This document shows, one piece after another, positions 1 to 39,638 of a DNA stretch of 39,638 bases (its first letter is position 1; every line of letters begins with the position of its first letter). The notes beneath the pieces are model-generated. The model did no database searches. It had not been told where the DNA came from and was given only the letters and a program-made list of their open reading frames with translations. This DNA is from Ruminococcus sp. (GTDB taxonomy: Bacteria; Bacillota; Clostridia; Oscillospirales; Ruminococcaceae): positions 1 to 39,638 of the forward strand of contig JAFXDK010000023.1 in NCBI GenBank assembly GCA_017521805.1, read 5' to 3'. A program made the translations under genes and the position numbers.

Positions 1-1300
1 AAAAACGTAACATTTGATAATAAAGTAACTAAAATCATAAATTACTTATTTGATGGTTGCAGTGGACTTGAAACAATCACCATTCCTGAAACTATAACAG
101 TAATCGGTGAATCTGCGTTTGAAGAGTGCACTGCTCTTACAGAAATTGAAATTCCTTCTTCTGTAACAAATATTGGATGTGACGCATTCTATTATTGTTC
201 AAATCTCGAAAAGCTTACTCTTAATGAGGGACTTAAAACAATTGGTGCAAACAGTTTTCAGAGTACGAAAATCAGCTCTGTTAATATCCCTTCTACACTT
301 ACAGCTGTTAATATGCCTTCATATGATGATGAAGGACCTTTCAAAGGATGCAAGTCACTTAAAAACGTAACATTTGATAATAAAGTAACTAAAATCATAA
401 ATTACTTATTTGATGGTTGCAGTGGACTTGAAACAATCACCATTCCTGAAACTATAACAGTAATCGGTGAATCTGCGTTTGAAGAGTGCACTAATTTTAC
501 AGAAGTTGAAATACCTTCTTCTGTAACAAGTATCGACAGAGCAGCCTTTTCGAAAACAAATCTTACTGAAATTGAGATTCCTTCTTCTGTAACAAATATT
601 GGATGTGACGCTTTCTATTATTGTTCAAATCTCGAAAAGCTTACTCTTAATGAAGGACTTAAAACAATTGGTGCAAACAGCTTTCAGGGCACGAAAATCA
701 GTTCTGTTAATATTCCATCTACACTTACATCTGTAAACATGCCTTCTTATGACGACCATGGACCTTTTTATAAAAGTACAACTCTTAAGAAGGTAACAAT
801 CGCCGATAATGCTGCTATAATTCCAGATTATTTGTTTGAAAATTGCAGTGGACTTGAAACTATTGACATTCCTTCTGCTGTTCAAACTATTGGCAAATCT
901 GCTTTCCGTTCCTGTACTAATCTAACTGAAATTGAAATACCTTCTTCTGTAACAAATATCGGATGTGACGCTTTCTATTATTGTTCAAATCTCGAAAAGC
1001 TTACTCTTAATGAGGGACTTAAAACACTTGGTGCAAATTGTTTTGAGGGTACGAAAATCAGTTCTGTTAATATTCCTTCTACACTTACAGCTGTTAATAT
1101 GCCTTCATATGACGACCATGGACCTTTTTATAAAAGTACAACTCTTAAGGAGGTAACAATCGACGATAATGCTGCTATAATTCCAGGTTATTTGTTTGAA
1201 AAATGCAGCGCACTTGAAACTATTGACATTCCTTACGCTGTGCGTACTATCGGCATTTCTGCTTTTGAAAACTGTACATCCCTTAAAGATATAACAATCC
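1..1300 (+). repeat. Tandem super-repeats of about 360 bp inside the LRR gene
   Basis: Bases 1-132 are identical to bases 361-492, an exact 360-base (120-codon) offset. Bases 781-900 match 1141-1260 closely at the same 360-base offset, and a conserved block occurs near 187, 613 and 973. The 613 copy is displaced by 426 rather than 360 bases, which equals one extra 22-residue repeat. The array is therefore composed of multi-LRR units duplicated in frame, at least one of them recently. Confidence 0.9.
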
Positions 1301-1659
1301 ATAATCCTTACTGTAATATATATAACAAAGATTATACTATTTCAAGTGGTGCAACAATCCACGGTTACACCCCTTCAACAGCAAAGAATTACGCTCAATC
1401 CTTTGAAAGAGAATTCGTAAGTTTAGGCTCTTTTACTCTCGGTGATGTAAACGTAGACGGCACAATTGACGCTTCAGACGCTTCAATTGTGCTTGCAGAA
1501 TATGCTTTGATTCAGACAGGTAATGAACCTACATTTACAGAAATAGAGACGATTTCCGCTGATGTGAACAAAGATGGCATCGTTGACGCTTCAGACGCTT
1601 CAAAAATTCTCGCTTACTATGCAATGATTTCCACAGGCAAAAATCCTACATGGGATTAA
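1..1659 (+). CDS. BspA-type leucine-rich-repeat surface protein with C-terminal dockerin (5' partial)
   Basis: The reading frame is open from the first base, so the gene begins upstream of the window; the first in-frame ATG (313) is inside the repeats and is not the start. The visible part is a run of about 22-residue BspA/TpLRR repeats with the pattern LETITIPETITVIGESAFE, arranged in super-repeats of about 120 residues (see repeat entry). From about base 1441 comes a type I dockerin with two clean calcium loops, DVNVDGTIDASDAS and DVNKDGIVDASDAS, each followed by a hydrophobic helix. In dockerin proteins this module docks onto a cohesin of a scaffoldin, so the protein is probably extracellular and part of a cellulosome or held at the cell wall. 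BspA-type repeats usually mediate adhesion or protein binding; no catalytic domain is visible in this part. The gene ends 117 bases before a strong terminator. The family call is secure; the ligand is unknown. Confidence 0.9.
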   Translation, partial: KNVTFDNKVTKIINYLFDGCSGLETITIPETITVIGESAFEECTALTEIEIPSSVTNIGCDAFYYCSNLEKLTLNEGLKTIGANSFQSTKISSVNIPSTLTAVNMPSYDDEGPFKGCKSLKNVTFDNKVTKIINYLFDGCSGLETITIPETITVIGESAFEECTNFTEVEIPSSVTSIDRAAFSKTNLTEIEIPSSVTNIGCDAFYYCSNLEKLTLNEGLKTIGANSFQGTKISSVNIPSTLTSVNMPSYDDHGPFYKSTTLKKVTIADNAAIIPDYLFENCSGLETIDIPSAVQTIGKSAFRSCTNLTEIEIPSSVTNIGCDAFYYCSNLEKLTLNEGLKTLGANCFEGTKISSVNIPSTLTAVNMPSYDDHGPFYKSTTLKEVTIDDNAAIIPGYLFEKCSALETIDIPYAVRTIGISAFENCTSLKDITIHNPYCNIYNKDYTISSGATIHGYTPSTAKNYAQSFEREFVSLGSFTLGDVNVDGTIDASDASIVLAEYALIQTGNEPTFTEIETISADVNKDGIVDASDASKILAYYAMISTGKNPTWD

Positions 1660-1775
1660 ATAATAAAAGGTGTGTTTCAATGAGTAATGTCAGAAAAAGC
1701 AACCGCAGAAGATATTAAAACGAAAAAATATGTAATGAACTCGGACTTAACGAATAAAAAGAATAGAAAATTCAA

Positions 1776-1825
1776 GGCAACACCGCACAGAGCCGTAAGA
1801 TTGGCTTTGTGCGGTGTTGCTTTAA
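1776..1825. terminator. Strong bidirectional terminator between convergent genes
   Basis: Bases 1777-1794 and 1803-1820 form an 18-bp hairpin (core CAACACCGCACA / TGTGCGGTGTTG, one G-U pair) with an 8-base loop. It is followed by a weak T tract on the plus side, and TTGAATTTTCTATTC follows on the minus side. It lies between the LRR-dockerin gene (plus) and the AraC gene (minus), so it can end both transcripts. Confidence 0.85.
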
Positions 1826-1862
1826 CTCTTCAATCTTCTATTTTGCTTCGGGAGAATTAGTA

Positions 1863-2651
1863 TCAATTCTGCTTACCGCCATTATTTCTATACTGCAATG
1901 GAGACATACAGCTGTATTTCTTGAACGAACGTGAAAAATGCTCGGAGGAATTATAACCGCAAAGCTCAGCGATTTCATTTACTGTTTTATCAGATTTTAA
2001 AAGCAGTGTCTGAGCATATTCCATACGACTCGAAAACACATCTTTCATATATGATGTGCCGAATAGTTCGTTATATATTTTATTTAAGTACCCTACAGAT
2101 AAATTAAGTTCCTTTGCAATCTGCGGAGATGTTCTTTCGATACCGGGATTGTCATATATCTCCTTACGGAGTTTTCTTAATTCAGCTTCGTAAGGAATTT
2201 TCCTTTCTGAACGGCTTTTCTTGCCCACTCCGCTGAGATAAAGAAGCATAGCCATAAGCAGATTATGCTGAATCCGCTTTTTATCAAGGTTTTCATTGTC
2301 AAACATCTGACATGCAGATTTTATAAGCAGTTCAAGGGTATCATCAAAATTGAGATATACAGGCACATTAAAGGGTATTTCAAGCGCCTCCAATTCTTGC
2401 CTTTCTTCACGGGAAAGCTGAAAACGAATCCAGTCATCCATATACTCCTCACCAGCCGCATATAGACAATGGGGTACAGATGTATCTATAAGAACCGCAG
2501 TATTCGGTAGTATATCATAGCTTATGCCTGCAACGGATATTTTAGCACGGGCTTGTATAAGCAAAAGCTGCATACCATTATAGCCGTCTTTTCTCTCAAT
2601 GCAAAAATTCTCATCGTGTTTCCAGTGATAGCCAGCAAGTGATATGTACAT
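1863..2651 (-). CDS. AraC-family transcriptional regulator, probable regulator of pectin use
   Basis: The 262-residue protein has the usual length and layout of sugar-responsive AraC regulators. An N-terminal cupin-like sensing half (about 1-110) precedes a C-terminal double helix-turn-helix (about 160-260), with recognisable segments NLSVGYLNKIYNELFGTSY and TVNEIAELCGYNSSEHFSRS and the closing SPLQYR motif. The start is fixed by an AGGAGG site seven bases before the ATG. The gene is divergent from the rhamnogalacturonan lyase gene across a 209-base intergenic region holding promoters for both, which suggests it controls the lyase in response to a pectin-derived sugar; that is inference from context. 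No sequence feature identifies the inducer. Confidence 0.92.
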   Translation of the reverse strand: MYISLAGYHWKHDENFCIERKDGYNGMQLLLIQARAKISVAGISYDILPNTAVLIDTSVPHCLYAAGEEYMDDWIRFQLSREERQELEALEIPFNVPVYLNFDDTLELLIKSACQMFDNENLDKKRIQHNLLMAMLLYLSGVGKKSRSERKIPYEAELRKLRKEIYDNPGIERTSPQIAKELNLSVGYLNKIYNELFGTSYMKDVFSSRMEYAQTLLLKSDKTVNEIAELCGYNSSEHFSRSFKKYSCMSPLQYRNNGGKQN

Positions 2652-2692
2652 AATAAGCCTCCTTTGTTAATTATTAATTTTATGTTACTTTA

Positions 2693-2721
2693 ATTATAAC
2701 TTAAACATCAAGAATTGTCAA
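2693..2721 (-). promoter_or_regulatory. SigA-type promoter of the AraC gene
   Basis: On the minus strand, TTGACA (2716-2721), a 17-base spacer and TATAAT (2693-2698) match the consensus perfectly. Transcription would begin near 2686, about 35 bases before the start codon. Confidence 0.85.
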
Positions 2722-2765
2722 CAAAAATATAATGAAATTCATCATAAAAAGATTCAAAAACATCA

Positions 2766-2794
2766 TTGTTTTTTTCATATAATCAAGTTATAAT
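2766..2794 (+). promoter_or_regulatory. Promoter of the rhamnogalacturonan lyase gene
   Basis: TTGTTT (2766-2771), a 17-base spacer and TATAAT (2789-2794) sit about 67 bases upstream of the lyase ATG. The poor -35 element fits a promoter that needs an activator such as the divergent AraC protein. An alternative -10-like CATATAAT lies at 2776-2783. Confidence 0.65.
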
Positions 2795-2860
2795 TAAGAC
2801 AGAAAACATGAAGAAAACATTAAGCAGTTATTAATAATTTATTTTGGGAGGTCTTTTTTT

Positions 2861-5533
2861 ATGAACAGCAAATTCAAACGCACAGCCGCTACAGCTCTGT
2901 CAGTTCTGACAGCTACAACAAGCCTGATTATCCCTGCTGCATCTCAGACAATGTCTGTTGCTGCTAAGTATGGTACAGGCAAAAACATTGTGGAAAACCT
3001 GAACAGAGGTATTTCCGCAATTAACACAGGAAATGGTATGCTCGTAAGCTGGAGATTCCTTGCTAACGATGCTGACGATGCTGAATTCAAGCTCTATCGC
3101 GGCGATGAACTTATCTACACAAGCAAGTCCGGACAGGCTACCTGCTATCTCGACAAAGGCGGCAGCAGCAATTCAAAGTACAGAGTTGACTATATCTCCG
3201 ACAGTAAGGTTGTAAGCTCTGAAAATTGCAGCCTCGTCTCCAACAAGGATTATTTCGATATCCCCCTCAGTGTTCCCACAGGCTCAGGCTGTACATACAG
3301 CGCAAACGACTGCTCCTTTGGCGACGTTGACGGTGACGGTACATACGAAATCTTCGTTAAGTGGGATCCCTCAAACCAGAAAGACAATTCACAGGAGGGT
3401 GCGACAGGAAACGTATACATCGACTGCTACACTCTTGCAGGTAAGCGTTTATGGAGAGTAGACCTTGGTAAAAATATCCGTGCAGGCGCTCACTACACAC
3501 AGTTCCTCGTTGCTGACTTTGACTGCGACGGTAAGGCTGAAATGACCTGTAAAACTGCCGACGGAACTGTTGACGGCACAGGCAAGGTTATCGGTGACGG
3601 CAGTAAAAACTACCGCAACAGCAAGGGGTATATTCTTGACGGTCCCGAGTACTACACACTCTTTGAGGGTGCTACAGGTAAAGCCCTTGATACAGTTAAT
3701 TACGCATTTCCCAGAGGCAAGGTTAGCGATTGGGGCGATAACTACGGTAACCGTGTTGACCGTTTCAATGGTGCTGTAGTTTACCTCGACGGTCAGAAGC
3801 CCTCTGCTGTATCAAACAGAGGTTACTATACACGTATGACAGTTGTTGCCTACGATGTTGTAGACAAGAAACTCGTTGAGCGTTGGAAATATGATTCAGG
3901 CAATGATGCTAAAAAAGGATACCATAACGGCAACCATAACTGTATGCCTGCCGATGTTGACAATGACGGCAAGCAGGAGCTTGTACTCGGTTCTACTTGC
4001 ATCGACGACAATGGCAAGCTCCTCTGGTGTAACGGTCAGGGACACGGTGACGCAATGCATCTCGGCGATTTCCTCCCCAACAGAGACGGTCTTGAGCTTT
4101 GGATGTGTCACGAGGAAAAGCCTTGGGGCGTATCTCTTATAGACGCTAAGACAGGTAAAAATATTTTCCACAAGAATCATACAAAGGATACAGGTCGTGC
4201 TTGCTGCGGCAATATTTACTCCAAGAATCCCGGTGCTGAATTCTGGGGTGCCACAGGCAACGATATCTTCGATGGCACTGGTAAGACAATCGCTACAAAT
4301 AAGCCTGCTCAGAACTTTATGATTTACTGGGACGGTGACCTTGAGCGTGAAATTCTTGACGGTACAAAAATTGATGATTACACAGACTCAGGCAAGGTAA
4401 ACAGAATCCTTACAGCTGACGGTTGTGCTGCTAACAATGGTTCTAAGAACAACCCCGGTCTTGCAGCTGATATCATGGGCGACTGGCGTGAAGAACTCGT
4501 ATTAAGAACAAGCGACAGCAAGTATCTCAGAGTATACAACACAAAGTATACTACAGATGTTCGTCTTACAACTCTTATGCACGATGTACAGTATCGTACA
4601 CAGGCAGCAGGTGAGCAAAACTGCTACAACCAGCCTGCACATCCCAGCTTCTACCTCGGATCTGATGAAAAGCTTCCCGAGAGACCTGCTGTAACAATCA
4701 ACGGTTCTACAACTCCTCCCTCTCAGAATCCTACAAACCCACCCGTTGAGCAGCCTACTGAGGCACCCACACAAGCTCCCACAAATCCTCCCGTTCAGCA
4801 AAGTAAATTCATTACAAATATGAATGTCAAGGATACAGACAATGCAGCCGACTGGAAGCTTACAACTGCTTCACAGGGCGGACTTGTATTCGGCGACAGA
4901 GACTATACATATACACAGTTCCCCACACAGCTCAATGGTGCCGAATCACTCCTTACAGCTTGCGATTCCAAGAATGCAACAGGCGACCTCGCTGAATTTA
5001 CAGCAGGTGCAAAGACAGATGTTTATGTTTTCCTTGATACAAGAGTTGAAACTGAAAACAATGTTCCCTCATGGCTCGGCAGCTGGGAAAAGACAGATAT
5101 GACAGCTGAAACAAGCAATGATGTCAAATTCTCCGTATACGTAAGAACTGTAAATCAGGGTGAAAAGATTACACTTGGCAATAACAATATGACCGGTAAT
5201 GTTGTAAACTACACTGTATTTGCAACGGATGCTCAGGAACAACCTGCAACACAGCCTCCAATTGAGACTCATACACAGGCACCTACACAGACTCCTCAGG
5301 GACAGATTACAATTTACGGTGATGCTAACTGCGACGGTACAGTAAGTATATCAGACGCTACAGCTATCCTCCAGAGCCTTGGAAATTCAGATAAGTATTC
5401 TCTTTCTGAGCAAGGCAAGCTCAACGCCGATGTATTCAATAACGGCGACGGTATTACTACATCTGACGCTGTGACAATTAAGAAAGTTGACGCAGGTATC
5501 TACACCCTCAATCAGCTTCCTGTAAGAGAATAA
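2861..5533 (+). CDS. Secreted rhamnogalacturonan lyase, polysaccharide lyase family 11, with dockerin
   Basis: The 890-residue protein opens with a signal peptide (about 1-35, lysine/arginine start, hydrophobic core, likely cut after SVAA). The catalytic region (about 36-615) carries PL11/YesW-type hallmarks: GISAINTGNGMLVSWR, calcium-loop repeats such as FGDVDGDGTYEIFVKW and VADFDCDGKAEMTCKTADGT, and GDWREELVLR. PL11 enzymes cleave the rhamnose-galacturonate backbone of pectin by beta-elimination. A Pro/Thr/Gln linker (about 617-648) leads to a module of about 140 residues that I cannot name, probably carbohydrate-binding. After a second linker comes a dockerin (about 816-890). Its first loop DANCDGTVSISD is canonical; the second, DVFNNGDGITTSD, is one residue long. 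A GGAGG site lies nine bases before the ATG. It is extracellular and probably scaffoldin-bound. Confidence 0.95.
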   Translation: MNSKFKRTAATALSVLTATTSLIIPAASQTMSVAAKYGTGKNIVENLNRGISAINTGNGMLVSWRFLANDADDAEFKLYRGDELIYTSKSGQATCYLDKGGSSNSKYRVDYISDSKVVSSENCSLVSNKDYFDIPLSVPTGSGCTYSANDCSFGDVDGDGTYEIFVKWDPSNQKDNSQEGATGNVYIDCYTLAGKRLWRVDLGKNIRAGAHYTQFLVADFDCDGKAEMTCKTADGTVDGTGKVIGDGSKNYRNSKGYILDGPEYYTLFEGATGKALDTVNYAFPRGKVSDWGDNYGNRVDRFNGAVVYLDGQKPSAVSNRGYYTRMTVVAYDVVDKKLVERWKYDSGNDAKKGYHNGNHNCMPADVDNDGKQELVLGSTCIDDNGKLLWCNGQGHGDAMHLGDFLPNRDGLELWMCHEEKPWGVSLIDAKTGKNIFHKNHTKDTGRACCGNIYSKNPGAEFWGATGNDIFDGTGKTIATNKPAQNFMIYWDGDLEREILDGTKIDDYTDSGKVNRILTADGCAANNGSKNNPGLAADIMGDWREELVLRTSDSKYLRVYNTKYTTDVRLTTLMHDVQYRTQAAGEQNCYNQPAHPSFYLGSDEKLPERPAVTINGSTTPPSQNPTNPPVEQPTEAPTQAPTNPPVQQSKFITNMNVKDTDNAADWKLTTASQGGLVFGDRDYTYTQFPTQLNGAESLLTACDSKNATGDLAEFTAGAKTDVYVFLDTRVETENNVPSWLGSWEKTDMTAETSNDVKFSVYVRTVNQGEKITLGNNNMTGNVVNYTVFATDAQEQPATQPPIETHTQAPTQTPQGQITIYGDANCDGTVSISDATAILQSLGNSDKYSLSEQGKLNADVFNNGDGITTSDAVTIKKVDAGIYTLNQLPVRE

Positions 5534-5703
5534 TTTCTTTATTGGCATTCCCTCTTGTTTATAACAGGCTGAAAATACGCATATGCCCTGATGCAATTTA
5601 TCTGCACGGGGCAGGATATCAGCCACATGAACATTGTAGAAATATATGAATTAATATTAACAAGGGGGTGTAAAAAAACTCCCCAAAACACAATATCTTT
5701 CAA
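5534..5703. other. Intergenic region after the lyase gene
   Basis: No gene is supported here. A GC-richer imperfect hairpin lies near 5584-5613 (GCCCTGATGCA with TGCACGGGGC), shortly after the lyase stop codon. It may be an RNA 3'-end structure but lacks a T tract. A plus-strand frame from 5591 has no ribosome binding site and runs into the terminator, so it is not a gene. Confidence 0.5.
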
Positions 5704-5755
5704 AAATAGCCGCACAGAAACAACGATTCTACGTTGTTCTCCTGTGCGGCTATTT
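5704..5755. terminator. Bidirectional terminator between lyase gene and the frameshifted minus-strand gene
   Basis: A 14-bp outer stem pairs AAATAGCCGCACAG (5704-5717) with CTGTGCGGCTATTT (5742-5755). Inside it, CAACG pairs with CGTTG. T-rich sequence follows on the plus side and A-rich sequence precedes it, so it can serve both the lyase gene and the gene ending at 5824. Confidence 0.85.
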
Positions 5756-5823
5756 CTATTATACCGAGTTTTTTTACAGCGCCTGTTTTTATCTTATACC
5801 GAAACCTTTGGCATGCCAATTGG

Positions 5824-6254
5824 CTATATATCGCCATCCATTATATCAAGTAATTTTTCATTATAATCATGGATTATAAATTCAAACTCATAATTTCCAT
5901 TATTTTTTATTGCACTGCAGTATATGTTGATATTATCCTTATGTACATATTTTTCCGCATTGTCATAATTGCTCCCTTTATAATTATAACTATTTTCAAA
6001 AAAGACAGCGAATCACTATCAGCATATATATGAAATACGGAATCCTTTGCGTGAGTATATTGCATTTTAGATATTTCAATTTTTCCCTCAATTGAAAGTT
6101 CTGATGTTATTAAAGAAATATCAGCAGCTGAAAAAATATCTTTCACCATTATATCAGGTTTCCATGTGAATTTTAAAATGATTATAAATGATGCAAACAA
6201 TAGTATTATTATAGTTGCAACAATCAGAATTAATTTTATTATTTTTAATTTCAT
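5824..6254 (-). pseudogene. Small single-pass membrane protein, interrupted by a one-base frameshift
   Basis: The uninterrupted frame (5907-6254) begins MKLKIIKLILIVATIIILL, a signal anchor, but after SDSLSF it degenerates into an unnatural tail. The frame that becomes coding at that point reads FENSYNYKGSNYDNAEKY and continues as ordinary polar protein to a TAG at 5824-5826. Adding one T to the T6 run at 5998-6003 restores a continuous protein of about 143 residues, in which about 115 residues would follow the single membrane segment. The break is a disrupted gene, a slippery or phase-variable tract, or a sequencing error; these cannot be told apart here. A ribosome site AAGGAA lies before the ATG. 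I do not recognise the family. It is the last gene of the minus-strand cluster, with the terminator about 70 bases beyond. Confidence 0.75.
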
Positions 6255-6282
6255 AAATCGTTTCCTTTTTATTTATTGCTCA

Positions 6283-6485
6283 CTACTCCAATATATTATA
6301 CGGATATTTGTACATTTCAAAAGGTGTCCATATTACAAATTCGCCTTGTCCTTGAATCAGGTTGCAAAATAATTTAGTTTCTTCATATGTATTTTGAATT
6401 AAGCCAGTCTGATTATCTACTATAAACGTATTTGTTTAAGTAATGGCTTTACAATGTAATAACCAAAACATTTCATATCATTCAC
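6283..6485 (-). pseudogene. Small hypothetical protein of about 67 codons, frameshifted near codon 17
   Basis: A GTG start (6483-6485) with AAGGGTG about seven bases upstream begins MNDMKCFGYYIVKPLLK and then hits a stop within five codons. The overlapping frame, reached if one A is restored in the AAACAAA tract near 6430-6437, reads TNTFIVDNQTGLIQNTYEET and continues to GEFVIWTPFEMYKYPYNILE and TAG at 6283-6285. The amino acid composition is that of a real soluble protein on both sides of the break. The tract is too short for an open reading frame caller to report. No family is recognised. It has its own candidate promoter upstream and sits between the Lgt-like gene and a second frameshifted gene. 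Confidence 0.6.
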
Positions 6486-6516
6486 AACTTATCACCCTTG
6501 ATTATTGCTTTAATTT

Positions 6517-6545
6517 ATTATATCATATTCAACTTTCAATTGTAA
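6517..6545 (-). promoter_or_regulatory. Candidate promoter of the 6283-6485 frameshifted gene
   Basis: On the minus strand TTACAA (6540-6545), 17 bases and TATAAT (6517-6522) lie about 30 bases upstream of the GTG start. The surroundings are very AT-rich, so chance matches are possible. Confidence 0.5.
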
Positions 6546-6559
6546 TAAAATTTCAAAAA

Positions 6560-7285
6560 TTAATTCCTTTTCAGACAAAATCTTCCGCACTTTCTCCTTT
6601 TATAAAGCCAGCTTACAGCTATCATAACAGCCCATAAAATTAAGCACAAAAGCTGGTTAAATGACAAAACTTTTCCATTATGGGATTCTCTGAAAAAATC
6701 GATTATAAATTTAGCTGATACCGATAAACCAAACGTCACATATAAGGATTTTCTACTATGCATTTTATATAAAACTATCCCCACTACAAAAATTATGAAA
6801 AAAGCTATTGTTTCAAGAAGCTGAACAGGAAATAGAGCCATTTCTGCGCATGTATTACTGATATAATGCACGCTTAAAAATCCGCTGTATTCTATTCCGT
6901 GACAGCATCCCGCAAATAAACAGCCAATTTTTGAAATACTATACATCAAAGGCAATGCAAAGGTACAGTTTTCAAGCATTATTTTAATTTCACCGTTTTT
7001 TCGTTCTATAATTGCAGAAATCAGTGTTGCCATGTACATTCCCACAAGCCCGCCTATAGAAGAAAAACCGAAATACTTCCTGCCTGACGAATAATATGTG
7101 AGCAACACAGCACAGATAACGCTCATTACAGGCGAAATCAAAATAAGCTTACAGGAAGTATTTTTATTAATTCCGCGTTTTACATTGAAATAATACTGGA
7201 CAAATAATCCCACGATAAATGATAGAATAATCATTATGGGATATGGCGAAATTCCGGTATAATCGGTATTTATATGTAATTTCAT
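6560..7285 (-). CDS. Prolipoprotein diacylglyceryl transferase-like membrane protein
   Basis: A 241-residue polytopic protein, about seven hydrophobic segments, resembling Lgt, the enzyme that attaches diacylglycerol to the lipobox cysteine of prolipoproteins. Recognisable pieces are SSIGGLVGMYMA (the Lgt GMxxHGG region), KIGCLFAGCCHG (the Lgt GRxGNF region, here cysteine-rich), FPVQLLE and a C-terminal FIIDFFRES arginine. The histidine normally found before GG is isoleucine, and the GNF asparagine is replaced, so this is a divergent paralogue rather than clearly the housekeeping enzyme. The start at 7285 has GGGGTGA five bases upstream, overlapping the stop of the preceding gene. The upstream ATG at 7309 lacks such a site. 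It is translationally coupled to that gene. Confidence 0.75.
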   Translation of the reverse strand: MKLHINTDYTGISPYPIMIILSFIVGLFVQYYFNVKRGINKNTSCKLILISPVMSVICAVLLTYYSSGRKYFGFSSIGGLVGMYMATLISAIIERKNGEIKIMLENCTFALPLMYSISKIGCLFAGCCHGIEYSGFLSVHYISNTCAEMALFPVQLLETIAFFIIFVVGIVLYKMHSRKSLYVTFGLSVSAKFIIDFFRESHNGKVLSFNQLLCLILWAVMIAVSWLYKRRKCGRFCLKRN

Positions 7286-7290
7286 AGCAA

Positions 7291-7830
7291 TCACCCCGGT
7301 ATATGGCAATCATTAAAAGCGTTTATGCAGGAATCACACATATGTTGACAAGCTATAATGAGAATTATGATAAGAATTGTTATTATAATGCCAACAATGA
7401 TATATAATATCGAAAGTACCTTTGCAAAAATATTTTTCGGTGTAATTACTCTTGCAGCTATAACAAGGGCTATAGCAAATCCCCAGAAAACAAATACAGG
7501 CGTAAACGACATTACTAAAAACGGCTCAATTCCCACAGCAAAACATATAAGAGAGAGAATTGACAGGATATTTGAAAATCTGTTATTCCCAGTATTTTCG
7601 CTGTCTGTATATTTTAAAGGATTATAGCTTATATCAAAGTTCACATTGCCATGTAGAATATGCTGATATTCAGTGACGCTTAAAAATTTGCACCACCTGC
7701 CGTCAATCAGCTTTACAAATCCATATTCGCGGAGAAGAGATTCCGCTGTGTCATCAGGTGGAAACAACACGGGACAATTATCATAAATTTCGTATCTGCA
7801 ATTCTTGACTTCATAATAATTTACAACCAT
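7291..7830 (-). CDS. Hypothetical membrane protein
   Basis: A 179-residue protein of unrecognised family. The N-terminal 85 residues look soluble and cytoplasmic (motif RYEIYDNCPVLFPPDD, then YGFVKLIDGRWCKFLSVTEY). The C-terminal part has three hydrophobic segments, the last ending in a cysteine pair (CQHMCDSC) before the terminus. The ATG at 7830 is preferred because GAGG (7840-7843) is six bases upstream; a GTG at 7839 would overlap that site. It is the first gene of the minus-strand cluster and is followed after five bases by the Lgt-like gene, so the two probably act together at the membrane. No enzymatic function can be assigned. Confidence 0.75.
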   Translation of the reverse strand: MVVNYYEVKNCRYEIYDNCPVLFPPDDTAESLLREYGFVKLIDGRWCKFLSVTEYQHILHGNVNFDISYNPLKYTDSENTGNNRFSNILSILSLICFAVGIEPFLVMSFTPVFVFWGFAIALVIAARVITPKNIFAKVLSILYIIVGIIITILIIILIIACQHMCDSCINAFNDCHIPG

Positions 7831-7884
7831 ACTTAACACCTCGTTTAATCGTCAGATTTTGTAAAATTTTTCTTTGCTGTAATT

Positions 7885-7913
7885 ATTATAACTTCAACTG
7901 ACTGATTTTACAA
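7885..7913 (-). promoter_or_regulatory. Promoter of the 7830-6560 operon
   Basis: On the minus strand TTGTAA (7908-7913), 17 bases and TATAAT (7885-7890) lie about 55 bases upstream of the ATG. The region is divergent from the XRE-type regulator, whose promoter lies only 60 bases away, so one operator could affect both. Confidence 0.65.
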
Positions 7914-7968
7914 GATGATATAAGTCATTACCGATGTGACATATGTAACTTATTCTACTTAACGTAGG

Positions 7969-7997
7969 TTGACTAACAGGCAATTTCGCGTTATAAT
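7969..7997 (+). promoter_or_regulatory. Promoter of the XRE-desulfoferrodoxin gene
   Basis: TTGACT (7969-7974), 17 bases and TATAAT (7992-7997) predict a start near 8004 and a short leader of about 24 bases, with AGGTGAT (8018-8024) before the ATG. Confidence 0.8.
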
Positions 7998-8027
7998 ATA
8001 AATACCCTACGAAATACAGGTGATATT

Positions 8028-8624
8028 ATGGATAATTCAAAAACAGGAAAGATTATACGGCAGCTGCGAACAGAAAAAAAGCTCACGCAAAAACAACTTG
8101 CGGATCTTATAGGTGTCAGCGACAAGGCGGTTTCAAAATGGGAGACAGGCAAGGGATATCCCGATATATCCCTATTTTCAGCCCTTGCAGATGTTTTCGG
8201 AGCTGATGTCCGCAATCTGCTTATGGGAAATATAAATAAAAATGAAAAGGAAATAGGCAATATGAAAAGATTGAAATTTTATGTCTGTGAGGATTGCGGA
8301 AATATCATTACATCTACCTCAGAGGCGGCAATATCCTGCTGCGGAAAAAAGCTTTCGCCCCTCACTCCAAGAGCCGCAGAGGAAAATGAAAAGCTGACAG
8401 TTGAGAATATCGACGGCAATTTATACATATCCTCCCCCCACCCTATGACTAAGGAGCATTATATTTCATTTGTTGCATATACCGTTGACAGCACAGCTAT
8501 GATTTTCAAGCAGTATCCCGAATGGAATTTACAAGTCACACTGCCGCCTTTCCGTTCAGGCAGACTTGTGTGGTACTGCAACAAATGCGGTTTGCTTTAT
8601 CAGAATTTGCGCAGAAAATCTTGA
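8028..8624 (+). CDS. XRE-family regulator fused to a desulfoferrodoxin-like iron-binding domain
   Basis: A 198-residue protein with two parts. Residues 6-66 are an XRE helix-turn-helix (LTQKQLADLIGVSDKAVSKW). Residues 82-198 resemble desulfoferrodoxin: YVCEDCGN with SCCGKKL gives Cys87, Cys90, Cys104 and Cys105, the same C-x2-C...CC layout that binds the Fe(Cys)4 centre. A superoxide-reductase-like part follows with HPMTKEHYISF (His138, His144, the six-residue spacing of two iron ligands) and WYCNKCGLLY (Cys184). The position of the last histidine ligand is Cys187, and the first histidine ligand is not seen, so superoxide reduction is doubtful. A redox- or iron-sensing regulator is the simplest reading (inference). 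The promoter is consensus-like; the stop codon lies inside the -35 box of the next promoter. Confidence 0.85.
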   Translation: MDNSKTGKIIRQLRTEKKLTQKQLADLIGVSDKAVSKWETGKGYPDISLFSALADVFGADVRNLLMGNINKNEKEIGNMKRLKFYVCEDCGNIITSTSEAAISCCGKKLSPLTPRAAEENEKLTVENIDGNLYISSPHPMTKEHYISFVAYTVDSTAMIFKQYPEWNLQVTLPPFRSGRLVWYCNKCGLLYQNLRRKS

Positions 8625-8649
8625 CAAAGCATAATTAAAGTGATATAAT
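8621..8649 (+). promoter_or_regulatory. Consensus promoter upstream of the 36-codon ORF and MFS gene
   Basis: TTGACA (8621-8626), 17 bases and TATAAT (8644-8649) match the SigA consensus exactly. The TGA stop of the upstream regulator gene lies within the -35 box. It drives the small ORF at 8691 and possibly the MFS gene. Confidence 0.85.
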
Positions 8650-8690
8650 AAATATATAAATCTAAAAATAACATGAAAGAGGTCAGATTT

Positions 8691-8801
8691 ATGTTCTGGA
8701 AAATGACAAATGTACAGCTTCAAAAAGGATCCATTTTTCTCGTTTACGGGGATAGTGTACCCTTTTGTAAGTTGAACGGTCATACATCAGCTCATAATTG
8801 A
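8691..8801 (+). CDS. Small ORF of 36 codons between regulator and MFS transporter
   Basis: An ATG preceded by AGAGGTC (about eight bases) and by a perfect promoter 42 bases upstream opens a 36-residue frame starting MFWKMTNVQLQKGSIFLVYG and ending in AHN. It matches nothing I recognise and has no clear membrane segment. The stop codon lies in the 3' arm of a weak hairpin (GGTCA 8778-8782 with TGACC 8799-8803) followed by five T, which could act as an attenuator before the MFS gene. It is a small protein, a leader peptide controlling the transporter, or a degraded remnant; the good translation signals are the only positive evidence. Confidence 0.45.
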   Translation: MFWKMTNVQLQKGSIFLVYGDSVPFCKLNGHTSAHN

Positions 8802-8876
8802 CCTTTTTATTATACTATCTTACAAATATGTACATTATCTCCTTGACTTTTATTAATAATGTTAAGGAGATTTTTT

Positions 8877-9968
8877 ATGTTTAATATCAAAAAACAGCTT
8901 TCAAGATTGTATTCATCATCAATTTTAGGCAATCTCTCACTGACAGGAGCATGGGTTGCCATACTTGCAGCAAGGGGCTACAGCCTTGTTGAAATCGGCA
9001 TTGCGGAAACGGTATTCCACATTACGAGCCTTATTTTTGAAATCCCCTCTGGAGTTCTTGCGGACGTTTTCGGCAGAAAGAAAATGCTTATCGTCAGCAC
9101 GATTATGCGAATGATTGGCAATATCATTATGATTTTTTCCTTTAATCTCTTAACTGTCTGCCTGTCTATCGCCTTTCACGCTTTAAGCTATAATTTTTCC
9201 TCCGGCTCGGGTGATGCTCTGGCTTACGACTCCATAAAACTCTGCAACATGGAAAGCGGATTCGAAAAATACGAATCAAATCAGCTTATTATATACCGTC
9301 TTTGCAGCGGCATTTCAACACTCTGTGCTGGCTTTGCACTGACTATTGGGCACAGAATCGCCTACAGTACAGACCTTATAACAGGCGTGATACAGATTAT
9401 GGTGCTTTCCTCTCTACATGAGATTTATGCCGAAAATCCGCAAAAAAGCAATGAAAATATTTGCAAAAAGCTTATTGACTGCTTCAAAGAAAGTTTCAAG
9501 TTTCTGAAGGAAGTCCGCAAGGCTATGGGATTAATGCTCTGCAACTCTCTTGTGGGTGCAGTGGATATTCTATTGTTATTCTTTTTGCAGGCTAAACTTC
9601 CTGAAAGAAATATTCCTCAGTGGGCGCTTGGATTTGCTTTGCTCTTTATGGAAATGGGCGGAATTGTCGGTTCTAAGCTAATACTAAAATTACCTAAAAT
9701 CAGCTATAAATGGATATATGCAATAGCTGTATCCCTTGTAACAATTGGCTTCATTGCTGAACATTCACCATATTATTCACTAATGGCTCTGGGCGGATTT
9801 ATTGCGGCGGTCGGAGACGATGCGCTGCAGGTACGTACCAACGCTATTTTGCAGGATATGTTTCCCTCGGAGCAGCGTGCAACTCTGACTTCCGTTGAGT
9901 CTTTCAGCTTTTCTGTTATTATGATTGTACTCTCTCCCCTTGCAGGATTTGTTTTCACTTATTGGTAA
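8877..9968 (+). CDS. Major facilitator superfamily transporter, C-terminally short
   Basis: A 363-residue protein with eleven or so hydrophobic segments. The MFS signature after the second segment reads GVLADVFGRKK, and SPSGVL-type motifs (EIPSGVLADVF) are those of drug or small-molecule efflux members. The start at 8877 is chosen because AAGGAGA (8864-8870) is six bases upstream; the ATG at 8859 overlaps no ribosome site. Members of this family usually run to about 390-400 residues. This one stops at GFVFTYW, in what should be the last membrane helix, 12 bases before a terminator, so it may be truncated. The substrate is unknown. It follows the XRE-desulfoferrodoxin gene in the same direction and may be under its control. 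Confidence 0.85.
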   Translation: MFNIKKQLSRLYSSSILGNLSLTGAWVAILAARGYSLVEIGIAETVFHITSLIFEIPSGVLADVFGRKKMLIVSTIMRMIGNIIMIFSFNLLTVCLSIAFHALSYNFSSGSGDALAYDSIKLCNMESGFEKYESNQLIIYRLCSGISTLCAGFALTIGHRIAYSTDLITGVIQIMVLSSLHEIYAENPQKSNENICKKLIDCFKESFKFLKEVRKAMGLMLCNSLVGAVDILLLFFLQAKLPERNIPQWALGFALLFMEMGGIVGSKLILKLPKISYKWIYAIAVSLVTIGFIAEHSPYYSLMALGGFIAAVGDDALQVRTNAILQDMFPSEQRATLTSVESFSFSVIMIVLSPLAGFVFTYW

Positions 9969-9980
9969 TACTATAAAATA

Positions 9981-10015
9981 CAGCCCTATCGGAAAAATCC
10001 GATAGGGCTGTTTAT
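9981..10015. terminator. Bidirectional terminator after the MFS gene and the aldo/keto reductase gene
   Basis: A 12-bp perfect stem pairs CAGCCCTATCGG (9981-9992) with CCGATAGGGCTG (9999-10010), with a 6-base A-rich loop and TTTAT following. The convergent reductase gene ends at 10018, so the hairpin can end both transcripts. Confidence 0.88.
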
Positions 10016-10017
10016 CA

Positions 10018-11142
10018 TTATTTATCAAGATGTCCTGAAGCTTCTTCAAGCAACTCAATAATATTGAGGTGCTGAGGGCATACGCTTTCGCATTGACCGC
10101 ATTTTACGCAATCCTTTGCTTTGCCGCTATTCGCGGTAAGTCCTCTGTAGACATTGCCTGAACGCCATTCCTCGCCATAAAGCCTGATAGTATTGAGTAT
10201 ACGGAATACCTCAGGAATATTTATTCCCGACGGACAGCCATCACAGCAGTATTTGCAGGCTGTACAGCCAATAAGCGGAGAGTTGAACATAACTTCATTT
10301 ATTTCCTCAATCAGTTTCATCTCTTCCTCAGAAAGAGGCTCAAAATTTTTAAATGTACTGATGTTGTCATTCATCTGCTCGTCATTTGACATTCCTGAAA
10401 GGATTGTAATTATTCCCGGGAGAGAGCCAACAAATCTCAGCGCCCATGAAGCAATTGAAGAATCAGGTCTTGCCGCTTTAAGCTTCTGTTCAAGCTCAGG
10501 CATAAGTGTGGCAAGGGTACCGCCCTTTACAGGTTCCATTATTATCATAGGGATATTCCGTTTGCGGAGTATCTCATAAAGCTCGCCCGAATGTACAATA
10601 GGATTTTTCCAATCAGCATAATTAAGCTGTATCTGGACAAATTCAATCTCGGGGTGCTTATCAAGAACTTCTTCAAGAAGCTCAGGTGTACCGTGATATG
10701 AAAATCCGAAATGAATTATTTTTCCCTCACGCTTTTTTTCCATTCCCCAGTTAAAGCAGTCAAGCTCCTCATATGTATCGTAGTTATTGCCGTCCTCAAG
10801 GGAGTGGAGCAGGTAATAGTCAAAATAGTCAACTCCTGCTCTTTCAAGCTGTTCATTGAAAATCCTGTCTCTGTCATCCTTGTCTTTCATGCACCATGCA
10901 GGAAGTTTTGTTGCAAGCATGAAGCTTTCTCTTGGATATCTCTTTACAAGACACTCTCTTGCCGCAACCTCAGATTTTCCGCTGTGATAGACATATGCTG
11001 TATCAAAGTAATTCATACCTGCATCCATGTATTTGTCAACCATTCGGCAAACATGCTCGTGGTCTACTTCTCCGTCCTGTGTAGGAAGTCTCATAAGCCC
11101 GAATCCCAGCTTTGTAACATCATAAATATTATGCTTATCCAT
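10018..11142 (-). CDS. Aldo/keto reductase with C-terminal ferredoxin-type iron-sulfur domain
   Basis: A 374-residue cytoplasmic oxidoreductase. The N-terminal TIM barrel (about 1-280) has the aldo/keto reductase tetrad Asp47, Tyr52, Lys79 and His113, in contexts NYFDTAYVYHSG, ATKLP and YYLLHS. The C-terminal third carries two clusters, CTACKYCCDGCPSGINIP and CVKCGQCESVCPQHLNI, typical of two 4Fe-4S centres, as in the large anaerobic subfamily of these proteins. Family members use NAD(P)H to reduce carbonyls; the substrate and the electron partner of the clusters are not known. It lies two bases after the DUF1893 gene stop and is the last gene of a three-gene operon with the ECF S component. 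Confidence 0.92.
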   Translation of the reverse strand: MDKHNIYDVTKLGFGLMRLPTQDGEVDHEHVCRMVDKYMDAGMNYFDTAYVYHSGKSEVAARECLVKRYPRESFMLATKLPAWCMKDKDDRDRIFNEQLERAGVDYFDYYLLHSLEDGNNYDTYEELDCFNWGMEKKREGKIIHFGFSYHGTPELLEEVLDKHPEIEFVQIQLNYADWKNPIVHSGELYEILRKRNIPMIIMEPVKGGTLATLMPELEQKLKAARPDSSIASWALRFVGSLPGIITILSGMSNDEQMNDNISTFKNFEPLSEEEMKLIEEINEVMFNSPLIGCTACKYCCDGCPSGINIPEVFRILNTIRLYGEEWRSGNVYRGLTANSGKAKDCVKCGQCESVCPQHLNIIELLEEASGHLDK

Positions 11143-11144
11143 AG

Positions 11145-11567
11145 TTATTCACCCTTCAATTTTTTTATTGTTTTCCTTATTTCCTTTAAAGCCGTTTCAG
11201 GTTCACTTATTCCGCAAACAGCTGTTTCAATGGGACAAAATCCCGTATTGTCGCGGTTTAGTATAGCCTCCACGAGAATTTTATATTTAACGGAAATATT
11301 GTTACTTTCCAGTGTTTCCAAAGCTCTGCGGCTTATTACATTGGCATAAACCTCTTTTATGCCCAACAATACATAGAGAAATGCCGCACCTTTTCCTATA
11401 ACTTTATCTGCAGCAGAATATCCGCTGAGATTTTCATACTCGTCAAGCCATTGCAGAAGAGGCGCAACTCCCCTTTTTATGCTTATCATGATATCATCAT
11501 CACTGCATAGCACGCAGGTATACTTCGATCCCGAAAGCATCTTCTTTGCTTTTTCAAGATTATTCAT
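11145..11567 (-). CDS. DUF1893 family protein
   Basis: A 140-residue protein matching the DUF1893 pattern throughout: YTCVLCSDDD near the start, RGVAPLLQWLDE, GYSAADKVIGKGAAFLYVLL, and NRDNTGFCPIETAV near the end. The function of this family is unknown; conserved cysteines suggest metal or redox binding. The start at 11567 is preferred over 11594 because AGAGGG lies six bases upstream and family members begin at this point. The start overlaps the last eight bases of the ECF gene, so translation is coupled. Membership in the family is secure; a role linked to the transporter's substrate is only inferred from operon position. Confidence 0.88.
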   Translation of the reverse strand: MNNLEKAKKMLSGSKYTCVLCSDDDIMISIKRGVAPLLQWLDEYENLSGYSAADKVIGKGAAFLYVLLGIKEVYANVISRRALETLESNNISVKYKILVEAILNRDNTGFCPIETAVCGISEPETALKEIRKTIKKLKGE

Positions 11568-12105
11568 TGTCAGCCCTCTTTGCACTGCGGACAATAAATG
11601 GAATTACCAGAAGCTGAATTACAATTCCGACAAATCCGATTTTAATACTTGTCAGAATTACAGCAGGTGCAACAACTGTCCCCAATCCGTAGAAGCCAAT
11701 AAGAATTGCGGCGGCACGTACAGTTCTGCCGACTATCTGTGTTATCAGAACCTTTGCAATATCGGAAATATCCCTGTCTTTCAGCACACCTGCGCATACA
11801 CCATACATTGCAAGCTCAATCATCATAAACGGGAGCATAGCGGCTGTGGGCATACCAGTTATACCAAAGCTTATAAGAGGACTTAACAGACCTGCGATTC
11901 CTGCGGCATAAGGGCCTACAAGAAGTCCTGCGAAGATAACAGGCAGGTGCATGGGGAGCAGCATTTCACCGAGAGCTGTTCCGTGTCTTGTGGCTGCACC
12001 GACCATGTGAATCATCTGTGGAAGTGCAACTGCTGATACAATGGCTGCAATTGCCCCTATAGTCTGTGCTTTGATTGATAATTTTCTTTTTGATAATGTA
12101 AGCAT
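11560..12105 (-). CDS. ECF transporter substrate-specific (S) component
   Basis: A 181-residue integral membrane protein with about six hydrophobic segments, containing MHLPVIFAGLLVGPYAAGI and GITGMPTAAMLPFMMIELA, characteristic of S components of energy-coupling factor vitamin transporters. The S component binds the substrate and works with a shared EcfA/EcfA'/EcfT module, which is not in this window. The start at 12105 has AGGAGG nine bases upstream; the ATG at 12150 is rejected because it lies near the transcription start. The substrate cannot be read from sequence. The operon with DUF1893 and the aldo/keto reductase gives a weak hint of cofactor use. Its promoter holds an inverted repeat that may bind a repressor. 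Confidence 0.85.
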   Translation of the reverse strand: MLTLSKRKLSIKAQTIGAIAAIVSAVALPQMIHMVGAATRHGTALGEMLLPMHLPVIFAGLLVGPYAAGIAGLLSPLISFGITGMPTAAMLPFMMIELAMYGVCAGVLKDRDISDIAKVLITQIVGRTVRAAAILIGFYGLGTVVAPAVILTSIKIGFVGIVIQLLVIPFIVRSAKRADNE

Positions 12106-12138
12106 CTTGCAATACCTCCTAAATATTTCGATAAACAT

Positions 12139-12167
12139 ATTATACACCATTTTGTGTAAAATGTCAA
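12139..12167 (-). promoter_or_regulatory. Promoter of the ECF operon with an inverted repeat in the spacer
   Basis: On the minus strand TTGACA (12162-12167), 17 bases and TATAAT (12139-12144) match the consensus. TACAC (12143-12147) and GTGTA (12154-12158) form an inverted repeat between the two boxes, touching the -10, where a repressor would block RNA polymerase. I do not recognise the operator family. Confidence 0.75.
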
Positions 12168-12211
12168 TGATTTTAGAGATAACGTTCAGAAATAACCTTT
12201 CCCCTTTAGAT

Positions 12212-12370
12212 AAAAAGGCTGTATCCGCCTATAGATACAGCCTGCGGGACTTCCCATAGTCCCCCTTATTTGCAATAGACAGCTTTAACATTTAAGCACT
12301 TGCTGTCAAAAGTGCTTTTGCAGTAGCAACGAAAAATGTGCTGATAAATTTCGCTTCACTGCTATTCCGT
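12212..12370 (-). ncRNA. Candidate structured non-coding RNA of about 160 nt
   Basis: A minus-strand transcript would start near 12370 from a good promoter and end in the T run at 12212-12216. In between, four helices can be drawn by hand. P1 pairs 12358-12362 with 12320-12324, extended by 12349-12355 with 12328-12334. P2 is an 8-bp hairpin, 12310-12317 with 12294-12301. P3 pairs 12258-12263 with 12246-12251. The terminator stem is 12234-12242 with 12217-12225. The loop of P2 (GACAGC, 12302-12307) is complementary to GCTGTC at 12278-12283, forming a 6-bp pseudoknot. No coding frame fits. I do not recognise the class. It lies upstream of the ECF gene, but that gene has its own promoter after the terminator, so an independent RNA is more likely than a riboswitch. 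Confidence 0.55.
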
Positions 12371-12375
12371 ATATA

Positions 12376-12404
12376 ATTATACAATAAAACATAAATTTTT
12401 TCAA
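12376..12404 (-). promoter_or_regulatory. Promoter of the candidate ncRNA
   Basis: On the minus strand TTGAAA (12399-12404), 17 bases and TATAAT (12376-12381) precede the structured segment. No ORF follows it before the terminator. Confidence 0.65.
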
Positions 12405-12482
12405 TATCAAAAGTGTGCAAATTTTTCGCAATTTTTATGTCAAAACTCACAAAAAATTATAAGCTTGTCATATTTAAAAAAA

Positions 12483-13853
12483 TTATATCTCTCGCTTGGT
12501 GAATCCGTCCCACGCAATGAGGAAGAATACAAACATGTGAATTGCTACAACTCCTATTGCAAATGAAAGCGAATGATTTGCAAAGCCTGATGTTCCGTTG
12601 ATTACTGCGTTGAAATCTGTATTTGCGAAAACAAGATATCTTACCCAGTCCTGATTGAGTTCTTTCTTGAATATGGAAACAATAGAATTTCCCGAAAGCA
12701 TTGCAAAAAGTGAGATACCAATTGACATTGCGGAATTCTTTGCAAGTGATGAAATTGCAAAGGCAAGAGTTGACATAACAAGCACCTGCACGCTTCTGAA
12801 CATATAGTTTTTAAACACATGTACAAAGCCGTTTTTGCTCTCTACAACTCCGTTTACAACTTCAAGATATGTACAGTTGAGGTGTTCTGTTCCGAAAAAA
12901 ATTATTGAAAACAACAGCGATAAAACGTATAGGCAAATTATCATCAGAAATCCCATTGAAACACACATTACATACTTTGAAACAAGTATCTTCCAACGCT
13001 TTACAGGATTTATAAGCAGGAATTTAATAGTGCCGTTGGAAAATTCATTCGCAACAGTACTGCCTGCAATTATAATAATAAGTACGCCTATAACTGTTAT
13101 AAGTGATGCTGACTGGCAGAATACGACCCAGAAATTCACTGTCATGGATTCCAAAAGACTTGTATTTTCAGCTACATTCAGCTCGATATCATTTTCAAGC
13201 CTGTACATTCCAAGAGTTATTGCGTCTTTCCATTCTTTTGTATAAGCTGAATCTTCCGTTTCGCTTGTACTGCTGTCAACAAGATTGATTTTAGCTGCTG
13301 CAACGCTTTCTATGACATCATTTGGATATTCAAACATTTCTCTTGTATTTGCAGGCAACGGGATATTTTTGCTTATGCGATACTGATACTCCCATGTATA
13401 AGCTTCGGGAAGTCCCTGCTTTTTACTATTCTGTAACATGAATTCACAGTATTTTTTCCAATCGCCGTTTTTTATGCACTGGAGAAGCTTCATTCTGTCT
13501 TCCTGAGAATAATTATATTCTATCTTCTTTTTATCACCGACTTCGTATGAAAATGCATCACGAGTTGCACTTACTTGCCAGCTTCCAGGGAGAAACTCGT
13601 TATCCATAATGAAATTATACATTTCAATATCAACTTCATAACCGTCATATTTCATTTTCTCAGCTTGATTTATTTCATAATTATAATCCATACTGCTGTC
13701 AAATATGTAATCGAAGTTGTCCTCCATTTCACCCTGCACAATTTTACCAAGTCCCATGAGAGCAAGTACGCTTAATGCTATGAGGATAAATAATACCTTA
13801 GTTGAAACCTTTTTCCATGTCTTTATATATTCGTTCTTAATCAGCTTATGCAT
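12483..13853 (-). CDS. ABC-2 type transporter permease
   Basis: A 456-residue membrane protein with one N-terminal membrane segment (about 17-37), a large extracytoplasmic domain of about 200 residues, and five or six segments in the C-terminal half. Its N-terminus MHKLIKNEYIKTWKK and the later STVANEFSNGTIKFLLINPV are typical of ABC-2 family permeases of export or stress-response systems. The start at 13853 is one base after the stop of the ATPase gene (13855-13857), so the two are coupled; the longer frame to 13907 would run inside the ATPase gene. With the neighbouring ATPase it should form the exporter. The substrate is not known; peptide or antibiotic export is possible. No clear terminator follows. 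Confidence 0.85.
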   Translation of the reverse strand: MHKLIKNEYIKTWKKVSTKVLFILIALSVLALMGLGKIVQGEMEDNFDYIFDSSMDYNYEINQAEKMKYDGYEVDIEMYNFIMDNEFLPGSWQVSATRDAFSYEVGDKKKIEYNYSQEDRMKLLQCIKNGDWKKYCEFMLQNSKKQGLPEAYTWEYQYRISKNIPLPANTREMFEYPNDVIESVAAAKINLVDSSTSETEDSAYTKEWKDAITLGMYRLENDIELNVAENTSLLESMTVNFWVVFCQSASLITVIGVLIIIIAGSTVANEFSNGTIKFLLINPVKRWKILVSKYVMCVSMGFLMIICLYVLSLLFSIIFFGTEHLNCTYLEVVNGVVESKNGFVHVFKNYMFRSVQVLVMSTLAFAISSLAKNSAMSIGISLFAMLSGNSIVSIFKKELNQDWVRYLVFANTDFNAVINGTSGFANHSLSFAIGVVAIHMFVFFLIAWDGFTKREI

Positions 13854-13854
13854 C

Positions 13855-14829
13855 TTAGCCAATCTGAACACCTCCTGTCTGTGTAATCTCAATAAATACA
13901 TCTTCAAGCTTCTTTTTTTCCTTAGGAGATACGGTATAGAGCTTCACGCCGCTTTCTATAAGCTTACAGTTAAGCTGAGCAAGCCTGTCCTGTACGTCAT
14001 CACCGCTGAATACAACGTCAATATGCGTATCGTCTGTAACAGCGTATTCCATTTCGCTAAATAAAGCCGCTGCTCTTTCAGCATTGTCAACGTTGTATAT
14101 ATACTCGGAAGTATCCCCTGCACTCTCACGCATCATTTCCTCAACGGTATAAACTCCGACCATTTTTCCGTTGTTGATGATTCCTACTCTGTCGCACATA
14201 AGCTCCATTTCAGACATAAGATGACTGGAAACAAGGACGCATATATTTTCTTCGTGGGCAAGCTTTTTGAGGATATCTCTCAGTTCCTTAATACCTGCAG
14301 GGTCAAGTCCGTTTGTAGGCTCGTCAAGAAGGAGCAAGCTCGGACGGTGAAGAAGTGCCTGCGCTACACCGAGACGCTGTCTCATACCGAGAGAATACCG
14401 CTTTATTTTTTCATTGATGCGGTTTGAAAGTCCAACAATTTTTACAACTTCCTCAATTCTCTCTTGTGTAACGCCGTCTCTCATGCGGGCATACTGTTTC
14501 AGATTATCCATGCCGGTCATATGCTTATACATCTCAGGATTTTCAACAATACCGCCAATGCTTCCCAATGCTTTTTCGTAGTGCTTTTTCAGATTATATC
14601 CGCCGATTTCAATACTTCCTTCGTCGATTGTTAAAAGCCCTGTTATAAGCTTGATAGTAGTTGTCTTACCTGCGCCATTAGGGCCGAGGAACCCGAAAAC
14701 CTCTCCTCTGTATGCCTCAAAATTAATATCAAATAGAATCTGTCGTCTTCCAAGGGTTTTATTGAGATTCTTTATTCTGAGGGCAGCTGTTTTTACCGTA
14801 CCATCATTTACTTTGATATTCTTTTCCAT
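13855..14829 (-). CDS. ABC transporter ATP-binding protein
   Basis: A 324-residue ATPase with Walker A GPNGAGKTT (49-57), signature YSLGMRQRLG (145-154) and Walker B LLLLDEPTNGLDP (165-177), then a C-terminal extension of about 80 residues typical of export ATPases of the bacitracin/CcmA type. It powers the ABC-2 permease encoded immediately downstream. AAGGAG lies seven bases before the ATG. The gene is the second of three in the operon, 15 bases after the anchored extracytoplasmic protein. Confidence 0.95.
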   Translation of the reverse strand: MEKNIKVNDGTVKTAALRIKNLNKTLGRRQILFDINFEAYRGEVFGFLGPNGAGKTTTIKLITGLLTIDEGSIEIGGYNLKKHYEKALGSIGGIVENPEMYKHMTGMDNLKQYARMRDGVTQERIEEVVKIVGLSNRINEKIKRYSLGMRQRLGVAQALLHRPSLLLLDEPTNGLDPAGIKELRDILKKLAHEENICVLVSSHLMSEMELMCDRVGIINNGKMVGVYTVEEMMRESAGDTSEYIYNVDNAERAAALFSEMEYAVTDDTHIDVVFSGDDVQDRLAQLNCKLIESGVKLYTVSPKEKKKLEDVFIEITQTGGVQIG

Positions 14830-14844
14830 AAAGCTGCTCCTTTC

Positions 14845-15543
14845 TTATTCTTCACTGCCGGATTCTGAATCCGTTACTGCGGTAACTCTAGTATCATAAT
14901 TATCAAAGGTTTCACATTTGGTAATCTTCCAGCCCTCAGTTTTTTTCTCCATATAGAAAGTACATTGCTGAGAAAAGGAAGTCTGCATTACCTTTGGTTC
15001 AACTGGACTTTCGGGGTCATAGTATGAATAATACATATCATAGCCTGACGGAGTAATTACAGCACTGTTTTCAGTTCCCACAAAATAGATATTCGCAGTA
15101 CATTCTACTGCCGCACCGTTTGGACCATTTTTATTTATCTTATAATCAGTCATATCGACAGAAAATTCTGTTATATAGCCTCTTGTCTTGTTTTCAACAA
15201 GATCTTTCATGGAGTTTTTGAAAGTATTCTTATCTACGTAATATGTATATATATCCGTATTTACTTCACCGATGTCAAGCCAGTATTCATCTGCAAACTG
15301 ATAGAATTCCGATATCTGTTTCTGTGAATCGTCTTTATTGTATTTTATATTATATTGTCTGTACTGCTCAGGAGTTATATTGAACTTCTCAACAGCGTCT
15401 GCATATTCAGTAACTGCCTGTTCTATATCCGGCTTATCTTCTTTGAAGCGATTGAGGTCAGCTACTATATATCCTGTAACGCCGATAACCAGTGCGCCGC
15501 CGAGAATCACCCCCCTGTTCGCCTTTCTGAGAAATTTTTTCAT
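14845..15543 (-). CDS. Membrane-anchored extracytoplasmic protein of an ABC operon
   Basis: A 232-residue protein with an N-terminal segment VILGGALVIGVTGYIVADL (about 11-29) that fits a signal anchor, followed by about 200 residues of soluble, tyrosine-rich protein. No lipobox is seen. The family is not recognised. The start at 15543 is supported by AAAGGAA eight bases upstream; the ATG at 15552 is too close to that site. It is the first gene of the operon with the ABC ATPase and ABC-2 permease, so it may act as an accessory or sensor subunit of the exporter, or as an immunity-type protein (inference). Confidence 0.75.
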   Translation of the reverse strand: MKKFLRKANRGVILGGALVIGVTGYIVADLNRFKEDKPDIEQAVTEYADAVEKFNITPEQYRQYNIKYNKDDSQKQISEFYQFADEYWLDIGEVNTDIYTYYVDKNTFKNSMKDLVENKTRGYITEFSVDMTDYKINKNGPNGAAVECTANIYFVGTENSAVITPSGYDMYYSYYDPESPVEPKVMQTSFSQQCTFYMEKKTEGWKITKCETFDNYDTRVTAVTDSESGSEE

Positions 15544-15611
15544 ATAAATCATTCCTTTCAGTGTACGTATTTCGCTGTGTTATGTGTACTGTGTGATTTA
15601 GTACACTTATT

Positions 15612-15639
15612 ATTATACACAATTTTTGATATTTGTCAA
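15612..15639 (-). promoter_or_regulatory. Promoter of the ABC operon, with GTGTAC repeats downstream
   Basis: On the minus strand TTGACA (15634-15639), 16 bases and TATAAT (15612-15617). AGTGTAC or its inverse GTACACT occurs at 15560-15566, 15584-15589 and 15601-15607, around and after the expected start site. This is an arrangement expected for an operator or for alternative leader hairpins. Confidence 0.7.
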
Positions 15640-15710
15640 TAGGTATTTTAATTTTTTCTGTATTTTTTCAATTTTGTACAATTTATAGACGGTTGTTGTG
15701 TAGAAGTTGT

Positions 15711-15754
15711 ACAAAAAATCTGCACACCGTACATTGTGTACTGTGTGCAGATTT
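15711..15754. terminator. Terminator of the polysaccharide locus
   Basis: AAATCTGCACAC (15716-15727) pairs with GTGTGCAGATTT (15743-15754), with a further GTAC/GTAC helix inside. On the minus strand the hairpin is followed by a T run (15713-15718), eight bases after the stop of the UDP-glucose dehydrogenase gene. It separates the polysaccharide locus from the ABC operon. Confidence 0.9.
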
Positions 15755-15761
15755 AATTGAA

Positions 15762-16991
15762 CTAATCTCTTCTGAAAATATCTCTTGTATAAACCTTGTC
15801 CTGAACATCGTCAAGGCATGAATCATAGCGATTTGCAATGATAGCATCAGATTGAGCCTTGAATTTCTCAAGGTTATTTACAACTACACTTCCGAAGAAA
15901 GTTTCCCCGTCTTTAAGTGTAGGCTCATATATTACAACAGTTGCACCTTTAGCCTTGATACGCTTCATAACACCCTGTATGGACGACTGACGGAAGTTAT
16001 CGCTGTTTGATTTCATTGTAAGTCGGTACACGCCCACAACCACACTTTTCTCTGAATCCGAGTTCCAGTCGTTATTGCCGCTGTAGCTATAATAGCCGGC
16101 TTTTTCAAGCACACGGTCAGCGATAAAATCCTTACGTGTACGGTTAGACTCAACAATTGCAGACATCATATTCTGAGGAACATCAGCATAGTTAGCAAGA
16201 AGCTGTTTTGTATCTTTAGGCAGACAATATCCGCCATATCCAAAGCTTGGATTGTTATAATGTGTACCAATACGAGGGTCAAGACACACACCGTCAATAA
16301 TCTGCTGTGTATTAAGATTTTTCATCTCAGCATATGTATCGAGCTCATTGAAATAGCTTACACGGAGAGCAAGATAAGTATTAGCAAAAAGCTTTACAGC
16401 CTCAGCCTCTGTAAATCCCATATGAAGAACGGGGATATCCTCCTTAATTGCACCGTCAACAAGAAGCTGTGCAAACTCCTTAGCCTTATCAGCAGAATTA
16501 TCATCACATGAAACAATGATTCGTGAGGGATAGAGATTATCATAAAGAGCCTTTGATTCTCTCAGAAATTCAGGGCTGAATATAATATTCTTGGTGTCAT
16601 ATTTTGCTCTTACACTTTCAGTATATCCAACAGGAATTGTAGACTTAATAACCATCATAGCATCGGGATTTACCTTGAGTACAAGCTCAATTACAGCTTC
16701 AACAGCTGAGCAGTCAAAAAAGTTTTTCTGACTGTCATAGTTTGTAGGAGCCGCAATGATTATATATTCCGCGTCCTTATATGCAGCTTCTGCATCAAGA
16801 GTTGCTGTAAGGTCAAGTTCCTTTTCAGCAAGATATTTCTCAATATAGTCATCCTGTATAGGTGATTTTTTATTGTTGATTAATTCAACCTTTTCAGGTA
16901 TTATATCAACTGCAACAACTGTATTCTTCTGCGCAAGAAGAGTTGCAATTGATAAACCTACATATCCTGTACCTGCTACTGCAATTTTCAT
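15762..16991 (-). CDS. ugd: UDP-glucose 6-dehydrogenase
   Basis: A 409-residue enzyme with the NAD-binding GTGYVG motif (7-12), SPEFLRES (139-146) and the catalytic cysteine motif [11 protein letters not shown] with Cys256. The family oxidises UDP-glucose to UDP-glucuronate with two NAD+; other nucleotide-sugar dehydrogenases of the same family (for example UDP-ManNAc dehydrogenase) are less likely given the length and APTNYD motif. It is the last gene of the polysaccharide locus. Its product is a carboxylated sugar, which would be an acceptor for the ATP-grasp ligases of the same locus (inference). The start has AAAGGAG upstream, at about 12 bases. Confidence 0.93.
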
Positions 16992-17008
16992 GACTTCACT
17001 TTACTCCT

Positions 17009-17980
17009 TTACTTTTTTCGTTTTAATTTATTTAACGGAATTGAAACCAGATATTTTATAGATTTTAAAACAGCACGTTTATGGTTCGGATGTTGGTTGT
17101 AAACATATTTCAATATCTCACGATTTTCCTTTGTTCTGTTTTTTAAGTATAGCATCAGTGCTTTCTGATGATTATCATCAAATGCGTCATTATATTTCAA
17201 ATCCTTACCAAAATACTTGGCAAGTGAAATAGCCTGATACATTCCGTCACTTACCCTACCGGTCAGATTCTTTCCTTTCATACGGGAGTTATAACTTCCA
17301 TTGGAAAATGATTTGCGATAACGAGACATCTGCTCAGACATACGCCATACTCTACCATTAAGAAGCAAAACAAGAGATATTTTCTGGTCACCATTCATAG
17401 AAGTAGATTTGCGATACTCATTCATAAAATCTGAATCGAGATTTTTCCATATATTACGATACACAAAAGATGCAAGCTGACCAATAAGAACACGGTGCTC
17501 CGCATCATTAATAGTCATTTCTCTTTCCTCCATTTTACTCCATGTAGGGTCCTGATAACCCTGATACGGCTCATCGTTTTCATCTATATACTCAACATTA
17601 TGTGTAACAGCTATGAAATCCGGATGAGATTCCAGATAATCTACCTGTCTTTGCAACTTATTTGGATCAGTCCAATAATCGTCTCCTTCGCAGTGAGCTA
17701 TATATTTACCCTGCATAACCGGCATTACATGGTTCTGAAAGGCAGGTATTTTCTTCTGAAATTGATTTTCAGTCTGTAATATAGGACGTATAATATCAGG
17801 ATATTTTTCATAATACTCACGTACAATATCTGCGGTTCTATCTGTAGAGGCATCATCATGAACAATAATCTCAATTGGAAAATCTATCTTCTGCATTAAA
17901 ATTCCGTCAAGAGTTTTTCTGATATACTTTTCATGGTTAAAAGTGATAACACACACACTCACCATAATTTCCGACTTCAT
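17009..17980 (-). CDS. Family 2 glycosyltransferase
   Basis: A 323-residue cytoplasmic enzyme. Its N-terminal GT-A fold begins VSVCVITFNHEKYIRKTLDG, and it has HDDASTDRT and a DxD-like EGDDYW at the nucleotide-sugar site. It transfers a sugar to the growing lipid-linked repeat unit; donor and acceptor cannot be told. The start at 17980 has AAGGAGG five to six bases upstream, whereas the ATG at 18007 lies inside the polymerase gene. It overlaps no other gene except that its ribosome site lies in the end of the polymerase gene, so the two are coupled. Confidence 0.92.
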   Translation of the reverse strand: MKSEIMVSVCVITFNHEKYIRKTLDGILMQKIDFPIEIIVHDDASTDRTADIVREYYEKYPDIIRPILQTENQFQKKIPAFQNHVMPVMQGKYIAHCEGDDYWTDPNKLQRQVDYLESHPDFIAVTHNVEYIDENDEPYQGYQDPTWSKMEEREMTINDAEHRVLIGQLASFVYRNIWKNLDSDFMNEYRKSTSMNGDQKISLVLLLNGRVWRMSEQMSRYRKSFSNGSYNSRMKGKNLTGRVSDGMYQAISLAKYFGKDLKYNDAFDDNHQKALMLYLKNRTKENREILKYVYNQHPNHKRAVLKSIKYLVSIPLNKLKRKK

Positions 17981-17990
17981 TTTATCCTCC

Positions 17991-19304
17991 TTATTCAACA
18001 GGTTCATCCACTATTTTTTCTCCAAGCAAATCAAGAAGCAAATCAACATCTTCATCTGACATTTCTATCTGATAGCTGCAATCCTTTAATTTTGATTTTT
18101 TGCTTTGCAACATTGTGACACCTATGCCAATAGCACCTCCAAGAAGAGGCTCATACCAGAAAGAATACGAAAACATAAGACGACAGATACTAAATGAAAT
18201 CAGAGCAAGAAATATCGGGAACTGTGGATGCTTACGATGTTTCACAAACACTCTCGCTATAAAAACAGCTAATGCAGCCAAAAGCACTGAGCCCAACAAT
18301 AGACCGAATGTAATAAGGATTTCATAAACAACATTATGACTGTAATATTGTTCATTCAGCAAGTAACGATCACCATAAGCGCCATGACCTGTAAAAATAC
18401 TGTGTCTGGACAATGCTTTTTCCAATATGCCATAAATTCTGTCACGTCCAGTAGCATCAGCGATTTCTCCCTCTGCAAGCTTCAATAATGTACGTGATTC
18501 AATGCCAAATATAACCGCAGTATTATATATCCACCTCAGTATTCCCTTGGAAGTAATAACAAGAGCGCCTAAGCAGCCAATAATAATTGTAGCAAGCTTA
18601 TATCTCGACATTCCCGGTTCAACAATTAGCATATATATAACAAGGAAACATAGGTAACCGAGAACGCATCCTCTTGAACCAAAGAAAACACCCAACGCAA
18701 TACTTAATCCACTGAGATAAAGATATCCGGTTTTTTTACGGTCATTTAAATAGAACATCAGGAATAAAATTGCAGGAAATGCAATCTGATAACCGAACAG
18801 CATATTATATTCCTCTGCTGTTTCCTGTTGTGCAGGTCGTAAAAACCCCCATGAATTGCCTATAAAGTTAATCCATGCTATGATTTTGAAATCATATTCA
18901 AGCTGTTTCAGATTTTTCTGACATCTTATAAAGTAATATGCAAAAGGCGCAGAAACAAAATTCAGCACATTTCCCCAGATAGCCCATTGAGGATTATCAA
19001 AAAATACTCCTCTGTACTCAGGATGTATTTTTAACGTTCCAAAGAATATTCCTGCTGTCAAACCAATTACAATGATGCCGTCAATACGAAGTGAGCCACG
19101 CTCGTTTAAAATAGATAAACCGAGAAAAAGATATATTACCCCAAGCAGTCCAAAAGCTATAAGACTTTTGCTTATCGGTACAAGTCCGAACAAATTTGTC
19201 AATGCAACTTTAGAAAAGAACAAAATAATAGCAATATCCTTATATCTGTAACGCTTTGTACAGTCCTGCCATATTCTTATAAATCTTTCAAGCGCATGTT
19301 CCAA
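17991..19304 (-). CDS. O-antigen/polysaccharide polymerase (Wzy-like)
   Basis: A 437-residue membrane protein with about eleven hydrophobic segments and one large loop carrying FTGHGAYGDRYLLNEQYY followed by SHN. This glycine-histidine-rich region is characteristic of the Wzy/O-antigen ligase family. It would polymerise flipped repeat units on the outer face of the membrane. It starts with an unusual TTG (19302-19304); GAGGTG (19312-19317) is seven bases upstream and no in-frame ATG fits. The C-terminus is an acidic cytoplasmic tail. Wzy proteins are too divergent for the linkage formed to be predicted. The Wzx partner is encoded at 36425-37891. Confidence 0.85.
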   Translation of the reverse strand: MEHALERFIRIWQDCTKRYRYKDIAIILFFSKVALTNLFGLVPISKSLIAFGLLGVIYLFLGLSILNERGSLRIDGIIVIGLTAGIFFGTLKIHPEYRGVFFDNPQWAIWGNVLNFVSAPFAYYFIRCQKNLKQLEYDFKIIAWINFIGNSWGFLRPAQQETAEEYNMLFGYQIAFPAILFLMFYLNDRKKTGYLYLSGLSIALGVFFGSRGCVLGYLCFLVIYMLIVEPGMSRYKLATIIIGCLGALVITSKGILRWIYNTAVIFGIESRTLLKLAEGEIADATGRDRIYGILEKALSRHSIFTGHGAYGDRYLLNEQYYSHNVVYEILITFGLLLGSVLLAALAVFIARVFVKHRKHPQFPIFLALISFSICRLMFSYSFWYEPLLGGAIGIGVTMLQSKKSKLKDCSYQIEMSDEDVDLLLDLLGEKIVDEPVE

Positions 19305-19345
19305 AATGCATCACCTCATTCCCTGATACACAAAATCGTTTCTGA

Positions 19346-20527
19346 TTATCCAGTAATAAATTTTTCCAATTTTTTATTCTGAATACTTCTTGAATACGTG
19401 ACGGTATCAGCTTCATCAGTTAATTTTGTTATGGATTTTTCGATTATTTCACCGATAGCCTTTTCCGTATCTGCAAGCTGACTGCATGCATAACCGCCGG
19501 AAAATCCCGAAACAAGCTCAGACAAATATGTATTAGGAGCTCCCACGTAAAGAACAGGTCGGTTAGCATATATATAATCGTAAATTTTTGTTCCTATCGC
19601 CTGCTTGCGAATATCCACAAGAAGATTCACATCAGCATTTTTCAGCATTTCCATACCTATCTGATAAGGACAAAAGCCTGTGCAAATAAAATGGTCAGAC
19701 GGAAATCCAGTTTCCTGCATCATTCTGTCAATTTCCATTTCCCTTTCTCCGATGTGAAAAATCACAAGATTCGGATATTTTTTTAACAATGATGCTGCGG
19801 CTGTCAGAAGCATTTTTCCATAATCATAGGAATAATATATCAGCTTGCCAAAAGAAGCAAGAATAACAGCATTCTGGCGATTTGGAATTGTATTGAGTAT
19901 TTCCTCAGCCTTATTTCGTTCTTCATCCGTAATCTGAGCAAAAAGGGTATCATCGTATCCGTTGTACACAACGTTTATCTTATCACGGTATTTTCTGTAT
20001 GCACGGCGCAGAATATCTGCCCAGCCGTCAGTAACTGTTATTACCGCATCAGCTGATGCAATTGCGTTGCGCTCAATAGGATAGAACATTAATTTACGGC
20101 TAAGTTTTTTGGGTGAAAAAAATTCTTTCTTGCTACGCATATCAAAAATCCACAAATCACGATAATCAAGAACGCAGCGTGTATTGAATTCATTTTTGCA
20201 TATTTCACACAGCGGAACAGTTTCATAAGAGCCGCAGGTTATAAAAACACAATCAGGTTTCTGTTCCTTCATACAGCGGCGGAATTCTTCCTTATATGCT
20301 TCACTGCGATGTGGATAGCTTTCTTTCGTATTCTGTACAACTTCTGTAATTGAATCTATCTTCCCTGTTCCGAAATTTTTTGCTTCCTCTGTACGTTCAT
20401 CCATTTTATTCGTAAGAACAGAAATTGAATGTCCCTGTTTAAGCAAATAACGCACAAGACTTGAAACACGCACTACCGCCACAGTTGCATATGGTGGGAA
20501 ATGGGTTGCAACAATCAAAATTTTCAT
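19346..20527 (-). CDS. Family 4 glycosyltransferase
   Basis: A 393-residue GT-B enzyme. The N-terminal domain begins MKILIVATHFPPYATVAVVR, typical of GT4, and the C-terminal domain has VVYNGYDDTLF and the acceptor/donor region GTKIYDYIYANRPVLYVG. It lacks the classic EX7E exactly, as many GT4 members do. It adds one sugar to the repeat unit at the cytoplasmic face. The ATG overlaps the stop of the preceding glycosyltransferase gene by four bases (20524-20527), so translation is coupled. The donor is not known. Confidence 0.9.
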   Translation of the reverse strand: MKILIVATHFPPYATVAVVRVSSLVRYLLKQGHSISVLTNKMDERTEEAKNFGTGKIDSITEVVQNTKESYPHRSEAYKEEFRRCMKEQKPDCVFITCGSYETVPLCEICKNEFNTRCVLDYRDLWIFDMRSKKEFFSPKKLSRKLMFYPIERNAIASADAVITVTDGWADILRRAYRKYRDKINVVYNGYDDTLFAQITDEERNKAEEILNTIPNRQNAVILASFGKLIYYSYDYGKMLLTAAASLLKKYPNLVIFHIGEREMEIDRMMQETGFPSDHFICTGFCPYQIGMEMLKNADVNLLVDIRKQAIGTKIYDYIYANRPVLYVGAPNTYLSELVSGFSGGYACSQLADTEKAIGEIIEKSITKLTDEADTVTYSRSIQNKKLEKFITG

Positions 20528-21696
20528 TTCGCTGACGCACCTTTCGAAAAATTAATATCCAAAGCATTTTTCATCCTCTGTAGCAAATCCATAGCAACAG
20601 AAGACTGGCTGAACTTTTTCTCAGCCTCAGAAGCAATTGAATCAGAAGAAAAGCGATTTCTCTCATTTTTCATAAATATCATAGCCTGAGCCATGCTGTC
20701 TACATCGTCAGGCGGAACAAGTATACCGTTTGCATCATGGAGATAAACTTCAATAGAACTTGGCTTAACACCGATAACCGGTTTTCCGCTGCACCATGCT
20801 TCAATAAATGGCACACCAAAAGTTTCCAGAACACTTGCGGATACAAAACAATCTACCTGCCGCATAAGCTCAGCAACCTTTTCACGTTCAATAGGACCTG
20901 TCATTGTAACTTGTTTTTCAATTCCAAGATTTTTAATCTGATTTTTTAATACATCAGCCAGTTCACCGCCGCCAGCAACAATAAGCTGTACATTTTCATT
21001 ATCCTTAAACGACTTTGCAAATGCCTCAATAACAATATCAAAACGTTTTCCAGGCACAAGTCTTCCTACAGCAAAAAAACGAAATTTATCGTCATTACTA
21101 TTTTCATTTGCAGGAAAAAACAAAGGCGATACCATATTTGGAATTACCGAAATATCACGCTTTGTTCCTGTTAGTTCCATTACACTTTTACGAAGAAGAT
21201 GCCCTACGCAGATAAATTCAGATGCCTCATAAACAATCTTTTTAAGTAAATTCACTCGAAATGTTTCAAGATTTTTTGTCTGGACCTTTGACCAATGCTC
21301 AGTAACTAAAACAGGCACTCCATAGCTTTTCAGTTTTTTCCATATTTTCTCAGTCATGGTTAGAAGCGGAAAATGTACGTGTATAGCATCAGGCGCACCA
21401 TTTTTTTCACATTTCTTTATAGCATTGAGCATACAAGATGATTTAAGCGGCTGGAAAAGGCACTGAGGCAAACCGCCTACAGGAAGATAATTTCCGCAAA
21501 GAGCCACTTCATCTTTAATACGGCAGTCCTTTCCGCAGGTTCTGAGCACTTTAACAGAACGGTTATCAGCAAAAAGATAGCTTACCTGCACATCTTCGCC
21601 ATAACGCTGCAAAGCCTGTGCCTGCTCAAATTCAAATATACCCATCATTCCGGTTTTTACTTCAGGCACTGTACGGCCTATAACCCAGATTCGCAT
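20524..21696 (-). CDS. Family 4 glycosyltransferase
   Basis: A 390-residue GT-B enzyme with a glycogen-synthase-like C-terminal domain: FAVGRLVPGKRFDIVIEAFA, LIVAGGGELADVL, and the donor-site motif SVLETFGVPFIEAWCSGKPV, which contains the E-x7-E signature. The N-terminal half has HVHFPLL and TEHWSK. It transfers a sugar from a nucleotide donor to the lipid-linked intermediate. AAAGGAG lies about seven bases before the ATG. It is the middle of a tight run of epimerase and glycosyltransferase genes. The donor is unknown. Confidence 0.93.
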   Translation of the reverse strand: MRIWVIGRTVPEVKTGMMGIFEFEQAQALQRYGEDVQVSYLFADNRSVKVLRTCGKDCRIKDEVALCGNYLPVGGLPQCLFQPLKSSCMLNAIKKCEKNGAPDAIHVHFPLLTMTEKIWKKLKSYGVPVLVTEHWSKVQTKNLETFRVNLLKKIVYEASEFICVGHLLRKSVMELTGTKRDISVIPNMVSPLFFPANENSNDDKFRFFAVGRLVPGKRFDIVIEAFAKSFKDNENVQLIVAGGGELADVLKNQIKNLGIEKQVTMTGPIEREKVAELMRQVDCFVSASVLETFGVPFIEAWCSGKPVIGVKPSSIEVYLHDANGILVPPDDVDSMAQAMIFMKNERNRFSSDSIASEAEKKFSQSSVAMDLLQRMKNALDINFSKGASAK

Positions 21697-21707
21697 ATAC
21701 TACTCCT

Positions 21708-22610
21708 TTATTTCTGTGCTGACAAAAGCATTTCAACAAGCTCCTGTGTAAACTTTTCCATTGAAATTTCGGGCTTCCACGAAAACTGCGACATAAATCT
21801 TGTACTATCCAGAGCAGAACAAAGCCTGTCTTCTGAGGGATTAATCTCAAATGCAGAAAGCTTGTTCCCTGTATACGTTTCAACCGTGCTTTTGGCAAGT
21901 TCTGCAAGTTCAACTATACCCCATTCACGTTCTGCACCGATATTGTAAACTTTCTCCCACTTTTCACAGTCAGCAGAAGCAAGACAAAGCAAAGCTACCG
22001 CAGCATCGCGCACATCGAGAAAGCCAAAACTCTGATAACCTGCATTAACAGATATCTCGCCTTTTTCTATAGCGTTTTTAACAAAGCGGTTTATTATACG
22101 CACATGGAAATCAAGACCGATAAGGCTTGCCATACGCAAATTTGTGAAAGGTACATTTTTTTCATGGCATAATACTTCAAGGAGCTGTTCACTCATATAC
22201 TTTGAAACAGCATATCTGTTTTCAGGAGAAACCTGAGTATTCTCATCAGCAGGAGCAGTTCGCTTGCTGTCATAAACGCTCTGTGATGAAATATTGGCTA
22301 CAGCGCCTACACCGCCATTTATTGCAGTTTCAAAAACATACTTCTGGAAATCAAGACCCTTTGCAAAGCCTACACTGTCATTGTTTCTCGGGAATGCGCA
22401 ATGAAGAAGCACATCAATATCTGAGAAATCATAGCCGTTTCTCAGAAAATCTTCACTCTGCAGATATTCATAACGATTTCCGAATTCCTGTTCAAGAGAG
22501 CTGCTCTGTGAAGAAAGGGCAATTATGCGCAGTTTAGAATCAACAGCAAGACGCAGAAATTCTCTGCCCAACATTCCGCCTGCACCTGTAAGAAAAATTG
22601 TTTTACTCAT
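21708..22610 (-). CDS. NAD-dependent epimerase/dehydratase (SDR family)
   Basis: A 300-residue extended short-chain dehydrogenase: TGAGGMLG (8-15) for NAD(P), ANISSQSVYDS (catalytic serine region), and YAVSK (Tyr-x3-Lys). It resembles sugar 4-epimerases, dehydratases and GDP/dTDP-sugar reductases; which reaction it performs cannot be settled from sequence. Given that dTDP-4-keto-6-deoxyglucose is made upstream in this locus, reduction or epimerisation of a keto-sugar nucleotide is plausible (inference). AAGGA before the ATG overlaps the end of the preceding ATP-grasp gene, 11 bases away. Confidence 0.88.
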   Translation of the reverse strand: MSKTIFLTGAGGMLGREFLRLAVDSKLRIIALSSQSSSLEQEFGNRYEYLQSEDFLRNGYDFSDIDVLLHCAFPRNNDSVGFAKGLDFQKYVFETAINGGVGAVANISSQSVYDSKRTAPADENTQVSPENRYAVSKYMSEQLLEVLCHEKNVPFTNLRMASLIGLDFHVRIINRFVKNAIEKGEISVNAGYQSFGFLDVRDAAVALLCLASADCEKWEKVYNIGAEREWGIVELAELAKSTVETYTGNKLSAFEINPSEDRLCSALDSTRFMSQFSWKPEISMEKFTQELVEMLLSAQK

Positions 22611-22621
22611 TATATATATCC

Positions 22622-23929
22622 TTAATCAAGCATACCTTCAAGGTCTGATTTTTCAAGTCCTGGTAAAAGAAGATTTTCACCCTCAGGAGATGTTACACTG
22701 AGACAGTTATAAACAGTTTTAAACTGATTCCACAATGCTTCTTTTGTAGGAGCCTCTCCAAGAACGCGGAGCATAATCTGACGAAGCTGCCCTTTTCCCT
22801 CAGGAGGCAGAGTTTCTCCCTCATGACGAGCAAGAACAGCGTCGATAACGCCCTCTGTAGCAAGTATATCCTCAACACCTGTAATTTTTCCGATAGTACC
22901 GGGTTTCATAAGGAAAGAAACATTGCTTCCGTATACTTTCCAATTTGGATTAATGACATTTCTAAGGTCTTCATCAGCCATTTTACCTGTAAATGCAAAA
23001 TGTATAAGCATTTCAAGAGGGTCATATCCTCCGATGCGCTTCATATTCAGGTATTCCAGTGAACCTGTAAGACGATATCCTATATCGTATACCAGACATT
23101 CGCCGTCCTCAACCATACACTGCATAAACATCATACCATTCTTTATGCCGACAGAAGAAAGCATTTTTTCAACATTCGGAAGTACATTTTTCTGATAATT
23201 AGGAAGCAGAGCTGACGGATAAGAATATGCAACAGGAAGAGCAATAGAATCTTCCTGATTTTTCTTTACATGACGGTTGCCCATACCACTGAGAATGATA
23301 TTGCCGTCCTGAAAAACATAGAAGACAGTAACTTCCTTGCAGGAATCCACAAAACGCTCCACGAGAACCTTGCCTGATTCGGAAACTCTTTCAGCCTCTT
23401 CACAGGCGGCTATCATCTGCTCCTCATTTTCACAGATAGCCACACCTCTTGCGCCGCTACTATCAGCAGGCTTTACAAGTACGGGATAACGGATATAATC
23501 CCAGCTTTCAGTGCGGTTATGGAAGTCTACATCATAAGAATCAATTGTAGGCACGCCAAACTGACGGCAAAGGGCTTTATACTGTGTCTTATCAGTCATT
23601 TTTTCAAACTGCTCTCTTGTGCCATAGCAGGGAAGTCCAACTCTCTCACAAATATCAGCATAATAAGGCAGTACGGAATCGGTAAATCCAGTAATAATAC
23701 CGTCAATCTTCTTCTCACGGACAAGCTGTTCCATAGCGTCCAAGTCAGTAGTACTTACAAAGCAAGCCTCATCTGCAATCTGCTTTGCAGGAGATCTTTC
23801 AAGTGCATACCAGTCAGTAACAAGAACATATGCCCCCATTTCCTGTGCTTTTTTTACTACCTGACAGCTTATTCTTGAACCACCAAGGATAAGCAGACGT
23901 TTTCCTTCAAATTCTCTACCCATTTTCAT
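22622..23929 (-). CDS. ATP-grasp carboxylate ligase (paralogue of 32505-33806)
   Basis: A 435-residue ATP-grasp protein. The N-terminal pre-ATP-grasp part (about 10-120) reads KRLLILGGSRISCQVVKKAQ and ERSPAKQIADE. The ATP-binding core has YPVLVKPADSSGARGV (substrate- and Mg-ATP-binding loop) and a glycine-rich YDIGYRLTGS in place of the usual N-x-R metal site. It has the architecture of biotin-carboxylase-like carboxylate-amine ligases, which form an amide through an acyl phosphate. Donor and acceptor are unknown. It is clearly related over its length to the ligase at 32505-33806. In this setting it probably attaches an amino acid or amine to a sugar acid, or makes an activated side group (inference). 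AAAGGAG before the ATG supports the start. Confidence 0.88.
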   Translation of the reverse strand: MKMGREFEGKRLLILGGSRISCQVVKKAQEMGAYVLVTDWYALERSPAKQIADEACFVSTTDLDAMEQLVREKKIDGIITGFTDSVLPYYADICERVGLPCYGTREQFEKMTDKTQYKALCRQFGVPTIDSYDVDFHNRTESWDYIRYPVLVKPADSSGARGVAICENEEQMIAACEEAERVSESGKVLVERFVDSCKEVTVFYVFQDGNIILSGMGNRHVKKNQEDSIALPVAYSYPSALLPNYQKNVLPNVEKMLSSVGIKNGMMFMQCMVEDGECLVYDIGYRLTGSLEYLNMKRIGGYDPLEMLIHFAFTGKMADEDLRNVINPNWKVYGSNVSFLMKPGTIGKITGVEDILATEGVIDAVLARHEGETLPPEGKGQLRQIMLRVLGEAPTKEALWNQFKTVYNCLSVTSPEGENLLLPGLEKSDLEGMLD

Positions 23930-24011
23930 AATGCTCCTTTAACTTACAGGATTCTCTGAAAACCATAATACAAGCGTAATAAAGCCTTAAATACGATTTT
24001 CGGTAAACCTC

Positions 24012-24989
24012 TTATTTTGCACGATACTGCGGAAAATAATCAACATTTGAACGATCTATCTGCTTTTTCTCGCAAAGCTCCGCATAAATCTGTTCATTCC
24101 AGATTTTCTTACCCACATAAAAATCAAATATTGCATCTTTGGTAAATTTCTTTTTGAATAAAAACAACGGATCATTTTCGTTATCGCTTGTTCCTCCGCC
24201 ATAATGAATAACAGAAACACCATTTTCCTTTGCCCATACTGCTGTTTCATATTTAAGTATATAGGCAGGAGAATATGGCAGATACTCATTGAAAGTACCA
24301 GACAAATGCGCCTGAAGAATACCGTTATAAACAAAATAGAAACCTGCTGCAATAATTTTATCCTCTAGCATTGCTTCAATAAGGATAATATTGTCACGAT
24401 AATATCTAAGACATGTATCAAAATACGATTTTGGGAAGTAGTAGTAATCATTTGCCTTATCCCTGTCCATTGTATCATAATAAACTGGAATAAAGGAATC
24501 AAGATTTTCAGGTGCCAATGTAATACGGCAGGTTACACCTTTGCGCTGAGCTTGACGAATTGTTTTTCGACATGATTTTGAAAATTCCTCTTGAACAGGA
24601 TTCTCATAATCTGAAATATTAGTACCAACTGTGTGATGAAGATAAATTGTTTCATATATATTGCGGAAATCAGCCTGATTATCCACAACAGGATGAAAAC
24701 GGACAAATTCACTTACAATATTTTTTTCTTTGCAATATTCACAAAAAGCATTTCCAAAAGCTTCAGCAAGTGCAGTTCTATCACCATTACATTCAGTTAT
24801 AAGAGGACCGCCGTATCCATATGGAGTTACAATATCGTAATAGCCATCTGCGTCAGGGATTTCTCTCATCATAAACTGATGGATAACTGTACCAAGTTCA
24901 CTTTCAAACACAAAGCGTTCTGCTTTGGCGTTTTCAATCTCCTCATACAATTTTCCGAAATTTTCATCAAAATAAATATCAGGAAGCAA
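24012..24989 (-). CDS. FemAB/GNAT-like acyltransferase
   Basis: A 325-residue protein of the FemAB-related N-acyltransferase group (BioF2-like GNAT fold). Characteristic pieces are SKSCRKTIRQAQRKGVTCRI, an arginine/lysine helix, then QAHLSGTFNEYLPYSPAYIL, IHYGGGTSDNENDPLFLFKK and KFTKDAIFDFYVGK. FemAB proteins transfer amino acids from aminoacyl-tRNA to peptidoglycan precursors; other members acylate amino-sugars. Here it sits in a polysaccharide operon, so it probably adds an acyl or aminoacyl group to the repeat unit. It starts with TTG (24987-24989), with AAAGGAA about 11 bases upstream; the start is the least certain in the operon. Confidence 0.8.
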   Translation of the reverse strand: MLPDIYFDENFGKLYEEIENAKAERFVFESELGTVIHQFMMREIPDADGYYDIVTPYGYGGPLITECNGDRTALAEAFGNAFCEYCKEKNIVSEFVRFHPVVDNQADFRNIYETIYLHHTVGTNISDYENPVQEEFSKSCRKTIRQAQRKGVTCRITLAPENLDSFIPVYYDTMDRDKANDYYYFPKSYFDTCLRYYRDNIILIEAMLEDKIIAAGFYFVYNGILQAHLSGTFNEYLPYSPAYILKYETAVWAKENGVSVIHYGGGTSDNENDPLFLFKKKFTKDAIFDFYVGKKIWNEQIYAELCEKKQIDRSNVDYFPQYRAK

Positions 24990-25025
24990 GATTTAATTCA
25001 TTCCTTTCTTATATTCATGAACGAC

Positions 25026-26726
25026 TTACTTAATTTCCACATAAAATTTGGAAATACAGTCCATCATATATTCCATATCCTCAGCAGTATAGCGCTGGTC
25101 ACATATAAGCGACATCTCATTTGCTCTGAGACCTACAGTTGTACCCATAACCTCAGGCCAATGAACAGGGCAATAAATACCATTATCAATCAGATATTTA
25201 CGAAGAGCATCACGCTCTTCTGCTGGAAGAAGTACAGGCACAAACAGCGGACAGCACTTTTCCCAATCCGGAGTCTCAACAAGAGCCTTTACAGGAAGGT
25301 CCTGCAATCTTTTGTATATAATTTTTGCGTTCTCAATACGGCGGTTGCGAACTGCCTCAACATTAGTATTATCAAGGATTGCAGCAGAGACTGTATCAAG
25401 CTTCAACTCATATTTTGCCTTCTGGAGAACACGGTCACCGGCATAGAAGTTATTCAGAAAATCCTCTTTGGATACTTCCTTGCCATTGAGATAATCACGT
25501 TTTTCGCACATTGCATCAATTTTCTTATCCATAGCCCCTGCGGAATCCTCTGTTACCCTTGAGGAAAGTTTACCGCAAAAGCTTATAAGACATCCACCAG
25601 CAGGTACTGCAAACCATTTTCTCAGGCTCATTACAGCGTAATCAGCTTCAGAGCTTACAGGCTGTGCAGACATTATACGATGTGTAACATCTTCAATAAT
25701 AATAATTCCTTTTTTGCGGAATGAAGCAAGAATATCATCAGATACAGCAGCAGACAAACCAAAATATGACATTGCAAAGAAAACGTCACAGTTTTTATTT
25801 ATATCAATTCCATAAACAATATTTCCGTTTTCGTTCTTTACATCATAAAATTCGACGCGGAAACCTGCATCATAGAAAGGCTGAATCATGGAGAGACAGC
25901 AATATGACGGCAGATATGCAGTTTTAACTTCTTTTTTTGCCTTGATATTTCTCAAGGCAATTCCGATTGCAGCACGTCCGGACAGTGTCAGACAATAATC
26001 GTCACCTTTTGGAAGCCAGTTCAAATCAAGATTATCAGGATTCATCCCCTCAGGAACTTTATCTGTTCCCATGTGGAAGTGACTTCCGATTTCACTACTT
26101 GGCATTTTACTTTCACCTTCTTCTTCTAACATACGGCACAGCGTATAATCCTTTGTTCCGCGCAATGTTATATCCGAGCGACACAAAACTTTTTTTACAG
26201 TCATGAAGAGAATTTTCAGATCCATTATAAATGAATGATCTTCAACGTATTTAACATCAAGCTTGAAACGGTCATTCCATGGAAGATTATTTCGTCCGTT
26301 TACCTGAGCGTAACCTGTCAGACCGGGACGAACCTCATGACGACGACGACTTTCAGCAGTATAATCAGGTAAATACAGCAGTGAAAGCGGTCTTGGACCC
26401 ACAAAACTCATATCACCCTTGAAAATATTTATAACCTCAGGAAGCTCATCAATACTAAGAGAACGTATAATTTTTCCGAATTTTGTAAGACGCTCCTTAT
26501 CAGGAAGCAGATTTCCGTATGTATCCTTTGCATTGGTCATACTGCGGAATTTATACATTGTAAATAAACGCTCGTCTTTACCTGAACGTGTCTGAGTAAA
26601 TAATACAGGACTGCCCAGTTTAATCCTGACAAGAAACGCAATAAGCAGCAGCGGCAAACATCCCACCAATAAAATTGAGCCTGAAACCAAAATATCAAGA
26701 AATCTCTTTATGTACTTTTGATACAA
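25026..26726 (-). CDS. Fusion of polyprenyl phosphoglycosyl transferase and PLP-dependent aminotransferase-like domain
   Basis: Residues 1-190 form a single-membrane-segment phosphoglycosyl transferase (WbaP C-terminal/PglC/EpsL type): YQKYIKRFLDILVSG, YKFRSMTNAKD, the catalytic Asp-Glu of SIDELPEVINIFKGDMSFVG (Asp93-Glu94) and RPGLTGYAQVNGRN. It transfers a sugar phosphate to undecaprenyl phosphate to start the repeat unit. Residues from 208 form a DegT/aspartate-aminotransferase-like domain: IIIIEDVTHRIMS, and MSLRKWFAVPAGG with candidate Schiff-base Lys370. An internal ATG at 26105 has AAGGTG eight bases upstream and could start a separate 359-residue aminotransferase. The start is TTG 26726 (GAGG eight bases upstream, family-typical N-terminus); an ATG at 26771 without a good site would add 15 residues. 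First gene of the second transcription unit. Confidence 0.88.
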   Translation of the reverse strand: MYQKYIKRFLDILVSGSILLVGCLPLLLIAFLVRIKLGSPVLFTQTRSGKDERLFTMYKFRSMTNAKDTYGNLLPDKERLTKFGKIIRSLSIDELPEVINIFKGDMSFVGPRPLSLLYLPDYTAESRRRHEVRPGLTGYAQVNGRNNLPWNDRFKLDVKYVEDHSFIMDLKILFMTVKKVLCRSDITLRGTKDYTLCRMLEEEGESKMPSSEIGSHFHMGTDKVPEGMNPDNLDLNWLPKGDDYCLTLSGRAAIGIALRNIKAKKEVKTAYLPSYCCLSMIQPFYDAGFRVEFYDVKNENGNIVYGIDINKNCDVFFAMSYFGLSAAVSDDILASFRKKGIIIIEDVTHRIMSAQPVSSEADYAVMSLRKWFAVPAGGCLISFCGKLSSRVTEDSAGAMDKKIDAMCEKRDYLNGKEVSKEDFLNNFYAGDRVLQKAKYELKLDTVSAAILDNTNVEAVRNRRIENAKIIYKRLQDLPVKALVETPDWEKCCPLFVPVLLPAEERDALRKYLIDNGIYCPVHWPEVMGTTVGLRANEMSLICDQRYTAEDMEYMMDCISKFYVEIK

Positions 26727-26883
26727 CTTGAAAACCTCACTTTTCTCAACAAAATCTCGTTGTGTACCCATATTCCGAACAAAAATTAATACTTATACAT
26801 CGGAACAGAGCACAACCGAAAGAAAAGGCATCCGCAAAGCAAAAATGAATTTTTTACGGTATCTCCTTACAGCACTATCTTAT

Positions 26884-26912
26884 ATTATACCATAATACAA
26901 TCGATTTGTAAA
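26884..26912 (-). promoter_or_regulatory. Internal promoter of the polysaccharide locus
   Basis: On the minus strand TTTACA (26907-26912), 17 bases and TATAAT (26884-26889) lie just downstream of the terminator that follows rfbB. It starts the unit from the fusion gene to ugd. The predicted leader is about 150 bases and contains an orphan AAGGAG near 26860 with no start codon after it, and an AT-rich hairpin flanked by CCG/CGG near 26836-26863. Confidence 0.7.
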
Positions 26913-26962
26913 GCTGAATACAGCGTATTTTCATTATTTAAAAAAGTAAACAATATAATTTT

Positions 26963-26989
26963 ACAGGGACAACATAAAATTGTCCCTGT
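26963..26989 (-). terminator. Terminator after rfbB
   Basis: ACAGGGACAA (26963-26972) pairs perfectly with TTGTCCCTGT (26980-26989), with a 7-base loop. It follows the rfbB stop codon by about 20 bases on the minus strand. The tail is AAAATTAT rather than a T run, so termination may be partial. Confidence 0.65.
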
Positions 26990-27011
26990 TCACATCAATA
27001 ATTTGTATAAA

Positions 27012-28040
27012 TTAAATATTCCACTTGTCGCTGTACATCTTTTCGAAGTAATTTCTGTATTCGCCAGAAATGATTTCCTCCCACCAGTCCTTGTTGTCGA
27101 GATACCACTGAATAGTTTTCTTGATACCGTCAGCGAATTTTGTTTCGGGAAGCCAGCCAAGCTCATTGTGAATTTTTGTAGGATCAATAGCGTAACGCAT
27201 ATCATGTCCCTTACGGTCTGCAACATATGTTATAAGGCTTTCGGGCTTGCCAAGCTCCTTGCAGATAATCTTTACAATGTCAATATTTGCCATTTCATTG
27301 TGACCGCCGATATTGTAAACCTCGCCGACCTTACCATTGTGGATAATAAGGTCGATTGCCTTACAATGATCCTCAACATAGAGCCAGTCACGGACATTTT
27401 CGCCCTTGCCGTAAACAGGAAGGGGCTTATCATTAAGAGCATTTGCAATCATAAGAGGAATAAGCTTCTCAGGGAAGTGGTATGGTCCGTAGTTGTTGGA
27501 ACATCTTGAAATTGTCACAGGGAGACCGAATGTTCTGTGATATGCAAGAACAAGAAGATCTGCACCTGCCTTTGATGAACTGTAAGGACTGCTTGTGTGA
27601 ATTGGTGTTTCCTCTGTAAAGAAAAGGTCGGGACGGTCAAGGGGAAGATCGCCGTAAACCTCATCAGTTGAAACCTGATGATAACGCTGTATACCGTACT
27701 CTCTGCAAGCGTCCATAAGTGTCTGTGTACCGAGAATATTTGTTTTAAGGAAGATGCCAGGGTCTTCAATTGAACGGTCAACATGGCTTTCAGCCGCAAA
27801 GTTCACCACGATATCGGGCTTTTCTTCCTCAAAGAGAGCAAATACAGCGTCACGGTCGCAGATATCAGCCTTTACAAAGCGAAAATTAGGGTTGTCCATA
27901 ACCGATTTCAGAGTTGAAAGATTTCCTGCATATGTCAGCTTGTCAAGGCATACGATTCTATAATCGGGGTGCTTGTCAAGCATATGAAATACAAAATTTG
28001 AGCCGATAAATCCGGCACCGCCTGTTACAATAATTGTCAT
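27012..28040 (-). CDS. rfbB: dTDP-glucose 4,6-dehydratase
   Basis: A 342-residue extended SDR enzyme that converts dTDP-glucose to dTDP-4-keto-6-deoxyglucose. It has the NAD motif TGGAGFIGS near the N-terminus, VNFAAESHVDRSI, HQVSTDEVYGDL (catalytic Thr-Asp-Glu) and YSSSKAGADLL (Tyr-x3-Lys), all diagnostic of RfbB/RmlB. The start at 28040 has AAGGAG seven bases upstream; the ATG at 28079 is inside rfbA. It follows rfbA by ten bases. RmlC and RmlD are absent from the window, so the keto-sugar is probably not turned into rhamnose here but passed to the aminotransferase upstream. It ends the first transcription unit of the locus. Confidence 0.97.
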   Translation of the reverse strand: MTIIVTGGAGFIGSNFVFHMLDKHPDYRIVCLDKLTYAGNLSTLKSVMDNPNFRFVKADICDRDAVFALFEEEKPDIVVNFAAESHVDRSIEDPGIFLKTNILGTQTLMDACREYGIQRYHQVSTDEVYGDLPLDRPDLFFTEETPIHTSSPYSSSKAGADLLVLAYHRTFGLPVTISRCSNNYGPYHFPEKLIPLMIANALNDKPLPVYGKGENVRDWLYVEDHCKAIDLIIHNGKVGEVYNIGGHNEMANIDIVKIICKELGKPESLITYVADRKGHDMRYAIDPTKIHNELGWLPETKFADGIKKTIQWYLDNKDWWEEIISGEYRNYFEKMYSDKWNI

Positions 28041-28050
28041 ATTTTTCTCC

Positions 28051-28935
28051 TTAGAATACAAATTTATCTTCTGCAACACGCTTCAGATGCTCTCCATAAG
28101 GGGATTTACCATAAGCCGCCGCAGTTTCAAGAAGCTGTTCCTTATTTATCCATTTTTCGTGATATGCAATTTCCTCAGGAGCTGAAATTACAACATCCTG
28201 ACGGTTCTGCACTGTCTGTACAAAAGAAGCGGCTTCCATAAGACTTTCCATAGTTCCTGTATCAAGCCACGCAAAACCTCTGCCGAGAATCTGCACTTTA
28301 AGGTCATCGTTTTCGAGATACATACGGTTAAGGTCGGTGATTTCAAGTTCTCCACGAGCAGAGGGCTTAACCTCCTTAGCCATTGCACTTACTCCCTTTG
28401 GATAGAAATAAAGTCCTGTTATAGCGTAATTTGACTTGGGATTTTCGGGCTTTTCCTCCACTGACACAACATTTTTATCTTTGTCAAATTCTACAATACC
28501 GAAACGTTCAGGGTCACGGACATAGTAACCGAAAATTGTAGCCTTGCCGTTTTCAGCATTTGTTACAGCCTCTTTCAAATTTTTTCTGAACCATCCGCCG
28601 TAAAAGATATTGTCACCGAGAATCATAGCGCAAGAATCATCTCCGATAAATTCCTCACCGATAAGGAATGCCTGTGCAAGTCCGTCGGGACTGGGCTGAA
28701 CTGCATATGACAGATTGATTCCCATACTGCTGCCGTCGCCTAAAAGCTCCTCAAAACGTGGTGTATCCGTAGGTGTGGAAATTATGAGAATATCACGTAT
28801 TCCTGCCAGCATAAGTGTTGATAACGGATAAAAAATCATTGGCTTGTCGTATACAGGCAAAAGCTGTTTTGATGTCACTTTTGTAAGCGGATAAAGTCTT
28901 GTACCGGAACCTCCGGCAAGGATAATTCCTTTCAT
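28051..28935 (-). CDS. rfbA: Glucose-1-phosphate thymidylyltransferase
   Basis: A 294-residue nucleotidyltransferase that makes dTDP-glucose from dTTP and glucose-1-phosphate. It begins [18 protein letters not shown], followed by [26 protein letters not shown] and [20 protein letters not shown], the standard RfbA/RmlA signature, at the usual length of about 290. It feeds rfbB, ten bases downstream. AGGTG lies before the ATG. Confidence 0.97.
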
Positions 28936-28945
28936 TCTGAAACAC

Positions 28946-30100
28946 CTACTTTACATTTAATTTTTTGAATATTTTATTTTCAGTACGCTCATACCATTGT
29001 TTTATTGAATCATAATGCTTATCCCAGCATTTCATTGTTGGCGACTCAATAAAACGAATACGCAGAACGTCAATTATTGTGCATACAGTAAATATCCCTA
29101 TCACACTTAAAACAGCATGTATAAATACATAACTCTCCTTATATACGCCTGTATTGTTCAGGAGATCGTACCACAGCCAATAACGAACATTCTCATTGCC
29201 GTGAATAAGAAGAACTCCAAAAGTAGAAGCACCCAGTGTATTTATAAATTTACTGTATGGAATTGACAAATTTCTGAAGAACATGAAAGCAGAAACACCT
29301 GTCATAACTGCAAGCGCAGTATTGGAATCTGTAACAAAAATGTATGCCTTATTTGTACCTGTTTTCAGACTTAGCCATGCACAGCCGATTACACTTACAG
29401 CTGACAAAAGCAAACTTATAATTGTTGTAGCTCCCCAGAAAACTTTTTTTAAAAAAATTTCCTTGGGATATAAACGGATATAAGAAGCTATAAAATACAG
29501 AACCATAAACCATGATACATAATTCATAGTTACACTGAATTTAGGCATTGTACCAAGAAAGATATACGTAAATCCAAGCAGTGCAAGTAATCTTATATGT
29601 TGTTTCTCGTTTATGTTTTTAATTAGAATATTTAAAAATGGAATAAACAAGTAGAACACAAGAAAACAACTTGTAAAATTATGTTTTATATTTCTAATTA
29701 TCAGCAGATTATTCACCAAAGACATAAAAGAAAATGATTCAAGCCCTGTACACAGAAAAATCAGATATATCACAACTCTGTAGAAAAACACTTCAAAAAG
29801 AAGTTTCGCATATTTTTTAGCTGTAATCTGCGATGTACACATAAAATAGCCTGTAATCATCATAAAACAGTTAATGCCTGTTTTGCCCCAAGCTCCAAAA
29901 AGAAACATTATAATAGACTTTACAGACAAGTTATCATCATACAACGGGCCGCCAATTGAAGAAAGGCCTGAATTCACAACGTAATGATGTGCAATTATCA
30001 GAAGCATTGAAATGATTCTGAAAAGTTCAAGATTTGAACTTCTTACTTTTTTTATTGTTGTAGATGCAGTATTATTTAATTCATTGCCGTTTCTGCTCAT
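28946..30100 (-). CDS. Acyltransferase family 3 membrane protein (probable sugar O-acetyltransferase)
   Basis: A 384-residue membrane protein with about ten hydrophobic segments, beginning after a short soluble tail with [20 protein letters not shown]. The histidine there is the conserved catalytic residue region of acyltransferase family 3 (OafA/WecH/ExoZ type). These enzymes O- or N-acetylate sugars of polysaccharides using cytoplasmic acetyl-CoA. It probably acetylates the repeat unit or the polymer. It starts two bases after the aminotransferase stop. The acyl group and the sugar position are not known. Confidence 0.88.
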
Positions 30101-30102
30101 GA

Positions 30103-31212
30103 TTATTTACCTATAATAATATCACAAATCCTGTCAACATCTTCAATTGTAAGGTCAGCAAACAGAGGAAGTGTAAGCACTCTGTCTGCAATATATGTGG
30201 CAACGGGAGTTTTTTCAGTTCCAGCCGTTGGATAATCCTTATAGCACTCAAAACTGTTTGTCAGTGGGAAGAAATATTTTCTTGCAATTATATTATCCTC
30301 TGCAAGCTTAGCAAATACATCATCTCTTGTATATTTATAACCGTCAAAAACAACAGGGAAATAGGCGTAATTTGATACAACGCCCTCCTGTTCGGGACAG
30401 ATTTTAATTCCCTCAACTCCTGAAAGGCGCTTGCGGTACTGCTCTACAGCAACTTTACGCTTTGCTATTTCGCCGACAAGGTGACGTAGATTGCATATAC
30501 CCATAGCTGCCTGAAATTCGTTCATTTTGGCATTTCCGCCAACATATCGGACAGATTCAGGACCGCAGATACCGAAATTGCGTATATCATTGAGAAGCTG
30601 AACAAGAGAATCATCCGAAAATGTCACAGCACCGCCCTCAATTGTATTAAATACCTTTGTGGCATGGAAGCTGAACATTGAAGCGTCACCGAAATTCGCC
30701 GCACTTACACCATTTTTCACAACTCCGAAAGCATGAGCAGCATCGTATATAACTTTGAGGTTATATTTCTTTGCAATTGCGTCAATCGCCTCTGTATCGC
30801 AGATATTTCCGTAAACGTGAACTGGAACTATAGCAACGGTCTTGTCCGTAATAAGCGCCTCGATTTTTGTAACGTCAATTGTATAATCCACATCGTTTAC
30901 ATCACAGAAAACAGGAACAAGTCCACTGCGTACAATTGCATGAGTAGTTGAAGCAAATGTAAAGGGAGTTGTTATAATCTCGCTTCCCTTTGGAAAATCC
31001 ATTGCCTGAAGAATACCCTCAAGGGCAAGGTGACCGTTTGTATACAGCGAAACATGAGGAACTTTGAGATACTTCTCAAGGTCAGACTGTAACTGACGGT
31101 GCTTCGTTCCCATATTTGTAAGCCAACGGCTTTCCCACAGTTCTTTTATTTCCTCGCAGTATTCCTCGTATGAGGGCATGGAGGAACGGGTAACATTAAT
31201 ATTTTTTTTCAT
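30103..31212 (-). CDS. DegT/DnrJ/EryC1 sugar aminotransferase (VioA-like)
   Basis: A 369-residue PLP enzyme. MTP-type substrate region LTNMGTKHRQLQSDLEKYL, VHVYGN, YDAAHAFGV (Asp157 to the PLP nitrogen) and SMFSFHATKVFNTIEGG with Schiff-base Lys186 are diagnostic of the family. Overall resemblance to VioA (dTDP-4-amino-4,6-dideoxyglucose synthase) and its position beside rfbA/rfbB suggest it aminates dTDP-4-keto-6-deoxyglucose; a C3 aminotransferase is possible but its isomerase is not seen. The start at 31212 has GGAG eight bases upstream; the GTG at 31221 overlaps that site. Cytoplasmic. Confidence 0.9.
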   Translation of the reverse strand: MKKNINVTRSSMPSYEEYCEEIKELWESRWLTNMGTKHRQLQSDLEKYLKVPHVSLYTNGHLALEGILQAMDFPKGSEIITTPFTFASTTHAIVRSGLVPVFCDVNDVDYTIDVTKIEALITDKTVAIVPVHVYGNICDTEAIDAIAKKYNLKVIYDAAHAFGVVKNGVSAANFGDASMFSFHATKVFNTIEGGAVTFSDDSLVQLLNDIRNFGICGPESVRYVGGNAKMNEFQAAMGICNLRHLVGEIAKRKVAVEQYRKRLSGVEGIKICPEQEGVVSNYAYFPVVFDGYKYTRDDVFAKLAEDNIIARKYFFPLTNSFECYKDYPTAGTEKTPVATYIADRVLTLPLFADLTIEDVDRICDIIIGK

Positions 31213-31228
31213 TATATTCACTCCATTA

Positions 31229-32503
31229 TTACACAGTCAAAGGATAAAACAGCGGTACAAAAACTATAATTGACAGCACAACAAGAATATCAAGAAGCCA
31301 TGTATACTTTATATAGTCAGAAAATTTATATCCTGCAACAAGTGTCATAGCTGTCTGAGCATTTGCAAGGGGGGTGCTGAATGTAAGATTTGCCGCAAAT
31401 ACAATACCAAGTGTAAATGCAATAGGATTAAGCTGATTTGCCATACAAAGTGAAAGTGCGACAGGAAGCAAAATAACAACGGCTGTAGAGTTTGTAATAA
31501 AGTTGCTGACAATCATTGTAACAACCACAAATATAGCAAAAAGCACAACTACGGGTATGCCTGATTCTACAATGCCTGAAAGCGCATTGCCAATCATATC
31601 GCCTAAACCGCCCTTAGTAATACCGGAAGCAATACCGAGACATCCTGCAAGTACAAATACTACAGACCAGTCCATATTTTTTATAACACTTTTCTGAGTT
31701 GTACAACCTGTGATTATACAAAGCAATGCCGCAATAACAGCTGTAGTATGTGTAGGAATCCAAGCACCGATAAATGAAATAATTGTCAGAATAAAGATAA
31801 CAAGCATGATAATCATTTTCTTCTTGTTTATTTTCACTTCTTCGACAACGGTCTCAGATTCTTTGATTTCAACGGCTTCACGATTTCCCCATATTTTATT
31901 ACCTATCTTATGACCGATTGTAAGAACAAATATCATATATACAGCTGTTATACATACACCGGGAAGCGTATAATCGAACATTCCGATTTCAGTTCCGCTC
32001 ATTTCTGAGAGAATACCGTTTGCTGTAAGCTGAGGAGTAGACCCAACAAGTGTACACACGCCGCCGAACATAGCACCCATTGTAACAGGGAGAGTTATGT
32101 TCATACGGTTCATATTCTTATCACTGCTGGAAATACTTGCAATTATGGGGAGAAATATTGCAATTACTGCAGTATTGGAAAGAAAAGTTGATAATAAAGC
32201 TGATGAAAGACCGGCAAGCAGTATAAACATCTTTTCCTTGTGTCCCGAAAGCTTTGCAACTTTCTGTCCCACAAGATTTGCCGCACCTGTGTCCATCATG
32301 GCTATTCCGACTATCATCATACCAAACATCAGTATTACAGTTGTATTTGAAAATCCTGAAAAGGCGGCACTGAAATCGCATACCCCTGTGAGAGCGAAAA
32401 GCAGACATCCAAGACAAGCCGTAACTGCATTTGGGAAAGGTCTTGTAATAAATAAAACAATACAAACAACAAGTATAATAAGACTGATTATTGCAGGTGA
32501 CAT
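31229..32503 (-). CDS. SLC13/DASS-type anion permease
   Basis: A 424-residue membrane protein with about eleven hydrophobic segments, in two homologous halves each with an asparagine-serine-threonine hairpin: TFLSNTAVIAIFLPII and SNFITNSTAVVILLP, the SNT motifs of SLC13 divalent-anion/sodium symporters. Members import dicarboxylates, citrate, sulfate or related anions with sodium; the substrate is unknown. The ribosome site GAGGAGG overlaps the end of the upstream ATP-grasp gene, and the start is one base after its stop, so the two are coupled. A transporter of this family is not a standard part of polysaccharide loci. Confidence 0.88.
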   Translation of the reverse strand: MSPAIISLIILVVCIVLFITRPFPNAVTACLGCLLFALTGVCDFSAAFSGFSNTTVILMFGMMIVGIAMMDTGAANLVGQKVAKLSGHKEKMFILLAGLSSALLSTFLSNTAVIAIFLPIIASISSSDKNMNRMNITLPVTMGAMFGGVCTLVGSTPQLTANGILSEMSGTEIGMFDYTLPGVCITAVYMIFVLTIGHKIGNKIWGNREAVEIKESETVVEEVKINKKKMIIMLVIFILTIISFIGAWIPTHTTAVIAALLCIITGCTTQKSVIKNMDWSVVFVLAGCLGIASGITKGGLGDMIGNALSGIVESGIPVVVLFAIFVVVTMIVSNFITNSTAVVILLPVALSLCMANQLNPIAFTLGIVFAANLTFSTPLANAQTAMTLVAGYKFSDYIKYTWLLDILVVLSIIVFVPLFYPLTV

Positions 32504-32504
32504 T

Positions 32505-33806
32505 TTATACCTCCTCTGCCTGTCTGAGACAGTCAGTATTTAATTTTGAAATTATCATTGATTCTCCGTTTTCATCATCAATCTTCAATGTTTCATACAT
32601 ATTGTCAATAATATCTGCCATAGCCTTTTTACTTTCACACAACAGGTCTATTTCGCAGAAACGCTGGTTGACGTTATAATAAGCGCCAATCTCGTCACCT
32701 ACATGATATTTCTGGAAATATGCTGTTACAGCAGGATGCTTGCTTATTTCCTCAACTCCGCTTATAGAAGCAATTTTTCCGGGACGGATCGGGATAAATA
32801 AAGCAATTGCAGCTTTCCCGTCAAGTCTAACGCTGTCAGATAACCATGAATAGTCATCAGTTATCTCTCCTGTCAGAGCGTATTCAATGTATGCGTTAAT
32901 GGGATTCTTGCCATAAACACCCACAACATTGCGTTCATAGTCAATACCGGGGAAACGAAGTCCGGGATCATAGAAACGGACAGTATCACCGTCCACAAAT
33001 CCCTGCATGAATACGGGAGCATTTTTAAGACCCATAGCCTTAATCAGCTTCACAACTTTTTCATGAACCTTTTCCTCATACATAGAAGTAAAAACAGAGG
33101 GATTAATAGACGCAATAGCAGACTTGTCCATATGGTCCTCAACAGCGCCGAGAACTCTGTCACATGTACGTTCAAGGTATATTTCTCCATTGATAACAAG
33201 AGCAGTAATGGAAAAATCGTTATTTCTTCCCATATAGCGCTCAATTACAACTTCACCGTTTCCGCTTTCAGAAAGAGCAAACTCAATAGCAGATTTAACC
33301 TCGCTGTATTCACTGCATATTGTCTGACCTCTTGAGCCACGGCTCATCCCCGGTTTTATAAGAACAGGGAATGTAACACGTTCAGAGCAGATTTCCTCAG
33401 TCTCAAAATCAGCAGGAGTGTATGAGGGAATAACATCAACGCCATTTTCAATACAAATTTTCTTGAATGACTTCTTATCTGTCAGATAGCGGAACTGTTC
33501 AGCACTACCGAAGCAGGGAAGTCCAAGACGCTCACAAACCTGCTGATATGGAAGCTGACACGCATCAAGATGAGTTGCCAGAACACCGTCAATTTTTTCT
33601 TCACGACACATTTCCACAATTTCGTCAATATCAGTAATGTTGTGCATATAATACTTGTCGGCAATCTCCTTTGCAGGAGCCTTTTCAACGGGGAGATAAT
33701 CAGTTACATATACTGTGACTCCCAACGCTTTTGCAGCCTCAACAACCTTGCGATGCTGAAATGCACCGCCTATAAGCAATAATTTCTTGCCAGCAAGATT
33801 TTTCAT
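32505..33806 (-). CDS. ATP-grasp carboxylate ligase (paralogue of 22622-23929)
   Basis: A 433-residue ATP-grasp protein sharing with the 22622 gene the N-terminal pattern KKLLLIGGAFQHRKVVEAAK, PAKEIADK, and ERLGLPCFG. The ATP-binding loop reads FPVLIKPGMSRGSRGQ and a later YDPGLRFPG takes the place of the metal-binding NxR. Like its paralogue, it should activate a carboxylate as acyl phosphate and couple it to an amine. GGAGG before the ATG at 33806 favours this start over the TTG at 33821, which overlaps that site. It is coupled to the SLC13 permease, which may supply its carboxylate (inference). Confidence 0.88.
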   Translation of the reverse strand: MKNLAGKKLLLIGGAFQHRKVVEAAKALGVTVYVTDYLPVEKAPAKEIADKYYMHNITDIDEIVEMCREEKIDGVLATHLDACQLPYQQVCERLGLPCFGSAEQFRYLTDKKSFKKICIENGVDVIPSYTPADFETEEICSERVTFPVLIKPGMSRGSRGQTICSEYSEVKSAIEFALSESGNGEVVIERYMGRNNDFSITALVINGEIYLERTCDRVLGAVEDHMDKSAIASINPSVFTSMYEEKVHEKVVKLIKAMGLKNAPVFMQGFVDGDTVRFYDPGLRFPGIDYERNVVGVYGKNPINAYIEYALTGEITDDYSWLSDSVRLDGKAAIALFIPIRPGKIASISGVEEISKHPAVTAYFQKYHVGDEIGAYYNVNQRFCEIDLLCESKKAMADIIDNMYETLKIDDENGESMIISKLNTDCLRQAEEV

Positions 33807-33844
33807 ATAATACTCCTCCAAATAAAGCTCATAGGATCAATAAA

Positions 33845-34966
33845 TTATTCCCACCAGAATTTCTGTTCAGGCTTCCAACCAAGAATATTTTCCAGTTCCT
33901 CACGGAAACCTCTTTCAATAATTATCTGTGCCACGAATTCGCCATTGTCATTTCCTTCCATAACAACCCAGCCATTATCAGTATGAACCATATCCCAACC
34001 AATATATCCAACTGTCGGGAGCATATCAGAAAGCTGTTTAAGCTTCATTTTAAGGTCGTCCATATCAGGAATCGGATAGCCAATAAATTTAATATGTGTA
34101 TCAGGATGTTCTGCATAACGCTCGCATACCTCGTTAAAACCGTCTGTATTGGCAACGCCCTTTTCCCAGTCAACACCAACCATAAGACTTCCATAAGTAG
34201 CACCGGTTACGAAATCACCGCCGATTCCCACCTTTAACCAAGGATAGAAGCAAAGAACTTCATCGCCAACGCGAACAGTTGTGCAACGCATACAGTTTGC
34301 AGAAGCAGGATGAAGTTTTGACATAGCCTCAGACTGCTTAATAATTTCTTCACATACAACAGATGCAGAATTTCCCCATGCGTGTTCTGCATTATTAGCT
34401 GAACCCTCTGCAAGAAGCGTATCAAACAGTTCACGCACATCTTTTCCTGTTGAATCAACCTTATGTACACCCACACATCTGCCCAGATCCTCAGGCTTAG
34501 CAACAAATACAGGATGTTTTTTTACAAAGTCAGCAAATATATCGAAATCCTTTTCACCGGAAATTTCAATTACATCGCGCTGATAAAATGGCTTGAAGTA
34601 CTGATATGCATCATACTTATTTTTAAGATAATGAGTATCATTGCTGTTATTCAGCTTTTTTGTATAAAGAAAACGGCTGCGGAAAGAGATATATGTTTTC
34701 TTATATTCGTCTGTACCCTCGCCCTCACGATTTACAAGACCATAACAAAATTCCTCATCTATATTGAATCCATAAGCCCAATAATCATAAATGGACTGAT
34801 AATAAACGTTCATTTTACTTTCTTCCGAAGCCTCAGGCATCATCTTATTGATTTTTGCCATTATAAGACCATATGTACGCTCATTATAGATATCTTTTTT
34901 CTCTGCTGCAATATCCTTGCCGATACTTATCATTTCAGCAAGATTCTCTGTAATTTTTAAATTCAT
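33845..34966 (-). CDS. Sugar-transfer-associated ATP-grasp protein
   Basis: A 373-residue protein matching the Pfam ATPgrasp_ST group (sugar-transfer-associated ATP-grasp): HPASANCMRCTTVRVGDEV, then VGIGGDFVTGATYGSL, and at the C-terminus VGYIGWDMVHTDNGWVVMEG followed by NDNGEF, the metal/ATP-binding end of the fold. Such proteins occur in capsule and polysaccharide loci and their reaction has not been fixed; they are thought to ligate an amine to a carboxylate. The N-terminal 100 residues look like a helical region. AAGGGG lies before the ATG. Confidence 0.88.
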   Translation of the reverse strand: MNLKITENLAEMISIGKDIAAEKKDIYNERTYGLIMAKINKMMPEASEESKMNVYYQSIYDYWAYGFNIDEEFCYGLVNREGEGTDEYKKTYISFRSRFLYTKKLNNSNDTHYLKNKYDAYQYFKPFYQRDVIEISGEKDFDIFADFVKKHPVFVAKPEDLGRCVGVHKVDSTGKDVRELFDTLLAEGSANNAEHAWGNSASVVCEEIIKQSEAMSKLHPASANCMRCTTVRVGDEVLCFYPWLKVGIGGDFVTGATYGSLMVGVDWEKGVANTDGFNEVCERYAEHPDTHIKFIGYPIPDMDDLKMKLKQLSDMLPTVGYIGWDMVHTDNGWVVMEGNDNGEFVAQIIIERGFREELENILGWKPEQKFWWE

Positions 34967-34977
34967 AATCTTTCCCC

Positions 34978-35982
34978 TTATATTTTAGTAAGATACAATT
35001 CCTTAAATCCAACCGTTCCTGCTTCGGCTGAAAGAGATTCAAATGAAACATCTTCACCACGGCACCAGTTCACAATAGCCTGAGGCAGATTGCATCCGCC
35101 CATGTGACTGAAAGGATATCCGCCGCCGAATCGTGCATTCATTTCAAGTACATAGGGAACACCATTTACCATAAACCAGTCGGTATCCATGTTGGCGATA
35201 TGCCCTGTGATTTCAGCAAGTTTTCTCGCCTCAGCCGCCAGAACAGGCTCATCAACAATTTCAGCAATATCAGTTTCACCGGCACGCATTGCAATTTTCT
35301 TCTTTGCAATTACACTTTGGTTCACACCATTAAGATTATTGATAAGATCCACACCGTATTCCTGTCCGTCAAGGCATTCCTGATATATAATCTTCTCGTC
35401 CTCCGCAGCGGATTCGTATTTGAGATATGTACGGTTTACAGCTCGGGTATTACGGCTGTAGTAGTAGAGAAGTCCCATTTCATCCTCAGCAATGGAAAGC
35501 GCAATTGAACCGCATCCGAAACGAGGCTTTACAACAATGGGATAACTAAGTTCACCACTTTCAATGGCAAGCATTACCTTTGAAAGCGTAAGATATGTTT
35601 TAGGCACATTAAAGCCCTTATTTTTAAGATACTGATATGTTTTCCATTTATCGTTGCAGACTTCGATAACCTCAGGGTCGGAAACAATAACTCTTGTGCC
35701 GACTGCTGCAAAATCAGCCTTGTGCTTTGCAAGCACCATAAGATCAATATCGAAAAGTGAGATAAGAACATCTATCTTATTTTTCTTACAATAATCAAGG
35801 AGAAAAGGGATATAGTTCTCATCATATATCAAGGGAGTAATTACGCTGTGGTCAGCGTAGTGAAAAGCAATAGTCTTGTCGTCGGAATTACTGACAAAAA
35901 CATGTCCGTTTCCCTGCAAAGCTTCCTTGAAATATTTCACCATATAAGCACGTCTGCCGACAGAAGTCAGTAATACATTCAT
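34978..35982 (-). CDS. ATP-grasp ligase (carbamoyl-phosphate-synthase-like)
   Basis: A 334-residue ATP-grasp protein with the compact pattern of CarB-like members: MNVLLTSVGRRAYMVKYFKE, NDKWKTYQYLKNKGFNVPKT, YPIVVKPRFGCGSIAL (ATP loop), and VLEMNARFGGGYPFS with the NxR metal-binding motif intact. Such small ligases attach amino acids or sugars acids to amines, or form D-Ala-D-Ala-like bonds. It is the third ATP-grasp gene in a row and the most canonical of the four. AAAGGAG lies nine bases before the ATG. Confidence 0.9.
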   Translation of the reverse strand: MNVLLTSVGRRAYMVKYFKEALQGNGHVFVSNSDDKTIAFHYADHSVITPLIYDENYIPFLLDYCKKNKIDVLISLFDIDLMVLAKHKADFAAVGTRVIVSDPEVIEVCNDKWKTYQYLKNKGFNVPKTYLTLSKVMLAIESGELSYPIVVKPRFGCGSIALSIAEDEMGLLYYYSRNTRAVNRTYLKYESAAEDEKIIYQECLDGQEYGVDLINNLNGVNQSVIAKKKIAMRAGETDIAEIVDEPVLAAEARKLAEITGHIANMDTDWFMVNGVPYVLEMNARFGGGYPFSHMGGCNLPQAIVNWCRGEDVSFESLSAEAGTVGFKELYLTKI

Positions 35983-35984
35983 AC

Positions 35985-36428
35985 TTAATTCTCCTTTGAA
36001 AACTCAAAAATAAAGTGCACATCCGATTCTCTCGGTTCATCTGGCATTTCCCATTCCACAAACCCCAGACGATGATACATTGCCAATGCGGGTTCATTAC
36101 GTCTGTCAGCATAAAGATGAACGGCTTTGAGATTCTTTTGTGCAGCGATATCGAGAAAACGGCGTATCAACTGAGATGCGTAACCGTTTCCCTGTGCTTC
36201 GGGTAATGTTGCGACAACTGAAAGATAGCCGCGATTTTCAACTACATTATCAGTATAGCCTGCTGCAAGTGCAACAATTTCTTCGCCGTTCAGTTGAGCG
36301 CATACTGTTGCTTTCTCGTTAAATTTTTCTGCAAGAGAATGAAGGTCACATTTTTGCGATAACGGAACAGGGAATAAATTGTCAACTTTTCTGAGAAATC
36401 TTTCAAGCTGCGCTGTTGTTACATTCAT
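35985..36428 (-). CDS. GNAT-family N-acetyltransferase
   Basis: A 147-residue acetyltransferase of standard GNAT size. The acetyl-CoA loop PEAQGNGYASQLIRRFLDIA and the C-terminal NEPALAMYHRLGFVEWEMP are diagnostic. It probably acetylates an amino group: the amino-sugar nucleotide made in this locus is the obvious candidate (inference). It overlaps the flippase gene by four bases (ATGA, 36425-36428) and the next ATP-grasp gene follows two bases after its stop, so the three are translationally coupled. Confidence 0.9.
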   Translation of the reverse strand: MNVTTAQLERFLRKVDNLFPVPLSQKCDLHSLAEKFNEKATVCAQLNGEEIVALAAGYTDNVVENRGYLSVVATLPEAQGNGYASQLIRRFLDIAAQKNLKAVHLYADRRNEPALAMYHRLGFVEWEMPDEPRESDVHFIFEFSKEN

Positions 36429-37891
36429 TTTGTTTCCCCCTGCTTCTTTCTCTTACCCAACATATTTTTAATCATTGAAAGAATGTACTCAAAACTTTCA
36501 ACTTTAAATATCTTTGAAGCTACGACATAAATCAGTACTCCAAGAGGAATCTGAATGAGCAGTGTAACAATTGAAGGCAGCTTCAGGAATTCTACGCAAT
36601 ATACAATAGCAGCCATTACAAGAGAAAGACCAATCTGCGGAAGCATATCCTTAAACTGTTCAAAGTAAGAATATCCGAGTAATTTTTTATTCGGAAATGC
36701 GTTTACAAAACTTGCAATCAATGTCGAAATAAGGAGACTATATGCCATTGCCATAACTCCCTGGAACATTGTAGCAAGAAGCAGAATAACTCCTACAACC
36801 TTTTTAATAATTTCAAGGATAAGGAACAAATCGCTTCGTCCCATAGCCTTAATTGCATTGAGATTCGCAGTGTGTATAGGATAAAAGGCGTAAGTTATGC
36901 AGAATATACGAAGATAAGGCACGCAGGGCAGCCATTTTTCTGTGAGCATAAGTTCTATAAGCGGTTCTGCACATACAGCCAGTCCAAGCATAACAGGCAT
37001 CATGATATATGTGCTTATTTTTATAGAACGTCTTGTCATAGCGCATACACGGCTTTTGTCGTCCTGCGCATTAGACATAGTAGGCAGAAGCACACTGTCT
37101 ATAGAAGAATTTATATCTGTTACTGCAAGATGAGGCAGTTTTTTTCCCTCATTATAAAATGCAAGGTCGCTTTTTGTATATACTTTACTGATAACAAGCT
37201 GACGTGCCTCATTATAAAGTGTATCCAGAAGCTTTGAAACAAGTATCTTCCAGCCATATGCAAACAATGACTTCAGACGTTCAAAGGAAAACGCTTTTTT
37301 TGGACGCCATTTTACAGTTATCCAGAGAAACGCTGTACTTGCCGCAAGATTAAAGAGATACTGAGCAACCAGAGCCCATACGCCAAAACCGAGATATGCC
37401 ATAACGATACCAACAACAGCAGCACCTAATGTACCTCCGAGGGTAGCAAAAAAGAATCGCTTGAACAGCATATGCCGTGAAACATACGCCTGCTGAACAT
37501 TTCTTACACCGGAAATAATCAGCATAAGGCTCTGTACACGGACAACAGGTGTAAGCTCAGGCAATTCATAAAAATCCGAAATAAGCGGAGCCGAAAAAAA
37601 CATGATTGCGTACATCGCAACACAGAGTACTACATTAAAATAAAATACAGTTGAAAAGTCAAGGTCATCTGCATCTTTTTTCTGTATCAGGGCATTTCCC
37701 ATACCGCTGTCAACAAATACCTGCATAAGTGTTGTGAAAATCATAATCATTCCAAGAGTTCCGTATTCCTCAGGTCCTAAAATGCGAGCGAGTATCATAG
37801 AAACTACAAATGAAACAACCTGTGCACCGCATCTTTCAAGAAAACGCCAGAATAAATTAACTACAGTTTTTATTGAGCTTGATTCAGCCAT
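36425..37891 (-). CDS. Wzx-type oligosaccharide flippase
   Basis: A 488-residue membrane protein with twelve to fourteen hydrophobic segments. The N-terminal FVVSMILARILGPEEYGTLG is the polysaccharide-biosynthesis (PST/MOP) transporter signature, and the length is normal. It moves undecaprenyl-linked repeat units to the outer face of the membrane, where the Wzy protein at 17991-19304 polymerises them. AAAGGAG lies about seven bases before the ATG. It is the second gene of the first transcription unit. Confidence 0.93.
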   Translation of the reverse strand: MAESSSIKTVVNLFWRFLERCGAQVVSFVVSMILARILGPEEYGTLGMIMIFTTLMQVFVDSGMGNALIQKKDADDLDFSTVFYFNVVLCVAMYAIMFFSAPLISDFYELPELTPVVRVQSLMLIISGVRNVQQAYVSRHMLFKRFFFATLGGTLGAAVVGIVMAYLGFGVWALVAQYLFNLAASTAFLWITVKWRPKKAFSFERLKSLFAYGWKILVSKLLDTLYNEARQLVISKVYTKSDLAFYNEGKKLPHLAVTDINSSIDSVLLPTMSNAQDDKSRVCAMTRRSIKISTYIMMPVMLGLAVCAEPLIELMLTEKWLPCVPYLRIFCITYAFYPIHTANLNAIKAMGRSDLFLILEIIKKVVGVILLLATMFQGVMAMAYSLLISTLIASFVNAFPNKKLLGYSYFEQFKDMLPQIGLSLVMAAIVYCVEFLKLPSIVTLLIQIPLGVLIYVVASKIFKVESFEYILSMIKNMLGKRKKQGETK

Positions 37892-37951
37892 TATGCCTCT
37901 CCTTTAACATCTATAGGGAACACCTATATAAATTAAATATTATACAATAAT

Positions 37952-39217
37952 TCAAAAACAACTTTTAATAATTTCGATAATAATATCCTGCTCTTCCGGA
38001 GTCATTTTGTTATCACTGGGGAGACAAAGACCTCTGTTGAAAATATCTGAGCCCACATCTGCAAAATCACCTTTGATATATGCATTTGTTTTTGCTCTGC
38101 CGCTGCCCATTGCAGTAATAAAATCATTTTTTCTGAAAATGGGCTGTGCGTGCATAGGCTTCCATACAGGACGACCCTCAGCATTATACTTCGCAAGTTT
38201 TTCAAGGATTTCAGTAGGACAGCTTTTTCCGTCCTCACTTATGTAAAGAGCATCAGAACCGCTTCTAACCTGACGGCACATAGCGTCTTTATCGATAATT
38301 ATACAGCTGAGCCAGAAGTTAGGCTCACTGTTTTCAGAATCATAGGGATTCATGCTTACAGGAAGTCCCTTGAAGCCCTCTTTGTAGCGTTCATATATAG
38401 CCTTTTTCTGAGCGATATGCTCATCAAGATATGGAATCTGTCCGCGGACAACGCCTGCAATAACGTTGGACATTCTGTAATTATAGCCGATTTCCTCATG
38501 CTGATACCACGGAGCAGCTTCACGGCTCTGAGTAGACCATTTTCTTACCTTTTCAACATCTTCTGTGGAATCTGTCAGGAACATACCGCCTGAGGAACCT
38601 GTAATAATCTTATTGCCATTGAAAGATATGGCGCTATAATCGCCGAATCTGCCTGTCTGTACACCTTTATAGGAAGCACCAAGAGATTCAGCAGCGTCTT
38701 CAATAAGAAGAGCATTATGCTTTTTGCATATTTCTTTAATTTCATCAATTTTTCCGGGTATACCGTAGAGATGAACGAGAACAACAAGACGTACATCGGG
38801 ATACATTTCAAAAGCCTTTTCAAGAGCAGCAGGATCCATGTTCCATGTATCATATTCTGTATCAATGAAAACAGGCTCACCGCCCTCATAAATAACGGGA
38901 TTTATAGTAGCGCTGAAAGTTACATCAGAGCAGAAAACCTTGTGACCGCAAAGCGCACCCTTCCCTGTCTTAGTAATACCGTAAAGCTTTTCACCTGCAA
39001 GCTTTACACTGAGATGAAGCGCGGAAGTACCGGAAGCAAGAGCAGCGGCATGTTGACATCCGATTTTTTCAGCAATCAGGGATTCAACCGTATCAATATT
39101 AGTACCGATTGTTGACATCCAGTTAGAATCATAGGCTTCTGTTATATAAACAATTTCATCGCCATGCATAGTAGGCGTTGAAAGCCATACTTTACTTTCA
39201 AAAGGTTTAAGCTCCAC
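37952..39217 (-). CDS. EpsN-like sugar-nucleotide 4-aminotransferase
   Basis: A 421-residue PLP enzyme of the DegT family. Close in pattern to Bacillus EpsN and Campylobacter PglE, it has WLSTPTMHGDEIVYI, SNWMSTIGTN, EYDTWNMDPAALEKA, LLIEDAAESLGASYKG with Asp174, and ISFNGNKIITGSSGG with Schiff-base Lys203. EpsN/PglE aminate UDP-4-keto-6-deoxy-GlcNAc; the matching 4,6-dehydratase is not in the window. It starts with GTG at 39217, with AAGGAG seven bases upstream; the ATG at 39271 has no such site and family members begin here. It is the first gene of the polysaccharide locus, preceded by a consensus promoter. Confidence 0.9.
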   Translation of the reverse strand: MELKPFESKVWLSTPTMHGDEIVYITEAYDSNWMSTIGTNIDTVESLIAEKIGCQHAAALASGTSALHLSVKLAGEKLYGITKTGKGALCGHKVFCSDVTFSATINPVIYEGGEPVFIDTEYDTWNMDPAALEKAFEMYPDVRLVVLVHLYGIPGKIDEIKEICKKHNALLIEDAAESLGASYKGVQTGRFGDYSAISFNGNKIITGSSGGMFLTDSTEDVEKVRKWSTQSREAAPWYQHEEIGYNYRMSNVIAGVVRGQIPYLDEHIAQKKAIYERYKEGFKGLPVSMNPYDSENSEPNFWLSCIIIDKDAMCRQVRSGSDALYISEDGKSCPTEILEKLAKYNAEGRPVWKPMHAQPIFRKNDFITAMGSGRAKTNAYIKGDFADVGSDIFNRGLCLPSDNKMTPEEQDIIIEIIKSCF

Positions 39218-39309
39218 AGTAATTCTCCTTAAAAATAAAATAAAAGATAACAAAATCTCTAAAAATTGCATAATTTACAAGAAATTATACTTAGCACAAT
39301 ACTCTCTTT

Positions 39310-39338
39310 ATTATATCACTACAAAAATTAAAAGTCAA
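39310..39338 (-). promoter_or_regulatory. Main promoter of the polysaccharide locus
   Basis: On the minus strand TTGACT (39333-39338), 17 bases and TATAAT (39310-39315), predicting a leader of about 86 AT-rich bases before the GTG start at 39217. Confidence 0.82.
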
Positions 39339-39549
39339 TAGCAAAATTTGCTTTTTACAATTTTGCCAAAAAAGACAGCACGATTCACCTGTTTTAGTGA
39401 TATTCATTATATAATACTGTTGAATTATGTCTAAACCGCACAATTCTTATATTTGGAGGTTCCCTATGAACATTAAATCTCCCTCTGCATAATTATTAAA
39501 TAAGGGCACCTCTAATAACCCCATAAAAAACAAAAATCAATGGGTACAG
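39339..39549. other. Intergenic region right of the polysaccharide locus
   Basis: No convincing gene. A plus-strand TATAAT (39410-39415) and a good GGAGG site (39454-39458) precede an ATG (39465) that opens only eight codons, MNIKSPSA, so this may be a gene remnant or a leader. GGGCACCTCTAATAACCCC at 39504-39522 looks to me like the terminal repeat of some IS5-type insertion sequences, but this is from memory and the other end would be outside the window. Confidence 0.35.
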
Positions 39550-39594
39550 AAAAAACAAGAGCCGCTAAATCAGTAAAAATGCTGAAATAGCGGC
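39550..39594 (-). terminator. Minus-strand terminator for a gene entering from the right
   Basis: GCCGCTA (39561-39567) pairs with TAGCGGC (39588-39594), with a CAG/CTG helix inside. On the minus strand it is followed by a T6 run (39550-39555) after five bases. It ends a transcript from beyond the right edge. Confidence 0.65.
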
Positions 39595-39606
39595 ATATAT
39601 GTATGG

Positions 39607-39638
39607 TTATTCGCTGTATTTTTGCCGTATTATCGGCA
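39607..39638 (-). CDS. Possible C-terminal end of a gene running in from the right edge
   Basis: On the minus strand the last bases read PIIRQKYSE followed by TAA (39607-39609), directly upstream of the terminator at 39550-39594. Nine codons are too few to identify. The hairpin TGCCG/CGGCA at 39623-39638 lies in the same stretch. If the IS-end reading of 39504-39522 is right, this would be the end of a transposase. Confidence 0.25.
   Translation of the reverse strand, partial: PIIRQKYSE

Follow-up and report, generated by a model that had tools for sequence, protein, structure and literature searches.

What does a single polysaccharide locus make with four ATP-grasp genes, and to which acceptor would their products be joined? 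We addressed this question in a contig of Ruminococcus sp. (JAFXDK010000023.1; the whole stretch of 39,638 nucleotides analysed is called the window), in which a continuous minus-strand run of genes, glycosyl-transfer genes among them, forms a Wzx-type polysaccharide locus. The locus is best read as specifying a surface polymer decorated with amides.

Gene content of the locus

The upstream part of the locus is missing because the contig ends at 39638, and the first visible gene ends at 39271. All genes described here are on the minus strand. An earlier sequence-only reading had reported ATP-grasp signatures at 22622, 32505, 33845 and 34978; all four open reading frames are present and all score as ATP-grasp. 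They encode the L-amino-acid-ligase-like proteins LAL1 (32505..33821; PF02786, CPSase_L_D2, 41.5 versus a cut-off of 19.8; LAL_C2, 32.2 versus 29.4) and LAL2 (22622..23929; PF02786, 51.8 versus 19.8), a predicted ATPgrasp_ST ligase (33845..34966; PF14397, 118.6 bits versus 31.4, E 3.8e-34) and a PylC-like protein (34978..35982; PF21360, PylC-like_N, 92.2 versus 27; NCBIfam PRK12767, 335.7 versus 316). LAL2 stays below the cut-off for the LAL_C2 domain (19.4 versus 29.4 bits), which LAL1 passes. Several subfamilies are thus represented as had been claimed, but they are three rather than four, LAL1 and LAL2 (about 30% identical) belonging to the same group.

Profile scores also bore out the presence in the same locus of a FemAB-like aminoacyl transferase (24012..24989; PF02388, 46.5 bits; FemX 57.7, under the cut-off of 500), a GNAT acetyltransferase (35985..36428; PF00583, 60.7 bits), a Wzx-type flippase (36425..37891; PF13440, 337.8 bits) and Ugd, a nucleotide-sugar (UDP-glucose type) 6-dehydrogenase (15762..16991; TIGR03026, 311.5 bits versus a cut-off of 189.8). 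The flippase and a phosphoglycosyl transferase (25026..26771; PF02397, 195.3 bits, residues 22-196) both score over their cut-offs, whereas the Wzy polymerase of the earlier reading remains putative (17991..19304; Wzy_C, 18.8 bits, below the cut-off of 31.7). This putative Wzy is flanked by glycosyltransferases, its expected place; the locus encodes a GT2 (17009..18007; PF00535, 79.4 bits), a GT4-like (19346..20527; PF13439, 58.1 bits) and a GT4 enzyme (20524..21696; PF00534, 117.6 bits).

Sugar-nucleotide genes include rmlA (glucose-1-phosphate thymidylyltransferase, 28051..28935; TIGR01207, 466.5 bits versus 360.65) and rmlB (dTDP-glucose 4,6-dehydratase, 27012..28079; TIGR01181, 498.1 bits versus 365.1). 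Three DegT domains were found: that of DegT2, a probable dTDP-4-keto-6-deoxyhexose 4-aminotransferase (30103..31221; DegT 310.2 bits; best NCBIfam match DesI, 260.9, under the cut-off of 650), that of a LegC-type aminotransferase encoded by the first visible gene (37952..39271; DegT 243.6 bits; LegC family 288.5, under the cut-off of 420), and a divergent DegT-like domain (residues 257-540, 37.8 bits) fused to the phosphoglycosyl transferase. The remaining genes encode an SDR epimerase/dehydratase-like protein (21708..22610; PF01370, 85.5 bits), a membrane acyltransferase (28946..30100; Acyl_transf_3, 59.2 bits) and a DASS/CitMHS anion transporter (31229..32503; PF03600, 200.9 bits).

Catalytic residues and relatives of the ligases

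In ATPgrasp_ST, K157, D325, E337 and N339 are invariant among 39 sequences, window included, and we take the D..E.N arrangement (D325/E337/N339) to be the ATP-grasp metal residues. E280, N282 and R284 are likewise invariant in the PylC-like group (7 sequences), as are K116, K156, E194 and R289 in the LAL group (18 sequences). LAL1 and LAL2 keep the two lysines and the arginine; their metal positions are occupied by Q and D, with no Asn, where two acidic ligands would presumably be expected for the L-amino-acid ligase group. The activity of LAL1 and LAL2 is therefore not assured, as judged from their sequences. We did not accept that these sites are dead, because the Q aligns with a Q in carbamoyl-phosphate synthase and the four residues named above are invariant.

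Searched against solved proteins, the LAL profile matches the L-amino-acid ligases BL00235 (3vot, 4e-44) over most of its length and BacD (3wo1, 2e-26) in part; LAL1 and LAL2 differ from both in their Q and D metal positions and their polysaccharide setting. The profile scores carbamoyl-phosphate synthase (1bxr, 2.1e-45) as well as it does 3vot, and its best solved relative is 4dim (E 8.5e-64), a phosphoribosylglycinamide synthetase by PDB entry name only. For ATPgrasp_ST, a phmmer search of solved proteins gave two unrelated matches only (E 0.07 and 0.4), and the 39-row profile gave weak matches to glutamate ligase, RimK and VanA (E 0.001 to 0.02), with a repetitive surface protein equally strong; we drew no conclusion from these matches.

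Distribution of ATP-grasp genes in Ruminococcus

A survey of 100 Ruminococcus genomes, window included, counted 85 ATP-grasp genes in 58 loci. The LAL set comprised 52 hits down to E 1.9e-33; weaker ones among the matches listed, whose frames mostly resemble long or housekeeping ATP-grasps such as carbamoyl-phosphate synthase, were left out. The other two sets comprised 19 hits down to E 3.4e-26 and 14 matches over the family cut-off. When the 85 genes were placed at random on 244 sugar-transferase hits, about 0.1 loci with at least four ATP-grasps were expected, versus three of the 58 observed (window included). Loci with at least two were not above chance (15 versus 11.7 expected). LAL, ST and PylC-like genes share a locus in three of the 100 genomes (G000, G001 and G011). 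The co-occurring set envisaged by the sequence-only reading did not emerge as a fixed cassette: among the 100 genomes, two LAL genes are joined by one ST and one PylC-like gene in the window only. Two other candidate partners were rejected as constant companions: the DASS transporter has nine other hits in the genus, all on contigs that carry none of the listed LAL, ST and PylC-like genes, and MmgE/PrpD occurs in four of the 100 genomes, in one of them (G001) within an ATP-grasp locus.

One amide per ligase or successive ligations

Each ligase may act on a different sugar, giving separate single amides and no chain. A single ATP-grasp is present in 43 of the 58 loci, and LAL genes occupy two slots, one beside DegT2 and one beside phosphoglycosyl transferase/SDR genes, with both slots occupied in L028 and L051; a LAL gene directly followed by an SDR gene occurs in the window and six other loci. 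Rows of up to seven ATP-grasps occur in related gut loci, two of which stand against this explanation. L030 has six, yet one GT2 and one phosphoglycosyl transferase within its 18 kb, and L068 has six consecutive ST genes with a TupA-like eighth ATP-grasp upstream. Since ligases outnumber sugars in these two loci, successive ligations can be argued there. We regard single amides throughout as possible, if unlikely.

The short non-ribosomal chain proposed earlier for the window has indirect support only, from relatives with 4-7 ATP-grasps per locus. Among eight other loci with at least four ATP-grasps, transporters or small-acid/amino-acid enzymes accompany the ligases in four (L044, L065, L067, which has a LAL and three ST genes, and L068); no supply gene was seen among the open reading frames scanned in the other four (L030, L057, L062 and L063). 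Long rows and supply genes fit a stepwise amide assembly without proving it. In its broadest form, which we put forward tentatively and consider rather unlikely, gut Clostridia and one Victivallales MAG would use rows of up to seven ATP-grasps, about one per amide bond, to build peptide- or polyamide-like glycan side chains of defined sequence, the first unit being placed on a dTDP-amino sugar's amine and genes that supply acids or amino acids feeding the process in some loci; in this scheme the window would count four ligases, to which FemAB and GNAT add further steps. ST was detected in 44 of 391 genomes across the class at E 1e-15, with at most two matches per contig; long ST rows are therefore not general in Clostridia.

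Candidate acceptors of the LAL-type ligases

Either glucuronate from Ugd or an amino group made by the aminotransferases had been suggested as the acceptor. DegT2 homologues were found in 25 of the 100 genomes, with identities of 59-94% apart from the window's own. A LAL gene lies within 10 kb of 21 of the 26 DegT2 genes (20 of 25 without the window); the converse is looser, 5 of the 26 DegT2 genes having no LAL and 23 of the 52 LALs having no DegT2 within that distance. By comparison, a LAL lies within 20 kb of Ugd in 4 of 72 cases, window excluded, a comparison weakened by Ugd copies that are probably outside polysaccharide loci. Because LALs track DegT2 and not Ugd, their acceptor is likely a 4-amino-4,6-dideoxyhexose rather than glucuronate, which is disfavoured as a general acceptor for LALs. 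With one coordinate standing for each ST locus, ST was found within 20 kb of 2 of the 26 DegT2 genes, as was a PylC-like gene; each of these two families is thus linked to an amino sugar by the window plus a single further case.

Glucuronate amidation would have UDP-glucuronate, or GlcA in the repeat unit, take amines or amino acids at C6. The relevant section of PMC11800379 describes such a case in the Campylobacter jejuni HS:2 capsule, where the C-terminal amidoligase domain of Cj1438 (Cj1438C), an ATP-grasp from a capsule locus as in the window, forms an amide at GlcA C6. The domain described there is TupA-like, a single ligase acting on the GlcA carboxylate; the window instead encodes members of PF14397 and of the LAL type, and none of its 20 proteins scanned matches the TupA family (PF14305). 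The position of ugd as the last gene of the locus, an ST gene about 2 kb from ugd in G062, and a Ugd relative (70%) on the opposite strand in L067 speak for glucuronate; the scarcity of Ugd near LALs and the six-ST locus L068, where the 21 kb covered contain nothing matching the Ugd of the window, speak against it. We consider glucuronate amidation improbable.

The gene content, the conserved catalytic residues of ATPgrasp_ST and the PylC-like protein, and the LAL-DegT2 linkage are observations. From these we infer a reaction, an acceptor, an order of steps, a cap and a role for the transporter, and lean slightly towards the full explanation as follows. RmlA, RmlB and DegT2 would produce dTDP-4-amino-4,6-dideoxyhexose. 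A small carboxylic or amino acid, possibly taken up by the DASS/CitMHS transporter, would be converted into an acyl phosphate by carboxylate-amine ligases of the ATP-grasp class, beginning with the LAL type, and these would join the activated acid to the 4-amino group of the sugar, either on the nucleotide or on the lipid carrier. ATPgrasp_ST, the PylC-like protein, the second LAL and the FemAB-like protein may lengthen or branch the amide substituent, whose free amine GNAT may cap. The decorated repeat unit would then be flipped by Wzx and polymerised. That the ATP-grasps make instead a small molecule or unusual precursor, such as a dipeptide or amide cofactor, unattached to the polymer, is very improbable: the closest relative found for LAL1 (42% identical) does lie outside polysaccharide loci, among sugar-catabolic genes and adjoining an SSF symporter, but the window genes sit inside the glycosyl-transfer run and LAL-DegT2 linkage is strong.

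Relation to known systems

The general idea of linked ATP-grasp ligases is already in print. The passage concerned in PMC4431377 refers to operons that, like the window, combine several distinct ATP-grasps with a GNAT, predicts successive ligations, proposes acyl capping by GNAT, and names teichuronopeptides and O-antigen. It is a general statement citing earlier work, and that passage contains no Ruminococcus loci, ST rows or 4-amino-sugar link. CA_C2195-type modified-carbohydrate loci (PMC4000134) resemble the window in that CA_C2189, an amino acyl ligase of the ATP-grasp type, is encoded among sugar genes of a Clostridium; they differ in the single ATP-grasp of the table part shown and in a sialic-acid-like pathway. 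Nothing in the passages considered from PMC2824669 and PMC12419801 bears directly on this locus, and among the matches listed from the open-access literature no title or abstract on ATP-grasp rows in Ruminococcus was found.

If the amino-sugar reading is true, the coats of gut Ruminococcus bear acids in amide linkage, or short groups resembling peptides, that are specified by a row of ligases working without a template, a feature relevant to phage and immune recognition of these bacteria, and the ATPgrasp_ST family gains a testable reaction. The LAL-DegT2 linkage provides a concrete first candidate substrate. In line with the amino-sugar reading, genes for exposing or acetylating amines were also observed near LALs in some loci, namely GNAT-like genes in L033 and L034 and a PIG-L deacetylase gene in L031.

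Organization of the locus

Pfam and NCBIfam scans of the window bore out the presence of four ATP-grasp genes within a polysaccharide locus, whose minus-strand genes form a single run from 39271 to 15762. In transcription order, they encode a LegC-type aminotransferase, Wzx, a GNAT, a PylC-like ATP-grasp (34978-35982), an ATPgrasp_ST protein (ST; 33845-34966), an L-amino-acid-ligase-like ATP-grasp (LAL1; 32505-33821), a DASS/CitMHS transporter (31229-32503), the aminotransferase DegT2 (30103-31221), a membrane acyltransferase, RmlA, RmlB, a phosphoglycosyl transferase (PGT) fused to a DegT-like domain (25026-26771), a FemAB-like protein, a second LAL (LAL2; 22622-23929), an SDR, two GT4 proteins, a Wzy-like protein, a GT2 and Ugd (15762-16991). 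The window is one entire contig (C108) of a draft genome (2.54 Mb, 112 contigs). The contig ends 367 bases past the first gene, and this list covers the locus from the LegC-type aminotransferase onward. The four ligases had been read as four subfamilies; the gene number stands, but LAL1 and LAL2 are of one kind (about 30% identity).

A short way downstream of ugd, on the same strand (12483-15552), lie ABC-2 type exporter genes and a gene whose 235-aa product matches no Pfam family. A BspA-type LRR protein with a dockerin and a family-11 rhamnogalacturonan lyase are encoded at 313-5533, consistent with a fibre-degrading Ruminococcus.

LAL genes follow an amino-sugar gene

LAL, ST, PylC-like, DegT2 and Ugd genes were searched for in 100 Ruminococcus genomes, which were sampled evenly from a larger set and count the window's genome among them. 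DegT2 homologues numbered 26 in 25 genomes (59-94% identity, plus the window's own). A LAL lies within 10 kb of 21 of these 26 (20/25 without the window); 23 genomes possess both DegT2 and LAL, two DegT2 only, nine LAL only and 66 neither. By contrast, a LAL was found within 20 kb of 5 of 73 Ugd matches (4/72 without the window). With both distances set at 20 kb, the difference gave a Fisher p of about 2e-12, a partly unfair contrast because the Ugd matches include short fragments and some copies probably outside polysaccharide loci. Still, the 4-amino-sugar gene is what LALs follow. Thus, where the sequence-only reading offered glucuronate or an amino sugar as acceptor, the amino sugar is favoured for the LALs and glucuronate from Ugd disfavoured. 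Viewed from the ligases, 29 of 52 LALs have a DegT2 within 10 kb and 23 do not. DegT2 linkage of the other two kinds is thin, as ST and PylC-like genes each lie within 20 kb of 2/26 DegT2 genes, with each ST locus taken as one coordinate.

Catalytic residues of the ATP-grasps

Alignments revealed invariant K157, D325, E337 and N339 in ATPgrasp_ST (39 sequences, window included), E280, N282 and R284 in the PylC-like group (7 sequences), and K116, K156, E194 and R289 in the LAL group (18 sequences). At the metal positions, LAL1 and LAL2 carry Q and D, with G replacing Asn two residues on; elsewhere in the group the first position is occupied by E, D, N, S or Q and the second by E or D. The metal-site Asn is kept in 1 of 40 LAL rows (two alignments, 22 + 18, sharing some proteins), and carbamoyl-phosphate synthase has a Q aligned at the first LAL metal position. 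The LAL profile matched the solved L-amino-acid ligases 3vot (4e-44) and BacD 3wo1 (2e-26). However, 4dim outscored 3vot (8.5e-64) and carbamoyl-phosphate synthase 1bxr equalled it (2.1e-45), so that the name "LAL" denotes resemblance, for which a Pfam LAL_C2 domain gives support in LAL1 alone of the two. Sequence searches of solved structures found no relative of ATPgrasp_ST.

Rows of ATP-grasp genes

The 100 genomes contained 85 ATP-grasp genes (52 LAL, 14 ST and 19 PylC-like, weaker matches left out) in 58 loci, of which 43 had one, ten two, two three, one (the window) four and two six. When the 85 genes were placed at random on 244 PGT matches, 11.7 loci with two or more were expected and 15 seen, little or no excess, whereas 0.1 with four or more were expected and 3 seen. 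With 144 loci as denominator, at least three four-plus loci arose in under 1% of trials; with the 58 occupied loci alone, a null under which no gene can fall elsewhere, the effect is gone (74% of trials). Large rows are therefore unusual and pairs ordinary.

Close ST sequences used as queries against a genome collection gave 16 loci, so that one ST in each is there by selection. The stated host was a ruminant for nine and "Lapin" (rabbit) for three; three carry RUG labels, which denote rumen genomes, and for one no host is stated. By profile counts, eight of these loci contain at least four ATP-grasps: L053 (identical to L030) and L054, each PylC-like + LAL + 4 ST; L057, 2 LAL + 3 ST; L062, 2 LAL + 2 ST; L063, LAL + 5 ST; L065, 3 LAL + 3 ST; L067, LAL + 3 ST; and L068, LAL + 6 ST. 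Three ATP-grasps each were counted in L058, L059 and L064, two in L055, LAL + ST in L066 (two further ST pieces left uncounted) and one each in L056, L060 and L061. In the same-genus set, L044 has 2 LAL + 4 ST. Two PGA_cap (CapA-type) genes (12616-13773 and 14902-16122) are interspersed among its ST genes, which suggests a link to a peptide polymer.

Supply genes and transporters

Chosen ORFs were scanned in eight other four-plus loci (L030, L044, L057, L062, L063, L065, L067 and L068), four of which hold candidate suppliers of small acids or amino acids: L068 (fumarase, MmgE/PrpD, SSF, C-C bond lyase), L065 (amino-acid permease, 2-hydroxyacid dehydrogenase, MmgE/PrpD), L067 (amino-acid permease, the single ORF scanned) and L044 (ApbA, alanine dehydrogenase). 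No supply gene was present in L030, where every gene-strand ORF of at least 110 aa was accounted for, or among the ORFs scanned, some only, in L057, L062 and L063. Behind the ATP-grasps of L029, a three-ATP-grasp locus that also has MmgE/PrpD, a row at 13137-18696 encodes an aldo/keto reductase, a TPP enzyme of 375 aa, a protein of 300 aa that matches no Pfam family, a C-C bond lyase and the two halves of a fumarase. L024, with one LAL, has ApbA. The window's DASS transporter lies beside other ATP-grasps in none of nine further genus matches, and ST occurs in 44 of 391 genomes of a class-wide draw with at most two matches per contig; together these argue against a general rule of supply genes or rows.

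Proposed working

Family membership strongly argues that RmlA, RmlB and DegT2 would make an amino sugar. With moderate confidence, from linkage and family, a LAL would join an acid to its amine. ST, the PylC-like protein, the second LAL and FemAB might attach additional units or work on different sugars, and the GNAT might cap the product, as proposed for other operons (PMC4431377); both steps are weakly indicated. Import of the acid by DASS is speculative. We rate amide decoration of a 4-amino sugar as the core function at slightly better than even.

The principle is already known from three sources: where different ATP-grasp and GNAT ligases are linked, they often perform ligations one after another, with teichuronopeptides and O-antigen named (PMC4431377); GlcA in the C. 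jejuni capsule is amidated by a TupA-like ATP-grasp (PMC11800379); and a Clostridium carbohydrate locus is listed with one ATP-grasp amino acyl ligase (PMC4000134). None of the literature matches listed described the Ruminococcus variant, the ST rows or the amino-sugar link.

Recurring neighbours of LAL genes

In the window, L028, L030, L050, L051, L054 and L057, loci chosen for having LAL or ST, an SDR directly follows the LAL, which itself is the first or second gene after the PGT. The window and L031 have FemAB next to LAL. A stand-alone DegT-like protein resembling the C-terminal half of the window's PGT fusion (25026-26771) adjoins LAL in L034 (11021-11965), L035 (10403-11353), L044 (4315-5274; no Pfam match at E 1e-5) and L065 (1781-2728). 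In the four aligned domains (window, L034, L035 and L044), a candidate PLP lysine lies one MAFFT column off that of DegT2; since its spacing to a glycine further along equals DegT2's, this divergent domain likely has an active PLP site.

Thymidylate-kinase genes occur within two dTDP-sugar/ATP-grasp loci (L030, 2686-3351; L029, 3808-4464). The closest LAL1 relative found (42%; L022, 8993-11730) adjoins a sodium-solute symporter, with sugar-catabolic genes around.
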